From Bacteroidaceae bacterium (GTDB taxonomy: Bacteria > Bacteroidota > Bacteroidia > Bacteroidales > Bacteroidaceae), in contig JAGCPB010000001.1 of NCBI GenBank assembly GCA_017642425.1, positions 21,424 through 85,423 on the forward strand: DNA of 64,000 nucleotides. The letters are read 5' to 3'. The notes beneath the pieces are model-generated. The model saw nothing but the letters and a program-made list of their open reading frames with translations, made no database searches and had not been told where the DNA came from. Positions within the stretch are counted from its first letter, which is position 1. Each line of letters starts with the position of its first letter. Shown here in pieces: positions 1-64,000 of this stretch. A program made the translations under genes and the position numbers.

Positions 1-702
1 TTTGTGGTAGTTGATTACATTGCGGGTAAAGAACTCCGAGAAACATTGAATGAGCATCTTGTGTACCTCGGGGATGGAGCGCTTGTCTATCAGGAATGGG
101 GCGAAACTTGCAATATACCGGTTGGCCATAGGCTTGCGGTACACGCTCTCAATGATGCTGTCCTTAGTCAGTGAGTATTTCTGCATGAACTCGGTGCATA
201 CCTGTTCCGGCAGCTGGCGCTTAAGGCAGTCGCCTATCAGACGTCGGCCAAGCGCCGATGCACTGCCTTCATCTCCCAGGATATAACCCAAAGAGGGTAC
301 CTGGTCAATAATGATGCTGCCGTTGTAAAGACATGAGTTTGAACCCGTGCCAAGAACGCATGCTACACCCTCGGATTTGCCGCACAGGGCACGGGCGGCG
401 CCCAGCATATCGCTGTCTACTATGATGACGGCATTGGGCAGAAACTCTTTCAGTATCCCGGCCATCTGTGCGCAGATGGATTCAGTGGCGCATCCTGCAC
501 CGTAATAGAATACCTGGCTGACCGCGCCCAGGTCAATATCGGGTATGCCGGTTATGAGTTCGCTGCTGATAATGCTCCTTATTTCATCTTCTGTCTGGTG
601 GCAGGGATTGATACCTTGGGTCTTGACCACTTTCAGGTCATCCTTGGTATTGAAAAATCCCCAGTCAGTCTTGGTTGATCCGCTGTCAACTGTTAGCTTC
701 AT
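1..702 (-). CDS. N-acetylglucosamine kinase-like protein (BadF/BadG/BcrA/BcrD ATPase family), 3' end outside window
   Basis: Read on the minus strand from the ATG at 702, an uninterrupted frame of 234 codons runs off the left edge, so the C-terminus is missing. The protein opens with MKLTVDSGSTKTDWG, the phosphate-1 loop of the actin-like ASKHA ATPases, and has LGTGSNSC near residue 120, the phosphate-2/adenosine region of the BadF/NagK family. In this family the reaction is ATP-dependent 6-phosphorylation of GlcNAc, in the cytoplasm. The ATG overlaps the TGA of the ampG-like gene (ATGA), so translation is probably coupled. The neighbouring muropeptide permease suggests recycling of cell-wall GlcNAc; the substrate is inferred. 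Confidence 0.85.
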   Translation of the reverse strand, partial: MKLTVDSGSTKTDWGFFNTKDDLKVVKTQGINPCHQTEDEIRSIISSELITGIPDIDLGAVSQVFYYGAGCATESICAQMAGILKEFLPNAVIIVDSDMLGAARALCGKSEGVACVLGTGSNSCLYNGSIIIDQVPSLGYILGDEGSASALGRRLIGDCLKRQLPEQVCTEFMQKYSLTKDSIIESVYRKPMANRYIASFAPFLIDKRSIPEVHKMLIQCFSEFFTRNVINYHK

Positions 703-1964
703 TGTTTCTTTCCAAAGTCAGGTTCATACTTTATCAATGCCGATACCACGCAGGTCACGGTGCAGCAGGCAATGATCCAGATAAAGAACCACTGGTAGCC
801 CATCTTCTCCTGCAGCCAACCCGATATCATGCCCGGCAGCATCATTCCCAATGCCATGATTCCTGTGCTGATGGCGTAGTGCGATGTCTGATGTTCGCCG
901 CGTGCAAAATACATAAGGAACAGCGTGTAGGCGGTGAATCCGAATCCGTAGCCCAACTGCTCCACGAATATGCAGATGCTTACCAGCGGCAGGTTCTGAG
1001 TGGGGAACCAGCTCAGATATACATAGACCAGGTCCGGTACGGAGATTGCGGCAACCATGAACCATATGCATTTCTTTAGGCCGAACCGGGATAGTGTTAT
1101 TCCGCCCAGGATGCCTCCCAACAGCAGGCCTATCACACCCAGTGTACCCTGGGCAAATCCAATCTGCTGTGTGGTAAGTCCCAGACCTCCGTTAACCACA
1201 TCATCAATCAGGAACAGCGGGGCGATCTTGCCTATCTGTGCCTCAGGGAACCGGAACAGCAGGATGAACAGCAGTGCCGGGATAATGTAAGGCTTCTGGA
1301 AATAACTGACAAATGTCATTCCGAACTCTTTCATTATGTTCTGCCCTGAGATTCCGGTTGTGCAGTCTGCTACCGGGTGGGGCAGTATGTATGAGTGGTA
1401 AAGCCATAACAGTATCATGAGACCTCCAGCAATTAGGAATCCCAGGCTCCATGCACGTACTGTATTGCCGAACAGTTTCTCAAACGTTCCAACCAATATG
1501 AGCAGACCGCCTTGTCCTGCAATCATTGCTATTCGGTATGCGGTGTTCCTGATACCCACAAACATGGACTGCTCGCCTTCATCAAGCCCCAGCATGTAGA
1601 ATCCGTCAATGGATATATCATGCGTAGCCGAACTGAATGCCAGCAGCCACATTATGGCCAGTGACCAACGGAAGAAATTGGTGGTGTTCAGAGTCAATGC
1701 CATACCGGCCAGACCTGCGCCCAGTATGAGTTGGGTAAGCAGCAGCCACCAGCGCTTGGTCTTGACCAGGTCCACGAACGGACTCCAGAAAGGCTTGATT
1801 ACCCACGGCAGGTAGAGCCAGCTGGTGTACAGGGCAACATCGGTATTGCTTATGCCCAACTGCTTGAACATAACGGCCGATACGGTGACCACCAGAACGT
1901 ACGGCAGTCCCTCGGCAAAGTAGAGTGTGGGCACCCAGGCCCACGATGTACGTCTTTTTGCCAT
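699..1964 (-). CDS. ampG: AmpG-like MFS muropeptide permease
   Basis: 421 residues, very hydrophobic along its whole length, with about 12 predicted membrane segments. The N-terminus (WVPTLYFAEGLPYVLV) and the internal ATHDISIDGFYML motif are typical of the AmpG family of the major facilitator superfamily, which imports anhydro-muropeptides released by cell-wall turnover into the cytoplasm. It follows the flavodoxin stop codon with no gap and overlaps the GlcNAc kinase by 4 bp, so the three form one leftward operon. The peptidoglycan-recycling role fits the AmgK/MurU-like genes transcribed divergently at 2.9-5.1 kb. An SLC33-like transporter of another substrate cannot be excluded. Confidence 0.85.
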   Translation of the reverse strand: MAKRRTSWAWVPTLYFAEGLPYVLVVTVSAVMFKQLGISNTDVALYTSWLYLPWVIKPFWSPFVDLVKTKRWWLLLTQLILGAGLAGMALTLNTTNFFRWSLAIMWLLAFSSATHDISIDGFYMLGLDEGEQSMFVGIRNTAYRIAMIAGQGGLLILVGTFEKLFGNTVRAWSLGFLIAGGLMILLWLYHSYILPHPVADCTTGISGQNIMKEFGMTFVSYFQKPYIIPALLFILLFRFPEAQIGKIAPLFLIDDVVNGGLGLTTQQIGFAQGTLGVIGLLLGGILGGITLSRFGLKKCIWFMVAAISVPDLVYVYLSWFPTQNLPLVSICIFVEQLGYGFGFTAYTLFLMYFARGEHQTSHYAISTGIMALGMMLPGMISGWLQEKMGYQWFFIWIIACCTVTCVVSALIKYEPDFGKKQ

Positions 1965-2519
1965 TTACTTGGCGGGTATGGCAGCCTTGAGTTTGTCAAT
2001 CACAGCCTGACGAGCCTCAGGGGTGGGGTTGCGCTTAAGTGTGGTGCCCTCAACCCAGTTCAGGTCAGGATACTGCTGCTTAAGGTAGTTGAAAGAGTTG
2101 GTCAGTTCGCTGCTGCCCGATGTGGAGAACGCGATCACGGTTTTGCCCTTAAGGTCATTTTTCTCTATGAAGGTATAGATGATGTTGGGTGCATAGTTAC
2201 CCCAGATGGGGAATCCTATATAGACCACATCGTACTGCTTCAGGTTCTTGGGGCTCTCCTTGAGTTCGGGACGCATTGCCTTGTCGGCCATCTCCTTGAA
2301 GGCGCGTGCCTCGCGGTTGCCCAGGTTGACATCCTCGGCGGTATAGGGCTGTGCTCCCTCAATCTCAAACAGGTCAGCGCCTGTAGCTTTGGCCAGATCC
2401 TGTGACAATGACTTTGTTGTGCCTGATGCTGAGAAATAGGTTATCAGCACTTTAGGCTCTTTAGCTGAGCAAACGGTCATTATCATAACCGTCAATGCTA
2501 AAATCAGACTTTTCTTCAT
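1965..2519 (-). CDS. Flavodoxin-family protein, probably exported
   Basis: 184 residues. An N-terminal hydrophobic stretch (MKKSLILALTVMIMTVCSA) looks like a signal peptide; the cysteine in TVCSA could make it a lipoprotein but the box is poor. The mature part begins with VLITYFSASGTTKSL, the FMN phosphate-binding loop of the flavodoxin_4 group, and has YDVVYIGFPIWGNYAP, the loop stacking on the flavin. Electron transfer or quinone/nitro reduction in the periplasm is a reasonable guess; the partner is unknown. It is the first gene of the leftward operon with ampG and the GlcNAc kinase. Confidence 0.85.
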   Translation of the reverse strand: MKKSLILALTVMIMTVCSAKEPKVLITYFSASGTTKSLSQDLAKATGADLFEIEGAQPYTAEDVNLGNREARAFKEMADKAMRPELKESPKNLKQYDVVYIGFPIWGNYAPNIIYTFIEKNDLKGKTVIAFSTSGSSELTNSFNYLKQQYPDLNWVEGTTLKRNPTPEARQAVIDKLKAAIPAK

Positions 2520-2544
2520 AATCGTTATTCTTGTTGTTTTTTGC

Positions 2545-2552
2545 TATCTTTG
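2545..2552 (+). promoter_or_regulatory. Bacteroidales -7 promoter element (TATCTTTG)
   Basis: TATCTTTG fits the TAnnTTTG -7 consensus of the Bacteroidetes primary sigma factor. It lies about 47 bp before the ybjQ-like ATG in the 79-bp divergent gap. I see no clear TTTG -33 element at the usual spacing, so the call rests on the -7 box and its position only. Confidence 0.5.
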
Positions 2553-2598
2553 AACTGCGAATATATGAAAATTACTTCAAACAATAATTGAAACGGTT

Positions 2599-2919
2599 AT
2601 GATATTGACTACAACCCCGGCCGTAGAGGGCCGAAACATTGCCGAGTATTGCGGTGTGGTATTTGGTGAGGTAATCACCGGTGTGAACTTCATTAAGGAT
2701 TTTGCTGCCAGCATACGTGATTTTGTGGGTGGCCGCAGCACCTCTTATGAGGATGAACTCATCAATGCCCGCTCACAAGCCATGAGAGAGATGGAGGATA
2801 GGGCTCGCAAACTGGGTGCCGATGCCGTAGTCGGAATAGACATTGACTATGAAGTCCTTGGCCAGAACGGCAGCATGATGATGGTGACCGCATCCGGTAC
2901 TGCTGTAAAGTTTGGTTAA
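2599..2919 (+). CDS. YbjQ/UPF0145 family protein
   Basis: 106 residues, the usual full length for this family, which forms pentamers and is sometimes labelled heavy-metal-binding domain. Typical segments are the N-terminal [11 protein letters not shown], the central [20 protein letters not shown] helix-strand and the C-terminal [11 protein letters not shown] strand. No biochemical role is established. It is first in the rightward operon, 9 bp before the AmgK/RapZ fusion gene, which probably means only shared transcription. Confidence 0.9.
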
Positions 2920-2928
2920 TAATCCGGT

Positions 2929-4374
2929 ATGGATGGTGATCTGAAAGAACAGTTGCTGCGTTACGCGGGGTGTGAGCCGGAGTCGGTCATAAGGCTGACT
3001 GCGGCCGGATCCAACCGTGTCTATTATCGTTTTTGCTTGTCCGATGGACGCACCGTTGTGGGCGTGGAGGGCACAAATCCTGATGAGAACAAGGCGTTCA
3101 TGACAATCGGGCGGCATCTCAGTTCCGTAGGACTGCCTGTGCCGGAGATCCTGGCAGTATCTGACAGCGGCATGTGCTATCTGCTCCAGGACCTGGGCGA
3201 TGAGTCTCTGTTCGGACTGATGGAGAGCGCACGTGAGAGCGGTTCTTATGATGCCGGGCAAGTTGCCTTGCTGGAGAAGGTGATGCGTTTGCTGCCCGAC
3301 CTTCAGTTCAAAGGAGGCGACGGAATGGATTACAGCGTATGTTTCCCATGTGAGGCATTTGACCGCCGCAGTATATTCTGGGACCTTAACTACTTTAAAT
3401 ACAGTTTCCTTAAGGCTACGGGACTTGAGTTCCATGAGGCACGTCTGGAGGATGACTTTGAGCGGCTGGCGGATGTGTTGCTTACAGATGCCCCGTACAA
3501 CACCTTCATGTACCGTGATTTTCAGGCACGCAATGTGATGGTTCGGGATGGAGAACCTTGGTTCATAGATTTTCAGGGTGGCCGACGCGGGCCGGTAGAG
3601 TATGATGTGGCATCGTTCCTGTGGCAGGCGCGTGCGGCTTATCCCGCCCAGTTGCGTGAGCACCTTATAGATGTATATATTGACTCGCTTGGGCGTTACC
3701 GCAAGGTTGACGGCAAGGAATTCCGCCACGGACTGATGCACTTTGTGCTGTTCCGCACGCTGCAGGTGCTGGGAGCTTACGGGTTCCGCGGTTATTTTGA
3801 GCGCAAGCAGCACTTTATTCAGAGCATTCCGGCTGCAATAGGCAATCTTAGGGAACTGTTGGATGCCGGAGTAGGGGAGCGTGATTATCCCTATTTGTAC
3901 GGCGTGTTGCGTGGGCTTGTGGAACTGCCTCAGTTTACCGTGGCTGCGGTTCCTGCTGACGGGAAGCTTACAGTTCGCGTAATGAGTTTCAGCTACCGCA
4001 AGGGCGGCATCCCCGATGACGGGAGCGGCAACGGCGGCGGCTTTGTGTTTGACTGCCGAGCCATGCATAACCCGGGCCGCTATGAGCAGTACAAGGGCAT
4101 AACCGGGGCCGATGCACCCGTAATAGAGTTCCTTGAGGCTCAGGGAGAGGTGCAGCATTATCTTGAGCATGTTTACGGGCTGGTTGACCCTGCCGTCGAG
4201 AGATATGTAGAGCGCGGTTTCCTGAACCTGATGGTGGCGTTTGGCTGTACAGGCGGCCAGCACAGGTCTCTCTATTGTGCCAACCATCTGGCCGGTCATC
4301 TTAAGGAAAAGTTTGGCGATAAGATTCATATTGTGCTTGAGCATCGCGAACAGAACAAACGCATAGAACTATGA
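2929..4374 (+). CDS. AmgK-like sugar kinase fused to a RapZ C-terminal domain
   Basis: 481 residues in two parts. Residues ~1-330 are an aminoglycoside-phosphotransferase-fold kinase: QDLGDESLF follows the N-lobe, YRDFQARNVMV (~197-207) is the catalytic loop and WFIDFQGGRRGP the metal-binding segment. This resembles AmgK, the anomeric MurNAc/GlcNAc kinase of Pseudomonas. Residues ~345-475 match the C-terminal domain of RapZ/YvcJ, with SFSYRKGGIP, FVFDCRAMHNPGR and the phosphate-binding FGCTGGQHRS. In E. coli RapZ this domain binds glucosamine-6-phosphate and regulatory RNA; the N-terminal P-loop ATPase of RapZ is absent here. Its stop overlaps the MurU-like start (ATGA). The kinase substrate is inferred from that neighbour. 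Confidence 0.85.
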   Translation: MDGDLKEQLLRYAGCEPESVIRLTAAGSNRVYYRFCLSDGRTVVGVEGTNPDENKAFMTIGRHLSSVGLPVPEILAVSDSGMCYLLQDLGDESLFGLMESARESGSYDAGQVALLEKVMRLLPDLQFKGGDGMDYSVCFPCEAFDRRSIFWDLNYFKYSFLKATGLEFHEARLEDDFERLADVLLTDAPYNTFMYRDFQARNVMVRDGEPWFIDFQGGRRGPVEYDVASFLWQARAAYPAQLREHLIDVYIDSLGRYRKVDGKEFRHGLMHFVLFRTLQVLGAYGFRGYFERKQHFIQSIPAAIGNLRELLDAGVGERDYPYLYGVLRGLVELPQFTVAAVPADGKLTVRVMSFSYRKGGIPDDGSGNGGGFVFDCRAMHNPGRYEQYKGITGADAPVIEFLEAQGEVQHYLEHVYGLVDPAVERYVERGFLNLMVAFGCTGGQHRSLYCANHLAGHLKEKFGDKIHIVLEHREQNKRIEL

Positions 4375-5114
4375 ATGCACTTATCCTTGCGGCAGGATTG
4401 GGAACAAGGTTGGGTCAATTCACATCTGACCGGCCAAAGGCGCTTGTGGAGGTTTGCGGGCGCACTATGCTGGAGCATCAACTCAGGCATCTTAGTGCCG
4501 CAGGTTTTGACCGTTTTGTAATCAATATTCATCATTTTGCCGCTTCTGTACGGGAGTTTCTTTCTGAGCGCAATAATTTCGGGCTGGACATAAGGCTATC
4601 CGATGAGACCAACCTTCTGCTTGACACAGGCGGAGGCATCCGCAAGGCCATGCGCCTGTTTGACAATGACCTGCCTGTGCTGGTGCATAATGTGGATATT
4701 TTTTCCAGTGTTGACTTGAAGTCGTTGTACTGCGGTCATATTGAGAGTGGTGCAGACTCAACCCTATTGGTGGCCCAACGCTCCACATCACGCTATCTGT
4801 ATTTTGATGCTGAGGGTATGCTCCGCGGCTGGAGCAATGAGAAAACAGGACAGGTCCGTTCTCCATATCCGGACTTTGACAAGGATGCGTTTACACCTTG
4901 CGCATTCCAGGGTATTCATGTGCTTTCCCGTTCGTTGCTGCCGTTGCTTGACGCCATACCTGAACAAAAGTTCTCAATAACTGATTTCTATGTTGACAAC
5001 GCCGCTCGTTTGAGACTGCGTTCGGTTGTATCGGACCCAAAGGATTGGGTGGATGCGGGCAAACCGGAGGCTCTGGAGCGTGCATCACAAATAATCAAGG
5101 CATATTATGAATAA
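4371..5114 (+). CDS. murU: MurU-like sugar-1-phosphate nucleotidyltransferase
   Basis: 247 residues. The N-terminus MNALILAAGLGTRLGQF followed by RPKALVEV is the nucleotide-binding signature of the GT-A NTP_transferase family; VLVHNVDIF carries the metal-binding Asp. In Pseudomonas, MurU converts MurNAc-1-phosphate to UDP-MurNAc after AmgK, bypassing de novo synthesis. The same kinase-nucleotidyltransferase pair occurs here with a 4-bp ATGA overlap, supporting this role over that of a mannose-1-phosphate guanylyltransferase. Its 3' end overlaps the AlkD-like gene by 8 bp. Confidence 0.8.
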   Translation: MNALILAAGLGTRLGQFTSDRPKALVEVCGRTMLEHQLRHLSAAGFDRFVINIHHFAASVREFLSERNNFGLDIRLSDETNLLLDTGGGIRKAMRLFDNDLPVLVHNVDIFSSVDLKSLYCGHIESGADSTLLVAQRSTSRYLYFDAEGMLRGWSNEKTGQVRSPYPDFDKDAFTPCAFQGIHVLSRSLLPLLDAIPEQKFSITDFYVDNAARLRLRSVVSDPKDWVDAGKPEALERASQIIKAYYE

Positions 5115-5808
5115 GCTGCTAGACAGTATGATGCAGCATGCAGACCCCAACCAGGTGGAGGGTCTGATGCGTTTCTTCAAGACCGGTCCTGGCCAGTATG
5201 GTGAGGGTGACCTGTTCCTGGGCATAAAGGTGCCTGTTACACGCTCTGTAGTCAAGGAGTGCTGGAAGGATGTGGGCTTTAATGAACTTGAGGAGTGCGT
5301 AAGCAGCAAGTATCATGAGGTCCGTCTGGCCGCCTTGCTCACGCTGGTGGAGATATTCAGCCACAATAAGAAAAATGCTGATCTGCAAAAGCAATGCGTT
5401 GAATTCTATTTGTCACACACTGAATATATTAACAACTGGGACCTGGTGGATCTTACGTGCTATCCGCTGCTGGGAACCTGGCTGCTTGACAAGGATAGGA
5501 GTTTGTTGTATGACCTGGCCCGCAGCGGCAAAACCATCTGGGAGCAGCGCATAGGAATGGTAAGCACCATGCAGTTTATACGCCACGGCCAGACGGCCGA
5601 TACATATGCCATCGCTGATATCCTGATAAATCACAAGCATGACCTGATACACAAGGCCGTGGGCTGGCTTCTGCGTGAGGCCGGTAAGCGCGATGCCGAT
5701 GAACTGCGCCGGTGGCTGGAGCCCCGCGCACACATTATGCCACGGACTATGCTCCGGTATGCTATTGAGAAATTCCCTGAGAGTGAGCGGAAAGCGTGGC
5801 TCAGATAA
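5107..5808 (+). CDS. AlkD-like DNA alkylation repair protein (HEAT-repeat glycosylase)
   Basis: 233 residues, the usual size of the DNA_alkylation family. It has the FLGIKVPVTRSV segment, HEAT-like helical repeats (EVRLAALLTLVEIF; HKAVGWLLREAGKRD) and NNWDLVDLTCYPLLG, which holds the Trp and Asp that face the lesion in AlkD. Family members excise positively charged N3/N7-alkylpurines. It overlaps the MurU-like gene by 8 bp and is the last gene of the operon, followed by a terminator. No functional link with peptidoglycan recycling is evident. Confidence 0.88.
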   Translation: MNKLLDSMMQHADPNQVEGLMRFFKTGPGQYGEGDLFLGIKVPVTRSVVKECWKDVGFNELEECVSSKYHEVRLAALLTLVEIFSHNKKNADLQKQCVEFYLSHTEYINNWDLVDLTCYPLLGTWLLDKDRSLLYDLARSGKTIWEQRIGMVSTMQFIRHGQTADTYAIADILINHKHDLIHKAVGWLLREAGKRDADELRRWLEPRAHIMPRTMLRYAIEKFPESERKAWLR

Positions 5809-5810
5809 AA

Positions 5811-5836
5811 AAAACGGGCCAAGGATGCTCGTTTTT
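5811..5836 (+). terminator. Rho-independent terminator after the AlkD-like gene
   Basis: AAAACGGGC (5811-5819) pairs with GCTCGTTTT (5827-5835), one G-U pair, around a 7-nt loop; the 3' arm ends in a T run and a second T run follows. It sits just after the AlkD-like stop codon. Confidence 0.6.
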
Positions 5837-6010
5837 GCGTTTTTTAGATAAATTTGCAAATGTCATGATAGAAATCGTTACTGACATTGTCTGCCTGAAA
5901 AGGAACTAACCTAACATTGTGGATTAATTTCGGTGAGTGCCTGCGTTTTTTAAGTATCATGATGTACCAATTAATGCTTAACGCCTTGGGCACGGGTAAC
6001 TTTGTTGTTT
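5837..6010 (+). promoter_or_regulatory. Upstream region and -7 element (5997-6004) of the UpxY-led operon
   Basis: The 209-bp gap between the AlkD-like stop and the first possible UpxY start is AT-rich. TAACTTTG at 5997-6004 fits the TAnnTTTG -7 box; a second fit, TAAATTTG, is at 5849-5856. Neither has a clear TTTG -33 partner. If the 5997 box is used, RNA starts near 6010 and the region to 6116 is an untranslated leader. A direct repeat (TGCGTTTTTTA then TCATGAT) occurs at 5836-5869 and 5942-5963. Which promoter works is not decided by the sequence. Confidence 0.45.
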
Positions 6011-6030
6011 TTACACATTGTCTAATGTGG

Positions 6031-6050
6031 TAAACCGTGAAGGCGGTTTA
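6031..6050 (+). promoter_or_regulatory. Leader hairpin upstream of the UpxY-like gene
   Basis: TAAACCG (6031-6037) and CGGTTTA (6044-6050) form a perfect 7-bp stem with the 6-nt loop TGAAGG. It lies about 20 nt after the probable transcription start and before the favoured GTG start of the antiterminator. RfaH-type NusG paralogues are recruited at ops elements that form a small hairpin on the non-template strand, so a recruitment or pause site is possible. No T run follows, so it is not a simple terminator. Confidence 0.35.
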
Positions 6051-6116
6051 AATCCTTCGGGCACGGCTCTAACCTCCGTTGCTACCCTCTGTAGAAAGGA
6101 CTATTCAGAAACAGGG

Positions 6117-6692
6117 GTGTCCGTAAGGTATGCATATGATTCTAGCAAGCAATGGTTTGTTTTCAGAGCCACTTATGGGCGTGAATCCAAGGCACTTTCT
6201 TTTCTGGAAACCAAGGGCATAGAAGCATATCTGCCGCAACGTTGGACAGTGCGCCAGGTTGGAAATTCAACAAAGCGTGTAAAGGAACCGTTGCTGCCAA
6301 ATCTGTTATTTGCATATTGTAGTCTTGAGCAGGCTGAGGTTCTGATTAAACATACTCCGGAGCTCCAGTATCTCAACTATTATTATAATCATCTTCAGTG
6401 TGAGCCCGATGGCAAGAATCCGCCCCTGACTGTCAAATATGAGCAGATGATGAATTTCATTGCTGTTACATCGGCCCCCAATGAACATATTCGTTTGATA
6501 GATGCCAGCAGATGCCATTTCAAAAGTGGAGATAAGGTTCGTGTAGTTAACGGATCCTTTACCGGCGTAGAGGGTAAGGTGGCAAGAATATCCGGACAGC
6601 AACGTGTCGTAGTGGAAATAGACGGTCTGTGTGCGGTGGCTACGGCATACATACCCACGGCATTTCTGGAGAAAGAAGATTTAAAAGTTTGA
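6117..6692 (+). CDS. UpxY-family transcription antiterminator (NusG/RfaH paralogue)
   Basis: The open frame runs from a TTG at 6018, but I favour the GTG at 6117 (191 residues). It puts the conserved start of the NusG N-terminal domain (QWFVFRATYGRESKAL) about 12 residues in and gives the usual UpxY length. The domain continues with GIEAYLPQ and a basic LPNLLFAYC segment; the C-terminal KOW domain is visible as FKSGDKVRVVNGSFTGVEGKV. UpxY proteins promote transcription through long capsule operons in Bacteroides. Here it is followed within 18 bp by a roughly 41-kb run of co-directional genes with no capsule enzymes, so it probably serves that operon. No UpxZ partner was seen. Confidence 0.85.
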   Translation: MSVRYAYDSSKQWFVFRATYGRESKALSFLETKGIEAYLPQRWTVRQVGNSTKRVKEPLLPNLLFAYCSLEQAEVLIKHTPELQYLNYYYNHLQCEPDGKNPPLTVKYEQMMNFIAVTSAPNEHIRLIDASRCHFKSGDKVRVVNGSFTGVEGKVARISGQQRVVVEIDGLCAVATAYIPTAFLEKEDLKV

Positions 6693-6710
6693 TAATTAAA
6701 ACTTAAAGAT

Positions 6711-7190
6711 ATGGAATTTGATCCCAGTAAGATTGAGGCATTGTGTAAGGAGAGAGAAGAAAAAATCCTGAAAGGATATTTTGGGGACCTTGTAAAAGAG
6801 GCTGCTATAGAAAGACCGGAGTTCATAGGCAAAAAATATCAGCCTGATTTGCCTTACAAGATAGAATCAGAATACAAGGAATATCTGGATTTTCTTGTAA
6901 GACAACTGTTCCCCGGAAATGACATTGTCAATGTAAACAGTTTCCTTGATGAAGAGAAGCTGCGCAAACTGATGACAGATGATGACCGTGAAGGTATTGA
7001 GGTAGCCTACAAAAAGGCTACCAGGAGAAATGTTGTTGAGAGGATAGCCAATACTAATCACAAGGATGTGACATTCTATAAGGGTCTTCTTGAAGCTCAC
7101 GCAAAAGACCTCTTGTTTGTTATGCGCACTGATTTCTTGGAGGAGTTGACGGGCAAATTTATTAAGAACAAGACTTTTGAGAAGGAATGA
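6711..7190 (+). CDS. Hypothetical protein, first structural gene of the operon
   Basis: 159 residues, highly charged (many Lys and Glu), no signal peptide or membrane segment, predicted mostly helical. I recognise no family. It starts 18 bp after the UpxY-like stop and ends 9 bp before the first RyR gene, so it belongs to the same transcript. Its place at the head of the operon, in the cytoplasm, might fit an adaptor or accessory to the RyR/TIR proteins, but nothing in the sequence shows that. Confidence 0.75.
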   Translation: MEFDPSKIEALCKEREEKILKGYFGDLVKEAAIERPEFIGKKYQPDLPYKIESEYKEYLDFLVRQLFPGNDIVNVNSFLDEEKLRKLMTDDDREGIEVAYKKATRRNVVERIANTNHKDVTFYKGLLEAHAKDLLFVMRTDFLEELTGKFIKNKTFEKE

Positions 7191-7199
7191 AAGTCAAAT

Positions 7200-7496
7200 A
7201 TGAGCAAAGATAAATATATACCTCAGCCTGTGGATATATCGGATGTAATACTTCCCGATGATATCACAGAGATTGCAGAACAGATAGCCCGGAATGTTCA
7301 TGAAGTCTGGGCAAAGTCCCGCATAGACCAAGGCTGGAAATACGGAGAGCAGAGAGATGACGATAAGAAAACGCATCCATGTCTTGTCCCTTACGATGAA
7401 CTGCCTGAGAGTGAGAAGGATTATGACCGGGACACTTGTATCAATACTATTAAGATGATGATGAAACTTGGTTTCAGAATGACAAGAGAATCCTGA
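7200..7496 (+). CDS. Stand-alone RyR domain protein
   Basis: 98 residues. After a YIPQPVDISDV lead-in, almost the whole protein is one RyR (ryanodine receptor repeat, Pfam PF02026 type) domain: NVHEVWAKSRIDQGW, YGEQRDDDKKTHPCLVPYDEL, SEKDYDRDTCINTIKMMMKLGF. The conserved W, GW.YG, RDD, HP.LVPY and YDR positions are all present. In animals these repeats are part of Ca2+-release channels; prokaryotic copies have been proposed, from comparative genomics, to sense nucleotides in conflict systems. It is cytoplasmic, 15 bp before a TIR gene, and the simplest of five RyR proteins in the operon. A ligand receptor role is inferred. Confidence 0.9.
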   Translation: MSKDKYIPQPVDISDVILPDDITEIAEQIARNVHEVWAKSRIDQGWKYGEQRDDDKKTHPCLVPYDELPESEKDYDRDTCINTIKMMMKLGFRMTRES

Positions 7497-7511
7497 AAAG
7501 CAAAGAGCCCG

Positions 7512-8882
7512 ATGAAATATGACGTTTTTTTAAGTTATAGGAGAAAGGGTGGCTTTGAGACAGCAAAGCATCTTTTTGACCTTCTGACTAAAGATGGGTA
7601 TAAGGTATGTCTTGACCTTGATACCCTGAGAGAGGGTGATTTTGACAAGGCGCTCCTGGCTCGTATAGATGATTGTCAGGATTTTATTCTCATTGTGGAT
7701 TCCCATGCCTTTGAGCGTTCTGTCAATCCTGATTTTGATCCACAAAAAGATTGGCTTAGACAAGAACTGGCATACGCTCTTGCCAAAGGAAAGAATATTG
7801 TCCCGGTATTGCTGGCTGGTGCAGTATTTCCTGATAATCTGCCACCCGATATATGTCAGATTGCACATAAGCATGGGCCAAGTTACAGTATGGAGTATTT
7901 TGATTCATTTTATAATAAACTTAAGAAATTCCTTCATACTAAAAGAGCGTTAATCAGAAAGACCTGGCTATTGTCAGTATTAGCTATTTTGATAATAGTA
8001 GGTGGTGGTTTATTACTGTATCTAACCAAGAATAGACCGGAATCACAGGAGCATGGGGATAGTTCAGCAACTGAACCAGAAACAACAATTTTTCAAGAAC
8101 CCCAATCTCCATCGGCTCAAGAATCAGTACAGACACCTGAGTTTACAACTACAGAGAGCAGTGCTGATATATCAAACAAGTTGAATAACAGTATTATTAA
8201 CTCTAATAATGCTAAGAGTATTGTTAATCAAGTTAGTCCTACGACCTCAGTGGCGTATAATCAGGTCATTTCCGGAAAGGTGGGCCAATATAATTATGTG
8301 GATTTAGGTCTATCTGTTATGTGGGCTACTTGTAATTTAGGTTCATCAAAACCAAGCGATTCCGGTCAATTCTTTTCATGGGGTGAAGTAACGTCTAAAC
8401 CAGACTACACATGGATTACTTATACATTGCTAATTGATGGCACCAATAAGGATAATGCCAGATTCAAGAAGTATAATATAGACAACAATAGCGGTATAGT
8501 TGACAATCTTTTTAAACTGGAAACAACAGATGATGCTGCTTATGTTATTTGGAGGGACAAGTGGCGTATGCCCACTAAAGAGGAATTTGATGAACTTGTC
8601 ATTAACTGCACATGGAAATGGACAAAAGTAGATGGTGTGCCGGGATATGTGATTACTTCAAAGAAAAGAGGATTTGAAAGCAACAGTATATTTCTGCCTG
8701 CTGCCGGATATTATCAGAAAAAAAACGTTCAGAAAAATGGAGAAAGGGGGTGTTATTGGTCATCCTCTTTAGGAAATTATAGCCATTCGGCTGTCTATCT
8801 TGGCTTCAACTCATCAACAGAAAGAACATATAACGATGAGAGATATATAGGCCGTTCGATCAGACCGGTTTGTGAAAAATAA
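7512..8882 (+). CDS. TIR - transmembrane - FISUMP-like domain protein
   Basis: 456 residues. Residues 1-140 are a TIR domain: YDVFLSYRRKGG opens the first strand, DLDTLREGDF is the BB-loop region, and WLRQELAYAL carries the Glu expected at the NADase active site (WxxxE). A membrane helix (~152-172) follows, then a Ser/Thr/Gln-rich linker to ~255. The rest resembles the Fibrobacter major paralogous (FISUMP) domain: YVDLGLSVMWATCNLG, FFSWGEV, WRMPTKEEF, FLPAAGYY, GCYWSSS, IRPVC. Topology puts TIR inside and FISUMP outside the cytoplasmic membrane. A TIR enzyme controlled by an extracytoplasmic module is the natural reading; NADase activity is unproven. Confidence 0.85.
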   Translation: MKYDVFLSYRRKGGFETAKHLFDLLTKDGYKVCLDLDTLREGDFDKALLARIDDCQDFILIVDSHAFERSVNPDFDPQKDWLRQELAYALAKGKNIVPVLLAGAVFPDNLPPDICQIAHKHGPSYSMEYFDSFYNKLKKFLHTKRALIRKTWLLSVLAILIIVGGGLLLYLTKNRPESQEHGDSSATEPETTIFQEPQSPSAQESVQTPEFTTTESSADISNKLNNSIINSNNAKSIVNQVSPTTSVAYNQVISGKVGQYNYVDLGLSVMWATCNLGSSKPSDSGQFFSWGEVTSKPDYTWITYTLLIDGTNKDNARFKKYNIDNNSGIVDNLFKLETTDDAAYVIWRDKWRMPTKEEFDELVINCTWKWTKVDGVPGYVITSKKRGFESNSIFLPAAGYYQKKNVQKNGERGCYWSSSLGNYSHSAVYLGFNSSTERTYNDERYIGRSIRPVCEK

Positions 8883-8887
8883 CAGTT

Positions 8888-10705
8888 ATGTGTATGATTG
8901 GAAAAAACAGATTCATAATAGTCGTATTATTCCTTTTCTTTCATACTGCGTTATCAATTAACGCACAGATGGGAATAACGGATGGAATTAATGGTTTTAC
9001 GGGTAATGGGACAGGCAGAAATTTGCGTGCAGCCGATAACAATGCCATTCAGGAACTTGTCAAACAGATTGCATACAAGTACTCATCTGATTTTGAGAGT
9101 GTGAAAGACTATTTGTTAGATGATTCGGGTGATGACAAACTTGCAGCCCAAGCTGTCGTCAACACTTATGTCAATTATATCCAGAATAGTTCTGAAAGGG
9201 AGATACTTAGTCAATCGCCTAGTTATCAAGTCAGAAGATTTATTTCGGAAGATGCTCTTGGGGAGATTTTCTCTGCTCGTAGATTTAAGATGGAGGATAT
9301 GCTCAAGAGTGCATCGAAAGCCGAAAAAGCCGGAAAGATTGATGATGCATTGAGATTTTACAATTGGAGCTATTACCTAATGCAGAGTTTGCCTAATTCT
9401 GATACAATCTCAATGGATGGCAGAATACTTGTTAATTGGATTCCAATAAGAATTGAAGAGATTTTAAGTGGTGTGTCTTTCGTTCAGCACAAAGCAGATG
9501 CCAAAAATGCAGTGCTTGATATTACATATAAAGGGGCTCCGGTAACAAGTCTGGACTACATATATTATAATGGGACCGACTGGAGCAATATCTTCAGCGC
9601 TAAGGATGGTATAGGCGTTCTTGAGTTTGATTCATTTGTTCCAGGTGATATACAGGTGAAATGTGAATGTAACTATCTGAGCGAAGCTCATATTGACAGA
9701 GATATCAATATGTTGGTTGATGTGTTGTGTGGGCCGTCTTTTCAGGGTGATATGAAAACGATAGGCTCAGATATTCGTGCATCTGTTGCTTCAGTAAATA
9801 GTCAGTACGAAATTGATGACACTGAAAACACTGATTATGAATTATTGAAACGAAGTACATTGGTATTGTTTTCTGATAAGGAGGCATTGCCATTCAGGCG
9901 AAGGATTGACAAAGTATTGTCTGCCATAGAGTCCAAAAAATATAATTCAGTTGATGAATTGTTTTCGCTTGATGGGTTGGATATATTCAACAAACTTATT
10001 TCATACGGTGATGCGTATGTAGTTGGAGATTTGGATTCTTTGTTGTTCATGGTATCTAATGATGAGGTAATTTGTCGTTCAGTTCCTATGAACTTCTCGT
10101 TCAAAAACAACAACCGCACATTTGTGGAGAATGTTTGTTTTGTATTCAACAGCGATACTCTAATTGACAATATATCATTCGGATTGGGTAGAAAAGCCTC
10201 TAAAGATATTCTGTATCATCCTAGTTGGAGCGAATATGCACGCAAAATACTGATAGAGTTCCTTGAGAATTACAAGACCGCCTATGCATTGGGACGCATT
10301 GATTATCTTAGACAGATATTTGATGACAATGCTGTTATTGTTGTGGGAAAGGTTAGTGAAAGGCCTGCTCAGAGCGTTGATGTTGAACAAAAATATATTG
10401 ATAACAAATATGTTCAGTACTACCACAGGTCCAAAGAGGAATACATGGAACAACTGGAACGTTGCTATAAAAGTAATGAGTTCATTAATATACGTTTTGC
10501 CGAAAATGAAATTGAAAAGGCAGGAAAAGGAGGCGAAGTGTACGGAATATCTATAAAGCAGGATTACTACTCAACCAATTATGGAGATACGGGTTATCTG
10601 TTTGTAATGGTTGACCTTAATGACCCGAAACAACCCATAATAAAAGTCCGTGTATGGATGCCTGAACGTGATCCTGACTTTTGGGGGCTTTCTAATTTTT
10701 GGTAA
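8888..10705 (+). CDS. Exported protein, LPP20-like N-terminal region, unknown function
   Basis: 605 residues with a clear signal peptide (FIIVVLFLFFHTALSINAQ). Residues ~30-120 (ADNNAIQELVKQIAYKYSSD) resemble the LPP20-type domain of Bacteroidetes envelope proteins. The middle is an uncharacterised mixed region, and the last 130 residues have the look of an NTF2-like module (YGDTGYLFVMVDL; RVWMPERDPDFWG). It starts 5 bp after the TIR-FISUMP stop; the start could be the ATG at 8888 or 8894. No catalytic motif was seen. Probably periplasmic; recognition is weak. Confidence 0.6.
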   Translation: MCMIGKNRFIIVVLFLFFHTALSINAQMGITDGINGFTGNGTGRNLRAADNNAIQELVKQIAYKYSSDFESVKDYLLDDSGDDKLAAQAVVNTYVNYIQNSSEREILSQSPSYQVRRFISEDALGEIFSARRFKMEDMLKSASKAEKAGKIDDALRFYNWSYYLMQSLPNSDTISMDGRILVNWIPIRIEEILSGVSFVQHKADAKNAVLDITYKGAPVTSLDYIYYNGTDWSNIFSAKDGIGVLEFDSFVPGDIQVKCECNYLSEAHIDRDINMLVDVLCGPSFQGDMKTIGSDIRASVASVNSQYEIDDTENTDYELLKRSTLVLFSDKEALPFRRRIDKVLSAIESKKYNSVDELFSLDGLDIFNKLISYGDAYVVGDLDSLLFMVSNDEVICRSVPMNFSFKNNNRTFVENVCFVFNSDTLIDNISFGLGRKASKDILYHPSWSEYARKILIEFLENYKTAYALGRIDYLRQIFDDNAVIVVGKVSERPAQSVDVEQKYIDNKYVQYYHRSKEEYMEQLERCYKSNEFINIRFAENEIEKAGKGGEVYGISIKQDYYSTNYGDTGYLFVMVDLNDPKQPIIKVRVWMPERDPDFWGLSNFW

Positions 10706-10747
10706 GGATTTTTGTGTTGGCTAATCATTTTGATATTAAACTATAAT

Positions 10748-11188
10748 ATGAATACTTATATCCCTAAACCAATTGATTTATCGGACGTAAACCTGTCTGA
10801 TGATCTGAATGAATTGCAAGAGGCAATTGCAGAGAATGCTCATGAAATATGGTCACAGAACAGGATTGCTGAGGGTTGGACATACGGTCCAACTCGTGAT
10901 GACCAGAAGATGCAGAATCCAGATTTGGTTCCTTACAACAAACTATCAGATGGCGAGAAGCAGTATGACCGTGAGATGGCAATGAAGACCATCAAACTGG
11001 TAAAGAAACTTGGCTATGATATAGTAAAGCGCGAAGAAACAGAACTATACAGAGTTCTTATGAACCGTATCCGAAACTCCAGACAGGAGTTTCATTGCCG
11101 CAGATGTGATAACGTGATATACCGCTATCAGGTTTTCTGCGATAAATGCGGTGTTCTTCTGGATATCGATTGGAATAGCTTGAAATAA
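10748..11188 (+). CDS. RyR domain protein with C-terminal zinc ribbon
   Basis: 146 residues from the ATG at 10748, chosen because MNTYIPKPIDLSDV aligns with the start of the stand-alone RyR protein at 7200; an upstream TTG at 10712 only adds an unlikely hydrophobic leader. The RyR domain (NAHEIWSQNRIAEGWTYG, PDLVPYNKL, KQYDREMA) is followed at ~117-138 by a CxxC-x10-CxxC zinc ribbon (CRRC...CDKC). A RyR receptor coupled to a zinc-binding interaction or nucleic-acid module is plausible. It is 4 bp upstream of the SIR2-TIR gene, so it may report the product of that enzyme. Confidence 0.88.
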   Translation: MNTYIPKPIDLSDVNLSDDLNELQEAIAENAHEIWSQNRIAEGWTYGPTRDDQKMQNPDLVPYNKLSDGEKQYDREMAMKTIKLVKKLGYDIVKREETELYRVLMNRIRNSRQEFHCRRCDNVIYRYQVFCDKCGVLLDIDWNSLK

Positions 11189-11192
11189 GAAT

Positions 11193-12548
11193 ATGAAGGC
11201 AAAGCGAATAGATAAGGAACGGGTTTATAATGATGGCTTCAGTGCTTTCATTGAAGAGATAAGGAATGGTAATGTCTTGTTGATGGTGGGGCATTCATTT
11301 GAATCTAATCAGGAAGTATTCAGAGGTACCTTTTATGACTATATTCTAAGTAGGCTTAATGCTGTTTCAGGTACTGAGGGGCTGGATTTCTCAGACTTGA
11401 GTTATGATAACCGTTTCCTACTGGATAAAAACAATCCAAATCATATCAGGAATCTTCATGAAGAGATTGTTAGAATAATAGACGAGAATGAATATTCTGC
11501 TCAAGAAGATGTATCCAAGAATCTTATTAGATTAATAAGCACAGGCTTTTTCAAGTTTGTTTTTACAACATCTTTTGATCCATTGGTGGAGATAGCCATG
11601 AAGGAGAAGTTTGGGGATGTCAGGGTAATGAATATTTACGATAAGGCCAACAGGGATGTGGCATCTGTCTCAGATTTGGACATTCCTACCATTTATTATC
11701 TGTTTGGTAAAGCAATGCTCCCCAAGGAGAATGAAAAGGCCAAGAAATTTGCTGCTACAGATAATGACGCACTTGAGGTGATACGCAAGTGGCAGACAGA
11801 TATGGCCAATTCATCATTATTACGGTATACGTCAGATAAATACATCCTTACATTAGGTTGTACCCAGGATGATTGGCTTTTCCGTTTTATATGGTATACG
11901 CTGAAAGGTGATTCTGGAAATCTGTCAAGAGGAGTAATTGCAGAGCATGCTAAGAGTGAGTCTTTATCTCATTATCTTAAGATGAATCATATTCTTATTG
12001 ATAATAATGCAGATGAGGTTATAGAAAAGATCATGAATGCTGTAAACACGTTTAATCAAGATAAATGGAGTGTACCAGCTAACAATTGCGACGTGTTCAT
12101 TTCATACTCCAGAGCAGATTCAGAGATTGCCCAGAAACTATATGATAGTCTTACGAAAGTTGGATTATCAGTTTGGTATGATAAATACAACCTTGGAGGC
12201 AAACATGGTGGCAAGTTTATGGATGCATTGAAGGAGGCAGTTGATACGTCTACCATTTTTATCGCACTATTGAGTCCATCAATTACAAAACAGTCTCATG
12301 ATATTCATATATATCGCAGAGAATGGGAATGGGCCAAGGAGTTAAAGTGGGGACTGTGTGCAGATAGCCGTTGTTATGCTGCATATTCAGATGATTATGA
12401 CATAAACTCCAGAAAGTATCAGGATGCATTAGGATGGTTGGCAGAATCAGATAATTTTGAGTTTGTATCATCAAATCCTTGTTTTGATGAGTGTGCTCTA
12501 CAAATACAGAAAAGAATAAATCAAATCAAAGCTCATGCAACAGACTGA
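11193..12548 (+). CDS. SIR2-like / TIR fusion protein (copy 1)
   Basis: 451 residues, no signal peptide. Residues 1-~280 resemble the SIR2-like domains of bacterial defence proteins: NVLLMVGHSFES, FFKFVFTTSFDPLVEIA, YYLFGKA and ILTLGCTQDDWLFRF at the positions of the family's nucleotide loop, TTN.D, HG and GYS.D motifs. The canonical HG is FG here, so the catalytic His may be missing. Residues ~299-430 are a TIR domain (CDVFISYSRADSE, VWYDKYNLGG, REWEWAKEL with the candidate catalytic Glu). Both folds can destroy NAD in defence systems. The gene overlaps the following STAND NTPase gene by 14 bp; a second such pair occurs at 29.3-34.2 kb. Confidence 0.83.
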   Translation: MKAKRIDKERVYNDGFSAFIEEIRNGNVLLMVGHSFESNQEVFRGTFYDYILSRLNAVSGTEGLDFSDLSYDNRFLLDKNNPNHIRNLHEEIVRIIDENEYSAQEDVSKNLIRLISTGFFKFVFTTSFDPLVEIAMKEKFGDVRVMNIYDKANRDVASVSDLDIPTIYYLFGKAMLPKENEKAKKFAATDNDALEVIRKWQTDMANSSLLRYTSDKYILTLGCTQDDWLFRFIWYTLKGDSGNLSRGVIAEHAKSESLSHYLKMNHILIDNNADEVIEKIMNAVNTFNQDKWSVPANNCDVFISYSRADSEIAQKLYDSLTKVGLSVWYDKYNLGGKHGGKFMDALKEAVDTSTIFIALLSPSITKQSHDIHIYRREWEWAKELKWGLCADSRCYAAYSDDYDINSRKYQDALGWLAESDNFEFVSSNPCFDECALQIQKRINQIKAHATD

Positions 12549-15078
12549 ACAGATAAGAGCCAATGGATGGAATATGCTTGACTCATATCAGGAGGGTCAA
12601 GTACTATATGGTAGAGATGAAGAAATATCATCAATCACTGAGTGTATTGAGTATAATGTTCAAACCTTTCTGTATGGTAAGTCGGGTATAGGTAAGACTT
12701 CACTAATCCAGGCTGGAATATTTCCCAGATTGCGTGAGGCACATTTTTTTCCTGTTGTAATACGTTTGGCTTTCTACGGGAATGAACCTTTACGTGAAGT
12801 TGTAAAGCGCTTGGTAGAAGAGGAAGCAGAGAGTGAGAATGCATTAATCAATAAGCAAGTTCTGTCTCATTCTCCAATAGATGATACTGATTTGACAGAA
12901 GCTCATCTTATTGATTATTTCTCAAAAACAAAGTTTGAGGATGAAAATGGAACAGCCTTTATTCCCGTTCTGGTTTTTGACCAGTTTGAGGAAACTATAA
13001 ATAATGAAGATAATTGGCAAAGAACTGTTGACTTCTTGAATGATGAACTGTATGATTTGATGGACAACAGCACTGCAATTCAAGGTAATAGCCTCCCTTA
13101 TACCAATTACAGGGTCGTGTTTTCTATGCGTGAAGATTATCTTTATTGTTTAGAAGACATTGTTGATAGATATGGCTTATGGGAACTCCGAGACAACCGA
13201 TTCCGTATTAAGGCTCTTACTGATGATAAGGCTGCTGAAGTTATAAGATGTACATGCGGAAATGATGGTCTTGAGAAAGGGAAGGAGGATAAAATAATAA
13301 ACGCCATCATCAAGATATCTAGAAACAACACAAAATCCCGGTTTAATGAGATTAATACAGCTTTACTATCTTTAGTTTGCTCACTCCTTTCAGATAATTC
13401 TTCTGATAATTGTATCGTGTATTCTGATTTAAAGAATATTCAAACATATCTGTATTCATATTATGAGGAAATCTGTTCTACTATTGGTTCTAAAGCCACA
13501 AAATATCTTGAGAACAATCTATTAACCAATGATGGCCGTCGTAGTTCAATAGATGAGTTGGAGGCTATCAATTCCAATAAGATTACGAAGGATCAACTTG
13601 ATTATCTGGTTGAAAAAAAATTACTTAGACGAATAAAAACAGACAACACTTCAACGAGGTATGAATACATTCATGATTTGTTTGCAAAAATGATTCATAG
13701 AAGAGTTGTTGCAGACAGAATCAGATGGTTTAAACCAGATATTATTGGCATTTCTAAAAGAATGGATTTATCTATTTTCCTAAAAAGATTTTTCTTGACC
13801 GTTCTGATAATCACATTTGTGTTATTACTTTTTCTCACTTTGCATGCGAAGGTGTCTCACAATACGTTGAAAGTATGGGAACTATTTGATATTTATGTTT
13901 GCAAAAACATATTTACATATTTCATTTTTGTTGTCTTAATCATATATCTTTTACCTATTCTCATTAGAAGGTTGCATGATGTAAATAAAACGGGTTGGTA
14001 TTTATTGTTAATACCTTCATCTGTTCTTTTTATGAATATCTCTAGGTTCATTCTGCATCTAAAAAGTGTATTTATTATCAGTTTATGTAGTAGCATAGGT
14101 ATAATAATGCTAATGTATTTCTTATATACTCTATTATCCAAATCTTCAATGGTCAAAAGGCAGAAGAATGGAACTAGTGTTTTGTATGAAATAGTAGCAG
14201 CCAAACAACCTATTGATCATGTCGTTTTTAGAAAGCTTATAATAGTGGAGTTTATATGTCTGTTAGTAAGTATAGCTATTGTTGATGTTATATATATGGC
14301 TTCAACACATTTTGATGTTTGGCGTTTATTCGTAATCAAGACACCATTATTATGGATTCATGAGTTGTTTCCAAAATTATTACCGTCTCAAGCACCTGCA
14401 ATCCTGTCACTATTCCCATATGTTATTATGTTGTCTCCAACATTTAAAGCTAGAATAAAGGGAATTGGCTACGATCCTATTTTAGTTTTTGTTCCTTATT
14501 TTAATGTATTATTATTTGTAGAATGTTTCTTTTCAAATAATTATCTAAAATCACAAAGGTTGGTTGGAAATAAACAAAATCAAAGTAATAGAGATGTTTT
14601 TTCTTTACCTATAGAAGATAATGAATTGTTTAATGATCATAATTCAGATGCGGAAAACAGTCCACTGTTGGAACTGTTTATGTCTTTAATTCCTTTTTTG
14701 GCTCTTTTTTTTATGTTTAATAAACAATATTCTTTGAGGGCGCGTTACAGATCATACTGTTGCTTTTATATAAACTTTGGCGTTTATTATTTCATACTTG
14801 GTTGTTTATTACTTATGCCATCAGACATATTTACAAATAAATCATTCAATTTTCTGTATTCATTTTTTTTATATTTTATGGCATTTGAATTCTTTTTGTT
14901 GCTACCCATAAATATGCTTTTTGATAAAAAAGTTAAGAAGGAAATAATAGCCATAATAAGGAAGAATCCACATGTTTCTTCTAAACATTTATCTAAAAAA
15001 ATTGGATTAAGGAGAAGGTTCATATTTAGAGTGATGAAAAAAGAACGAATGAAGATGAAAGATAGTTTATCTATTTAA
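12535..15078 (+). CDS. STAND-type NTPase with DUF805-like membrane domain and C-terminal HTH
   Basis: 847 residues. YGRDEEISSI and Walker A YGKSGIGKTSL (~46-56), Walker B FIPVLVFDQFEE (~143-154) and FSMREDYLY are the signature of the STAND NTPases used as sensor switches. A winged-helix region precedes a long hydrophobic part (~415-770) with about seven or more membrane segments; RRLHDVNKTGWYLLL (~478-492) is a DUF805 signature. The last 45 residues (KEIIAIIRKNPHVSSKHL..KIGLRRRFIFRV) look like a helix-turn-helix. The gene overlaps the SIR2-TIR gene by 14 bp. The membrane part is very AT-rich. A membrane-embedded sensor controlling the upstream TIR/SIR2 effector is my inference. Confidence 0.82.
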   Translation: MQQTEQIRANGWNMLDSYQEGQVLYGRDEEISSITECIEYNVQTFLYGKSGIGKTSLIQAGIFPRLREAHFFPVVIRLAFYGNEPLREVVKRLVEEEAESENALINKQVLSHSPIDDTDLTEAHLIDYFSKTKFEDENGTAFIPVLVFDQFEETINNEDNWQRTVDFLNDELYDLMDNSTAIQGNSLPYTNYRVVFSMREDYLYCLEDIVDRYGLWELRDNRFRIKALTDDKAAEVIRCTCGNDGLEKGKEDKIINAIIKISRNNTKSRFNEINTALLSLVCSLLSDNSSDNCIVYSDLKNIQTYLYSYYEEICSTIGSKATKYLENNLLTNDGRRSSIDELEAINSNKITKDQLDYLVEKKLLRRIKTDNTSTRYEYIHDLFAKMIHRRVVADRIRWFKPDIIGISKRMDLSIFLKRFFLTVLIITFVLLLFLTLHAKVSHNTLKVWELFDIYVCKNIFTYFIFVVLIIYLLPILIRRLHDVNKTGWYLLLIPSSVLFMNISRFILHLKSVFIISLCSSIGIIMLMYFLYTLLSKSSMVKRQKNGTSVLYEIVAAKQPIDHVVFRKLIIVEFICLLVSIAIVDVIYMASTHFDVWRLFVIKTPLLWIHELFPKLLPSQAPAILSLFPYVIMLSPTFKARIKGIGYDPILVFVPYFNVLLFVECFFSNNYLKSQRLVGNKQNQSNRDVFSLPIEDNELFNDHNSDAENSPLLELFMSLIPFLALFFMFNKQYSLRARYRSYCCFYINFGVYYFILGCLLLMPSDIFTNKSFNFLYSFFLYFMAFEFFLLLPINMLFDKKVKKEIIAIIRKNPHVSSKHLSKKIGLRRRFIFRVMKKERMKMKDSLSI

Positions 15079-15095
15079 TGGAGTGATTATTGTTT

Positions 15096-15773
15096 ATGAA
15101 AAAGAAATATCTTAAAACAATCAGTTTATTTATCTTGTTGTGTGTTGTTTTTGTTTTTGAATACAAAAATAACATGAAACGATATGAGTATGTGGATCTT
15201 GGACTTAGCGTAAAATGGGCTACTTGTAATATAGGTGCGGAGAAAGAAACAGATTATGGCAGTTTTTATGCCTGGGGTGAATTGGTGCCTAAACAAAATT
15301 ATGACTTAAAACACTATAGGTTTTGGCATGGTTCTGATTCAATTGGTGCTTTTACAAAATACAGACAAGATAGTATTACTGGTGAGTATGACAAATACGT
15401 ACTTGATAGTTGTGATGATATAGCTAGAATAAGATTGGGCAAAGATTGGAGAATGCCTACTCCTGATGAATACCGTGAATTAATCAATAATTGTCAATGG
15501 GTTTGGACTAAAATAGATGACATTCAAGGATGGATGATTACAAGTAAAGTTGAAGGATATCAAGATAACTCTATTTTTTTACCAGCTGGTGGTTTTATAA
15601 GTGGTTCTTACCGAATGGAATCAACCTCTATCTATTGGTCAAACAATGTTTTGGACGGAAATGACAATGGTGCTTTTTCCTTGGATTTTGATTCTACTGA
15701 TTATAATTGTCCATATTATAGTGGTAATACACGATTCGTGGGTGCCATGATCAGGCCTGTGTATATTAAATAA
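15096..15773 (+). CDS. Exported FISUMP-like domain protein
   Basis: 225 residues from the ATG at 15096; an upstream TTG at 15090 is less likely. A lysine-rich start and one hydrophobic helix (YLKTISLFILLCVVFVF) form a signal anchor or signal peptide. The remainder is a FISUMP-like domain very similar in layout to the C-terminal half of the TIR protein at 7512: YVDLGLSVKWATCNIG, FYAWGELVP, WRMPTPDEYREL, FLPAGGF, IYWSNN, IRPVY. The two may compete for or share an extracytoplasmic partner. It lies 17 bp after the STAND gene and 1 bp before a TIR gene. Confidence 0.8.
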   Translation: MKKKYLKTISLFILLCVVFVFEYKNNMKRYEYVDLGLSVKWATCNIGAEKETDYGSFYAWGELVPKQNYDLKHYRFWHGSDSIGAFTKYRQDSITGEYDKYVLDSCDDIARIRLGKDWRMPTPDEYRELINNCQWVWTKIDDIQGWMITSKVEGYQDNSIFLPAGGFISGSYRMESTSIYWSNNVLDGNDNGAFSLDFDSTDYNCPYYSGNTRFVGAMIRPVYIK

Positions 15774-15774
15774 G

Positions 15775-16677
15775 ATGATGATTAATAAAGTCATGAAATC
15801 AGGCAAATACGACATATTTATCAGTTATTCCAGAAAGGACATAGAAGTAGTATATAGATTCTGCTCTATACTGGATTCGGTTGGTATTACTTACTGGATA
15901 GATAGAGAAGGCATAGGTGCGGATTCTTTTAAGAGTGTTATTGTTGAAGCTATAGAGAACAGCACAATATTTGTTTTCTTTTCTTCCCGGAATTCCAATC
16001 AGTCAAAATGGACAGCCAAGGAAATAGGAATTGCCGTGGATTCTGACAAAACAATAATTCCATTAAGAATAGACGATAGTCCATATAACAGCGAAGTCAG
16101 ATTTGATTTGATTAATCTCAACTATTATGATTTGTTTAATGATTATCAGAAAAGCTTGAGTGCTGTATTGGCATTGATAGACGAGAAACTGCCTCATAAA
16201 GTTGATTGGCATAACAAGGATTGTGAAGAAAAGATGATTCAACTGGGACTCCTGTTTCCTACACATAGGCGCTCCGTTAAATGGAAAGTTTGGGTTCTCA
16301 TTTTTGTTATACTGTCAGGTTCTGTTCTGTCTTTGGTCCTTAATAGAAAATATTCTCATATTGAGGACGATACTGTTAAAGCAATAGGTATTGAAAGATT
16401 TGATTCCTGTCGGAACTTATTGAGAAAATCATTGTTGATTAAAGATAATGCTGCTATTGCTGCTAATATTGACATTCTATTGAAGGAGGTGTGTAACCGT
16501 AAACAGAATTACTCTGATGAGGACAAGAGTGTTGTGTCTTCGTTTCTGGATTCTGTATCTGGTGCTTTAAACGGTAATTATGATGATATGATTGTGTCGG
16601 GTCGTTCTCGTACTGCTCAATTCTATATGGAGCAATCATTGCGGATAGACTCTCTGAGGATGTTGTTACACGATTGA
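15775..16677 (+). CDS. TIR - transmembrane protein
   Basis: 300 residues; start at 15775, 15778 or 15793. The TIR domain (~10-145) has YDIFISYSRKDIE, YWIDREGIGAD, TIFVFFSSRNS and KWTAKEIGIAV, where the Glu fits the WxxxE catalytic position. One membrane helix (~179-198, WVLIFVILSGSVLSLVL) is followed by about 100 extracytoplasmic helical residues of unknown type. TIR domains of this class hydrolyse or cyclise NAD in immune systems. It sits between a FISUMP protein and an outer-membrane protein, which suggests it is linked to envelope components. Confidence 0.83.
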   Translation: MMINKVMKSGKYDIFISYSRKDIEVVYRFCSILDSVGITYWIDREGIGADSFKSVIVEAIENSTIFVFFSSRNSNQSKWTAKEIGIAVDSDKTIIPLRIDDSPYNSEVRFDLINLNYYDLFNDYQKSLSAVLALIDEKLPHKVDWHNKDCEEKMIQLGLLFPTHRRSVKWKVWVLIFVILSGSVLSLVLNRKYSHIEDDTVKAIGIERFDSCRNLLRKSLLIKDNAAIAANIDILLKEVCNRKQNYSDEDKSVVSSFLDSVSGALNGNYDDMIVSGRSRTAQFYMEQSLRIDSLRMLLHD

Positions 16678-16684
16678 TTTTATT

Positions 16685-18592
16685 ATGAAACGTTTAATTG
16701 CTTTCTTGTACATAGTGCTGTTGACAAATTTGGCGGTTTTTTCACAGACTACCGCTGATGCATTGTGGAGACAGGCACAGGCTGAAGAAAAGCAGGAAAA
16801 CTATTCAAAAGCGATTGAATTGTACAAGCGATGTCGGAACGCTACTACCGACAAACTTTTTAAAGAGGATTGCGATGACAGGATAAACGCCCTGGAGTTA
16901 TTGGTGTCACAACCTTTTATAAATGCTCCTGATACTGTGGTGATTCCATATACCGGAGAGTATCAGAAAATAACGATTATGTCTAATCCCCGCAGCTGGT
17001 CTTTTAATGTAGTAAAAGGAGTTTTGCGTGAGGTCAAGAAAGACGGGTCACAACTGTTAGTTGTTTCACAACCAAACAACACCAAACTGGACACCATCGT
17101 AGCGGCAATCAGGATAACTGCGGGTAAGTTGTCAAGAGATATTGTAGTGATACAACAACCATCGCCAGAATTTCTACATAGTTCATCGGAAGAACTGAAT
17201 GTCCTTGCAGATGGAGAACAATGTCAGGTGGATATAAGTGCCAATTACAAAGAATGGACATTTGAGGTTGATTCCACTTGGATAAAGGTCAATAAAACTA
17301 ATGATAAGTTGATAATAAATGTCAGTCCAAATGATTTGGCCAGAATACGTGAAGGTAAAATTGTACTTCGTGGCAAAGAAAAAACCCTTACTATTAGGAT
17401 ATTTCAAGGTGCTGGCGATGAAAAGATGATGTTTTCGCATAATAATCTATATTTCCCAGTAGAAGGCGAGACAAGGACGATAGCCGTTTATACCAATGCT
17501 GATAATTGGTATGTGGGCAATTGTCCGGATTGGTGTACGGTTGACAAGATCGGTTCCGACAGCATCTCCATAACTACATTCCGGAATACATCCGACAACA
17601 TCCCGCGTGAGGCTAGCGTAAATGTCAATACCGGGTTGCAGACCAAATCAATCAGAATATATCAGGATGCCAGGCCTTATGTGCCTACTTATGCTCCAAC
17701 GATTAAGGGGCGCAATGTGTCTTTTGGTTTATCCGTATCTTATTCTAATCCTTTCATTTTAGTTTCATCTGGTGGAGATTATACGGGTAGTGTCGTTAAT
17801 TACGGCTTGTGTAATAAGGATGAGAATGCTTCGTATTATTCGGCGTTAGGCTTTTCTATGGGGATATTGCTGGACATTAGGCTTTATCGCAATATTTTTA
17901 TGAATATAGGTTTGGATTATAACTACACAGAATATCAGAACAGGTTTGACAAGAAGTCAATTTTAACTATACCTGTCTCTAACACTTCATATATTAAAGG
18001 CGAAGTTGAAAATTCATACAACGAAATTTATCGTTTACATTTCCTTAATTTACCTATTATCTCTTCATATAGATTTGCTGTAAATGATAACAGTCATGTT
18101 CAGATTAATCTTGGACCAGTAATCAGTTATGGATTATCGGCCAGATTGAATTTGAATGGCAATACCCATGGAGAGAAACTTAAAGAATACAGTAATATGA
18201 CGGACCAATATTTGGGATATTACCATAAACGAGCTTTCTCTATAAATTCTGATATGGATCTGTTCAATGATAAGGAAATTAGTTTTGATCAGGTTTATAC
18301 TATAGGAAATGATTACCCTGAAACGTTGTACCGGTCATTTGAAGACAGTCCATTTAATAGACTGTCATTTGGAATAAAGGTGGGAGTCGCATATGAATGG
18401 TCAGGATTGTCAATGGGTATCTCCTATTATAGAATGGTGTCAAACATGGCCAATAGCGGTTATTGGGATAATCACAGATGGAATATTATGGATGCAGGTG
18501 TTGCAAATATGGCCGGATATGAGCATCATATTAATAGCCTTAACATATCGTTGGCATACATTTTCAGGTATTTAAGGAATAACAATAAATAA
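16685..18592 (+). CDS. Exported TPR/BACON protein with outer-membrane beta-barrel domain
   Basis: 635 residues. A signal peptide ends near AVFSQ. Residues ~22-60 form a TPR-like helix pair (ADALWRQAQAEEKQENYSKAIELYKRC). Three BACON-like Ig modules cover ~80-335 (SNPRSWSFNVV, YKEWTFEVDSTWIKV, ADNWYVGNCPDWC). The C-terminal ~290 residues alternate hydrophobic and polar residues with many aromatics and end in NISLAYIFRYLR, typical of a PorT-like outer-membrane barrel. It would anchor extracytoplasmic modules at the outer membrane. A carbohydrate- or surface-binding role for the BACON part is known only by family association. Confidence 0.78.
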   Translation: MKRLIAFLYIVLLTNLAVFSQTTADALWRQAQAEEKQENYSKAIELYKRCRNATTDKLFKEDCDDRINALELLVSQPFINAPDTVVIPYTGEYQKITIMSNPRSWSFNVVKGVLREVKKDGSQLLVVSQPNNTKLDTIVAAIRITAGKLSRDIVVIQQPSPEFLHSSSEELNVLADGEQCQVDISANYKEWTFEVDSTWIKVNKTNDKLIINVSPNDLARIREGKIVLRGKEKTLTIRIFQGAGDEKMMFSHNNLYFPVEGETRTIAVYTNADNWYVGNCPDWCTVDKIGSDSISITTFRNTSDNIPREASVNVNTGLQTKSIRIYQDARPYVPTYAPTIKGRNVSFGLSVSYSNPFILVSSGGDYTGSVVNYGLCNKDENASYYSALGFSMGILLDIRLYRNIFMNIGLDYNYTEYQNRFDKKSILTIPVSNTSYIKGEVENSYNEIYRLHFLNLPIISSYRFAVNDNSHVQINLGPVISYGLSARLNLNGNTHGEKLKEYSNMTDQYLGYYHKRAFSINSDMDLFNDKEISFDQVYTIGNDYPETLYRSFEDSPFNRLSFGIKVGVAYEWSGLSMGISYYRMVSNMANSGYWDNHRWNIMDAGVANMAGYEHHINSLNISLAYIFRYLRNNNK

Positions 18593-18603
18593 AAGGATTT
18601 ATT

Positions 18604-20313
18604 ATGAATAAGAACAAGATTTTACAATTGCTGTTTTGTGCGTGTACTATTTGCCTCATATCATGTGGAGATGAGGATGGCGAAACAAAAAATGGCATTA
18701 CAAAGGATTCTTTCAATTTGGTCGGGATATGGTATGACGAGAGTGTTGATGAAGAGGTGGTTTATTATGATGATGGGATATATTTTGACACATTCTGTAC
18801 ATATGAATACTCTGGTTGTACAGAAGGGCATTATTCTCTTATTGGCGATAAACTAACCGAAACATACTCATATCTTGGCGATTCTCGCAGAGTTGATTTT
18901 ACCGTATCAGACTATTCCGAGTACTCTTTTACCATTTATTCTGATAAATACGGGAAACATACATATAAAAAAGTGGTTAGTACTATAAGCCTTTCTGTAG
19001 GAGATATGGTTGAAATCCCTATGGCATTAAATAAGACGTTTGATATTTTGGATTCCAGATTATTGAAAGTTGAAGGTGGAAACATTGTTTCACTGAATCA
19101 AAAGGGTAAGACATATATCCGCATAAATGAGGGAGAAGATTACTATTACATAAAGGTCTTGTGTGATGTTGATGATTATTTCTACGATTACTGGTATGAT
19201 TATACTAAATTGCTTGGTTCTACTGAATCAGAAATGAAGAGGAAGATAGGTGCTAATCCTGTGATTACTGAAAACAAGGATGGTTTTATGGTTGCAATTT
19301 ATTCAAACATGAATGACTTATCTGCTTATGTTTCCAGCGTCAATCTGTTTTTTGACAATAACAAAATAGCTGAAATTCAGGTTAAGTTGCATGATGATGT
19401 CAGTGAGAAGGATATTCAGGATTATCTGTCAAAGAAATTTTTTGCTGTCTCTTTACAGGGCAATCAATACTTTTATCATAGCAAGAATAATGTTTCATAT
19501 AAGGATGAGATAGCAATTATTGTATTTGACAGAGATCGAAAGATGTTAATTATCTATGAGAATAAGGATAATATGACAGATTTGTCATATCAGTTAAAGA
19601 TGAGCAAGGCGGATATTAAAAAAGAAAACAAAAACAATTTGTTGAATGGTGAGGATTACGAGCGACTGATATATGAGGTAAATGATAATAGCTCAAATAT
19701 AAGCGATATATATTATTTTTTTGAATCTTCAGAAAGACTATGTACAGCCATAGGGGTTAAATATGTCGAGAGTGCATCCCAAGAAGGAATATTCACAACG
19801 CTTGAGAACAATTATGAATGGGTAAGAATGGATTTTGATTCTGGTGAGGGATATTACATATTCAGGAATAGAGATAAAACCATAGAAATTAATTATTATC
19901 CAGATGATAACACCCTTATTTATTATGACTTGACGTCCGATATTCTGCCATGGCCGGATTATTCCAAAACGATAGGAATGAAATCATCACAAATACTGTC
20001 GGAATATTGCCCCAATCCGTATGATAAGTCAAATGAAGAAATAACTTATATTCCTTTCAACTATTTTGTCGGAGCAGTAATGTTTTATTTGGATGAAAAT
20101 GGATATGTTTATCGTGTTGGCGTGAAATTGAATGATTCATTATTGTTATCAGATGTTTTGGATTATTACAATTCAATATACACTGTATTTGAAGGAGGAA
20201 CTGATGAAGAACAACAAAAATACGCCTGGATTAATGCTTCTGCTAGGGAAAACGCAACGGTTGGAATAATATATTATGCAGACAGCGGAGTTGTATATTT
20301 CTTGCAATTGTAG
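18604..20313 (+). CDS. Lipoprotein of unknown function
   Basis: 569 residues. The N-terminus has a signal peptide and lipobox LISC (Cys21), so it is a lipoprotein. Residues ~37-120 look like a lipocalin-like or similar small beta fold (LVGIWYDES, EGHYSLIGDKLTETYSYLG). The rest has repeated acidic, Tyr-rich beta-like segments and two similar sections beginning with a LGSTESEM or IGMKSSQIL motif, so an internal duplication is possible. No enzymatic motif was seen. It is 11 bp after the barrel protein, so it may form an envelope complex with it. Confidence 0.7.
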   Translation: MNKNKILQLLFCACTICLISCGDEDGETKNGITKDSFNLVGIWYDESVDEEVVYYDDGIYFDTFCTYEYSGCTEGHYSLIGDKLTETYSYLGDSRRVDFTVSDYSEYSFTIYSDKYGKHTYKKVVSTISLSVGDMVEIPMALNKTFDILDSRLLKVEGGNIVSLNQKGKTYIRINEGEDYYYIKVLCDVDDYFYDYWYDYTKLLGSTESEMKRKIGANPVITENKDGFMVAIYSNMNDLSAYVSSVNLFFDNNKIAEIQVKLHDDVSEKDIQDYLSKKFFAVSLQGNQYFYHSKNNVSYKDEIAIIVFDRDRKMLIIYENKDNMTDLSYQLKMSKADIKKENKNNLLNGEDYERLIYEVNDNSSNISDIYYFFESSERLCTAIGVKYVESASQEGIFTTLENNYEWVRMDFDSGEGYYIFRNRDKTIEINYYPDDNTLIYYDLTSDILPWPDYSKTIGMKSSQILSEYCPNPYDKSNEEITYIPFNYFVGAVMFYLDENGYVYRVGVKLNDSLLLSDVLDYYNSIYTVFEGGTDEEQQKYAWINASARENATVGIIYYADSGVVYFLQL

Positions 20314-20473
20314 TCTCGCTTTTTCGTTGTAGCTCATCACTAACAGGATGTTATTATTTCCTCTTGCGATTGTATCGGATTGATTGTGTATAATTAAGCA
20401 GGGTTACCGAAAACTGTATTATAGAGTAGGTATATAAAAGTTGCACCCGTTACGTATCAGGGTAATTAGTAAT

Positions 20474-20770
20474 ATGGAAACAAATGTAATTAAGTTCATG
20501 GGAACATGTTTTAACTACACTCGGAGTATTAATGGCGATATTATGATTTATTCAGACAGGGTGGAGTTCGTGCCATATAAAATGTTCTTGATGGGCAAGC
20601 CTAATGATACGATTGTTCAGATTAAAGACATTAAGGAAATCAGATCAAAAAGTGGTGTATTTCCAAGAAGTGAATTGGTTCTGACAAATAGTAATGTTAT
20701 ATCATTTTATATACCGGATAAGACAGAAAGAAGCACCTTTGTTCAAGCTATTCAAGAGAGAATGGTGTGA
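20474..20770 (+). CDS. Small PH/GRAM-like domain protein
   Basis: 98 residues from the ATG at 20474 (a GTG- or TTG-type extension to 20441 is possible). The pattern GDIMIYSDRVEFVPYK, TIVQIKDIKEIRS, LVLTNSNVISFYIPD followed by a C-terminal helix is that of small bacterial PH-like or GRAM-like domains, which bind lipids or membrane proteins. It follows the longest quiet stretch in the operon so far (160 bp) with no terminator or consensus promoter seen in it, and precedes a PrsW protease gene by 83 bp. The domain call is by pattern only. Confidence 0.6.
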   Translation: METNVIKFMGTCFNYTRSINGDIMIYSDRVEFVPYKMFLMGKPNDTIVQIKDIKEIRSKSGVFPRSELVLTNSNVISFYIPDKTERSTFVQAIQERMV

Positions 20771-20853
20771 ATTTTATAGTGTTCTCCTAATAGCCTTTAT
20801 TCCTTAATACTTCGGTTTACGACAGTTGATAATCAGAACAAATAGATAAACAT

Positions 20854-21561
20854 ATGATAATACTTACAGCAGCACTTCTTCCAGCCATATTGTTATGGAT
20901 GTACATCTGGAAGAAAGATCCTCAGAAAGAACCAACGTCATTGTTGGTTAAAGCTACGGTGTTGGGTGTGTTGATTAGCATCCCGGTGTCCTTTGTGGAA
21001 TTGAATATTAATTCAATGCTGTTTGGTTCTGATGGAGGTCCGACAACATTGATGGGTGCTTCATTCCAGGCATTTTTTGTGGCTGCAATACCCGAAGAGT
21101 CGTTCAAACTGTTAGTTCTTTGGTTGGTGCTTCGTAAGAATCCATTTTTTGATGAGCATTTTGACGGTATTGTATACGCTGTCTGCGTTGGGTTAGGATT
21201 TGCGGCTATTGAGAATGTTATGTATGTCTTTACTAATGAGGCGTGGCTGTATGTTGCCATTAGCCGTGCTCTGTTGGCTGTTCCCGGTCATTATGCTTTT
21301 GCCGTGATTATGGGTTATTATTACTCAATATATAAATTTGTGGATCATTCATCTAAGGCCGCAACTCGTGTCATATTGATGCCTGTCCTGGCTCATGGCA
21401 TTTATGATACATTGGCGATGAGTGCCAATGTCAATCCATATATTGGAGGTCTTTGTTTCTTTGTCCTGATATACTTTTGTATTAAGTTACATAAGGTGGC
21501 AAAGAAAAAGATTGTTGCTTTGACGGCAAGAGATACCGAAGAAATCACTAACGAGATATAA
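20854..21561 (+). CDS. PrsW-family intramembrane metalloprotease
   Basis: 235 residues with about seven to eight hydrophobic segments. It has the three family signatures: IPEESFKLLVL (EExxK, ~90-100), FAAIENVMYV (~115-125) and LAHGIYDTLAM (~178-188), which supply the Glu and His zinc ligands of the CPBP/PrsW superfamily. B. subtilis PrsW cuts the anti-sigma factor RsiW at site 1. The operon holds an ECF sigma/anti-sigma pair at 44.7-46.2 kb, but that anti-sigma-like protein has no clear membrane helix, so a direct link is doubtful. It lies 5 bp before a Rossmann/RyR gene. Confidence 0.85.
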   Translation: MIILTAALLPAILLWMYIWKKDPQKEPTSLLVKATVLGVLISIPVSFVELNINSMLFGSDGGPTTLMGASFQAFFVAAIPEESFKLLVLWLVLRKNPFFDEHFDGIVYAVCVGLGFAAIENVMYVFTNEAWLYVAISRALLAVPGHYAFAVIMGYYYSIYKFVDHSSKAATRVILMPVLAHGIYDTLAMSANVNPYIGGLCFFVLIYFCIKLHKVAKKKIVALTARDTEEITNEI

Positions 21562-21566
21562 ATCTT

Positions 21567-23015
21567 ATGCTTATCATAATAAGTTCACAAAAACAAGAAC
21601 CATTGGCAGTATGTGAAAGCGATGCCGGCGGAACTGTCTATGTGGAGAAAGATGACAATGCGGCGATAAGACGGCTTAAGGATGAAGCTGTCGCATATGA
21701 TTTGGCTGCGAATGACGGGCATCGATTGGAGTGCTATCTTATTCTGAATGATTCAACTACATTGTGGCTGTTGCAAACAGTTGGATTACCGGAGGAGATA
21801 GAGGAAAAAGTTGATGTGTTTGCCACTACTCAAGAGGATTGGCTAGCTAAGACTGTATTTGTTAAAATGCCAAGTAACACATCTGTATTTCCTTCATTGG
21901 ACAGGGTGGCAATATCACGTGACAGCGAAACAACAGTTCATCTTGTCATTTTAGGTTTTTCCGCACAAACAGAAGCTCTAGCTATAAATGCAGCTCTTGT
22001 AGCGCATTACCCCAATTATTGTAGAGACACAAGGCTCAGAACCAGAATCACCATAATTGATGATAATGTGTTTGATGGCAGAGACCGGCTTATACAGCGA
22101 TATGTACATTTGTTTGAAAACTCTTATTACCGTACGATTGATCTGTTTGATTCAAACCCCGAGTGCAGTTTAAATACTCCCAAATATTTAAAGTCAAGAA
22201 AGGATTTTGTTGATATAGAGTGGGAGTTTGTAAACGGTAATGTTAGATGTTCTGCAGTTAGGCAAAAGTTGGTTGAGTGGAGTTATGACAGTCATCAACA
22301 ATTGACTGTTATGATATGCCATTCGGACCAGAACCGTAATTATACCGAATCATTAGGTTTACCGCAGGATATTTACGATAATAAGATACCTATTCTATGC
22401 TATACTGATGATAGTGATGTACTGAGTATGGTTTCAGATAATGGAACTTATACTTCAGTTCATCCATTTGGAAGGGATATATGTGAAATAAGAACATTAT
22501 GTGTACTCAAGAGTCTGGCTCAAAGAGTCAATTATGTTTATAACCATTGTTTTGCTCTTGGACCTGCAGATCCGATAACTGCCCCGTCTGAGATAGATGA
22601 AGATAAGTTGGAGTATCTGTGGAGGCAAGTGGGTTCATTACCCAAAAAGTATTCCAATATCTTTAATGCCATGACTTTGGGTACTAAGATGCATTCAGTA
22701 GGACATTCATCAGATGATTGGAAGGAGTATTATGCTCTTAATATAGATGAAATAAGTATTCTTGCTGAAGTGGAACACAACCGTTGGTGCGTGGAAGAAC
22801 TTATTTTGGGTTACAGGCCGGTTTCCGATACAGAGCAGGCTCTTGTGGAAAAAGACATATCACAGAAGAAAATCCTGCGTAAGAATAGGATTCATTATGA
22901 TCTTCGTGCTTATGATGACCTTAGGGACGACAGTACCGGTAAAAACGTGAATGTGTATGACCTGGCATTGACACAGGGCATACCTCTAATAATAAAGACA
23001 TGTATTACAGACTGA
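21567..23015 (+). CDS. Rossmann-like protein with C-terminal RyR-like domain
   Basis: 482 residues, no membrane segment. The centre (VHLVILGFSAQTEALAINAAL, ~127-147) resembles a TrkA-N/RCK Rossmann nucleotide-binding strand-loop-helix. The C-terminal ~95 residues are a divergent RyR domain: ISILAEVEHNRWCVEELILGYRP, then IHYDLRAYDDL. The H.RW and GY positions match the second, larger RyR protein at 34724, to which this one seems a soluble relative. A cytoplasmic sensor that combines nucleotide and RyR-ligand binding is plausible. It overlaps the FHA/protease gene by 16 bp, so the products are probably made together. Confidence 0.72.
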   Translation: MLIIISSQKQEPLAVCESDAGGTVYVEKDDNAAIRRLKDEAVAYDLAANDGHRLECYLILNDSTTLWLLQTVGLPEEIEEKVDVFATTQEDWLAKTVFVKMPSNTSVFPSLDRVAISRDSETTVHLVILGFSAQTEALAINAALVAHYPNYCRDTRLRTRITIIDDNVFDGRDRLIQRYVHLFENSYYRTIDLFDSNPECSLNTPKYLKSRKDFVDIEWEFVNGNVRCSAVRQKLVEWSYDSHQQLTVMICHSDQNRNYTESLGLPQDIYDNKIPILCYTDDSDVLSMVSDNGTYTSVHPFGRDICEIRTLCVLKSLAQRVNYVYNHCFALGPADPITAPSEIDEDKLEYLWRQVGSLPKKYSNIFNAMTLGTKMHSVGHSSDDWKEYYALNIDEISILAEVEHNRWCVEELILGYRPVSDTEQALVEKDISQKKILRKNRIHYDLRAYDDLRDDSTGKNVNVYDLALTQGIPLIIKTCITD

Positions 23016-24385
23016 CATATATATCAACTGAAAATAAGGAACGACAGGGTGACTATGTCATTAACGGGATGAGGCCATTGGATATCGGCCAAGGCGCCTC
23101 ATGTGGCGCCCTATTGCCTGAATCTGACATGTATGAGGCTCAATTATTTGCTACAATACTATTTAAGGAGGAGTTCGATAAGTGGTTTTTAGTAAGAAAG
23201 ACAGACTGTTATAAGATATCTGTGAATGGAGCGGAATTAAGCATTGCTCAATTACTGAATAACGGAGATATACTGTATTTTGCCGACGGAACGCATGAAT
23301 CCAGGTTTAAGTTTGAGGTGCTTAATGACGACGATTTTGATCCCAATAGCGGTTATGTTTATAAGAAGCGCAAAAGCAATGGAATCGTCATGGCAGTCAC
23401 GATTGCCATTTCGTTGGTTGCTGTATGTGTGGCGGCCTATTCCTTATGGAATAAAGAAGCGGATAAAGATTTGCGCCGGTATGACCTAAGTTCAGTTACT
23501 CAATCTGTTTATCATATAACTACAGATGCGGTTTATTTGCTCTGCGACTCTTTGGTTAATGGAGAAATTAAGCAGGTTATTGTTGATGCCATAGAGTTGG
23601 ATAATGTAGCCGCTGGTACGGCATTCCTTACAGATGACAGCCTGTTTGTTACTGCAAGGCATTGCATAGAGCCATGGATCAATGATGAGAAATGGGATGG
23701 AATATCAAGTAAACTGAAAATGTCTCCCGAACTGAAACTTGCCACTTATGCTGAGACCTGCAACAGAATGTTGGGAGAGAAGAAATATTCATTACGTTCT
23801 CATTGTATTATCAGCAGAGATCATGAAAGGTATGAATTCTATTCAACAGATTTCTTTATGGACCAGACCCGTGACCTTGTTATCCGTTTAGGCTCTGCAG
23901 GAGAAACGATCTATTTGCGTACAATTATTCCTATAGCCCAAAGACGCGATATGGAATTGGGTGACTTTGCCTATGTCAAAGTCGACACTATGGGATGTCT
24001 TTCATTAGCGGGTTGGCAGGATATTTTGTCATTCTCCAAACCGGACTATGACCATAATATTGCTGTTGTAGGATATCCCCTTACAGATAATAAAACTGAG
24101 GGTGTCGCAGTGCCGGTATTTGGTAATCTCATGGGTATGGAGTTTAATAGTGACCGTACGAACCTTTCCGGTTGTATACAGATGTCAGCTCCGATTAACC
24201 GGGGTAATTCCGGAGGTCCCATTCTTGCCAGAGTAGGCAATAAGATTAAGGTTGTGGGCATAGTCTCAAAAGCCGACGAACGAGCAAATCAAGGCGTGTT
24301 CTGGGCCGTACCTGCTACAGAGGTTGTCCGTATGCATGGACACGGGGATAATACAGAGGATGATTCTATGATATTCAGAAGATAA
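23000..24385 (+). CDS. FHA-like - transmembrane - trypsin-like serine protease
   Basis: 461 residues. Residues ~15-112 have the strand pattern of an FHA domain (LDIGQGASCGALLP; ISVNGAELSIAQLLNNGDILYF), but the usual phosphothreonine-binding Arg and Ser are not evident, so binding may be lost or changed. A membrane helix follows (~130-150). The C-terminal part (~190-450) is a trypsin-like/S1 protease with FVTARHC (His), TRDLVIRL (Asp) and RGNSGGPI (nucleophile Ser), all intact. With one helix, the FHA-like part is cytoplasmic and the protease periplasmic. It shares one base with the next gene (TAATG). Confidence 0.85.
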   Translation: MYYRLTYISTENKERQGDYVINGMRPLDIGQGASCGALLPESDMYEAQLFATILFKEEFDKWFLVRKTDCYKISVNGAELSIAQLLNNGDILYFADGTHESRFKFEVLNDDDFDPNSGYVYKKRKSNGIVMAVTIAISLVAVCVAAYSLWNKEADKDLRRYDLSSVTQSVYHITTDAVYLLCDSLVNGEIKQVIVDAIELDNVAAGTAFLTDDSLFVTARHCIEPWINDEKWDGISSKLKMSPELKLATYAETCNRMLGEKKYSLRSHCIISRDHERYEFYSTDFFMDQTRDLVIRLGSAGETIYLRTIIPIAQRRDMELGDFAYVKVDTMGCLSLAGWQDILSFSKPDYDHNIAVVGYPLTDNKTEGVAVPVFGNLMGMEFNSDRTNLSGCIQMSAPINRGNSGGPILARVGNKIKVVGIVSKADERANQGVFWAVPATEVVRMHGHGDNTEDDSMIFRR

Positions 24386-25563
24386 TGAAGAGGGAAATAA
24401 CACTAAGGGATATTGCCGGCAATACAACAGAAAGAACAGTTTGGAAGTTGATGCTGGAACTCTCTTGCCATAGTGGCATTGAAGCCAGGAATGCCATCAG
24501 TCCTGATGATATCTTAATCCATGGCGGAGAAATCATCATTGGTAGTCTGAATAAGACAGAAGGTGACATTAAAACATTCTGTGCACCTGAATTGTTTCAT
24601 GAGAAGGCTGTGGTCGTTAATGACGCATCGGTCGTATGGACAATAGGTGCACTGGCATTTTATACAATCCTAGGTGTTGAAGTGTTTGAAGGTAAGGGTG
24701 GTGAAAGCCAGACCTCAAAGACTGAGATTCCGCGTATCAGTTCAGCTCATGCCAGTCAGACTTTGGGCTCTCTGATTTACAGGTGTCTTAACTATTCTCC
24801 AGCGGATAGACCGTCATTGGATGAAATCTGCGAATCGGCAAAGACTTATCTCGCAAACCCTTCTTGTCCTGGAAAAAAGGTGGTTGGCCAATCTGGTAAA
24901 AGATATTTAAAATCACTGGTAAAGTTCTGGCCGGAGGAAATGGTTCCTATACTATTAGTGCTTGCATTATTGTTGTTGCCGGGCCGTTTGTACGGGCAGA
25001 CAGAGACAATTGACATACCGGATGAAATGGCAAGCCTTGTTGAGCGTTGTGTTGATCTTCGTTCCTCACAAAATATCAGCAAAGTGAGCAAGGCTATGGA
25101 ACGGGACATGAAATGGACTATGATGGATGAATTGTCAATAGACAGGAATGGTGAGTGTACCGTAAATGATGCTGTTGACTCCTTTGGATTAAATGATATA
25201 GGTTTTGAGGTGCTCAAGAGACATAGTGGCATAACCAATTCAGGTGGCCGTTTCCGTGACGGGCGTGACCCCAGATACAAATATTCATTTATTGAAATAA
25301 CCGTAAAGAAGGGGTGTAATGTAAAATACCTTATAAGCGGACGTGAGGGATTCCAGCTATTCGCGATAGTCCCGTTTGAAAAGGACGCGGATTTTGTCGC
25401 TTCAATTCCCGATGGAAATGTTTTCTGGGAGGAGGGAGTTTGTTATATACAACTAAGACAGAATCTGACAAGTACAGACAGTTTTCAACTGATGATCACT
25501 AATAACTCCGGCCGGAACAGCGCGTTTGCCATAGTTAATTACAATTCACGTGATAGTGAATAG
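24385..25563 (+). CDS. Transmembrane pseudokinase-like protein
   Basis: 392 residues. Residues ~25-155 resemble only the C-lobe of a protein kinase: ARNAISPDDILI sits where the catalytic loop should be, FCAPEL is the APE motif, VVWTIGALAFYTIL matches the F-helix DVWSLG, and RCLNYSPADRPSLDEI matches subdomain XI. The N-lobe, the catalytic Asp of HRD and the DFG Asp are all missing, so it should be inactive. A membrane helix (~190-210) leads to a ~180-residue extracytoplasmic region with no known domain. It overlaps its neighbours by 1 and 14 bp; a scaffold partnering the FHA-like protein is inferred. Confidence 0.72.
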   Translation: MKREITLRDIAGNTTERTVWKLMLELSCHSGIEARNAISPDDILIHGGEIIIGSLNKTEGDIKTFCAPELFHEKAVVVNDASVVWTIGALAFYTILGVEVFEGKGGESQTSKTEIPRISSAHASQTLGSLIYRCLNYSPADRPSLDEICESAKTYLANPSCPGKKVVGQSGKRYLKSLVKFWPEEMVPILLVLALLLLPGRLYGQTETIDIPDEMASLVERCVDLRSSQNISKVSKAMERDMKWTMMDELSIDRNGECTVNDAVDSFGLNDIGFEVLKRHSGITNSGGRFRDGRDPRYKYSFIEITVKKGCNVKYLISGREGFQLFAIVPFEKDADFVASIPDGNVFWEEGVCYIQLRQNLTSTDSFQLMITNNSGRNSAFAIVNYNSRDSE

Positions 25564-27946
25564 AAAGAACCTTTTTATAGTGTTTTTTACTTGGTCGTTG
25601 GCTATTGGTGTTTATGGCCAGCAGGCTGAAAGTTTGTTTGATGATGTTCTGATAGATAATTACTATAAGGTTATCTCTTTGAATGAATCCAGGAATTATC
25701 TGGAAGCATACCGTGAAATCATGTCGGTGGATCGTGAAATGGATGACTTATTGCATGAGAAAGTTACTGACATAGCCAATTTGGATGACTATGAGTTTCA
25801 AGGCGTCTATTGGCCAATTAAGAAAAGTAGGGCAGAAATAGCGTATATGTTGGGAAACCACCTTGACATGGAAAAGGTATCTATTGAATTGACGGAATCA
25901 TTATCCAAGATAACAAGGAAAACAGATAGAGAACCTGAGAGTAAGGCTGTTTTGGAGGGAATGATGGCAGATGTGGCTAAGATTGATGGATGTCGCTACT
26001 ATCTGACTGAAAAATATGATTTTGCCGAATCAGCGTTGAAAAGGGCTTTGTCGCTGAAACCATTTGACAATGTATTTGTCTGCCGTGTTTATGATGATCT
26101 GGCACAATTGTACTATAAGCAGGAACTGTATGGACTGGCACTGGTATATATTGATTCTATACTATCAAATCCACTGTATAAAGACAATTCACGATACAAT
26201 GTGCCGGAACAGGATGTCATGGAAGTGCGTTCACAGCGTGCAATATGCCTGGCACGTCTGGCATGTTATGCCGAAGCTTTGAACCAAATTGAGCCTGTTG
26301 TCAATTATTTCAGGAAAGCCGGCAATAAACGTTCATATGCCGAATCATTACGTAAAAAAGCCAAGATTCTGATGCTCCAGTATGATTGTACCGGCGTATA
26401 TAATACGGTTGCCAAGACTTGTTATCAGGATTATTTGTCTATATCAAAAGACTATATAGATAAGTATTTTGTGAGCATGAACGAGTCTGAACGGGAACAA
26501 TACTGGATGGCTGAACAGCCGTTCGTTACAGACTGTTTCCGTTTGGAGGATAATGCTCCGGAACTCCTATATGACGTGGCATTGTACAGTAAAGCTGTTC
26601 TTTTGCAAATGGGACGCAGCTTTAAAGACGGAATGACAGAATCTGAGCGTAAGAACGCATTGGCTTCAATTCGTGTCACATGGAAACAAGTGAAGGAGAA
26701 ACTGCCACAATCAAGTTGTGCAATTGAATTTGTCATATATGAAAAGCAGAGTGACAAACACATAGGTGCATTGGTCATAGACAAAAAGACTGTTAGACCA
26801 ATATTCATTGATCTGGCAAGTGTAAATGCTATCAGTGATTACACATTAGCGGATAATTATAAGGTAAAAGACGTTTTTGCTGATACACAGGATAAGAACG
26901 GAATCAATGCTCTGTATAATGACACAATTCTAAGGTCTTTATGTTGGAACAAGGAGTTGGTTGAAGCAATAGGAGATAATAGGAATATCTATTTCTCACC
27001 CGATGGGATTTTTCATCAGATGGGAATTGAATATATGATACCTCAGTCTCTTGAAAACAAGAATTTTTATAGGTTGACTACAACACGGGAACTTATACAA
27101 CCAAACTATAAGATTCATACGGATAGGATGTTGGTTTGTGGGGATATGGAATATGGATTGTCGGTCGAAGATAATGAACCAGGCAATGATGAGTTGGCAT
27201 ACTCGCTTTTGGCCGATATGAGGTTGAGCATGAATCCATTACCAAATTCATCAACGGAAATTGATTCCATTCGGGCAATACGAAAGAATCATTCGAAGGA
27301 CATGGTGCTACGTGCAGATTCAGTTACAGAAAAGGCATTAACAATGTTGTTGGGAAAATACGACATTGTACATATATCAACTCATGGTTTTTTTTCGGAA
27401 GCTTCAAATATAGGAACTGAGATTCGTCCGTCTTCAACTGATATTCAGCTTTCAAAAAGCTGCCTGTTCCTGTCTGGTTCAGAAAAGCATCTTAAGCAGA
27501 CTTCTTTTGATTCATCACTTCACGATGGCATCTTGTCTGCCCGGGAGTTGGCTAAAACGGATATGGATAATGTAGACCTGGCTGTCATGTCGGCATGTAT
27601 GTCCGGTCTGGGTTTTATAACTCCCGATGGCGTGTTTGGTTTGCAGCGCGGACTTAAGACTGCAGGAGCGAAATCAATATTATTAACGCTTTGGAGTGTT
27701 GATGATGAAGCCACTTGCTATTTCATTGTTCAATTGTATAAAAAACTGGAGATAGGACTATCACTGCATGAGGCATTCAATATGGCGAGGGAGACGATGA
27801 AAGAATACAATAATAATGACCAGAGTGACCAATCGGATATTGGTGGTGCCAATAATTCGTACACTCAGCGTAGGCGTATGACAGTTCCCAGGTTTGACGA
27901 ACCGTATTATTACAATGCTTTTATCTTGATTGATTCTACTTTTTAA
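25550..27946 (+). CDS. Exported TPR-CHAT protease
   Basis: 798 residues. The start is GTG at 25550 or 25556; both precede a signal peptide (LFIVFFTWSLAIGVYGQ), and no ATG fits. Residues ~45-330 contain TPR-like helical repeats (YDFAESALKRALSLKPF, DLAQLYYKQELYGLAL). The C-terminal ~320 residues form a CHAT domain, a caspase/separase-type protease, with YDIVHISTHGFF (His) and AVMSACMSGLG (Cys) both conserved and LLTLWSVDDEA after them. Most CHAT proteases described in conflict systems are cytoplasmic, so the signal peptide is notable. It overlaps the pseudokinase gene by 14 bp. Confidence 0.85.
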   Translation: MIVNRKNLFIVFFTWSLAIGVYGQQAESLFDDVLIDNYYKVISLNESRNYLEAYREIMSVDREMDDLLHEKVTDIANLDDYEFQGVYWPIKKSRAEIAYMLGNHLDMEKVSIELTESLSKITRKTDREPESKAVLEGMMADVAKIDGCRYYLTEKYDFAESALKRALSLKPFDNVFVCRVYDDLAQLYYKQELYGLALVYIDSILSNPLYKDNSRYNVPEQDVMEVRSQRAICLARLACYAEALNQIEPVVNYFRKAGNKRSYAESLRKKAKILMLQYDCTGVYNTVAKTCYQDYLSISKDYIDKYFVSMNESEREQYWMAEQPFVTDCFRLEDNAPELLYDVALYSKAVLLQMGRSFKDGMTESERKNALASIRVTWKQVKEKLPQSSCAIEFVIYEKQSDKHIGALVIDKKTVRPIFIDLASVNAISDYTLADNYKVKDVFADTQDKNGINALYNDTILRSLCWNKELVEAIGDNRNIYFSPDGIFHQMGIEYMIPQSLENKNFYRLTTTRELIQPNYKIHTDRMLVCGDMEYGLSVEDNEPGNDELAYSLLADMRLSMNPLPNSSTEIDSIRAIRKNHSKDMVLRADSVTEKALTMLLGKYDIVHISTHGFFSEASNIGTEIRPSSTDIQLSKSCLFLSGSEKHLKQTSFDSSLHDGILSARELAKTDMDNVDLAVMSACMSGLGFITPDGVFGLQRGLKTAGAKSILLTLWSVDDEATCYFIVQLYKKLEIGLSLHEAFNMARETMKEYNNNDQSDQSDIGGANNSYTQRRRMTVPRFDEPYYYNAFILIDSTF

Positions 27947-27964
27947 AACATAAATATCATAAAT

Positions 27965-29320
27965 ATGAAAACAAAAAACATCTTTATTGCAATCGCACTG
28001 GTATTAGGTGTTAGCATGGCAAATGCCCAGCCATCTTCTTTTCCTTCAAACAGGGAGAAACCGGGCGGTGCTTTATCTCAGGGCTTGGACATGAAAAGTA
28101 TGGAAACGTCTTTTGTGCTTAATGTCAATCCTATGGACGCGGAAAAGAAGGATAAACTAAATAAGGTGGCGTCAAACTACCGTTCAAGAAGTCGTAGCGT
28201 CTTATCTGATTTGGAAATGTCTATGATAGGTGGTGGAGTCGGAGCAATTGTCAATGTCGTGGGAAATGAAATAATAAGTTTGACGCAGGTCCGATCCAAG
28301 CAACGTAAGTTGTGGCAGGAAATGAGACAGAAAGAGTGTACGTTCATAGACAGCATTCAATCTGTAAAAGGTCAGAATGATTTTTATGGAAGGCAGTCTG
28401 TCTATGGACCGCTTGATCCTTCTGATATGAATTTTGATGGTGTAACCTTATGCGCAAACAGGGGAGGACAGGAGGTGTTAAGGATGGTTTGCCATATAGA
28501 CACAACCAAGTTTGATCATCTTTTCCTGCATAGTAAGTTTTATTTGGTGTTGGACAGTCTGGTATTCTATCCTTATCGTTCTTTCTTGCCTAACCTGAAA
28601 GCAAACAGAATTAACAAGCCAAGGAAAAACGCATCTAAAAACGAGATAGAATATTGGAATACAATCAGTCAATTCAGTTTCAGTGAATATCAGCAACCCA
28701 CCATAAATATACAGATGGATTTGTTCTCATCATGGATAAATGAACTGGTTCAGGTATATAAAGATGTTAAACTAGGCTCTTTTTCTGTAAGCATTCCGGT
28801 TAATGAAAAAGAATTGAATGATTCAGTATATATTTATTGCCGTGAAACTGCCATTGCCCAGAATCGTCCAACGATTGATATCTATGGTGATTGCTTTGTG
28901 GTGCCTCGTTCATACATGCCCGTGGCGGCCAATAATCCGTCATGGGGCACAGGTGAATATAAGATGAAAGTTCTTCTTTCTGAAAAGTGCAGGTATAATC
29001 CTGATGATAAGCGTTCCAAGAGATGGCATCGTGACTATAAACAACTTGTACGATTGCAGAACAATGGTAAAGCCAAGAATGATTATTGGACAGATGTGGT
29101 GACAACATTCCGAGACAACAAGAACACCATTCTTAAGGCTACATATACTCCTGCACTAAACAAAGGAGTTGAGTTGTTGAATATTCCTACTTCCGGTAGC
29201 GGTATGTCTGGCGGAGGAATGTCAGGGTCAAAAGGGAGTGCTCAAGGAAATAGTGGAGCCTCAACAACTGGTGCACCCTCCGGGATGGGAGGAGGTAATC
29301 CTCCTATGGGAAGGCCTTGA
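27965..29320 (+). CDS. Exported protein with Gly/Ser/Met-rich tail
   Basis: 451 residues, signal peptide ending at ANAQ. One hydrophobic, glycine-rich stretch near 95-115 (MIGGGVGAIVNVVGNEIISL) could insert in a membrane. The middle contains well-formed alpha/beta segments without a family I recognise. The last 45 residues are low-complexity Gly/Ser/Met/Pro (for example SGSGMSGGGMSGSKG). It lies between the CHAT protease and the second SIR2-TIR gene; a substrate of the CHAT protease is one idea suggested only by position. Confidence 0.65.
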   Translation: MKTKNIFIAIALVLGVSMANAQPSSFPSNREKPGGALSQGLDMKSMETSFVLNVNPMDAEKKDKLNKVASNYRSRSRSVLSDLEMSMIGGGVGAIVNVVGNEIISLTQVRSKQRKLWQEMRQKECTFIDSIQSVKGQNDFYGRQSVYGPLDPSDMNFDGVTLCANRGGQEVLRMVCHIDTTKFDHLFLHSKFYLVLDSLVFYPYRSFLPNLKANRINKPRKNASKNEIEYWNTISQFSFSEYQQPTINIQMDLFSSWINELVQVYKDVKLGSFSVSIPVNEKELNDSVYIYCRETAIAQNRPTIDIYGDCFVVPRSYMPVAANNPSWGTGEYKMKVLLSEKCRYNPDDKRSKRWHRDYKQLVRLQNNGKAKNDYWTDVVTTFRDNKNTILKATYTPALNKGVELLNIPTSGSGMSGGGMSGSKGSAQGNSGASTTGAPSGMGGGNPPMGRP

Positions 29321-29347
29321 TTTTTATAAATAATAAAGGATTGTCAT

Positions 29348-30793
29348 ATGGCAAAAAAACCGACACAAACTAACCGGAATTCATCTCCAGGCAACTTGTC
29401 ATTTGATGTACAGTCTTTTGTAGAGAGTGTATATAATGATGATTACCTGTTGGTTGTTGGTACGGGAGTTATATTGAACCGCGCTCTTTTTCCTGAAACC
29501 GGTGGCGACATAAATCAATATATTATCAATGAGATTAATAATGAACGCAGCAATTCGCAAGTAGGTTTTTCAAATCATAACAGTCTTACCGAGGTGTTCT
29601 TAGGAACAAAACGCAATGAGGTGGATCCGGTTTATCAGTTGCTTGCTGAGGATTTTGAATACCAACTTGATGAAATTTCTCCTGAACTTACCGATATGTT
29701 GCGTACACGCCTTTTCAGGTTTGTAATGACCACGACAATTGATGGGTATCTGGAAACTTTGATGCGCGATATCTGGGGCGATGAACTTAGGGTGGTTAAC
29801 ATAGAGGATGTTCAGTCTGTCAACGATTTTAATAACGTTCTCAAGTCTAGGCGTAACAATAAATATACTCAACCTACCCTGATTTATGCATTCGGGAAGG
29901 TTGTGAGTGGTAGACCCAAACCCCGCCGTTTTGTTGAGACTGATACGGATGCCATCAGGATTATAGAAAAATGGATGAAACTTGATAATGGTAATGATGG
30001 TACCGTTCCTTTCCTGAAAAGCAAACGCATTATAGCTCTGGGTTGTAAATATGATGATTGGTATTTCCGTTTCTTCTGGTACATACTGACACGCAGTTTC
30101 AGTGATGAAGAACGTTCTGCCGAGTTGCCGGCCAGTGACAATCTGGCAATGCTTATTGATTCCGGTAACAACTCTGAATTGCAGTTAAAGAAATACATGC
30201 AACGTATAGGCGTATGCATACATGAGGATGTTTGGGGCTTCATGAAATATATTACATATATACTTACGTCAACAGATAATGACAGCCCCTGTAGGCGTCT
30301 TGTATTGGATAAACGGCGTGAAGGAGGAATATTCATCTCATACAAAAGTTGTGATGTTGCTGCTGCCAGCGATCTCTTTTTCAAGTTGTCCCGTAATGAA
30401 AGATTGAGAGTGTGGTTTGACAATGTAAGCCTTAAAGGTGGTGATGATTATAATGCTGTAATTGATGATGCCATCAATAAGGCTCTGATTGTAATTACAG
30501 TTCTTTCTCCTTCTATCGCTCAAGAACTGGAAAAGAGTGGCGCAGATATTGATACATATTACAGCAAGGAGTGGCGGATAGCTGCCAATGACAACGATCG
30601 GATCATAATTCCGGTAGCCGTTGGCGGATATGACCTTCGCGGCAGGAGCCAGCAGATATTTGAAAAGATAATAGGTCGTAGTTTGTCAGGAATAGACTTG
30701 ACAGGGTCTCCAATATCGGCAAACGATGATGAACTTGCGGGAATAGCAAAATTGATAGAATCAATCAATAATTATCTAGGTATAGAGTCATAA
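29348..30793 (+). CDS. SIR2-like / TIR fusion protein (copy 2)
   Basis: 481 residues, same layout as the protein at 11193 but clearly diverged. SIR2-like part: YLLVVGTGVILN (nucleotide loop), LFRFVMTTTIDGYLE, LIYAFGKV and RIIALGCKYDDWYFRFFWY. As in copy 1, FG replaces the usual HG. TIR part from ~326: GIFISYKSCDVA, VWFDNVSLKGGDDY, VITVLSPSIAQ and YYSKEWRIA with the candidate catalytic Glu at ~404. It ends 5 bp before a STAND NTPase, repeating the arrangement at 11.2-15.1 kb. Function as an NAD-consuming effector or signal synthase is inferred from both domain families. Confidence 0.83.
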   Translation: MAKKPTQTNRNSSPGNLSFDVQSFVESVYNDDYLLVVGTGVILNRALFPETGGDINQYIINEINNERSNSQVGFSNHNSLTEVFLGTKRNEVDPVYQLLAEDFEYQLDEISPELTDMLRTRLFRFVMTTTIDGYLETLMRDIWGDELRVVNIEDVQSVNDFNNVLKSRRNNKYTQPTLIYAFGKVVSGRPKPRRFVETDTDAIRIIEKWMKLDNGNDGTVPFLKSKRIIALGCKYDDWYFRFFWYILTRSFSDEERSAELPASDNLAMLIDSGNNSELQLKKYMQRIGVCIHEDVWGFMKYITYILTSTDNDSPCRRLVLDKRREGGIFISYKSCDVAAASDLFFKLSRNERLRVWFDNVSLKGGDDYNAVIDDAINKALIVITVLSPSIAQELEKSGADIDTYYSKEWRIAANDNDRIIIPVAVGGYDLRGRSQQIFEKIIGRSLSGIDLTGSPISANDDELAGIAKLIESINNYLGIES

Positions 30794-30798
30794 CAACA

Positions 30799-33700
30799 AT
30801 GGGTGACAATTCTTTTTATTATTCTTGGGGCGTAAAGACATCCAGTAATGATTATAAGCCTATTAATCCATGGGCTGGCCTGACTCCGTATGAAGACCCA
30901 ATGGATGGAACTCCTATACATAAGTTTTGTGGTCGTGAGGATGAGATTTTTGATGTGACCCGACTTATTGATGATAACTTTTTCGTCACTTTATATGGTA
31001 AAAGTGGCATAGGTAAGACATCGTTGCTCAATGCCGGCGTATTTCCTAACCTACGCCGTCAACAGTATGTTCCACTCAGCATAAGATTGGGCATATTGGA
31101 TGAGTCTATCGTATATCAAAATGCCATTACAGAAGCGATAGAAGAGAATATCATATCAATTGGTGGAACCATCAGGACTGTGGATGTAATACCGTCACAA
31201 TCTGATTTGGATGCGAATGATTATTTATGGAACTATTTTACACGTCGGGTGTTTTACAACAGCGATGGGCTGGTTGTATTCCCTGTAGTGGTTCTTGACC
31301 AGTTTGAAGAGCTGCTACGCAAACCTTCGGTCCGAAGCAAAGGAGAGAAACTGCTGAAACAGATCGGTTATCTGATAGATGAAAACAATGAATTGCAGGA
31401 CTGCACGGTTGATGGATATGAGTATACATATGACTATAATTTCCGTTTTGTGGTATCCATCCGTGAAGATTATCTGTATAGACTTGAAGACAGTATAGAC
31501 AATTGTTATCTGGCTCCAATGAAACGATGCAGATATCGTTTGCGCAGTATGTCCCGTAAAGGAGCAAAAGATGCGGTTTTGATACCTGGAAGTGATGTGT
31601 TTGTAGAGAGTGAAAAGGAAGCTATTGCAGATGTCATAATTTCAACCTCATTGAATGGTATTGAAGGTAATATCAGTACCAATATTCTGTCTCTCGTATG
31701 TAGCAGCATTTATTCAAGTCATACAACTACTATATTTGATGCAGAACTAATCTCATTAAATGAAGTTAAGCATTTCATTGAAGGTAATCCTTTTGAGAAA
31801 TTCTATGATGACGCAACACGAAATCTTTCACGGAGAGAACTGGCATATATAGAACGCAATCTTGTTGACAGTGGCGGTCATCGTGATTCTGTGTCAGAGT
31901 CTGATTTTATGCTTAATGTTCATAGCGGTGCAGATTTACTGGAAGGACCTAATAAGATCCTGCAACGCACTTCGACCGGTAGCGGCGGATACAGAGTTGA
32001 ACTTATTCATGACTCGTTTTGCGGACCATTGTTGGCTTTTAAGAACAAGCGAGACAAATATATGCGTACCGTAGTGGCTTTCCTGGCATTTCTGGTTGCG
32101 GTTATTTGTGCAGGAACAGCATTGTTCATGAATTATCAGAATGATGAAATAAAAAGGAATCTAACTCGTTTTGTGGCGGACAAAGCATCAACTCTGGTTA
32201 ATGACGGAGACTCTTATCTGTCCATGAGGCTTATTTCGGCCTTGATATCCAATAACAACAACTATACGCCTGAGGCTGAATTCGCTCTCAGAAAAGCGGT
32301 AGATGCAAACAATGCGACTTTTTACGGACATACTCAGTGGGTTCTGGGAGCTGATATGAGTCCTGACGGCAAATACATTGTCTCTGTTTCACGTGATAAA
32401 AGTGTACGATTATGGGATGCAACAAACGGTCTTCAATTGGCATCGCTTGATGGACATACAGATATGGTAAACTACGTGGAATACAGTCCGGATGGCAAAT
32501 GGATAGTTACAGCATCAAATGACAGTACTGCCAGGATTTGGGATATGGGCACATTACAGCCTATCGCTGTGTTTGGAGGTCATAATGCTGGAGTTAAGAA
32601 AGCCGCGTTCAGTCCTGACGGTAAATTGGTGGCAACTGCATGTCTGGATGATACTGTCCGATTGTGGCGCATAACTGATGGCAATTGCTTAATAAAACTG
32701 GCCGGTCATACTGCCGAGGTCAATGGCGTCTCATTCAGCCCTGATGGAGGGAGAGTGGTATCAGTATCTAATGACGGCACTTTACGTATGTGGAGTGTTC
32801 CGGACGGACGTGAAATAATGACAAGAGATGTTCAGGCTAATTGGCTTAATGATGTGTCTTACAGCCCGGATGGAAAATACATTGCAGTTGCATGTGATGA
32901 CAGTACGGCATGTGTCCTGGATGCACGTACCGGGACTACCATAAGTATTAAAGATAAGGTTCACATCAGTTACGTACGTACTGCCCGTTTCAGTCATGAC
33001 GGAAAATATTTGGTTACCACATCAAGTGACAATACTCTTTGCATATGGGATACGGAAACAGACACATGCCGACAGGTATTTAAAGGTCATAGTGATTGGG
33101 TTAATATGGCTCGCTTTAGTCCTGATGACAGGTTCTTGTACTCAGCATCCAGTGATAATACCGTCCGGATATGGAATTTGGTTGATGACAATAGCTTGAC
33201 AGCCATAAATTGTTGTCCTGATGATGTGGTTATGCATGCATGTTATAGCCCGGACGGAACTACGATCGCAACGGCTTCATATGACGGTAATGTGTTGTTG
33301 ATTGATTCATCAGAAGGAACTGTAATATCAAATAGGAATTTTGGTTTGCCGGTTACCGCAATATCATACAATAATAAAGGTAATGCTTTGTCGATAGCAT
33401 TGAATAATGGAGAAATAAGGGTAATATGTTTCAATGGACTCAAAGACTCAATTATCATAAATGATAGGACGATCTCTGTCAATGACATGACATGGTTCTC
33501 GGGTGATACATGTGTGGTGTTTGCCTATTCGGATGGTATGGTAACCAAATATGATGTACATAATAAAAAACAGATTCTTACAATACATGCTCACAATGAT
33601 GCCATAAATGCAGTCTCAATAAGTCCTAATGGAAAGCTGTTGGCGACTGCATCAGATGATGCGACAGCAATGGTTTGGGATGCGTTTACAGGTGAATTTT

Positions 33701-34161
33701 TGTGTGAATACACTAAACACAGCGATCGTGTGGAGGATATAGAATTCAGCCCAGATGGCAAGAACATAGCGACGGCATCAGCAGACAATGATATCCATCT
33801 GTGGAATGCCCAAACTGGTGATGGCATTCATATGATGGTAGGTCATACGCGTGGCGCTTATGGCGTCAGTTTCAGTCCGGATGGCAAGTATCTGGCATCA
33901 TCATCGTCCGATATGTCATTCCGAGTCTGGCATATTGCTACCGGAAAGGAAACATACCGGGTAATGGCTCACAGGCGTCGCATCTATTCTGTCCATTTTA
34001 ATAATGAGGGAAATAAAATAGTTACAGCATCTAAGGATGGAACCTGTAAGATTTGGAATTACATGTCAACTGAGCAGTTAAAAGAGTATGTGGAACAACG
34101 TTTCCATGAGATGCCTCTGACAGAAATAGAGCGTGAACGATACTATATCGGTTATCGATAA
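30799..34161 (+). CDS. STAND NTPase - transmembrane - 14-blade WD40 protein
   Basis: 1120 residues. NPWAGLTPYEDP then FCGREDEIFDV, Walker A YGKSGIGKTSLLN (~72-84), Walker B VVVLDQFEELL (~163-173) and VSIREDYLYRL are typical of the nSTAND1 class. A membrane helix (~417-437, VVAFLAFLVAVICAGTAL) separates it from ~590 residues of WD40 repeats. I count 14 blades, most with SPDGK and RLWD/RIWN-like ends, enough for two seven-blade propellers. With one helix the propellers would face the periplasm and the NTPase the cytoplasm. It directly follows SIR2-TIR copy 2. A trans-membrane sensor gating that effector is inferred. Confidence 0.87.
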   Translation: MGDNSFYYSWGVKTSSNDYKPINPWAGLTPYEDPMDGTPIHKFCGREDEIFDVTRLIDDNFFVTLYGKSGIGKTSLLNAGVFPNLRRQQYVPLSIRLGILDESIVYQNAITEAIEENIISIGGTIRTVDVIPSQSDLDANDYLWNYFTRRVFYNSDGLVVFPVVVLDQFEELLRKPSVRSKGEKLLKQIGYLIDENNELQDCTVDGYEYTYDYNFRFVVSIREDYLYRLEDSIDNCYLAPMKRCRYRLRSMSRKGAKDAVLIPGSDVFVESEKEAIADVIISTSLNGIEGNISTNILSLVCSSIYSSHTTTIFDAELISLNEVKHFIEGNPFEKFYDDATRNLSRRELAYIERNLVDSGGHRDSVSESDFMLNVHSGADLLEGPNKILQRTSTGSGGYRVELIHDSFCGPLLAFKNKRDKYMRTVVAFLAFLVAVICAGTALFMNYQNDEIKRNLTRFVADKASTLVNDGDSYLSMRLISALISNNNNYTPEAEFALRKAVDANNATFYGHTQWVLGADMSPDGKYIVSVSRDKSVRLWDATNGLQLASLDGHTDMVNYVEYSPDGKWIVTASNDSTARIWDMGTLQPIAVFGGHNAGVKKAAFSPDGKLVATACLDDTVRLWRITDGNCLIKLAGHTAEVNGVSFSPDGGRVVSVSNDGTLRMWSVPDGREIMTRDVQANWLNDVSYSPDGKYIAVACDDSTACVLDARTGTTISIKDKVHISYVRTARFSHDGKYLVTTSSDNTLCIWDTETDTCRQVFKGHSDWVNMARFSPDDRFLYSASSDNTVRIWNLVDDNSLTAINCCPDDVVMHACYSPDGTTIATASYDGNVLLIDSSEGTVISNRNFGLPVTAISYNNKGNALSIALNNGEIRVICFNGLKDSIIINDRTISVNDMTWFSGDTCVVFAYSDGMVTKYDVHNKKQILTIHAHNDAINAVSISPNGKLLATASDDATAMVWDAFTGEFLCEYTKHSDRVEDIEFSPDGKNIATASADNDIHLWNAQTGDGIHMMVGHTRGAYGVSFSPDGKYLASSSSDMSFRVWHIATGKETYRVMAHRRRIYSVHFNNEGNKIVTASKDGTCKIWNYMSTEQLKEYVEQRFHEMPLTEIERERYYIGYR

Positions 34162-34188
34162 ACAGAAACAATTAATTGCAATTTATTG

Positions 34189-34674
34189 ATGGCAAGATTT
34201 AAGCGATTTATTATAGTTTCCGCAATTACTGTATGCGGTTTTTGTTGTGTATCAAATGAGTTAGACGTCAACATAGCTGTTGGCTTGTTCATTGGTTTAT
34301 TGTCATTGCCTTTCAGAACCAAAGAAGAAAGAAAACAAATAGAGGCTGATATTAGAGCAAAAGAAGAGGCTCGAAAAAGAGAAGAAGAGGCCCGCAAGTC
34401 TCCTGGTTGCCATTCGATGGATAATGTAGACATTCTTACATTTCGTAGTTCCAACAATCTGTTGACTGCTGGAAATAACTGTATAACGATGAAGATACGA
34501 AACAGGAATGCATACGATGTTATTGTATCTGTAAGATTTAAGTATTCAGATTCAGAAGGTTGGGATTCTTCTACTAAATCATATGAAGTAGGCGGAAATA
34601 GGATCAGAACAATAGATACGTTAGGAAGTGCATGGCGCAAGGCCAAAGATGTGACCATTGTTTGTGTACATTAA
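34189..34674 (+). CDS. Small membrane protein with charged coiled coil
   Basis: 161 residues from the ATG at 34189. Two hydrophobic stretches (FIIVSAITVCGFCCV; VNIAVGLFIGLLSLPF) are followed by a Lys/Glu/Arg-rich helix (~45-72, EERKQIEADIRAKEEARKRE), likely a coiled coil. The last ~85 residues look like a small beta domain (CITMKIRNRNAYDVIVSVRF). The family is not recognised. It follows the STAND-WD40 gene by 27 bp and precedes the channel-like RyR gene by 49 bp; an accessory subunit of either is possible. Confidence 0.65.
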   Translation: MARFKRFIIVSAITVCGFCCVSNELDVNIAVGLFIGLLSLPFRTKEERKQIEADIRAKEEARKREEEARKSPGCHSMDNVDILTFRSSNNLLTAGNNCITMKIRNRNAYDVIVSVRFKYSDSEGWDSSTKSYEVGGNRIRTIDTLGSAWRKAKDVTIVCVH

Positions 34675-34723
34675 GTCCTATTTTATATTATCGGTTTGAT
34701 TATGAAATAACAATAATAAACTT

Positions 34724-36772
34724 ATGAATTCTTTGCAATTTCAAATCTCGTCCTTTGTCATTGGTTTGATAATAGGAACTTTATATTACATGATCCTTGC
34801 CAGAAACAGCAAGAGCAATAAGCTGTTTTTCAGAACATTGTGCATATGTGCCATAATTATATTCGTGGTTCATTCCTTTTTGGATGCATATGTTATTTCC
34901 GAAATTTCAGTTGGAGACTTGAGTTCGTTCTTTATAATAGCTCTTGCATTTTTTCATTCTCTTGAGCTTTTTGTCTTTCAGACTCATTTTTTTGATAACG
35001 GATATCAGGAGTTTTTTTTCGGAAAAGACGGATGTGAGTTTAGTAGTCATCCATGGTTGGCGTATCTGTTTGTCATAACATTTATTCTGGCGGCAATTAC
35101 ATCTGTCGCTTTGGTAATAAAGGCAATTAACCGAAGAAGGGCTGGTCTTATGTGGCTATCAGACAATAAGGATAAGGCGGGGATGTCTCATGTCTTCTTC
35201 TTGGGTGGTAAGATGGCTCTTACATTGGCTGAAGATATAAAAAAACATTTTCCTGACAATCCCAGGATATTTGTTGGATATCCGGATCCGGAAGAAATAT
35301 TTATGGATCTGTCAATCTGGGAGAAAATCAAAAAGCTTTTCAAAAGCAGGACTGAAGATGATCTTGGACCATTTGATGCCATTGTGTATTCCCGCATACC
35401 TTTAAGTGAGGCTGTGGGAACTGATATTTGTAGCCAGATGAATCTAAAAGACCTTGAGTTGTTCCTTAAGAATCATATGTGCAAGGTCTATCTTTTATCT
35501 GATGACGAAAAAGAAAATCTTCATTGTGCAGAGATTCTATATAGGGACGGATGTACCGCTGAAATTTTTTGCCGTGCATGTCGTGAAGGAGTAAACCGCA
35601 TGTATGAGGATGCTATGACCAAGACTCCTTCAATAAATGTTCATCTGGTTGATTCCTCATATCTGGCGGTTAGGAATATAAAAAACTGTCAGGAACTGCT
35701 TCCTGTTAATTATGTCGAAAAGGGAATAGACAAGAATGGGTATCGTGAAGGATGGGTGGATTCTGCATTTAACTCTATGATTCTTGGATTCGGCGAAACA
35801 GGCCGCGAGGCTTTGGGATTCCTCTATGAACACGCTGCGTTTGTAGACAGGGATTTTAAACGGAGTCCTTTCTCATGTGTTGTAATGGACAGGCAAATGG
35901 GGAAACTGGAGCAAGCTTATAGAAAAAGTTTCCCTGGAATGAATGAGTCTGTAGGTGTCTTTTTTAAATTATGCGAAATAGGGTCAAATGAATTCTGGCT
36001 GGATTTAGCGGATAGAATACAAAACCTTAATTACATAGTTATTTGTTTAGGCGATGATAGGCTGAATCTTTATCTTGCTGTTGAAATGGTGGAGTATGCT
36101 TTCAGGCATGGAAAAGACCTTTCCAAGAATTTTGTCATCCTCGTGGCTCAGGAAGATCCTACACATCTGGACAATGTCACTCTTAATCATTATAATCAGA
36201 TCGGTCAGTATCATAACTGCATCAGGACCTTTGGAGATAGGAAAGATGTGTGGACGTATGATAATATGACGAATGAAAGTATAAAAGCCAAAGCTAAGAG
36301 TTATTTTGCCGGATACATGCGTGCTCAAGGCGATACAAGAGACCCGGAAGTTTTATGGAATCAACGTGATGAAGAAATAGAAACGACATCTGATTATGCA
36401 ATTCATGCTCAACGTGTCCGTCAGCGTTCGCAAGATTATGCCAACTGTTTCCATGTGTCTACTAAGTTGGCATTGATTGGTCCGGAGATTTATGACTGTC
36501 GTCGTGACATAGCCAAATGTATTCCCGCAGATTTTAAGAAGAATCCTATTCATTATACCGGGGCGGATGAACATGCGAAGAAAGTCTTGCACTATCTGGC
36601 AGTGCATGAGCATATCCGTTGGGAAGCATCACATGTAGCTATGGGATATACGCCAGGTAAAGTTACAGATGAAGTATTGAAGACTCATGTTTGCATTATG
36701 AGTTATGACGATTTGACCCCAGAAGTGCAACACTATGATTATCTTGTAGTCAAGACCACATTTGAGATATAG
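34724..36772 (+). CDS. Transmembrane - Rossmann (RCK-like) - RyR protein
   Basis: 682 residues. About four N-terminal membrane segments lie between residues 8 and 133. A first Rossmann-like segment (HVFFLGGKMALTLAEDIKK, ~152-170) and a second with the TrkA-N-type loop GFGETGREALGFLYEHA (~350-366) follow. The C-terminal ~65 residues are a RyR-like domain: AVHEHIRWEASHVAMGYTPG, KTHVCIMSYDDL. The layout resembles a ligand-gated ion channel or transporter regulator with cytoplasmic nucleotide-binding domains, but no K+-selectivity filter was seen. Opening or signalling upon binding a NAD-derived ligand is a hypothesis based on the TIR/SIR2 neighbours. Confidence 0.75.
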   Translation: MNSLQFQISSFVIGLIIGTLYYMILARNSKSNKLFFRTLCICAIIIFVVHSFLDAYVISEISVGDLSSFFIIALAFFHSLELFVFQTHFFDNGYQEFFFGKDGCEFSSHPWLAYLFVITFILAAITSVALVIKAINRRRAGLMWLSDNKDKAGMSHVFFLGGKMALTLAEDIKKHFPDNPRIFVGYPDPEEIFMDLSIWEKIKKLFKSRTEDDLGPFDAIVYSRIPLSEAVGTDICSQMNLKDLELFLKNHMCKVYLLSDDEKENLHCAEILYRDGCTAEIFCRACREGVNRMYEDAMTKTPSINVHLVDSSYLAVRNIKNCQELLPVNYVEKGIDKNGYREGWVDSAFNSMILGFGETGREALGFLYEHAAFVDRDFKRSPFSCVVMDRQMGKLEQAYRKSFPGMNESVGVFFKLCEIGSNEFWLDLADRIQNLNYIVICLGDDRLNLYLAVEMVEYAFRHGKDLSKNFVILVAQEDPTHLDNVTLNHYNQIGQYHNCIRTFGDRKDVWTYDNMTNESIKAKAKSYFAGYMRAQGDTRDPEVLWNQRDEEIETTSDYAIHAQRVRQRSQDYANCFHVSTKLALIGPEIYDCRRDIAKCIPADFKKNPIHYTGADEHAKKVLHYLAVHEHIRWEASHVAMGYTPGKVTDEVLKTHVCIMSYDDLTPEVQHYDYLVVKTTFEI

Positions 36773-36786
36773 TTGAATTTGATGAA

Positions 36787-37275
36787 ATGAAATTGCTGAA
36801 TTTCCTGCCGTTCCATATACCTGCCCCTACAGTCAAGATGTTGCGCAAGTATAACAATGAACGATACTGTATCTCTCACCTGTATGATGGAAAAACAGGT
36901 AACTACATCTGTGATGCAATTGAGGATACAGTTCGTGATGTGAATCATAATGGCCATTTTGATAATGGAGAGGAGAAAGTGTACGGTAAGACAGCAATAC
37001 CTTGTGGCCGTTATTATGTGACATTCCGCAAGACTACTCTTAACATTGGAACAAAAGCCAAGGGTGGTTGCATACCATTGATTCATGATGTACCTCATTT
37101 TTGTTTTATCCGTATTCATAATGGGGTGGATGAGAAAAATTCAGAAGGCTGTATTATTTTGGGACACAATAAAGAGAAAGGTAAGGTTTTGGATTCAGAG
37201 TCAGTATGCCTGGATTTTTACCAGCGCATGAAATACAGACCTTTTTGGCTAGAAATAATAGATGAATTCCTATAA
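36787..37275 (+). CDS. DUF5675-family (L,D-transpeptidase-like) protein
   Basis: 162 residues, no signal peptide. GKTAIPCGRYYVTF, FCFIRIHNGVDEKNSEGCIILG and a C-terminal FWLEII segment fit DUF5675. Its conserved IH.G...GC pattern recalls the His/Cys catalytic core of L,D-transpeptidases. Members are common in phage and mobile regions of Bacteroidetes. Whether it is a peptidoglycan enzyme is unknown; the lack of a signal peptide would require another way to the periplasm. It ends the run of signalling genes before the exported group at 37.5-44.6 kb. Confidence 0.7.
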   Translation: MKLLNFLPFHIPAPTVKMLRKYNNERYCISHLYDGKTGNYICDAIEDTVRDVNHNGHFDNGEEKVYGKTAIPCGRYYVTFRKTTLNIGTKAKGGCIPLIHDVPHFCFIRIHNGVDEKNSEGCIILGHNKEKGKVLDSESVCLDFYQRMKYRPFWLEIIDEFL

Positions 37276-37495
37276 TTATAACAATATATTAATTAAAATA
37301 TTGCTAAAATTGCACTATATTAATTCCGGAAACATCCTAATTGCAACTAAATAAAGATATGAATTCAGTAACAATCTGTTCTCAACTTTATGATTGGGAG
37401 GTTGTCAGGACTACCTTAGAATGGTATGCTTCAAATAAACAGTAATATTGAATAGTTTTTTTTCGTTTAAATATGTAATTACAACAATGTTAAAT
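37276..37495 (+). other. 220-bp AT-rich gap inside the operon
   Basis: This is the longest gap in the operon. It is very AT-rich and has no consensus TAnnTTTG box or T-tailed hairpin that I could find. A 28-codon frame with an ATG at 37359 and TAA ending at 37445 lies within it (MNSVTICSQLYDWEVVRTTL...), possibly a remnant gene or a small peptide; I would not call it a gene. Confidence 0.4.
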
Positions 37496-38503
37496 ATGAA
37501 AAAGATTGTATTATCTCTTATTCTGGTACTCGCAACTGGAATAAGTATGGCTCAGAGCCAGTTTGTAGCTACACTTGTACACAATGGTGAGGTATCTACC
37601 TATTACGGATTCAATGCTTTTGTAGACGCATATACAGCAGCTGATAATGGTGATATAATAACACTATCCAGTGGTACTTTCAGGTCAACCAAAATCAGTA
37701 AAGGATTGACTGTAAGAGGTGCTGGATTTGTTGATGACTCTGAATCTCAGACTAACAGTACCGTAGTTACTGGCAATTTTTCAATTAACTTAGCGGATTC
37801 ATTACGTTTAAGTTTTGAGGGAATTCTTTTTAATGATGTTGTATCTCTCACCAACCTTAGTAATTCTCAATTTCTAAAGTGTTATTTTAATTATTTGTCA
37901 AATGTTTCAAGTAGTAAGGCCATAAATAATACTTTTTATCATTGTTATATAAAAGATCCTGATTTATTTGGCGAAAATAGTTTCATTTCTTGTGTGGTTA
38001 GATTTCGTAATTCATCTCAATCTTGTTCTTATACTTTCGATAACTGCATATTATTAGCTGGCAGTTCTGGTAGTCCTGTATATTATTCCACTTGTCGCAA
38101 CTGCATTTTTATTCAACGTTCTGGTTATTATTTCAATAGTTCTTCTTTATCTCCTTCATCCGGAGGACTTGCTTTCAATTGTATTTCAAATTATATATCT
38201 GGTTATTCTTATATTTTTAGCGCCCAAACTAATAATACAAATCAGATGGTTTCTGTTCCTATAAGTTCAATTTTTAAGACATATGATGGTGAAGGAATGC
38301 CACTTGAAGAAAGGTTTGAACTAACAGATAGCGCTGCAGCAGTATTCTTAGGCTCAGATGGTACTCAGGTGGGCATTTATGGAGGTCCTTTTCCGTTTTC
38401 TCCTACTCCCAGTTATCCGCGTATAACAAAATTCGAGGTTTCAAACAAAACAGACTCTGAAGGTAAACTCCGCATGAAACTTGAGGTTAAGTCTGGAAAC
38501 TGA
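37496..38503 (+). CDS. Exported beta-helix-like protein
   Basis: 335 residues from the ATG at 37496, which begins a standard signal peptide (MKKIVLSLILVLATGISMAQ); the frame is open back to 37448 without a better start. The mature part has AYTAADNGDIITLSSGTF and GLTVRGAGFVDD, the opening of pectate-lyase-like parallel beta-helix proteins, then many Asn/Ser/Tyr-rich short strands and Cys pairs. No lyase catalytic set was seen. It ends near TKFEVSNKTDSEGKLRMKLEV without a recognised sorting domain. A surface or periplasmic binding protein is likely. Confidence 0.72.
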   Translation: MKKIVLSLILVLATGISMAQSQFVATLVHNGEVSTYYGFNAFVDAYTAADNGDIITLSSGTFRSTKISKGLTVRGAGFVDDSESQTNSTVVTGNFSINLADSLRLSFEGILFNDVVSLTNLSNSQFLKCYFNYLSNVSSSKAINNTFYHCYIKDPDLFGENSFISCVVRFRNSSQSCSYTFDNCILLAGSSGSPVYYSTCRNCIFIQRSGYYFNSSSLSPSSGGLAFNCISNYISGYSYIFSAQTNNTNQMVSVPISSIFKTYDGEGMPLEERFELTDSAAAVFLGSDGTQVGIYGGPFPFSPTPSYPRITKFEVSNKTDSEGKLRMKLEVKSGN

Positions 38504-38524
38504 TCATTTGCTTATAAAAAGCCA

Positions 38525-41500
38525 ATGAAGAAAATACAGCTATTTATAATGCTGTTAATTTTGGCTGTACCACTGCCAGGTGCTGTCAAGACCAAATATG
38601 AATATTGGTTTGACAATGATCGCACAAGCGTGGTTTCCGGTATAGTTGATTCTACATCACTTGATCTTTTGATTGAGACTGGTTTACTGGAGTCTGGCAT
38701 GCACACTATCCATGTTATGCTTACTGATACTAATGGAGCGCCAGTTCCGGTCATAACCAGACATTTCATAAAGGCATTCAATGCTGATGAAATGAAAGAG
38801 GTCGTATTCTGGATAGATAATGATACAAGCGCCATAAAAAGACAGAACAGTATTGACGGCATTATTGAGATAGGGACTGATAAAATGGACTATGGCTTCC
38901 ACTATGTTCATGCTCAGGTAATAGGCAATTCCGGAACGCCGACTTCAGTCTCTTCTGCATATTTCATCAAGGCTTTTTATACTACCCAGTTGAAAGAGGT
39001 TAGTTACTGGTTTGACAATGACAGATCTGACAATCGCAAATTGGACATCACGGATGATATTATTGAGTTAAACACAGATGATATTGATTATGGATTTCAT
39101 TTTGTCCATATACAGGTTGTTGATAGTACAGGGATAGCTACATCAGTTTCAACAAAATCTTTCATTAAAACGTTTTCATCAACCAAGATCAAGGATATTT
39201 GCTATTGGTTTGACAATGACGAATCAACAATTCACTCATTGAAAACATATGATGATATTATAGAGATTCCGGCAGATTCTCTGTTGAACGGTTTCCATTC
39301 AATACATGTTAGGATTACTGACGATTTTGGCAGTCCTACATCTGTAGCTACAAGCTTCTTTATCAAGATGGATACAGATATCGATCAGTTTCGCATGTTC
39401 TATTCTGTTGATAACGGCAAGAGTATTGAAATTACCAATGATATAACTGATGGGGTATGCTATCTGGATTTGGATATGAGTAATCTGACCGATGGGTTGC
39501 ATAGACTGGTTTATTATCTGGCAAATGAGAATGAAGTAACCACGAGTATCCGTACATGCATATTCTGGAAAAATCCTATAGATGAGGCTCCTGTGCTGGA
39601 ATACAGCTACTGGCTTAATGACGATGGTGACACTACTGTAGTCCAGAATACGGATTATTCTGATCCGTTAATTATGGATGTTATGGTTCCTGTGGAGAGC
39701 GTGCCTTTCAGGAGTACGTATTTCAGTTTTTTAGTTGAGGATGGCAAACCGGTTGCATATGCCAAAAATGATTTCCATATCAACGTTAAGAACTATTTTG
39801 GATATACAGATGAAGAGATGGCATCATACACCGATATGAATGTTAGTTATCCGATAGAGAATCTTATTCATCTTGAACCAAATGATGTCAAGACTTCAGC
39901 AGTACCTGGCGAAAACAAGATCCTATGGTTTAAGTTTGATGTTGCACAGAATGATTCCGTCACTTTGAGGCTTGATGCCGAAGCTACTATGCAACTTTTC
40001 TCTCCCACCGGTCAAGAACTTATAAATGTTAATGATACCAATGCATTGCATTATAATGCCTCCTGGGTACATGAAAATGGAACATGTTATGTTGCTGTAC
40101 ATGATGTTACTGCAGCAGTTAACGACATTACTATTGAGTATAACAGGACTGATGCATATGGATTACCTCATGTAATGAGTTTAACATGTAGTGATTCAAT
40201 TAATATTGTGCTTGGGAATGTGGTGAATTTGTATGACGTAGTTACACTTTTGCCGTTGGAATCACGTAATAGGCTGCTGACAGTAAGTTCTGATAATGAA
40301 CTGATAGCCAAAATTGTAGATGGTGGAGATGGGAAACTCGAGATTGTTGGAGCCAGTGCCGGTATAACAAATATCACTGTCAGGTCTAATGATACACCAA
40401 GCACCTATAAGAGTATTAAGATTAAGGTATCAGAGCCGGACATAAAGATTAATTATGATGGTCGATTCCTTTCTTTCGATGCCGTTGATGGTGTAATACA
40501 TTATACCTTGGATGGAACAGAACCTTCAGCACAATCACCTATGTTTAAGAACAAGATTGATGTTATGGGCCTTTGTGGAGTTAAGGCAATTGCTGTAAAT
40601 AACGGATATGAATCTATGCCTGGCCATTATACTGTTGACAGTTATTATGATGGTGCTATAGCTACTACATCCCAAAAAGGTGTGCTAGCTAAAGCATTTG
40701 GATGGTGTGGCACTGATGGGGTGGAGAATCTTAGGATAGAGGGTACGCTTGATAATTCTGATTTTGAAACCATCAGGACCCTTGTTAATCTAAGACTGCT
40801 TGATTTGAGTAATGCAGTAATTGCGGGGAATGAGCTTACAGACAGCCTGCTATCTGGTTCCGGAGTCTTGAGCGTAAAATTCCCGTCAACCATAGAGAAG
40901 GTAGGTAATGGATTGTTCTACGGATGTGATAATCTGGCATCAATAGTATGGAGCAGCACGACTGTCTTGACTCAGGATGTATTCGGTGGTATGGACAACC
41001 CCAATTTCCTGCTGTTTGTTAACGATATTAGCCAGGCTGTCCGGACCGGGATTACCAATATTGTGGTTAATGGAATGGCTCAACGAATCACTCTGTCTGA
41101 CAATATCCTGCCTGATGGAACTCATGGCCCTGCTAATTTTTATTGTCCCATGAGTTTTAGGGTCCAGAATGAGATTACATATACCCATAATTACTCTCAA
41201 ATCACTCTGATAGGTGACTGTGGCGGATGGGAGACATTGTCTTTGCCATTTGATGTGCAGACGATAACCCATTCTGAAAAGGGTGAGATAGTTCCATTCA
41301 AGTTATCTGCATCAGGTAGAAAACAGTTCTGGTTGTGTGCTCTTACAGATAATGGATTTGTTGATGCAGACAGTATTCAGGCAAACAAGCCATATCTGAT
41401 AGCAATGCCTAATAACCCGGAATATTCGCCATTTTATTGTCTTAACGGCGATGTTACATTCTCTTCTAGAAATGTGGTAGTTCCTGTTTCACAACCAGAT

Positions 41501-41848
41501 ACAAGCTATAATGGTAGTTCCGGCTTTGTTCCGTGTTTTGAGCAAAAAGGGTCATCAGAGTCAATATATGCCTTGAATGTGGGTGAAGAACGTTGGAACT
41601 TTGCTGCTGGCAGTTTATTTGACCGTAATTATAGGAGTGTTTATCCATTTGAGGCATATCGAATATCAACATCACATGCTGTTCAAAGGATGCCTATTGC
41701 GAATGATATCAACGGAAACGCCACGAGTGTGTTGATTCCAAGAGCGGATGGTGTTGAAATCTTAAGATATGATTTGAAAGGAATGCCGGTGGATGACAAC
41801 CATAAAGGGCTATACATTCAAGACGGTAAGGTATGGTTCAGGAAATGA
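38525..41848 (+). CDS. Large exported repeat protein (YWFDND repeats) with C-terminal sorting-like tail
   Basis: 1107 residues with a signal peptide. Residues ~20-420 contain about six repeats of ~67 residues, each starting near (Y/F)WFDND or a variant and containing GFH.(V/I)H and FIK. The middle has a DVTAAVNDI pre-peptidase-like segment, an Ig-like stretch and a chitobiase-like HYTLDGTEPSAQSP motif (~660). Leucine-rich-type sections follow (NLRLLDLSNAVIAG). The end, ILRYDLKGMPVDD..KGLYIQDGKVWF, resembles Bacteroidetes type IX-like or anchor tails. It overlaps the next gene by ATGA. Function unknown; likely large surface adhesin-like. Confidence 0.75.
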   Translation: MKKIQLFIMLLILAVPLPGAVKTKYEYWFDNDRTSVVSGIVDSTSLDLLIETGLLESGMHTIHVMLTDTNGAPVPVITRHFIKAFNADEMKEVVFWIDNDTSAIKRQNSIDGIIEIGTDKMDYGFHYVHAQVIGNSGTPTSVSSAYFIKAFYTTQLKEVSYWFDNDRSDNRKLDITDDIIELNTDDIDYGFHFVHIQVVDSTGIATSVSTKSFIKTFSSTKIKDICYWFDNDESTIHSLKTYDDIIEIPADSLLNGFHSIHVRITDDFGSPTSVATSFFIKMDTDIDQFRMFYSVDNGKSIEITNDITDGVCYLDLDMSNLTDGLHRLVYYLANENEVTTSIRTCIFWKNPIDEAPVLEYSYWLNDDGDTTVVQNTDYSDPLIMDVMVPVESVPFRSTYFSFLVEDGKPVAYAKNDFHINVKNYFGYTDEEMASYTDMNVSYPIENLIHLEPNDVKTSAVPGENKILWFKFDVAQNDSVTLRLDAEATMQLFSPTGQELINVNDTNALHYNASWVHENGTCYVAVHDVTAAVNDITIEYNRTDAYGLPHVMSLTCSDSINIVLGNVVNLYDVVTLLPLESRNRLLTVSSDNELIAKIVDGGDGKLEIVGASAGITNITVRSNDTPSTYKSIKIKVSEPDIKINYDGRFLSFDAVDGVIHYTLDGTEPSAQSPMFKNKIDVMGLCGVKAIAVNNGYESMPGHYTVDSYYDGAIATTSQKGVLAKAFGWCGTDGVENLRIEGTLDNSDFETIRTLVNLRLLDLSNAVIAGNELTDSLLSGSGVLSVKFPSTIEKVGNGLFYGCDNLASIVWSSTTVLTQDVFGGMDNPNFLLFVNDISQAVRTGITNIVVNGMAQRITLSDNILPDGTHGPANFYCPMSFRVQNEITYTHNYSQITLIGDCGGWETLSLPFDVQTITHSEKGEIVPFKLSASGRKQFWLCALTDNGFVDADSIQANKPYLIAMPNNPEYSPFYCLNGDVTFSSRNVVVPVSQPDTSYNGSSGFVPCFEQKGSSESIYALNVGEERWNFAAGSLFDRNYRSVYPFEAYRISTSHAVQRMPIANDINGNATSVLIPRADGVEILRYDLKGMPVDDNHKGLYIQDGKVWFRK

Positions 41849-43380
41849 GAAGACTGCTTATTACACTTATGCTTACAGGAATGGCTGTGTTGTGTTATGC
41901 ACAGCAAGGGTTAAGTGTGGAGAGTTTCAGATATTTAGAAAAAGATCTTACTGCTCTTACTCATGAGACAGAACGAGAGGATCAGAATGGCAACAGAGCT
42001 GCTCTAATCAAGATTGTTACGCCAGAACGAGGATTTGTATTTGATGGCGGAATGTTGGGGGTGGTGGATGTTGTAGAACAGGAAGGTGAGATATGGCTTT
42101 ATGTCCCACCGCGTTCACGTCATCTAAGCATTACACATAGATATTTCGGTAAATTGAGTGAATATGAATACCCTGTTGAGATTGTAGCAGGGCGTACATA
42201 TGAGATGAGACTGGATATTGGTACTGGCCGCTACGTTAATATTACAACATCTGTCAATGGTGCCAGTGTAGTAGTTGATGGCAGAAATGTAGGCGTATCA
42301 CCTGTATATAATCATTATCTGACATTTGGAAAGCATAGTATAGACGCTGTTTCAGGTAATTATGAGGGTAGTGCTGAAATTGATGTTACTCAGAACACAG
42401 AGAAAGGAGTGGTGCTAATGGTGTCTATGAACGATATTTCCCCATTGTTGGGGGAGGTGGTGGTTGATGTGGATAATGGCGCTGACATTATTTATGGTGG
42501 ACAACGTGTCAGCTCCGGAGTATGGAGAACCCAACTTAAAGAAGGTGAATACGTTGTTTCTACAGCACTTCCTGATTGTGATACAGTTAGGACTTCATTC
42601 AAGGTCATAAGGCAGCAACAAAATATGGTAAAGGCAAATGCTCCAATTCCACATACCGGATTCTTGCGTATATACAGCAGACCTCATAATGTGACAGTTA
42701 TATGCGATGGAAAGACAGAACTTGATTTAAGTCAAACTTTGTCTATGACAGTTGGACAGCATGAATTGACTTTCTCACATAAAGGATACAACACTGTTAC
42801 TCTGAATTATGCTATTCAACGTGGCATAACAATGTTTGATACCGTTTCACTAGATAAGATGAAATATGTCCGTCCAGTTGCATTCTATTTCGGTGCAGGT
42901 TATACTATGCGTGATTTGTCTGGTGTTACTGCTGTAATAGGTGCAGTATTATTTAACAACGACATTCAGTTGACGTATACATTTGGAACAGGGCCTTCAG
43001 ATAATGTTTACTGGTATGATGAAGCCGGTAAATGGCAAAGTTCAATCCAGTACAGTCATAATACTCTGTCAGTAAGATATGGTTATCAGTTTATGCCTAT
43101 ACAGAGAATGGCTATCACGCCATATATTGGTTATGGGTTGGAAAGTATGATAGCTCATAAAAAAGAAGGAACAGGGAATTATGTGGATGGCGCAACTGCA
43201 AGTACAGTGGGGGCGGGAGTAAAACTTATGTTTGTTCCTGTAGGACATGTCAATTTGTTTTTTCAGGCAGGATATGATTATGCAGTAAGTATGGATGAAC
43301 CTTTGAGGCGCGTAATAGATGTAGCAGGTTTTAAAGTGGATGGATTCAATGCCACTGCCGGGTTATTGTTAAGCTTCTGA
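41845..43380 (+). CDS. Exported PEGA-domain protein with outer-membrane beta-barrel
   Basis: 511 residues from the ATG at 41845, which overlaps the upstream TGA as ATGA; an ATG at 41833 is less likely. The signal peptide ends at CYAQ. PEGA-type modules occur at ~135-185 (NITTSVNGASVVVDGRNVG) and ~270-325 (GFLRIYSRPHNVTVICDGK). The last ~170 residues (VAFYFGAGYTMRD to FNATAGLLLSF) alternate like a transmembrane barrel and end in Phe. PEGA modules usually link a membrane part to peptidoglycan or surface layers. It parallels the BACON/barrel protein at 16685. Confidence 0.78.
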   Translation: MRRLLITLMLTGMAVLCYAQQGLSVESFRYLEKDLTALTHETEREDQNGNRAALIKIVTPERGFVFDGGMLGVVDVVEQEGEIWLYVPPRSRHLSITHRYFGKLSEYEYPVEIVAGRTYEMRLDIGTGRYVNITTSVNGASVVVDGRNVGVSPVYNHYLTFGKHSIDAVSGNYEGSAEIDVTQNTEKGVVLMVSMNDISPLLGEVVVDVDNGADIIYGGQRVSSGVWRTQLKEGEYVVSTALPDCDTVRTSFKVIRQQQNMVKANAPIPHTGFLRIYSRPHNVTVICDGKTELDLSQTLSMTVGQHELTFSHKGYNTVTLNYAIQRGITMFDTVSLDKMKYVRPVAFYFGAGYTMRDLSGVTAVIGAVLFNNDIQLTYTFGTGPSDNVYWYDEAGKWQSSIQYSHNTLSVRYGYQFMPIQRMAITPYIGYGLESMIAHKKEGTGNYVDGATASTVGAGVKLMFVPVGHVNLFFQAGYDYAVSMDEPLRRVIDVAGFKVDGFNATAGLLLSF

Positions 43381-43389
43381 TTTTGGGAT

Positions 43390-44637
43390 ATGGTTATGAG
43401 AAAGATATCATTTGTTCTTGTATTATGGTGTACAGTCATGTTTTTTGCTGACTGTCACAATAAGGAATATAATCTTACTGTGGTACCAAGTAATGAATAT
43501 ATCCATACATCAGATGTGTCTTTGTTAGGTAGTGTCACAAGTGGTGTAATTAAAATAGATGCCAATTGTGGCTGGTCTTTATCATGTGACTCTGATTTTG
43601 TACATCTTTCAAAAACTAGCGGTAATAACAGTGATTCTGTTTATTTCTCAATAACTGCGAATTCTTCATCGGTAAAAGAGCGTATTTCAATTGTTCACCT
43701 TTCCAGTTCAGGAGGAATAAAAACCACAATAAATATCAAGCAATACAAAAATGAGGAACTGATAGAAGTAGATCCTGATCATCTGGATTATCTGGCAAAC
43801 CAGACAGATACACGAGCTTTTTATGTTAAAGCTAATGGACATTGGAGTATTGACAGCAGCCAAGTCATACCAGATTGGATCGTACTTTCACCAACTCAAG
43901 GTAACGGTAGTCTTTGGGTAAATGTTTCAGTTCAAAAGAATGATAATGATTCAGAAAGGGAAAAAGATATAATCATTGTTGGCGATAAGGGTGCAATGGC
44001 TAAAATAAAGATTAAACAATCGGGTCTTTCTACTCTTCTTTTAGCATCACCGTCCAACATATTGGCCGAACCTTCAGATAATTTATATGGGTTTACCATA
44101 TCGGGTAATGTAAAATGGCATGTTAAGTTGTCATCAGATTGGATATATGATTTGTCTATTGATGAGGGGTATGGCAAAGACTCTGTTACGTTCAGGTGCC
44201 GGGATAATTTGGATTTTCTGGAAAGGCAGGGTAAGATAATTGTCATATCGGAAAGTACAAATCAAAAAGACTCGGTTATAATAACTCAGAAGAAAGCTGA
44301 ATTGGCGTATGCCAGAAAACCGGTATTGGTGGCGTGTAACGAGAAAGAGGCTGAATTTACATACAGGATAGAATCATCATCATTTCCAGTAACTGAATTT
44401 GGCTTATGTTATTCAGAAAGTCCGCACCCCACTTTATATGACAATAAGATTAAAAGCAGTTCTGATCCGTTAGACGAAGAAGATGCCAGGTCGATGATAA
44501 ATGGACTTACTAAAGGCCATACTTATTATGTAAGTGTTTATGCAGTTAGTAAGGTTGGCATATCATATAGTGATGATTGCGTATTTGTGGCTTTGCCCAA
44601 ACCTGATAATGATGATATTGACCGTCCGGTGTTCTGA
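43390..44637 (+). CDS. BACON-domain lipoprotein
   Basis: 415 residues (start 43390 or the ATG at 43396). A signal peptide ends in FFADC, an acceptable lipobox. Three BACON-like modules follow: ANCGWSLSCDSDFVHLS, ANGHWSIDSSQVIPDWIVLS and GNVKWHVKLSSDWIYDLS, each closed by an IKQ-type strand. The last ~100 residues have a fibronectin III-like pattern (TEFGLCYSESPHPTLYD; GLTKGHTYYVSVYAVS). BACON domains are typical surface modules of Bacteroidetes. It is the last exported protein before the sigma factor gene, 46 bp downstream. Confidence 0.78.
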   Translation: MVMRKISFVLVLWCTVMFFADCHNKEYNLTVVPSNEYIHTSDVSLLGSVTSGVIKIDANCGWSLSCDSDFVHLSKTSGNNSDSVYFSITANSSSVKERISIVHLSSSGGIKTTINIKQYKNEELIEVDPDHLDYLANQTDTRAFYVKANGHWSIDSSQVIPDWIVLSPTQGNGSLWVNVSVQKNDNDSEREKDIIIVGDKGAMAKIKIKQSGLSTLLLASPSNILAEPSDNLYGFTISGNVKWHVKLSSDWIYDLSIDEGYGKDSVTFRCRDNLDFLERQGKIIVISESTNQKDSVIITQKKAELAYARKPVLVACNEKEAEFTYRIESSSFPVTEFGLCYSESPHPTLYDNKIKSSSDPLDEEDARSMINGLTKGHTYYVSVYAVSKVGISYSDDCVFVALPKPDNDDIDRPVF

Positions 44638-44683
44638 TAAACGGTTAGTTGTATTAATTTGAATTTACTTGTATTTATCTTAA

Positions 44684-45241
44684 ATGACTGACCAGGAGAT
44701 AATAAAAGGCTTGATAGAGCGCGACAGGAAGGTAACGGAGGATTTCTTCTTCACCCAATGCCGTCCGTTGTTCTGCAACATTATCAATCTTGTGTTCAGC
44801 TATGATGTTGATTATGATGAGTTTGTAAATGAACTTTACGTGTATCTGATGGAGAATGATGCACAGAAGCTGCGTGACTTTGAATATCGGAGTTCTGTTT
44901 ATACATGGCTTAAGGTCCTGGCTATCCGGTATTTCATAAAGAAACGTGATCATTTGATAGATGACAGTCCCCAAAAACCTCTATATGAAGAGCCAGTGCA
45001 GTCTGATGAGAAAGAGGAGAGATTGACTGCGGAATCTGATTTGGAAAGGTTGCTGTTTCTGATGCCCAACTACAGGTATGCCTATGTAATCAGGAAACTG
45101 ATGCTGGAGGACTGTGAGCCTGAAGGGTTGGCAGATGAGATGGGGGTGACAACCGCAAATCTGTACAATATAAAACGGCGTGCAATGGCGCAACTGACAC
45201 AAATCGCCCTAAACGACATTAAGGAGTATGGCAAAAAATAA
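44684..45241 (+). CDS. ECF-type sigma-70 family factor
   Basis: 185 residues. Region 2 is visible as DYDEFVNELYVYLMEND and FEYRSSVYTWLKVLAIRYFIKKR; region 4 as YRYAYVIRKLMLEDCEPEGLADEMGVTTANLYNIKRRAMAQL, a helix-turn-helix. The size fits an ECF factor. It overlaps the next gene by 14 bp, the usual arrangement of a sigma/anti-sigma pair. Its targets are unknown; autoregulation of the operon's distal genes or of envelope genes is possible. It has no consensus TAnnTTTG box directly upstream. Confidence 0.82.
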   Translation: MTDQEIIKGLIERDRKVTEDFFFTQCRPLFCNIINLVFSYDVDYDEFVNELYVYLMENDAQKLRDFEYRSSVYTWLKVLAIRYFIKKRDHLIDDSPQKPLYEEPVQSDEKEERLTAESDLERLLFLMPNYRYAYVIRKLMLEDCEPEGLADEMGVTTANLYNIKRRAMAQLTQIALNDIKEYGKK

Positions 45242-46169
45242 ACACATATCGGACCAATTGCTGGCGGCATATCTGGATGGAAACACCAGCCCGGCGGAGA
45301 GTCTTGAGGTGCTTGAGGCTTTGAAGCAGGACAGCGGGCTCAGAGAGGTATTGGATGTTTCAATTAGTGTTGAAAAAGACAATGAGGCTGCTATTGATGT
45401 ACTTCCCATGATGGAATATGTAGCAGAGAACCCCAAGAAAATATGTAGCGTGCTATGTGAAATGTTTGTTCTTAACAAAAGACATATTCAGTGTAAACAC
45501 GATACTGTATGGCATATGATTATGAATCCTGTATGGATTACACAGCAGGGTGTTCCGCTTCATTCCATAGGAAATATTCTTACTGATCATGGTCTCATGA
45601 TTACCAGGAAGTACAATTCTGCTATGTCTGATATAATTAGTGCATTGTCTGATGATAATGACGTGATTGTGGTGGTAGACAGTGACAAGTTATATTCTGG
45701 GCGAGTGGATTTGGAGGATGCTCCTAATCATGCGATTGTAGTTTTGGGTGTTGAACGGGAATCGATACATTTATTTGATCCTTCAGAAAAAGAACAAGAC
45801 ATCATTGTTTCACAAAATGTTTTTATGAAAGCGTGGAAGGAATCAAAAAACTATATGATACGCGTGTTGAGAAATATTGATGATTATACGCCACATCCTA
45901 TATACCTTGAGGATATTCCTCTTACCGATGACCTGATTGAGTTGCGTGAGGCGATAGCCGAGAACGCCCATGAAGTATGGGCTGCAGCACGCAAGAGAGA
46001 GGGGTGGACATACGGCAAGGTTAGGGATGATGAGCACAAGAAGCATCCTGACCTGATTCCTTATTCAGCCCTTCCGGATAGTGAGAAGGAGTATGACCGC
46101 ATTATGGCCCTCAACACCATCAAATTGGTCCGTAAACTGGGATTTGAAATAGTGAAAAACAAGAAGTAA
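45228..46169 (+). CDS. Anti-sigma-like / C39-like peptidase / RyR fusion protein
   Basis: 313 residues, no membrane helix. The N-terminus (ISDQLLAAYLDGNTSPAES) has the helical pattern of anti-sigma N-termini but lacks the HxxxCxxC zinc motif. Residues ~75-210 resemble a bacteriocin-processing C39/papain-like domain: ICSVLCEMFVLN (candidate Cys), APNHAIVVLGV (His) and IHLFDPSE (Asp). The C-terminal ~95 residues are a full RyR domain (NAHEVWAAARKREGW, RDDEHKKHPDLIPY, KEYDRIMALNT). Overlap with the sigma gene suggests it controls that factor. Ligand-triggered release of sigma is inferred; peptidase activity is uncertain. Confidence 0.75.
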   Translation: MAKNKHISDQLLAAYLDGNTSPAESLEVLEALKQDSGLREVLDVSISVEKDNEAAIDVLPMMEYVAENPKKICSVLCEMFVLNKRHIQCKHDTVWHMIMNPVWITQQGVPLHSIGNILTDHGLMITRKYNSAMSDIISALSDDNDVIVVVDSDKLYSGRVDLEDAPNHAIVVLGVERESIHLFDPSEKEQDIIVSQNVFMKAWKESKNYMIRVLRNIDDYTPHPIYLEDIPLTDDLIELREAIAENAHEVWAAARKREGWTYGKVRDDEHKKHPDLIPYSALPDSEKEYDRIMALNTIKLVRKLGFEIVKNKK

Positions 46170-46191
46170 ACAGTCTGATAAAAACCATGCT

Positions 46192-46213
46192 TTTGCCTTA
46201 TTTCTAGGGCAAA
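46192..46213 (+). other. Small hairpin between the RyR fusion gene and the WG-repeat gene
   Basis: TTTGCC (46192-46197) pairs with GGCAAA (46208-46213) around a 10-nt loop in the 132-bp gap. No T run follows, so termination is unlikely unless weak. The gap otherwise shows only a near-match to the -7 box (TATCTTGA, 46221-46228). Confidence 0.3.
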
Positions 46214-46301
46214 TGTAGTCTATCTTGAATTAATTCTAACCAGTAGTGATAGATTCTGGCCATGATTGTACTCCTTAGAGTGAACAATAAAGAGTACAAC
46301 T

Positions 46302-47384
46302 ATGAAGAAGAATCTGAAAGAGGTATTGAACGCCACATGGAAGGTGGCTGTTGGCTTGGTGGGGTTGCTGGCACTGGTTATTATTGTCAGGTATGCCAGG
46401 ACAGAATACTATTACCATTTTGGTCGTGCATATTGTGATGACATGACGCTGTCTAGCGATGTCGTTGTCCGTGCATACATGAATAGCACATGCCGTGTTT
46501 ATAACAAGCGTACACGGCATTATACAACCCGTAAGTTACGTTGGGTGTCAGGTGCTCCTGAGCGTGACAGTCTGACTGTGTTCTGTGACAAGAATGGGTA
46601 TCGTGGTTTCCTGAACGTGAATACCGGTGAGATTGTTATTCCGGCGCAGTATGGCAAGGCATGGCATTTCTCTGAAGGGTTGGCTGCTGTAGAATACGGA
46701 AAAAAACAACTTGGCTTTATAAACTATGATAATGAACTGGTAATTAGCGGCGTGCCTCATGAATCGGGTTATCATGACTATCTGTTCAAGGATGGATTCT
46801 GTGTGGTTCAGAGATGGGATGGTGTCATGGGTGAATGGATCCATACTGTTCTATCTAGCAAGACATTGAGTGTTATTGCTGAGTACTATTCATTATACTG
46901 GATTGATGATCATGAATATATGATAGCCAGGGATGATAATGGTTATTGGCTTCTGGATAAAGAATTCAACAGGGTGTTTGCTGAACCGTATGACAAAATA
47001 GAGCAGGCAAACGATATTGATGGCGTTTTTGTGGTACGCAACTGGGTAAAACAACTTATAGGATTTGACGGAACTGTGATTGAACCCTTTGTTATTGATG
47101 GCACCAGCAGGCTGTCATACGTATCAGGATTAACAGATCCGTACTATGAACCGGATTGTGAGTGTTATGACCAGGATGAAGTGACTGAATTTGAGCCAGA
47201 TCTGGTGGTTTATAAGGTAAATTACAATAGTGGACTGATGAACGCTCATACCGGTAAGATTATCACTCCCGCCATGTATGGTGATATAACGATGATTTCA
47301 AAAGATTTGATACGTGCCGAAGTGAACCGCTTCACCTATGAAAGTATTCTGCTTGACAGGAACGGAAATAGAGTTGATGAATAG
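46302..47384 (+). CDS. Membrane-anchored WG-repeat protein
   Basis: 360 residues. A basic N-terminus and one helix (~13-30, VAVGLVGLLALVIIVRY) anchor it. The remainder has WG/KWG-type repeats common in Bacteroidetes: KNGYRGFLNVNTGEIVIPAQYG, EGLAAVEYGKKQLGFINYD, NGYWLLDKEFNRVFAEPYD and SGLMNAHTGKIITPAMYG. These fold as beta-propeller-like or beta-rich sensors of unknown ligands. It is the last gene of the rightward run; the 18 bp before the convergent SpoIID gene contain only a very short inverted repeat. It may be an independent gene added at the end of the operon. Confidence 0.78.
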   Translation: MKKNLKEVLNATWKVAVGLVGLLALVIIVRYARTEYYYHFGRAYCDDMTLSSDVVVRAYMNSTCRVYNKRTRHYTTRKLRWVSGAPERDSLTVFCDKNGYRGFLNVNTGEIVIPAQYGKAWHFSEGLAAVEYGKKQLGFINYDNELVISGVPHESGYHDYLFKDGFCVVQRWDGVMGEWIHTVLSSKTLSVIAEYYSLYWIDDHEYMIARDDNGYWLLDKEFNRVFAEPYDKIEQANDIDGVFVVRNWVKQLIGFDGTVIEPFVIDGTSRLSYVSGLTDPYYEPDCECYDQDEVTEFEPDLVVYKVNYNSGLMNAHTGKIITPAMYGDITMISKDLIRAEVNRFTYESILLDRNGNRVDE

Positions 47385-47402
47385 GTGGAATCCTAACTAG
47401 TT

Positions 47403-49583
47403 TTAGTAGAATCTGCCCAACTTGGTGCCGGGGTAGTAGTGGCGCAGGATTTCGCGGTAGGTGTAACCTTTTGTGGCCATTACGGCGGCTCCTATCTGAC
47501 ATAGACCGACTCCGTGACCCCAGCCTGCTCCATGTAGTATATAACCATAGAAATTGCCGTTTTCATCGGTGTTTTTGGCTACTGTGAATGCACTGCTGAA
47601 CAAATGAGATTCTGATAGCGTGCGGCGAATCTCCAGCTCCTTTCCTATGGTCACTTTGCCCTTGGTTCCTTCAACTTCCAGCTCATAAATTCGGCCTGAT
47701 GGACCGCGCTTTATGGGCCTTAGGTCAACTATATCACCTATGTCCAGTCCGGATTTGCGGCGGAAAATGTCAGAAATCTGTTCTGCGGTGTATTCTACTT
47801 TCCATCTGTAATAGTCCGGTGTCTCCAGGTCGTAGCCGTTCAGGGATTCTTTCAGGATGTTTGCGTCTGCTGAATTGCAGAATGATTTGGGATCGGAGAG
47901 TATCCATTCACATGCGTTCTCCTCGACTGTCAGGTCCTGGAGGGCGCCTTCATTGACGCTGCTGTCACGCAGGGCTACCAGATAGGGCTTGTGTTCATCC
48001 TGCCAGCAGGTCTCAAACTGCTCGGTTACGCCTCCGCAGCACTTGCTGAAACGGGCGTCGCACAGATGGCCGTCAAATACCAGTGTCTGGCCAAAAGTGT
48101 CTTTTACGGCTGCCTCGGCGGCTGCGCTTATTATGCGTGTACGACCCTGATAACGCTGGCAATGGTCATCGGCACAGACATCAAAGAGGGTGTGCTGGTC
48201 ATGGTCATACCATTTTATTATGCGGTTCAGGATATGGTCTCCTAAAGCGGGAGTGCTGGATTCTGCATTGCCGGTATCTTTGCGATAGGGTGAGCGCAGT
48301 TGTGCCAGCACCCAGCTGCGTGAAATCACGGCGTGTGCACGCAGGAACTCTCGGCTGGCGGTGGGTTTCATCTCCGATGATATCACGCTGGTAAGATAAT
48401 CCTCTACAGGAAGTATGTTTATGGCGCGTACCAGACCGTTTTCTACTATGAACTTTAGCTGGCCGGAGAATGTCTGTTCCTCCTTGCGTTCCCAGTGGAA
48501 ACCTATTCCTATTGTTACGTCATGCAGGGTGAATGTGCTGCCGTGTTCGTTTGGCTTTAACAGCAGACTGTCTACAAGAATGCCGTTCCAGCTAAGGCGT
48601 CCTTGAACTGCACTGATGCACATCTCACCTTCAAAGCTGCTGCGCCCGTCAGTATAGCTGTCATTCAGGCAGAAACGGATCTCACGTGCAGCCATAATGC
48701 CGACCCTTATCTTGGGTTGCTGCGGGGTGACCTGGCGGTAGATGTCAAGGACCTGTTTCTCTGTCAGATTTTCAAAGTCTTCCTTGCGCGGAGTAATCAT
48801 TAATCCGAACATGTCAACTGCACCCGGGCTTACCATAATTTTGCCCATTCCATCGGCATAATAGCAGTCCGGACGATGCTTGCTACGGGGGATGATTGCG
48901 GTTATTACCTGCCCGTCACGGTTGAATGAAAGCACGTTCATCCTTGGCTCGATTTCTCCGTCATAAACGGTCATTCCGCTTACGTAATCCCATAGCTTGG
49001 CTGGGTCGGAACCCTTAATTACAATGACCGGGAATCCGAACGGCTGAATTGTTATGGGCTCATCTGTTGCAGGAGGCTCGTTAAGGCGCAGTTTGTCAAC
49101 CAAAGGTATGCCTTCAGAGCGTCCTATCTGCATGTGCAGATGGTCCGGGGCCGATGCTCCGCTGCGTGGGCCGTTATAGAATATCATGTAACCGGGCTCT
49201 AGACGTGAGGCAATATCCAGCATCTCCTCATAGCAGTCCTTGAATATTTGGGGACGGTGCTCGCGGCTTACTACGCAATAATGCTCCTTTAATATGGGGT
49301 AGGGGTTTACCAGCAGGTAGAACTTGTCATCCAGTGGAATTGAGCGTTGTTCCTTGGGGCGGCAATCTTCACAAAGAAAGCATGAGCGGGCGGCAATCTC
49401 GGCCGGCTTTATCTTGGCTGTCGTGGAATTGATACGTGCCGGATTGTGCTGTAATGACAGTCCCGATGATGAGAGAACACGGGTCTGTACCTGCTCCAGA
49501 TTACGGAATGCCTCGCGGGCTGCAGGCCACTCCTGGAGCTGCTCTTCAAGGATGGTGCCCAGATGCTTGAAAATGTCTTCCAT
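47403..49583 (-). CDS. HIT-like (DUF4922) / SpoIID fusion protein
   Basis: 726 residues. Residues ~1-290 match DUF4922, related to the HIT/GalT nucleotide-phosphorylase superfamily: CFLCEDCRP (zinc-type Cys), VNPYPILKEHYCVVS and DHLHMQIG (the histidine motif). Residues ~300-726 are a SpoIID/LytB domain: VEDYLTSVISSEMKPTAS, LRAHAVISRSWV, CCGGVTEQ and GAGWGHGVGLCQIGA. SpoIID proteins are lytic transglycosylases or amidase enhancers acting on peptidoglycan. No signal peptide is visible, which is odd for such a partner. Its start overlaps the glycosyltransferase stop by 1 bp (TAATG). The combined reaction is unknown. Confidence 0.82.
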   Translation of the reverse strand: MEDIFKHLGTILEEQLQEWPAAREAFRNLEQVQTRVLSSSGLSLQHNPARINSTTAKIKPAEIAARSCFLCEDCRPKEQRSIPLDDKFYLLVNPYPILKEHYCVVSREHRPQIFKDCYEEMLDIASRLEPGYMIFYNGPRSGASAPDHLHMQIGRSEGIPLVDKLRLNEPPATDEPITIQPFGFPVIVIKGSDPAKLWDYVSGMTVYDGEIEPRMNVLSFNRDGQVITAIIPRSKHRPDCYYADGMGKIMVSPGAVDMFGLMITPRKEDFENLTEKQVLDIYRQVTPQQPKIRVGIMAAREIRFCLNDSYTDGRSSFEGEMCISAVQGRLSWNGILVDSLLLKPNEHGSTFTLHDVTIGIGFHWERKEEQTFSGQLKFIVENGLVRAINILPVEDYLTSVISSEMKPTASREFLRAHAVISRSWVLAQLRSPYRKDTGNAESSTPALGDHILNRIIKWYDHDQHTLFDVCADDHCQRYQGRTRIISAAAEAAVKDTFGQTLVFDGHLCDARFSKCCGGVTEQFETCWQDEHKPYLVALRDSSVNEGALQDLTVEENACEWILSDPKSFCNSADANILKESLNGYDLETPDYYRWKVEYTAEQISDIFRRKSGLDIGDIVDLRPIKRGPSGRIYELEVEGTKGKVTIGKELEIRRTLSESHLFSSAFTVAKNTDENGNFYGYILHGAGWGHGVGLCQIGAAVMATKGYTYREILRHYYPGTKLGRFY

Positions 49584-50920
49584 TATTGCTCAATATTACG
49601 GTGAATACGCCTTTTTAGTTCTTCGGAGCGTAGCGAATCTTTGTATAAGTTGTTGGCATTTACCTTCACGGGACTGAGGGCGGCATCGCTGTTACCTTCC
49701 CAGCGGCGGCACAGGTAGAGTTCGTCAAAGATACGTCCTATGCGGTACTCTCCGGCAATGCGTATTGCAACGGAATAATCTTCACCGTAGCTTACATTGG
49801 GGAATCCTATCTTTCTTACTATAGGAGTGTAGAATGCACGCGGTGCACCCAGTCCGTTAATCCTTAATGCATTATTCGGGCCGTTTTCATCGGTCCATTC
49901 ACGGTGGTCAATGATTCCCGGGGGCAGAGTCTCAAGGTTAAAGTTGCACATGCGGTAACTGCCTATTACCATTGAGTATCCCCCTTGGCGGAACTTATCT
50001 ACAACCTTCTGTAGAGTGTCCGGACTGCTGTACAGGTCATCGCTGTCCAACTGTACTGCAAAACGGCCGCAATGGCTGTCGTTTATACCCAGGTTCCAGC
50101 ATCCTCCTATACCCAAATCCGTCCGTTCCGGAATGATGTGTATAAGCCTTGAATCTTGGGCTGCCATCTCATTCAGAATCCGGGTGGTTTCATCGGTGGA
50201 ATGGTTGTTTATTACAATTACATTAAACTCTCCGTCCAGCTTCTGGGCCAGTGCTGATTTTACGGCATCGGCTATGGTTCTTTCACGGTTGCGGACCGGA
50301 ATTATGACTGATGCCAGTACCGGGAAACTCCCTTCATTCACATCTACTGCTGTTCCTGCTCCAGGTCTCAGATAACCGTTTATCAGTTTAAGGTGTTCTG
50401 TACATGCAGCCTCCATCTCTATCTGTACATCGCGGTTGCGTGGGTTCACATAGTCAAACTGCTTTTGTCCCGATGTGCGGAAATCTGTCTCGGCAATGGT
50501 GTATAGCGGCTGTGCTACCCGTACAATGGGTAGATTGCGCTGAATGGCCAGGCGCATCTGGTAGAATCCTGCGGTCTTGAATTCTTCACCCTTAAATGCA
50601 AGATATTTATCTATGCCCGCAGCAGTTACCAATACCAACGCTCCAAAATCAAAGTCATCACGAAGACTGCCCTCCTGAATGTCAATCAATGGTGCGGGAA
50701 CTATGGAATCGGCTCCCATTGTCTTGAGGTAATCTGAATAGACCATGCCTGCGCCGGTGGAACGTGCACAATCCAACAGGCGTTCTGCCGCTTCATCTGT
50801 TATTGTTACTTCCCTGCCGCTTATGTTAAGCAGGACATTCTGCCCGCGCAGGGCACTCAGTGTCTCTCTTGCTCCGGATGTCGAGCATCCGTATTGGGGT
50901 AAATCTACAGTCTGTATCAT
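49583..50920 (-). CDS. Family 2 glycosyltransferase with extra N-terminal half
   Basis: 445 residues. The C-terminal half (~205-440) is a normal GT2/GT-A enzyme: ASVIIPVRNRERTIADAVKSAL, NNHSTDETTRIL, GGCWNLGIN and QLDSDD, the metal-binding motif. The N-terminal ~200 residues look like a second, degenerate GT-A-like unit without the DxD motif. No membrane segment. It is transcribed with the DUF4922-SpoIID gene (1-bp overlap), so a shared cell-envelope role is likely. Donor and acceptor sugars cannot be told. Confidence 0.82.
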   Translation of the reverse strand: MIQTVDLPQYGCSTSGARETLSALRGQNVLLNISGREVTITDEAAERLLDCARSTGAGMVYSDYLKTMGADSIVPAPLIDIQEGSLRDDFDFGALVLVTAAGIDKYLAFKGEEFKTAGFYQMRLAIQRNLPIVRVAQPLYTIAETDFRTSGQKQFDYVNPRNRDVQIEMEAACTEHLKLINGYLRPGAGTAVDVNEGSFPVLASVIIPVRNRERTIADAVKSALAQKLDGEFNVIVINNHSTDETTRILNEMAAQDSRLIHIIPERTDLGIGGCWNLGINDSHCGRFAVQLDSDDLYSSPDTLQKVVDKFRQGGYSMVIGSYRMCNFNLETLPPGIIDHREWTDENGPNNALRINGLGAPRAFYTPIVRKIGFPNVSYGEDYSVAIRIAGEYRIGRIFDELYLCRRWEGNSDAALSPVKVNANNLYKDSLRSEELKRRIHRNIEQ

Positions 50921-50947
50921 ATCAGCGAAAATAATGAATAAATATCA

Positions 50948-50955
50948 TATCTTTG
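50948..50955 (+). promoter_or_regulatory. Bacteroidales -7 promoter element (TATCTTTG) for rlmN operon
   Basis: TATCTTTG fits TAnnTTTG and lies 80 bp before the rlmN ATG in the 115-bp divergent gap. No convincing -33 partner was seen. It would drive the rlmN-to-HAD operon. Confidence 0.5.
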
Positions 50956-51035
50956 CATTAAAAATGGAAATATTGGGACGTATTGTGAACGTTGCTGCGT
51001 TCATATTATGAAAACCGATAGAATTCATCACTAAA

Positions 51036-52061
51036 ATGGCACGTAAGAATCTGGTTGGAATGACGTTGGCGCAGCTGCAGAATGTGGCTGTAGAGAACGG
51101 CATGCCTCTGTTTACCGCCAAGCAGATTGCTGATTGGCTGTATGTTAGGCAGGCGGGTTCAATCGATGCCATGACAAACCTGTCGCTAAAGCATAGGGCC
51201 AAACTGGCTGAGAACTATGAAGTGGGTCTTGCAGAACCGTCTCATGCCGCTGCATCAAGAGACGGCACGGTTAAGTACCTGTTTCCCGTGCAGGACGGTC
51301 ATTTTGTGGAGGCCGTCTATATTCCTGACGGTGATCGTGCCACCCTGTGCATATCCAGCCAGGTGGGCTGCAAGATGGGATGCGTATTCTGCATGACGGG
51401 TCGTCAGCATTATACCGCCAGCCTCACGGCAGGTGAGATTCTTAACCAGATACTCTCATTGCCCGGAAAGGAGAACCTTACCAATGTGGTATTCATGGGT
51501 ATGGGCGAGCCTCTGGACAATCTGGACAATGTACTGGCCGTTCAGGAGATTATGACTGCACCGTGGGGATTCGGTTGGAGCCCCAAGCGAATAACGATAT
51601 CTACCGTAGGCTTGCGTCGTGAACTCAAGCAGCTTATAGAGGGCTGTGATTGCCATATCGCTGTCAGTCTGCATGCCCCCACGTCAGAGAAACGCCGCCA
51701 GCTTATTCCTGCCGAGAAGGCTTTCTCCATGACAGAGATGCTTGAGGTGTTGCGTCGTTATGATTTCAGCCATCAGCGCCGTCTGTCATTTGAGTACACC
51801 ATGTTTGATGGCGTGAATGACTCTATGGATGATGCCCGACAGCTTGTGAGGACTCTGAACGGACTGAGCTGCCGCGTCAATCTGATACGTTTCCATGCCA
51901 TACCGGACAGCCCGTTGCGGCCGGTATCGGAAGAGAGGATGACGGAGTTCCGTGACTGGCTCACCACGCACGGCGTGTACGCTACCATACGTGCATCGCG
52001 CGGAGAGGATATCTGGGCTGCCTGCGGATTGTTGAGTACTGCAAAGAATGAACAATCTTAA
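51036..52061 (+). CDS. rlmN: 23S rRNA / tRNA adenine-C2 methyltransferase RlmN
   Basis: 341 residues, the normal length. The radical-SAM motif CKMGCVFCMTG (~112-122) binds the iron-sulfur cluster; MGMGEPLDN and the SLHAPTSEKR segment are RlmN signatures, and the C-terminal IRASRGEDIWAACGLL contains the second catalytic Cys. It methylates A2503 of 23S rRNA and A37 of some tRNAs using two S-adenosylmethionines. It is first in a rightward operon, 12 bp before a DUF4837 lipoprotein gene. Confidence 0.96.
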   Translation: MARKNLVGMTLAQLQNVAVENGMPLFTAKQIADWLYVRQAGSIDAMTNLSLKHRAKLAENYEVGLAEPSHAAASRDGTVKYLFPVQDGHFVEAVYIPDGDRATLCISSQVGCKMGCVFCMTGRQHYTASLTAGEILNQILSLPGKENLTNVVFMGMGEPLDNLDNVLAVQEIMTAPWGFGWSPKRITISTVGLRRELKQLIEGCDCHIAVSLHAPTSEKRRQLIPAEKAFSMTEMLEVLRRYDFSHQRRLSFEYTMFDGVNDSMDDARQLVRTLNGLSCRVNLIRFHAIPDSPLRPVSEERMTEFRDWLTTHGVYATIRASRGEDIWAACGLLSTAKNEQS

Positions 52062-52073
52062 ACCATATATGTT

Positions 52074-53258
52074 ATGAAACAGTTTGTCTATAAAGTTTGC
52101 ATATTGCTGCTGGCGGTAATGGTTACCGTGGCATGCGGCAACGGGGCACAGAAAGGTGAGCAGTCACAGGATGGTGCCCAGACTGAGGCTAAGGCTGCCT
52201 CTAAGTCCAAATCCAAGAAGTCTAAGAAGAATAAGGAGATAAAGACTACCGGCAAAAAGAAAAAGAAGTCAGTTCTTACCCCCACATCGGCAGGTTCACC
52301 GTTTGAGATCCTGCTTGTGGCCGCCGAGGATGATTTCCATAACGGCGCAGTTGACTCTCTATATGCCGTTCTGACCGATGATATGGCCGGTGTGGCACAG
52401 TCAGAGCCGTGTTTCAAGGTTTCAAGGATAACACAGAACAATCTGTCCAAGACTTTGCGTCTGTGCCGTAACATAGTAATCATAAAGATTGATCCCAACT
52501 TGTACACCAAATGCAAGTTCAAGTTCTCAAGGGATGTTTATGCCGCACCGCAGATAATAATGACCATCCAGGCTCCCAATGCACTTAAGTTCAAGAACTT
52601 TGTATCAGAGAACCATGACGTGATAATTGATTTCTTTACCCGCGCCGAGCTTAACCGTCAGATTGACCTGCTCAAGGAGGACCATCAGCCGGTCATTCAG
52701 GAGTATGCCAAGACAATGTTCGGATGCGATATCTGGGCTCCGGCAGAACTGACCAAGGTGGTCAAGGGACGCAATTTCCTATGGGCACGATGCGAGAGAT
52801 TTGTCAGAAATGTGGAACAGAATCTGAATCTTGTGGTCTATTCATATCCATACCGCGATGTAAATACTTTTACCGAGAAATATTTTGTACATAAGCGTGA
52901 TTCAATCATGATGGCAAACATACCGGGACCTAAGGAAGGGCAGTACATGATGACCACAAAGGGGTTCAACCTGATATCCGAGGAGACAGTCCATGGCCAG
53001 TATGCCCAGATTGTCCGCGGGCTGTGGAACATAAAAGGATACGATATGGGCGGTCCGTTCGTGTCAGTGTCACGTGTGGATGAAAAGTATCAGCGTGTAG
53101 TCGTGGCCGAGGCGTTTGTCTATTTCCCCAACCAGGCTAAACGTAATGTGCTCAAGAAGCTGGAGGCTGCGCTTTACACATTGCGTCTGCCCGATGAACT
53201 TGACTTGCAGAAATTCAGCTATGATCTTGAAGAGATTTTGATATTACCCGAAGACTAA
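52074..53258 (+). CDS. DUF4837-family lipoprotein
   Basis: 394 residues. Signal peptide with lipobox TVACG, then a Lys/Ser/Ala-rich low-complexity linker (~30-70). The folded part matches DUF4837, a Bacteroidetes-restricted family (SPFEILLVAAEDDFHNGAVDSL; GRNFLWARCERFVRNVEQNL; AEAFVYFPNQAKRNVLKKLEAAL). No activity is known. Conserved position between rlmN and pdxA suggests shared transcription rather than a shared pathway. Confidence 0.88.
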   Translation: MKQFVYKVCILLLAVMVTVACGNGAQKGEQSQDGAQTEAKAASKSKSKKSKKNKEIKTTGKKKKKSVLTPTSAGSPFEILLVAAEDDFHNGAVDSLYAVLTDDMAGVAQSEPCFKVSRITQNNLSKTLRLCRNIVIIKIDPNLYTKCKFKFSRDVYAAPQIIMTIQAPNALKFKNFVSENHDVIIDFFTRAELNRQIDLLKEDHQPVIQEYAKTMFGCDIWAPAELTKVVKGRNFLWARCERFVRNVEQNLNLVVYSYPYRDVNTFTEKYFVHKRDSIMMANIPGPKEGQYMMTTKGFNLISEETVHGQYAQIVRGLWNIKGYDMGGPFVSVSRVDEKYQRVVVAEAFVYFPNQAKRNVLKKLEAALYTLRLPDELDLQKFSYDLEEILILPED

Positions 53259-53273
53259 AAAACAGATACTATA

Positions 53274-54365
53274 ATGAGTGAAAGGATTATTGTGGGCATT
53301 ACCCAAGGTGATGTAAACGGAATAGGATACGAGGTTATACTCAAGGTTTTCAGTGACCCCACTATGTTTGAGTTCTGCACCCCGGTGGTGTATGGATCGC
53401 CCAAGGTGATGACCTACCACAGGAAGGCTATTGACTCGCCTGTCAATTTCAATGTGGTGGACAGTGCCAGTGATGCGCAGCAGGACCGTCTTAATGTGGT
53501 GAACTGCAATCCTGATGATGTAAAGGTTGATTTCGGTATACCCACGCAGGAGAGCGGACAGGCTGCATTCCAGGCTCTGGAGCGTGCGGTCAAGGAGTAT
53601 AAGGAGGGTAAGATAGACGTGATTGTGACGGCTCCCATAAACAAAAAAACCATCCATTCCGATGCATTCCATTTCCCCGGGCATACCGAGTACATTGAGG
53701 CTCAGTTGGGAGAGGGCAATCACGCTCTCATGATCCTTATGAACAGCTCTATGAGGGTCGCACTTGCTACAGTCCATGAACCTATATCCAAGGTTGCATC
53801 CGTTCTGACCAAGGATCTTGTAAAGGAAAAGCTCAGGATACTGCAAAAGTCTTTAAAGCAGGACTTTGGTATTGAGATTCCCAGAATTGCCGTGCTGGCC
53901 CTTAATCCCCATGCAAGTGATGACGGCCTGATAGGCAATGAGGAGAATGAAATAATCAAACCCGCCATTGATGAGGCTGTAACTGAAAAGATCCAGTGTT
54001 TCGGTCCGTTCCCGGCCGATGGTTTCTTTGGCAACGGCGATTACCGCAAGTTTGATGCAGTGCTGGCCATGTATCATGACCAGGGGCTTATACCTCTCAA
54101 GGCGCTTGATATGGAGTGCGGTGTGAACTTTACCGCAGGTCTGCCGGTAGTCCGTACATCGCCCGACCATGGCACGGCATATGATATAGCCGGTAAGGGC
54201 TTGGCCAGTGAGGAATCCATGCGTGAGGCTATATTTGCGGCCATTGACATTTTCCGTTCACGCTGCAACGAGGCGGAGATACATGCCAACCCGCTGGGCA
54301 AACTCTACTTTGACCGTCGTGACGACAGCGACAAGCTCAAGCATCTGGACACAGAAAAGGAATAA
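53274..54365 (+). CDS. pdxA: 4-hydroxythreonine-4-phosphate dehydrogenase PdxA
   Basis: 363 residues. VGITQGDVNGIGYEVILK at the start, TAPINKKTIHSD, FPGHTEYIEAQ, LNPHASDDGLIGNEE and AMYHDQGLIPLKAL contain the three metal-binding His regions of PdxA. TSPDHGTAYDIAGKG is the C-terminal substrate loop. It oxidises 4-phosphohydroxy-L-threonine with NAD+ in pyridoxal phosphate synthesis. It ends 18 bp before the lipid-related gene group. Confidence 0.96.
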   Translation: MSERIIVGITQGDVNGIGYEVILKVFSDPTMFEFCTPVVYGSPKVMTYHRKAIDSPVNFNVVDSASDAQQDRLNVVNCNPDDVKVDFGIPTQESGQAAFQALERAVKEYKEGKIDVIVTAPINKKTIHSDAFHFPGHTEYIEAQLGEGNHALMILMNSSMRVALATVHEPISKVASVLTKDLVKEKLRILQKSLKQDFGIEIPRIAVLALNPHASDDGLIGNEENEIIKPAIDEAVTEKIQCFGPFPADGFFGNGDYRKFDAVLAMYHDQGLIPLKALDMECGVNFTAGLPVVRTSPDHGTAYDIAGKGLASEESMREAIFAAIDIFRSRCNEAEIHANPLGKLYFDRRDDSDKLKHLDTEKE

Positions 54366-54383
54366 TCAGGTTTTATAGGGAGA

Positions 54384-55079
54384 ATGCGTTTTGGCATCAT
54401 ATCGGCAGGAGAGGGCAGTCGTCTGGCATCCGAAGGATTCAGTCAGCCCAAACCGTTGGTGCCCATAGGCGGTGTTCCTATGATAGAGCGTCTGGCCCGC
54501 ATCTTTATGGGCTGCGGTGCGGAGCGTATTGCGGTCATCGTAAACGGGGAGAGTACAGAGACTGTAAGATTAATTCAAAATCTGTCGGTTGAAATACCCA
54601 TTGATCTTGTTGTAAAGAAAACTCCTACTCCCATGCACAGCCTCATGGAACTGGCTCCTTTCCTGGGACAAGACAGGTTTTGCGTCACCACTGTAGACAC
54701 CATATTCTCACAGAACCGTTTCAAAGATATGATGCGGGAGTTCGCGCCTACACGTCTGGACGGGATGATGGGAGTGACGCGTTTTGTTGATGATGAGAAG
54801 CCTCTTTATGTGGATGTTGATGATGAGATGAAGATAACCGGATTCCTCGATGAAATGGGCAATTTTAAGTTTGTTTCGGCCGGTATTTATGCCCTGAGGG
54901 CTTCGGCTCTTGATGTGCTTGCCAAGTGCCTGGATTGTGGCCAGACAAGGATGCGTTTTTTCCAGCGGCAGCTGCTTGAACATGGCATGGAACTCAAGGC
55001 ATTTGACATGGGGAAGGTTGTAGATGTGGATCATGTGGGTGATATAGAGAAAGCCCAAACCATAGCGATGGAGCAATGA
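54384..55079 (+). CDS. Sugar/alcohol-phosphate nucleotidyltransferase
   Basis: 231 residues. The NTP_transferase signature is SAGEGSRLASEGFSQPKPLVPIGG, slightly unusual in having an insertion before the PKPL. VTTVDTIF holds the metal-binding Asp. In the context of a CDP-alcohol phosphatidyltransferase two genes on, it may activate a polar head group as a CDP- or NDP-derivative, as IPCT-type enzymes do. A sugar-1-phosphate substrate is the alternative. The stop overlaps the next ATG (ATGA). Confidence 0.82.
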   Translation: MRFGIISAGEGSRLASEGFSQPKPLVPIGGVPMIERLARIFMGCGAERIAVIVNGESTETVRLIQNLSVEIPIDLVVKKTPTPMHSLMELAPFLGQDRFCVTTVDTIFSQNRFKDMMREFAPTRLDGMMGVTRFVDDEKPLYVDVDDEMKITGFLDEMGNFKFVSAGIYALRASALDVLAKCLDCGQTRMRFFQRQLLEHGMELKAFDMGKVVDVDHVGDIEKAQTIAMEQ

Positions 55080-55900
55080 GATATCTTGGAGTGAGTAGAG
55101 ATGAATTGTACTCGCCAAATCGTGCAGAGGGCGATTCGGCAGTTTTTCGTGCTGTTGCATTAGAGTTGGAACGGCGCGGAAACCAGGTTATCTCCATGAC
55201 AGAGAAGGAACTTGTGTCTAAAGGCATCCCCTGTGATATTGACGGCATTTTCCAGATGGCCCGAAGCAGGGAGGCATTGAATGTGCTTAAGACTGCATCG
55301 GTTCCGGTCACCAACTCCGTGTGGGGTGTAAGGAACTGTGGACGTTCCGCTCAGGTAGGACTGCTTGGAGGACCGGTAATTATTCCGGATACCGTTGCCG
55401 CTCCCATCACTATACTCCCCGAAGGTTGGAGAAACTACCCCTGCTGGTTGAAACGTGGAGACAGTCATGCCATAGAACAGGATGATGTTCAGTTTATCCG
55501 CGAATACGGTCAGCTAATGGCGTCTATACGCGGTTTTGCTGAACGCGGCATTAAACAGTATGTAATTCAGGCTCATGTCAAGGGTTGGGTTGTCAAGTTC
55601 TACGGAGTAAGGGGTTACGGACTAACTGACTGTTACGCAGCATCGGCAGAGAATGGCAAGTTCGGGTTGGAGCGTTATAATGACCAGTCGGATCAGGCAA
55701 GTGTTGATTTTAAAGCATTGACTGATTTGGCCGAGCAGGCAGCTAAGATGCTGGAGGTGGAAATATATGGCGGTGATGCAGTTGTGGGACCTGACGGGGA
55801 AATTACATTTATTGATTTCAATGACTGGCCCAGTTTCAGGACCTGTACCGTAGGCGCGGCTCAGAAAATTGCGGACCTTATTATAAGTAAGAACAGATGA
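55076..55900 (+). CDS. ATP-grasp-like protein
   Basis: 274 residues. The fold pattern is that of RimK/ATP-grasp enzymes: YPCWLKRGDSHAIEQDDV (the ATP-binding Lys region), KQYVIQAHVKGWVVKFYGV, and the C-terminal EIYGGDAVVGPDGEITFIDFNDWPSF with the metal-binding acidic residues. ATP-grasp enzymes ligate a carboxylate to an amine or thiol, or phosphorylate. Its overlaps on both sides (4 bp each) put it between the nucleotidyltransferase and the CDP-alcohol transferase. Its substrate is unknown. Confidence 0.72.
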   Translation: MRYLGVSRDELYSPNRAEGDSAVFRAVALELERRGNQVISMTEKELVSKGIPCDIDGIFQMARSREALNVLKTASVPVTNSVWGVRNCGRSAQVGLLGGPVIIPDTVAAPITILPEGWRNYPCWLKRGDSHAIEQDDVQFIREYGQLMASIRGFAERGIKQYVIQAHVKGWVVKFYGVRGYGLTDCYAASAENGKFGLERYNDQSDQASVDFKALTDLAEQAAKMLEVEIYGGDAVVGPDGEITFIDFNDWPSFRTCTVGAAQKIADLIISKNR

Positions 55901-56823
55901 CGGAGAGCGGAAAACGTGCGGTTGAGGCCACATTCAAGTCGCGTGATACCGAGGAGTGGCTGGATATATGGTTTACAAGACCCATAGGGTTCGTCTTTGC
56001 TAAAATGTTCGGGGCATTGGGCATTCATCCTAATGTCGTCACGATAATCTCAATCTTTTTAGGTGTATTTGCAGGATTCTGCTGGTGGCACACCACCATG
56101 GACTGGACGATACTGGGCATATTGATGCTCATGCTGGCCAATTTCCTGGACAGTGCCGATGGCCAGTTGGCCCGTATGACCGGTAAGAAAACACTTTGGG
56201 GACGCCTGCTGGACGGTTTTGCCGGTGATTTGTGGTTTGCATCCATCTATATATTTCTGGCACTTAGACTTACCTTTGAACCTATGCCGTTTGGCGGAGG
56301 GCGCATCTGGGGTATCTGGATATGGATTCTTGAACTTGTTTCAAGTGTGGTTTTCCATTCCCGTCAGGCGGGGTTGGCCGATTATTACCGCAACATCTAT
56401 CTGCTGTTCCATGGTGATCATGCTGAATTGAATGACAGCCGTGAACTTGCTGAACAGCAACGTAATACTCCATGGAGGGAACGTTGGTTCTGGAAGATCT
56501 GGCTGTTCTTTTACCAGAATTATACCCGCAGCCAGGAGCGCATGACTCCCTGTTTCCAGAAGTTCCGTGAGGCGGTCCGTGGCAAGTACGGCAGTGAGAT
56601 TCCAACTGAACTTGGAACAGAGTTCTGCCGCCGCACATACCGTCTGCTCAAGTGGACCAACATATCCACTTTCAATACCCGCGCCATAGTGCTTTACATC
56701 ACATTGCTCATAGGCCAGCCATGGATCTATTTCATATTTGAGCTAACGGTGATGAACATCATATTCTATGGAATGAAAGCCGCGCATGAGAAAGAGTGCC
56801 GCGAAATGATGAACCTGATATGA
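55897..56823 (+). CDS. CDP-alcohol phosphatidyltransferase-family membrane enzyme
   Basis: 308 residues with about six membrane segments. The motif D-x2-DG-x2-AR-x8-G-x3-D is present (DSADGQLARMTG ... GRLLD, ~88-110), but the last Asp of the usual Dx3D comes one residue late (DGFAGD). The family transfers a phosphate-linked alcohol from CMP, making phospholipids such as phosphatidylinositol phosphate. A C-terminal ~110 residues after the core are unusual. The start overlaps the ATP-grasp stop and the end overlaps the LPG-synthase-like gene (ATGA at both). Confidence 0.85.
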   Translation: MTESGKRAVEATFKSRDTEEWLDIWFTRPIGFVFAKMFGALGIHPNVVTIISIFLGVFAGFCWWHTTMDWTILGILMLMLANFLDSADGQLARMTGKKTLWGRLLDGFAGDLWFASIYIFLALRLTFEPMPFGGGRIWGIWIWILELVSSVVFHSRQAGLADYYRNIYLLFHGDHAELNDSRELAEQQRNTPWRERWFWKIWLFFYQNYTRSQERMTPCFQKFREAVRGKYGSEIPTELGTEFCRRTYRLLKWTNISTFNTRAIVLYITLLIGQPWIYFIFELTVMNIIFYGMKAAHEKECREMMNLI

Positions 56824-57827
56824 AGAAACTCTGGCAAACCATATTCTTCCTGTTCGGACTGGCAGCCGTGGTGCTGATGCTCCTTACCTTTGATGCAGAC
56901 TGGGTCCGCGTCAAGGAGGTCATCGGTCAGGCTGGTATATGGTTTCCGGTAATCTTAGTTCTGTGGGGATTCATTTACCTGATTAACGCTTGTTCTTTCG
57001 GCTTGATAATCAATGACGGAACGGGCAGGAGAGTGCCGTTTGGCAAGGTGTTCCAGTTGACGGTTTCAGGTTATGCACTCAATTATGTCACTCCGTTGGG
57101 ATTGATGGGAGGTGAGCCGTACCGTATTCTGGAACTGTCAGACTATGTTGGAGGCAAGAAGGCTGCATCGTCTGTTATACTCTATTCCATGATGCATATC
57201 TGCTCACATTTCTGCTTCTGGCTGTCGGCAGTTGTGCTTTACGTGATACTTCACTTTATTGCTGATAGTTACGGACTGGATGTCTGGATGTGCATAATGC
57301 TTTCAGTTTTGACTGTGGTATTTGTGGCTGTGCTTTGGATATTCTCGCTGGGTTATCGCAAGGGGTTTGTGGTAAAGGTTTTCGGATTATTGAGTCACAT
57401 TCCATTAATAAGGAAATGGGCTGCCGGTTATCTTGATAAACATCGTGAAGACCTGGATGAGGTTGACCGTCAGATTGCTTTCCTGCATAAGGAGCGTCGT
57501 GCACCGTTCCGCTGGTCACTGTTTTTGGAATACGCCGCCAGAGTGGTTTCATGTCTGGAATATTGGCTGCTGATAGGTTTGTTCATGCCTGTATTCACCT
57601 TCTGGGACAGCATACTTGTCATGGCATTCTCATCACTGTTCAGCAATATCATCTTCTTCTCACCCATGCAGATGGGCGGCTATGAGGGAGGAATGGCATT
57701 GGCTGCGGGAGGAGTTCAGGTACCAAGTGCATACGGACTTTATACCGCACTTGTGGCCCGTTTGCGCCAGATTGTGTGGACGGTGATAGGTATTTTAATA
57801 ATGAAGATTGGACGTAAGGATGATTAA
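56820..57827 (+). CDS. Lysylphosphatidylglycerol-synthase-like membrane protein (UPF0104)
   Basis: 335 residues from the ATG at 56820 that overlaps the upstream TGA; a GTG at 56796 is less likely. About eight membrane segments. YALNYVTPLGLMGGEPYRI, SSVILYSMMHI and FFSPMQMGGYEGGMAL match the LPG_synthase_TM/UPF0104 family, flippase-like proteins often beside lipid genes. No synthase domain is fused. Its place beside the CDP-alcohol transferase suggests movement or modification of that lipid. It overlaps the HAD gene by 8 bp. Confidence 0.85.
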   Translation: MKKLWQTIFFLFGLAAVVLMLLTFDADWVRVKEVIGQAGIWFPVILVLWGFIYLINACSFGLIINDGTGRRVPFGKVFQLTVSGYALNYVTPLGLMGGEPYRILELSDYVGGKKAASSVILYSMMHICSHFCFWLSAVVLYVILHFIADSYGLDVWMCIMLSVLTVVFVAVLWIFSLGYRKGFVVKVFGLLSHIPLIRKWAAGYLDKHREDLDEVDRQIAFLHKERRAPFRWSLFLEYAARVVSCLEYWLLIGLFMPVFTFWDSILVMAFSSLFSNIIFFSPMQMGGYEGGMALAAGGVQVPSAYGLYTALVARLRQIVWTVIGILIMKIGRKDD

Positions 57828-58488
57828 GGGTATACTGATAGATTTTGGCGGAACCATTGACAGCGACGGCATCCATTGGTTTGATGCTTTCCGTGAGTCC
57901 TATGCCCTTGTATCGGACATACCCCGTGATGTGCTGTATGAGGCATACGTCCATGTGGAGCGCACTCTGGGCACCAATCCCATAATCACCCCCGATTTCA
58001 CATTCCGCCAGACATTGCAGGTCAAGATATTCATGCATTGCGAATATCTGAAGTCTAAAGACATATCTTCTATATCGGATGTGGATCAGGACACCATTCT
58101 GAACTACTGTTACAATAGGGTGGTGCATCATATATCGGCCGTTTCCAAACCCACACTGGAAAAGATTCAACTGCCCATGGTACTGGTAACCAACTTCTAC
58201 GGCAATATGCACACCGTCCTTGAAGAGTTTGGCATAGACCATCTCTTCAAAGATGTAATTGAATCCGCAGTAGTAGGAGTCCGCAAACCCGATCCTGAAA
58301 TCTTCCGCTTAGGAGTAAAGGCCCTGGGCCTTGAACCGCAAGAAACCGTAATGATAGGTGACAGCCCCGAGAAAGACATCCTCCCCGCCCAATCCATCGG
58401 CTGCCAAACCATCCAGCTCAGCGCCCCTGTAACCCTTTGTGCTTCTTTTTTACTTCTTGAAGAGCATGGGAGCAAACTGGTGCAGTGA
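57820..58488 (+). CDS. HAD-family hydrolase
   Basis: 222 residues from the ATG at 57820. Motif I is LIDFGGTIDSDG (nucleophile Asp; the usual second Asp is Gly, as in many DFGGT-type members), motif II VTNFYG, motif III VRKPDPEIF and motif IV MIGDSPEKDI. As the last of five overlapping genes it could be the phosphatase that removes a phosphate from a phosphorylated head group. Its last 39 bp overlap the convergent esterase gene. Confidence 0.85.
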   Translation: MIKGILIDFGGTIDSDGIHWFDAFRESYALVSDIPRDVLYEAYVHVERTLGTNPIITPDFTFRQTLQVKIFMHCEYLKSKDISSISDVDQDTILNYCYNRVVHHISAVSKPTLEKIQLPMVLVTNFYGNMHTVLEEFGIDHLFKDVIESAVVGVRKPDPEIFRLGVKALGLEPQETVMIGDSPEKDILPAQSIGCQTIQLSAPVTLCASFLLLEEHGSKLVQ

Positions 58489-59586
58489 ACGGCGCCAGGT
58501 GAGCCACTCGTGGCCGGTGCCGGGAGACTCGTAGTAGATGTGGTTTATACCCAGCTCTTCAAGTGCCACATGCAGGTCATGAATGCCCTGATACATGCCC
58601 GACGGCTCATCGGTACCTATGCTTATGTAGAGCAGGTGGTACTGGTCATTGATTGACTTGGGATACATCTCTGCATCGCGACGGTCATTGGGGCCGCGGC
58701 CTGAACCGCTGAATCCGCCAATCCAACCAAACAGTTCAGGATGGTTAAGGCCGATGTAATATGACTGGAATCCGCCCAGTGAAAGTCCGCAGATGGCGCG
58801 GTTGTCACGGTCGGTAAGTGTGCGGTAGTGTGCATCGAAATAGGGAACTACATCCTTGATCATGACCTGCTCAAAGAATGTAAAGTCAAACATATTCTGA
58901 CGTCCTGTTGCGTTGGGGTCTGTAGCTACGGCGTGCTCCATGACAACGATCATTGGCTCTGCCTCCTTTGCGGCAATCAGATTGTCCATGATGTCGCGCA
59001 TCATACCCTGTGTGCCCCATCCGGTCTCGTCCTCACCGGCTCCGTGGAACAGGTAGAGCACCGGGAAACGACGGTTAGCCTCTTTCTTATACTGAGGCGG
59101 CAGATATACCCATGTGGTGCGCTCGGCATTGGTCAGGTCAGAGTGATACTTTACAATCTCAATCTCACCGTGCGGAACCTTCTTTTCCAGGTAATAATCC
59201 ACACCGGCCTCGGGGACTTCAATTCCGCTCTGCCACATGCTTGAACCGTAGAACTGCTTGCTGTTGGGGTCCGATATGCGCTTACCGTCAACATTCATTG
59301 TGTAATAGTGGAAACCCACTACCAGAGGATCTGTTGTAACCTCCCAGATACCGTCATCACCCTTGACAAGAGGATAGTTCTTGCCGCCTACATTGACTGT
59401 TACGGTCTTGGCATCGGGGAAATCGTTACGGAATGTTGCCGAAAGGTCCGGGTTGATCTTGGGATATTCGTGACCCTCCAGATTTGTTGTTGCACTTGTG
59501 GGCTTGGTTATAACACCCACCTGCTTGCTTCCTCCACAGGAAACCAGCATTACTGCACATAGCAGTAAATCAAAACGCAGTTTCAT
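58450..59586 (-). CDS. Esterase lipoprotein (feruloyl-esterase/enterochelin-esterase-like)
   Basis: 378 residues from the ATG at 59586 (a TTG at 59595 is less likely). Lipobox MLVSCGG gives a lipoprotein. An N-terminal immunoglobulin-like module (~40-125, FRNDFPDAKTVTVNVGG; FHYYTMNVDG) resembles CBM48-type domains. The alpha/beta-hydrolase domain has YLFHGAGEDETGW, the nucleophile GLSLGGFQ (~254-261) and GTGHEWLTW (catalytic His). Such enzymes in Bacteroidales de-esterify plant or sugar esters, but no polysaccharide-utilisation genes are near. It is last in the relA-dpp operon. Confidence 0.85.
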   Translation of the reverse strand: MKLRFDLLLCAVMLVSCGGSKQVGVITKPTSATTNLEGHEYPKINPDLSATFRNDFPDAKTVTVNVGGKNYPLVKGDDGIWEVTTDPLVVGFHYYTMNVDGKRISDPNSKQFYGSSMWQSGIEVPEAGVDYYLEKKVPHGEIEIVKYHSDLTNAERTTWVYLPPQYKKEANRRFPVLYLFHGAGEDETGWGTQGMMRDIMDNLIAAKEAEPMIVVMEHAVATDPNATGRQNMFDFTFFEQVMIKDVVPYFDAHYRTLTDRDNRAICGLSLGGFQSYYIGLNHPELFGWIGGFSGSGRGPNDRRDAEMYPKSINDQYHLLYISIGTDEPSGMYQGIHDLHVALEELGINHIYYESPGTGHEWLTWRRSLHQFAPMLFKK

Positions 59587-59607
59587 AATTCTCAATTATT
59601 AATTGGT

Positions 59608-61566
59608 CTAAAGTTTCTCGTCAAAATAATCTGTAACCTTCTGCATCAGGTGAACACGGTCGCGGCCCCGAACGTTGTGCTCATGAGTGGGATAGGGGAA
59701 ATAATCCAACTGAACGCCGGCCTTGATGCATGCCTCTACAAAACTAAGGCTGTGCTCCCAGACCACAGTGTTGTCAATGGCTCCCTGGCATATCAGCAGC
59801 TTTCCTTTCAGGTCCTTGGCGCGTGGAATCAGGCTGGTACTCTCAAATCCTGCGGCATTGGTAGTCTCAGTTTCCATATAACGCTCACCGTACATGACCT
59901 CATACCATTTCCAGTCTATCACGGGGCCTCCGGCAACACCAACCTTGAACACCTCCGGGTAATTTACCATGAGTGATATGGTCATGAATCCGCCGTAGCT
60001 CCAGCCGTGTACGCCAATGCGGTCCTTGTCAACCCAATCATGACTCATCAGCCAGCGCATGCCTGCCATCTGGTCCTCCATCTCAGCTTTACCGCACTGC
60101 TTGTGGATGGCTTTTTCATAGTCTGCGCCATGATGTTGGGTGCCGCGGTTGTCCATCACGAATACCACATATCCGTGCTGTGCCATATACATCTCCCATG
60201 TGCGCAGATAGGCGTGGAACGAGTTGTTCACCATCTGGCTGTGCGGGCCTCCATATACATATAGTATTACTGGATACTTCTTGCTGGGGTCAAAGTCTAT
60301 GGGGCGGATCAGGCGGTAGTGGTTGTCATACTTGCCGTCAGCGCTTTTGATTGAGCCCAACTCTATAGGAATGTAGTTGAGCGGGGCTGTGGGGTCATCG
60401 GCCCGGAATATTTCACGCGGTTTCTTGCCATCGGTCTGAATGATACTTACCACGCGGGGTGTGTTCAGCTCTGACCAACTGTCAATGAAATACTTGCCGT
60501 CAGGGCTTATCTGGCAGGTGTGCCAGCCGGATTCCTTGGTCAGACGCTGTGCCTTTCCGCTTTTGATATCGGCACGGTACAGATGCTGCTCGGCGGGTGA
60601 TACCTCAAATGAATAATAGTAGATGTATTTGCCCTTTATCTCCACCAACTCCAGGTCAGCATCGGTCTTGACTATACGTCTGGGCTCTCCGCCCTTAACG
60701 CTGCCCAGATATAGGTTCCAGTAACCGTCACGCACGTTGGTCTGGTAGATGAAATGCTCCGGGTCATCGGGCAGGAAAGTGAGCGGGAACAGAGGTTCCA
60801 CGTAGCGGTCATCGTGGTCTGTAAACAGTGTGCCCAGGCATTTGCCGTCGGCAGCATCGTACATGTTCAGATGCATGTTCTTCTGTGCACGGTCCAGAAC
60901 CTGAATAAAAATGCGGTCGCTTGCAGGACCCCAAGTAATGTTGGTCAGGTAACGCTCCTGGTCAAAATCGGTCACGTCCATCCATACGGTTGAACCCTTG
61001 TCTATATCATACACTCCCAGGGTGATTATCTCCGATGTCATTCCATTCATGGGGTAGCGTATCTTCTTAAGCGTACCGGTGCGCGTGGTGATATCCAGCA
61101 GCGGGAACAGTGTTACGCGGCTCTCATCCTTCTTGTAGAATGCAATCTTGCGGCGGTCTGGCGACACGAATATGCCACCCTCAATGCCGAACTCGTTACG
61201 GCTTACGCTCTCGCCGCACACAATGCCCTTCTGGTTGAAGGCGGTCACCTGATGCTCTACGCTGTCCTTGTCCAGATACCAGACCTCACCATCACGGGTA
61301 AAAGCCTTGAAGTGATCCTTCTTGGCCGATGCCAGCTTGGCGGTGGGCTGTCCCATATTCTTTCCGGTACGTGCATCAATATGATGCCACTCCTTATCCT
61401 TATAGTAAGTATAAACCGAACCGCCCTCATCCCAAGAGCAATAGATGTTCTCAACCTGAATGCCTGTACCCAACACGGCCTCCTCCATAGTGAGCAGCCT
61501 GCGCTCCTGCTGCGCCTGCACTCCAAGTGCCAGCAGCACTGCTGCAAATAATATAATCTTTTTCAT
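59608..61566 (-). CDS. Dipeptidyl-peptidase IV-family serine peptidase (S9B)
   Basis: 652 residues, signal peptide ending at VQAQ. An N-terminal beta-propeller (FVSPDRRKIAFYKKDES, CQISPDGKYFIDSW) precedes the hydrolase domain with VHGWSYGGFMT (nucleophile), GAIDNTVVW (Asp) and THEHNVRG (His). Exported DPP-IV-like enzymes in Bacteroidales release N-terminal dipeptides after Pro or Ala. It is 1 bp after the RelA-like stop and 21 bp before the esterase start. Confidence 0.92.
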   Translation of the reverse strand: MKKIILFAAVLLALGVQAQQERRLLTMEEAVLGTGIQVENIYCSWDEGGSVYTYYKDKEWHHIDARTGKNMGQPTAKLASAKKDHFKAFTRDGEVWYLDKDSVEHQVTAFNQKGIVCGESVSRNEFGIEGGIFVSPDRRKIAFYKKDESRVTLFPLLDITTRTGTLKKIRYPMNGMTSEIITLGVYDIDKGSTVWMDVTDFDQERYLTNITWGPASDRIFIQVLDRAQKNMHLNMYDAADGKCLGTLFTDHDDRYVEPLFPLTFLPDDPEHFIYQTNVRDGYWNLYLGSVKGGEPRRIVKTDADLELVEIKGKYIYYYSFEVSPAEQHLYRADIKSGKAQRLTKESGWHTCQISPDGKYFIDSWSELNTPRVVSIIQTDGKKPREIFRADDPTAPLNYIPIELGSIKSADGKYDNHYRLIRPIDFDPSKKYPVILYVYGGPHSQMVNNSFHAYLRTWEMYMAQHGYVVFVMDNRGTQHHGADYEKAIHKQCGKAEMEDQMAGMRWLMSHDWVDKDRIGVHGWSYGGFMTISLMVNYPEVFKVGVAGGPVIDWKWYEVMYGERYMETETTNAAGFESTSLIPRAKDLKGKLLICQGAIDNTVVWEHSLSFVEACIKAGVQLDYFPYPTHEHNVRGRDRVHLMQKVTDYFDEKL

Positions 61567-61567
61567 A

Positions 61568-63745
61568 TCAGTTTATTCTTTCTACTTCCCTAACACCCTT
61601 TACCTGCTTGAGCTTCTTGACCAGACGGTCCAACGATGAAAGGTCACTCACCAGCACCGTAAGATGCCCCTGGAACAGCCCGCCGTTTGAGTCAATGCTG
61701 ATGGAACGCAGCAGAGTATCGGGTTCCTTGTTTATAATTGATGAAATGTTTGATACAATACCTATGTCATCCTGACCAACCACATTGAGCGTGATGCTGT
61801 ACTGGCTGCCGCTCTTGCCCGACCATCGGGCCCGTACAATGCGGTACGGGTAGCGCTCGCTCATCCGTATAATATTGGGGCATGAACTGCGGTGAATCCT
61901 TATGCCGCCGTTGATGCTCACAAATCCCGTCACGTCATCACCGTAAATGGGGTGGCAGCAGCCAGCCATCTTGAAATCCAGTCCGGTCAGCCCATCGCCA
62001 ATTATCAGTACATCAGTGTCTTGCGCAGTCTTTTTCTCTGTCTCTACAAATGTCTTCCCGATGTCAAAATCCTCAGCGTGATGCACCTCCTGGCTGGCCT
62101 GTGTGGCGGCCTGCATCTCTTCATATACTTTAATGACATCATCAACCTTGATTTCATCCTCCATCAGGGCATGGAAGAAAGGAGTCTGCCCCTTGTAGCC
62201 CATGCGTACAATGAGCCGTGACATATCGCTCTCCGATATATCTATCTTGCGGTTCTTGAAACGGCGCTGCAACAGTTCCTTGCCGGCCTGAGCTTCACGG
62301 TTGCGTATCTCATTTATGCCCTGGCGAATACGCATGCGGGCCCGCGATGTCACCGCAATATTGAGCCAGTCCTGTTTGGGTGTCTGGGTGGATGAAGTGA
62401 GCACCTCGACAGTATCACCGCTCTGCAGTTTATGGCTGATGCGCACGTTGCGTCCGCCCACGCGTGCACCCACGCAAGTGAGTCCCAGACGGCTGTGAAT
62501 GGAGAACGCAAAGTCCAGCACCGTGGCCCCCTTGGGCAATTGCCGCACCTCACCGTTAGGAGTGAATACAAATATCTCCTCCTGATACATGTCCAGAGCA
62601 AAGTCCTTACGCAGTTCATCCGGGCTGGTGTTATGCTCCAGGATCTCGCGGATGCCGGCCATTATGCTGTCTGCAGCACCCTCACTCTTAATGCCCTTGT
62701 AAGACCAGTGTGCTGCCAGACCACGCTCCGCAATGTCATCCATGCGGCGTGTGCGAATCTGAATCTCCACCCACTTGTTCTGAGGTCCGTTCACCGTAAT
62801 ATGCAGTGATTCATACCCGTTGCTCTTGGGTACGCTCAGCCAGTCGCGCAACCGCTTGGGGTTGGGCTGGTACATATCGGTCACAATGCTGTATACCTGC
62901 CAGCACTGAGCCTTCTCCTTATCGGCCGGAGAATCCAGTATGATGCGAATGGCAAAAAGGTCATAGATATGGTCCAGAGTCGTATTCTGAACCTTCATCT
63001 TGTTCCAGATGCTCGATATGGACTTGGTGCGCCCCTTAATGGTGAACTTCAATCCAGCCTCCTCAAGACGTTGCTTAACAGGTCCGATGAACGCCTTGAT
63101 ATAAGCCTCACGTTCGCTCTTGGTCTCGTTAAGCTGATGAGCGATGCTGTCATATACATCGCGGTGCTCATACTTGACCACCATATCCTCCATCTCACTC
63201 TTGATGGCGTACAGGCCAAGACGGTGAGCCATAGGAATGTAAAGCAGCCGGCACTCCTCGGTCACATGCAGCCGATACTCATTATCCGGATTACCAGACA
63301 GCATCCGCATCAGAACATAGCGGTCTGCAATCAGGCAGATGATCACGCGTACATCCTCGGCAAACGATACCAGCAGCTTGCGGAAGTTCTCATCGGCAAT
63401 GGAGTCATGCTTTGAGTAGAGTTCCTTGACACGGCACATGCCCTGAATAAGCTGAGCCGCATCCTCGCCAAACTGCTTTTGGAACTCCTCAGGAGCAATG
63501 AGCCCCTGCTGCACCATAGGGTCAAACAGTGCCGTGAGCAGTGAAGCCTTCTTGAGCCCCGTCTTCTCCAGCAGCACAATCCCGGTCCGTATGCACCGCT
63601 CCAGCCCCGGAACCCCATGAGCATCAGTCCCATAAGCCCCTTTGGCAATACCCTCGCGGAGCAACCCCTTAAGCCTGCTCCAATCCTCAGCCTCAAACAG
63701 CGGCCGCGCCGCTGTCACCAACTCCCTATATATGCCGAATTCCAT
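61568..63745 (-). CDS. relA: RelA/SpoT homologue, probably synthetase-only
   Basis: 725 residues from the ATG at 63745; a TTG at 63754 is less likely. The ppGpp synthetase has GRTKSISSIWNKM, DLFAIRII and GYESLHITVNGP. A TGS domain (IFVFTPNGEVRQLPKG) and an ACT domain end the protein. In the N-terminal hydrolase region, ALFDPMV stands where a bifunctional enzyme has its HDxxED motif, so hydrolysis is probably lost. A TATATTTG -7 box on the minus strand is at 63759-63752, only 6 bp from the ATG; if used, the mRNA is nearly leaderless. Confidence 0.92.
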   Translation of the reverse strand: MEFGIYRELVTAARPLFEAEDWSRLKGLLREGIAKGAYGTDAHGVPGLERCIRTGIVLLEKTGLKKASLLTALFDPMVQQGLIAPEEFQKQFGEDAAQLIQGMCRVKELYSKHDSIADENFRKLLVSFAEDVRVIICLIADRYVLMRMLSGNPDNEYRLHVTEECRLLYIPMAHRLGLYAIKSEMEDMVVKYEHRDVYDSIAHQLNETKSEREAYIKAFIGPVKQRLEEAGLKFTIKGRTKSISSIWNKMKVQNTTLDHIYDLFAIRIILDSPADKEKAQCWQVYSIVTDMYQPNPKRLRDWLSVPKSNGYESLHITVNGPQNKWVEIQIRTRRMDDIAERGLAAHWSYKGIKSEGAADSIMAGIREILEHNTSPDELRKDFALDMYQEEIFVFTPNGEVRQLPKGATVLDFAFSIHSRLGLTCVGARVGGRNVRISHKLQSGDTVEVLTSSTQTPKQDWLNIAVTSRARMRIRQGINEIRNREAQAGKELLQRRFKNRKIDISESDMSRLIVRMGYKGQTPFFHALMEDEIKVDDVIKVYEEMQAATQASQEVHHAEDFDIGKTFVETEKKTAQDTDVLIIGDGLTGLDFKMAGCCHPIYGDDVTGFVSINGGIRIHRSSCPNIIRMSERYPYRIVRARWSGKSGSQYSITLNVVGQDDIGIVSNISSIINKEPDTLLRSISIDSNGGLFQGHLTVLVSDLSSLDRLVKKLKQVKGVREVERIN

Positions 63746-64000
63746 ATGTTGCAAATATAGTCATTTGTTTCCATTTGCAGTAGCAGGACATCCGTTTTTG
63801 GGACCATCAGTGTAGGGCGTAAGCGGAGCGCCCCGGAAAGGCCGTTAAGAACATCGTGGCGTTTAACGACTTTTAGATTTGCACCGTGATTCCAATATGG
63901 GTATTACGGTGCTCTCTTTATTTTTGTACTTGAAGTGAAACAATCGGTTTGAATGAACTAGTTTAACGACAAGACTTAGTATCAAATAACAGTATTAGAT
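63746..64000. other. Gene-free right end with inverted repeats
   Basis: 255 bp with no frame I can support. It has three inverted repeats: GGGCG (63817-63821) with CGCCC (63831-63835), CGTTAA (63844-63849) with TTAACG (63863-63868), and a 10-bp stem with one G-U, 63881-63890 with 63903-63912, followed by a T-rich stretch. A -7 fit TAGATTTG lies at 63874-63881 on the plus strand. GTTTAACGAC occurs at 63861 and again at 63961. It might be a small RNA gene or regulatory region. Confidence 0.35.
63881..63925 (+). terminator. Possible rho-independent terminator or structured RNA
   Basis: GCACCGTGAT pairs with ATTACGGTGC (one G-U pair) around a 12-nt loop, followed by TCTCTTTATTTTT. No rightward gene is seen upstream, so the transcript it would end, if any, is unknown. 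Confidence 0.35.

Follow-up and report, generated by a model that had tools for sequence, protein, structure and literature searches.

We describe a long operon from a Bacteroidaceae bacterium that we regard, with somewhat better than even confidence, as a horizontally acquired, modular and probably anti-phage signalling island in which RyR domains would read the products of TIR proteins. The window analysed is 64,000 nt of DNA (GCA_017642425.1, contig JAGCPB010000001.1, positions 21,424-85,423, forward strand); coordinates are positions in this window and genes are named by their start coordinate (Table 1). The preliminary description had recognized a co-directional operon of ~41 kb carrying the domains named below, and this is borne out: positions 6018-47384 hold 31 ORFs, all rightward, with gaps of -16 to +172 bp. 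It had overlooked the UpxY antiterminator that forms the first gene, and also the fact that the operon stretch is an AT-rich island, with a GC content of 38.6% vs 51.6/50.0% outside. The counterparts in the relatives G019 and G005 have GC contents of 38.5% and 37.1%, and the island is probably foreign to this genome. Among 37 genus genomes searched, 19 hold both of its flank genes on one contig, and in 10 of these the two are separated by only 5-355 bp.

Table 1. Features of the island and its left edge, in order of position
Position	Strand	Feature	Score or identity
5810..5836	+	Terminator-like hairpin after AlkD-like flank gene, left island edge	
5967..6049	+	Conserved leader, candidate UpxY recruitment element	
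6018..6692	+	UpxY antiterminator, gene 1 of 31	NF033644, 139.1 vs 100 bits cut-off
6711..7190	+	u159, in UpxZ position	71-75% in two relatives
7200..7496	+	Stand-alone RyR, four ligand residues present	Pfam
7512..8882	+	TIR - TM - FISUMP/Lcl_C-like (C-terminal part under cut-off)	
8888..10705	+	Exported protein	
10712..11188	+	RyR (Asn at second His place) - zinc ribbon-like	88% in G005
11193..12548	+	SIR2-like (catalytic Asn place Ser) - TIR	
12535..15078	+	nSTAND1 NTPase - multiple TM, after 11193	
15090..15773	+	FISUMP/Lcl_C-like exported protein (under cut-off)	
15775..16677	+	TIR - TM	
16685..18592	+	BACON - outer-membrane barrel	
18604..20313	+	Lipoprotein-like	
20441..20770	+	109-aa protein	
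20854..21561	+	PrsW intramembrane protease	132 bits
21567..23015	+	u482, C-terminus divergent RyR-like (HxxW only)	
23000..24385	+	TM - trypsin-like protease (FHA at N-terminus by eye)	
24385..25563	+	Kinase-like fragment (under cut-off) - TM	
25550..27946	+	TPR-like - CHAT protease	133 bits
27965..29320	+	Exported protein	
29348..30793	+	SIR2-like (catalytic Asn place Thr) - TIR	
30799..34161	+	STAND (P-loop by eye) - TM - WD40, after 29348	
34186..34674	+	Small membrane protein	
34724..36772	+	Four TM helices - predicted tandem RCK-like (gating-ring) fold - RyR, four ligand residues	
36787..37275	+	DUF5675	91% in G005, 80% in G020
37353..37442	+	C-terminal 30-aa remnant of a second RCK-RyR gene	63% to G019
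37448..38503	+	Exported protein	
38525..41848	+	Large exported protein: CHB_HEX_C_1/Fn3-associated, weak LRR_5	
41833..43380	+	PEGA domain protein (by eye outer-membrane barrel)	
43390..44637	+	BACON protein, by eye lipoprotein-like	
44684..45241	+	ECF-type sigma factor	67-82% in three relatives
45228..46169	+	Anti-sigma-like N-terminus (weak zf-HC2) - C39-like cysteine peptidase - RyR, four ligand residues	
46302..47384	+	TM - WG-repeat protein, conserved 3' end of island	63%

The ends of the island are common to G005 and G019, with UpxY-u159 at the 5' end and ECF-C39-WG at the 3' end, and the order of the ORFs is therefore not a product of chance. This frame is present in 3 of 37 genus genomes, source genome counted (UpxY in 3/37, the ECF sigma factor in 4/37), and in the two relatives its genes are 81-82% (UpxY), 71-75% (u159), 80-82% (ECF) and 63% (WG) identical to those of the window. 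The interiors are mostly different: most of the cargo that G005 or G019 has in common with the window is only 24-33% identical, the better-kept proteins being the small RyR (61-63%), RyR-zinc ribbon (88%) and DUF5675 (91%) proteins. When the gene order was sought in relatives, the ends were thus kept but the full interior was not; since the frame is retained while the cargo mostly differs, the operon appears to consist of a conserved frame and exchangeable modules rather than one fixed circuit. The preliminary description had set against its circuit the possibility that the parts occur separately and at random in related genomes; they do occur apart, but not at random.

The leader carries the box CCAATTAATGCTTA at 5967 and two hairpins, CACATT-GTCT-AATGTG (6014-6029) and AAACCG-TGAAGG-CGGTTT (6032-6049). 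In codons 1-44 of UpxY the codon differs at 5 of 32 identical residues, against 84 of 128 in later codons (p = 5e-7), and because this stretch is conserved at the DNA level, the true start of UpxY may be GTG 6117. As UpxY is the first gene and the intergenic gaps of the operon contain no terminator-like site, a single long transcription unit is plausible. The arrangement resembles the UpxY-controlled capsule operons of Bacteroidales in that UpxY leads, the leader hairpin is also found at a polysaccharide locus of G005, and the second gene, u159, lies in the position of UpxZ. No match of u159 to PF06603 (UpxZ) was obtained at E<=10; this model matched nowhere in the genome search, which is hence uninformative on UpxZ, and an adjacent UpxZ is not universal, two B. 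fragilis UpxY genes being without one. Unlike in capsule operons, the cargo here is made up of conflict/signalling and envelope proteins, and no polysaccharide genes are found among the Pfam matches of the 31 operon proteins.

Of the five RyR proteins claimed, three are clear Pfam matches (7200, 10712 and 45228), 34724 is borderline (24.5 bits by hmmscan, cut-off 27.4; 29.6 bits in another search) and 21567 is divergent, with no Pfam match at E<=10 but with an EHxRW motif common to it and its relatives (32/32 relatives). Longer relatives of this protein, u482, have an N-terminal TM as well. According to the available part of a 2026 preprint (PMC13232231), the phage protein RyDEP handles cyclic ADP-ribose via H75, W78, H100 and D117 and is a glycosidase with a His/Asp dyad; that text deals with RyR proteins by which phages destroy cADPR isomers or sequester them, and it does not discuss a host RyR role. 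Judged by RyDEP spacing, RyDEP itself being unaligned, the His-Trp-His-Asp set is complete in three of the five RyR domains of the window (7200, 34724 and 45228), whereas 10712 has Asn at the H100 place and 21567 keeps the H and W of HxxW alone. HxxW is present in 116 of 117 RyR domains, 80 of which also have H at +25 and D at +42. H29, W32 and D71 are invariant in alignment A2, with H54 in 8/11; in alignment A3, H630, W633, H655 and D672 are each conserved in at least 90%, and among its rows with EHxRW the exact-spacing set is complete in 7/23, the others having insertions or changes. Three window proteins are like the phage RyDEP/RyR R12 proteins, as far as these are described in the available part of PMC13232231, in having PF02026 with four equally spaced ligand residues, and unlike them in being host-side and beside TIR genes, two of the three being fused to RCK-membrane or C39/anti-sigma-like parts.

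RyR and TIR genes occur side by side well above background. At 34 of 80 RyR loci (1.30 Mb; not independent, since L072 is G019 and some MAGs supply two loci) we found 62 TIR proteins, 58 of them on the RyR strand, compared with a background of ~0.3 per Mb (121 TIR matches in 119 genomes of the order). In the source genome all four TIR matches (E<=1e-5) and all four RyR matches lie inside the operon. No TIR was found at 46/80 RyR loci, and of the 10 other genomes with RyR in the 119-genome sample, only three have a TIR within 10 kb.

Two of the RyR fusions suggest what such domains may do. The structure model of 34724 (pLDDT 83) has the TrkA gating ring and Slo1 as its top PDB fold matches (4j9u, 4j9v and 7yo3 at E<=1.5e-4, probability 1.00; 6o7a at E 0.016), with TM-scores of 0.30-0.32 by query and 0.24-0.46 by target; matches ranked 5-21 are mostly other Rossmann enzymes, and weak TrkA_N is seen in 7 of 25 family members. 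A tandem RCK fold is thus predicted from one model and remote matches. Such a fold behind TM helices would recall TrkA, Slo1 and CASTOR, from which 34724 differs in its C-terminal RyR and in a TM part without a K+ filter motif: no GxG or TxG[YF]-like motif occurs in its first 330 residues, and filter-like strings occur in 3/25 rows (one TLGF, two GIG). Read as part of a TIR-to-RyR pathway, RCK-RyR would correspond in bacteria to the NAD-metabolite-gated channels of animals. The second fusion, 45228, follows the ECF sigma factor, whose match narrowly misses its threshold (TIGR02937, 41.1 bits, cut-off 42.9) and which has counterparts in three relatives. In the C39-like part of 45228, the Pfam BtrH_N and C39 matches are under cut-off but the Cys-His-Asp/Asn triad is kept (Cys73 and His168 invariant in 15/15 rows, the third residue Asp in 12 and Asn in 3).

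The four TIR proteins described earlier (7512, 11193, 15775 and 29348) match TIR_2 at 42-76 bits (cut-off 28), and what we take to be the catalytic Glu of TIR NADases was placed by eye in their WLRQE, YRRE, WTAKE and YSKE stretches. The trypsin-like, CHAT and PrsW proteases are likewise each above the Pfam cut-off. Two SIR2-like modules had been proposed; 11193 passes SIR2_2 (33.7 vs 24.5 bits), but 29348 has no Pfam SIR2 match and is called SIR2-like because it aligns with 11193 and with a protein of G005 that matches both over the SIR2 part. SIR2 NADases have a catalytic Asn in TTN[YF]D. In 8/8 SIR2-like halves this Asn is replaced by Thr, Ser or Cys, aligned PDB entries 9v0g and 8jkz having Asn at that place, and it is therefore doubtful that the operon encodes two active SIR2 enzymes. 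As to the two STAND NTPases, 12535 passes nSTAND1 (71.2 bits), but among the families matched by 30799 the 25 listed of 67 are all propeller/WD40, and its STAND half is therefore called from relatives and from a P-loop recognized by eye. SIR2-like/TIR with STAND after it is a recurrent two-gene module, occurring at 19/21 loci (8/8 in a first set comprising two in the window, one in G005 and five at RyR loci, and 11/13 at other loci of the order). Nine of these 13 had no RyR-family neighbour in one scan, several contigs being short and one of the nine, G273, having an RyR neighbour by another search. Because frame interiors differ and this pair is mostly without RyR elsewhere, the full gene set is best regarded as an assembly of modules.

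PADLOC found no complete known system among the 10 of 31 operon proteins scanned. ThsB models matched window TIR domains over part of the protein, ThsA models were not among the matches of these 10 proteins, and one strong match, HEAT-ARM_XIII to 30799, lay in its WD40 repeats. Against ThcB4, 7512 scored 47.8 bits (cut-off 220). In common with Thoeris, the operon has TIR proteins that probably make cADPR-type signals, it has domains related to SIR2, and NCBIfam and PADLOC Thoeris TIR models match at domain level; unlike Thoeris, its candidate reader domain is RyR, its SIR2-like domain is without the Asn, and 31 genes would be under ECF and UpxY control. It also resembles STAND-centred conflict systems, for which the available parts of PMC8195603 and PMC7159879 describe nSTAND1 with exchangeable TIR, trypsin, caspase-like and kinase/FHA parts, but SIR2-like/TIR is here a separate gene ahead of STAND; text counts give 0 for 'ryr' in PMC7159879 and 0 for 'ryr domain' in PMC8195603.

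Our working model is that transcription begins past the AlkD terminator and that RNA polymerase would acquire UpxY at the leader hairpins and then cross the 41 kb. STAND or membrane-anchored proteins would detect infection or envelope damage and activate their TIR partners, which would turn NAD into (c)ADPR-type signals, the SIR2-like half being a non-catalytic scaffold or sensor. RyR domains would read this signal, with 4TM-RCK-RyR serving as a gate in the membrane and the anti-sigma/C39-RyR protein freeing the ECF sigma factor; small RyR proteins may act as sponges or hydrolases that terminate the signal, and the trypsin, CHAT and PrsW proteases and envelope proteins may execute or shape the response. 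The single integrated circuit proposed earlier is only partly supported: the plausible single transcription unit, the TIR-RyR linkage and the ligand residues in three of five RyR domains speak for it, but one conserved circuit is not supported. In its most specific form, a Bacteroidales immune pathway in which RyR domains are dedicated host receptors of TIR-made cyclic ADP-ribose, gating the four-helix RCK protein and triggering the C39 anti-sigma protease to release ECF within one UpxY-antiterminated, module-swapping operon, we advance the model only tentatively, as possible but not the likelier outcome.

A plainer account would be that a hotspot and the UpxY leader gather unrelated modules into a defence or variable island, with a transcript but no signal in common and with RyR, TIR and STAND independent. 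In other genomes the hotspot carries different cargo, of 1.8-28 kb. The scarcity of RyR beside SIR2-like/TIR-STAND pairs elsewhere and the remnant of a lost RCK-RyR gene agree with this, but RyR-TIR linkage far above background, mostly co-directional, and the same ligand residues in RyR domains of several architectures argue for a common signal, and we consider independence rather unlikely.

Envelope sensing could replace defence if ECF, the anti-sigma-like peptidase and the exported BACON, PEGA, FISUMP-like and WG proteins answered surface cues, NAD chemistry signalling metabolic state. The window holds ~10 exported or membrane-anchored envelope proteins (crude prediction), the C39 proteins of G005 and G007 are without RyR, and in G007, whose whole genome gave no RyR match, the ECF-C39-WG end accompanies envelope cargo (M48 and PEGA- and BACON-like proteins), so that RyR/TIR need not be what this regulator controls. 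The operon does, however, contain typical conflict parts (four TIR, two STAND and CHAT/trypsin/PrsW proteins), and with patchy presence in the genus and foreign GC they make a surface role improbable. Least probable, to our minds, is that the RyR proteins are mainly ADPR/cADPR hydrolases shielding the cell from what its TIR proteins make: the places of the RyDEP dyad are present in three window proteins, but fusion to gating-ring-like and peptidase/anti-sigma-like parts suggests read-out, and in the available part of PMC13232231 six of eight phage homologues tested bound signals, those except RyDEP without cleavage.

If the RyR domains of the island do read what TIR proteins produce, the ryanodine-receptor domain would gain a host-side role in bacterial immunity, TIR-made signals would have two receptor architectures, an RCK membrane gate and an anti-sigma peptidase, and the antiterminator familiar from capsule operons would be seen to lead a conflict operon as well, one that is very long and swaps modules.

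The long co-directional operon of the preliminary description was borne out: it comprises 31 rightward ORFs separated by gaps of −16 to +172 bp. The domains named there were also present, some of them with reservations; the first gene, which had been overlooked, encodes an UpxY antiterminator scoring well above the curated cut-off. The source genome is a 2.62 Mb draft of 114 contigs, 87% complete. The island is bordered on one side by an AlkD-like protein and on the other by a convergent DUF4922/SpoIID protein, and has a GC content of 38.6%, compared with 51.6 and 50.0% for the flanking DNA, with the same drop seen in two related genomes, G019 and G005. Among 37 genomes of the genus, the AlkD-like protein was found in 30, the DUF4922/SpoIID protein in 33 and both on the same contig in 19. 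The distance between the ends of the two matches is 5 to 355 bp in 10 of the 19; intervening genes separate them in six (1.8, 3.9, 9.3, 16.4 and 28 kb, plus 41.6 kb in the window), and the AlkD block is inverted relative to DUF4922 in three (loci L045, L046 and L047, from G036, G010 and G022). At this AlkD/DUF4922-SpoIID hotspot (e.g. L043, L044, L048), other species have other cargo: G020 carries a FISUMP-like protein, DUF5675 and a PrsW fragment, G006 a FISUMP-like protein and G012 unassigned proteins. The G005 island has the right flank alone in common, the sole AlkD match of that genome (51%) being on a different contig. No integrase was found among the general Pfam matches of the 31 operon proteins, and no known RNA element in the window at the gathering threshold.

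Positions of the operon, its principal genes and related sites (single values are starts or match positions)
Feature	Sequence	Position	Description
Operon	window	6018-47384	rightward
Two leader hairpins	window	6014-6049	first one CACATT-GNCT-AATGTG
Candidate UpxY start	window	6117	GTG
u159	window	6711-7190	gene 2, UpxZ position
7200	window	7200	RyR
10712	window	10712	RyR-ZnR (RyR, zinc ribbon-like)
11193	window	11193	SIR2-like/TIR
12535	window	12535	STAND
21567	window	21567	u482, divergent RyR-like
29348	window	29348	SIR2-like/TIR
30799	window	30799	STAND
34724	window	34724	RCK-RyR
Gene remnant	window	37353-37442	second RCK-RyR gene, C-terminus
45228	window	45228	C39-RyR
WG	window	46302-47384	WG-repeat gene
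Related island	G019 C11	6623-21775
Related island	G005 C12	37266-55466
First hairpin	G005 C3	190069	UpxY of polysaccharide locus
First hairpin	L101	1544	UpxY gene
First hairpin	L183	1501	UpxY gene

Comparison with the islands of G019 and G005 revealed a conserved frame around exchanged cargo. At the 5′ end, UpxY is 81-82% identical and u159 75% (G019) or 71% (G005) identical; at the 3′ end, the values are 82 and 80% for the ECF sigma factor, 66 and 39% for the C39-like protein (G019 and G005, respectively) and 63% for WG. In G005, WG is the final gene ahead of DUF4922; G019 has two further ORFs at this end, one of 493 aa that separates C39 from WG and a leftward one of 261 aa that precedes DUF4922. 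At 15 kb, the G019 island is the shortest of the three complete frames. The G019 interior contains TIR-TM, outer-membrane barrel, FGE-sulfatase-like, LRR, RCK-RyR and RyR proteins, and that of G005 contains RyR, SIR2-like/TIR, STAND-WD40, BACON-OMP and RyR-ZnR proteins together with DUF5675, a C10 peptidase and a protein resembling mechanosensitive channels. Cargo common to the window and these relatives is mostly 24-33% identical, with 61-63% for the small RyR protein, 88% for RyR-ZnR and 91% for DUF5675, which argues that parts of the island have different histories. The frame genes are patchy, UpxY occurring in 3/37 genomes of the genus and ECF in 4/37; in the fourth ECF genome, G007, the ECF-C39-WG end accompanies envelope cargo, and there is no RyR match. 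In one gap of the window, 30 residues remain of a second RCK-RyR gene (63% identity to G019, E 8e-7) and, from this and the exchanged cargo, the island looks like a region with module turnover. One fixed circuit kept as a unit is ruled out by the mostly different interiors in these two relatives.

Two hairpins overlap the annotated UpxY start and are identical across the three islands. Different codons are used at 5 of 32 identical residues within UpxY codons 1-44 and at 84/128 within codons 45-225 (Fisher p 5e-7), so that the DNA itself seems constrained in the first stretch, and translation may begin at the downstream GTG. The first hairpin recurs at the UpxY gene of a G005 polysaccharide locus, and a pattern search of 295 genomes of the order located it in just two, G000 and G147, in each case at an UpxY gene; with 2/295 genomes, a general UpxY signature is ruled out, and we infer that the leader hairpins are a candidate element for UpxY recruitment. 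Capsule operons are a known setting of UpxY, usually with UpxZ next to it (PMC7593976). The u159 product gave no match to the UpxZ model PF06603, and its identification as a recognizable UpxZ was dropped; the corresponding genome search gave zero matches anywhere and is hence uninformative. No terminator-like sites were found in the intergenic gaps of the operon. The two scanned stretches, which omitted 25601-27599 inside the CHAT gene, contained 9 (10.8 expected) and 19 such sites (11.5 expected, a slight excess, all intragenic); sigma-70-like promoters numbered 91 (78.3 expected) and 75 (70.4 expected) and were uninformative.

RyR and TIR genes are also linked outside the window. An 11-sequence RyR alignment, scanned against GTDB contigs, yielded 546 relatives, the best 80 of which were analysed; their record titles name Bacteroidales in nearly all cases, the exceptions being L089 (Clostridia), L134 (Oscillospiraceae) and L139 (Ruminococcus), with L138 (Flavobacteriales), L063 (uncultured bacterium) and L084 (Bacteroidia) as further titles. 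Within these best 80 of 546 loci, which are not fully independent, custom HMMs detected 62 TIR proteins in 34 loci (1.30 Mb), 58 of them on the RyR strand; no TIR was found in the other 46, many of which reach contig ends. The background was 121 Pfam TIR_2 matches in 119 genomes of the order, i.e. ~0.3 per Mb assuming 3.5 Mb per genome, giving a roughly hundredfold excess at the RyR loci, approximate because the detectors differ. In the same unselected sample, TIR lay within 10 kb of RyR in three (G056, G058, G064) of the ten other RyR genomes, which were assigned to the sample by handle number, as against ~0.06 expected at the background density. RyR matches occur in 37/393 genomes of the order, and all four RyR and all four TIR matches of the window genome are inside the operon. 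None of the literature matches listed, from a search with many journals outside its coverage, dealt with a bacterial RyR-TIR operon, SIR2-TIR with STAND or UpxY at a defence operon. RyR domains may reportedly already figure in the 2015 comparative genomics of nucleotide-centred conflict systems by Burroughs and colleagues.

A phage RyR-domain protein, RyDEP, cleaves 2′ and 3′cADPR using H75, W78, H100 and D117 (PMC13232231, a 2026 preprint). With RyDEP itself left out of the alignment, its exact spacing (+3, +25, +42) is kept in 7200, 34724 and 45228; 10712 has Asn in place of the second His, and 21567 retains HxxW alone of the ligand positions. This slightly weakens the argument from these residues, the set being complete in three and not all of the five window domains, and leaves the overall odds as they were. 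In the 11-domain alignment H29, W32 and D71 are invariant, and position 54 is His in eight and Asn in three; HxxW is present in 116 of 117 RyR domains from the best 80 of 546 loci, and 80 of them have the other two residues as well, at exact spacing. The four ligand columns are at least 90% conserved, with insertions, among 25 RCK-RyR proteins, exact spacing being found in 7/23 EHxRW rows. RyR relatives also occur in 284 of 50,697 phage records, two of which, from human faecal samples, are 58-60% identical to a window RyR.

A large RCK or u482 protein is present in 51 of the best 80 of 546 RyR loci, in 30 of them right next to the RyR match; 23/24 RCK and 29/32 u482 proteins are at least 600 aa long, and their first 320 residues contain two to six hydrophobic segments. 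The 34724 model, built from an alignment of 25 (pLDDT 83, pTM 0.78), has four TM helices, two Rossmann-like halves and RyR at residues 616-681. In the PDB fold search it matched the TrkA gating ring (4j9u, 4j9v) and Slo1 (7yo3) best; other Rossmann enzymes come next, and CASTOR has rank 22; by sequence, TrkA_N is a weak match in 7/25 RCK-RyR proteins. From this model, we read 34724 as an RCK-type membrane protein gated by a ligand, with a putative pore. The gene for 45228 overlaps the ECF gene, and its product combines an anti-sigma-like start, a C39-like peptidase (Cys73, His168, Asp184; the third is Asn in 3/15 rows) and RyR, in a weaker model (pLDDT 80, pTM 0.57). The C39-RyR fusion is found in 14/15 rows, a biased set drawn entirely from RyR loci, and is absent in G005 and G007.

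A STAND gene directly follows SIR2-like/TIR in all eight cases near RyR (two in the window, one in G005, five in RyR loci) and in 11 of 13 further loci of the order (L169-L181; 393 genomes searched); two of the 13 carry stops inside the match, and at the two without STAND the neighbour is a 592-aa protein without assignment. An RyR-family neighbour occurs at 4/13 (L170, L172, L174, L176), plus G273 by a separate RyR search, indicating that the module lives mostly alone. This mostly RyR-free pair is a candidate defence system in its own right. In aligned PDB SIR2 proteins, the motif TTN[YF]D contains an Asn that we take to be catalytic; Thr, Ser or Cys occupies this position in 8/8 SIR2-like halves, and 12 further proteins have TTS or TTT in six, with the motif unresolved in six. 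The replacement suggests a scaffold or sensor, not an NADase, making it unlikely that the two SIR2-like modules are active NADases. By eye, the TIR part keeps a Glu where one is expected.

The gene arrangement and the linkage are established from sequence; for the chemistry, trigger and defence role of the island, we infer the following course. UpxY would allow polymerase to cross the whole long operon; STAND or membrane proteins would sense a trigger and activate TIR; and RyR domains would read the NAD-derived product, opening a membrane gate, freeing the ECF sigma factor via the peptidase or removing the signal, with proteases and envelope proteins completing the response. The strongest counter-reading is that the modules merely share a transcript, without a common signal. 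Counting against TIR-RyR signalling are the RyR-free ECF-C39-WG end of G007, C39 proteins and SIR2-like/TIR-STAND pairs that lack RyR, the 46 of the best 80 of 546 RyR loci with no TIR found, the lack of some ligand residues in two of the five window domains and the finding of no whole known defence system in a PADLOC scan (10/31 operon proteins). On the other side stands the excess of TIR at RyR loci. The arrangement is real and striking, and is reinterpreted as an island of exchangeable modules whose best-supported theme is TIR-RyR signalling. The known kinds behind this island are TIR-based nucleotide signalling, STAND conflict systems and UpxY operons.
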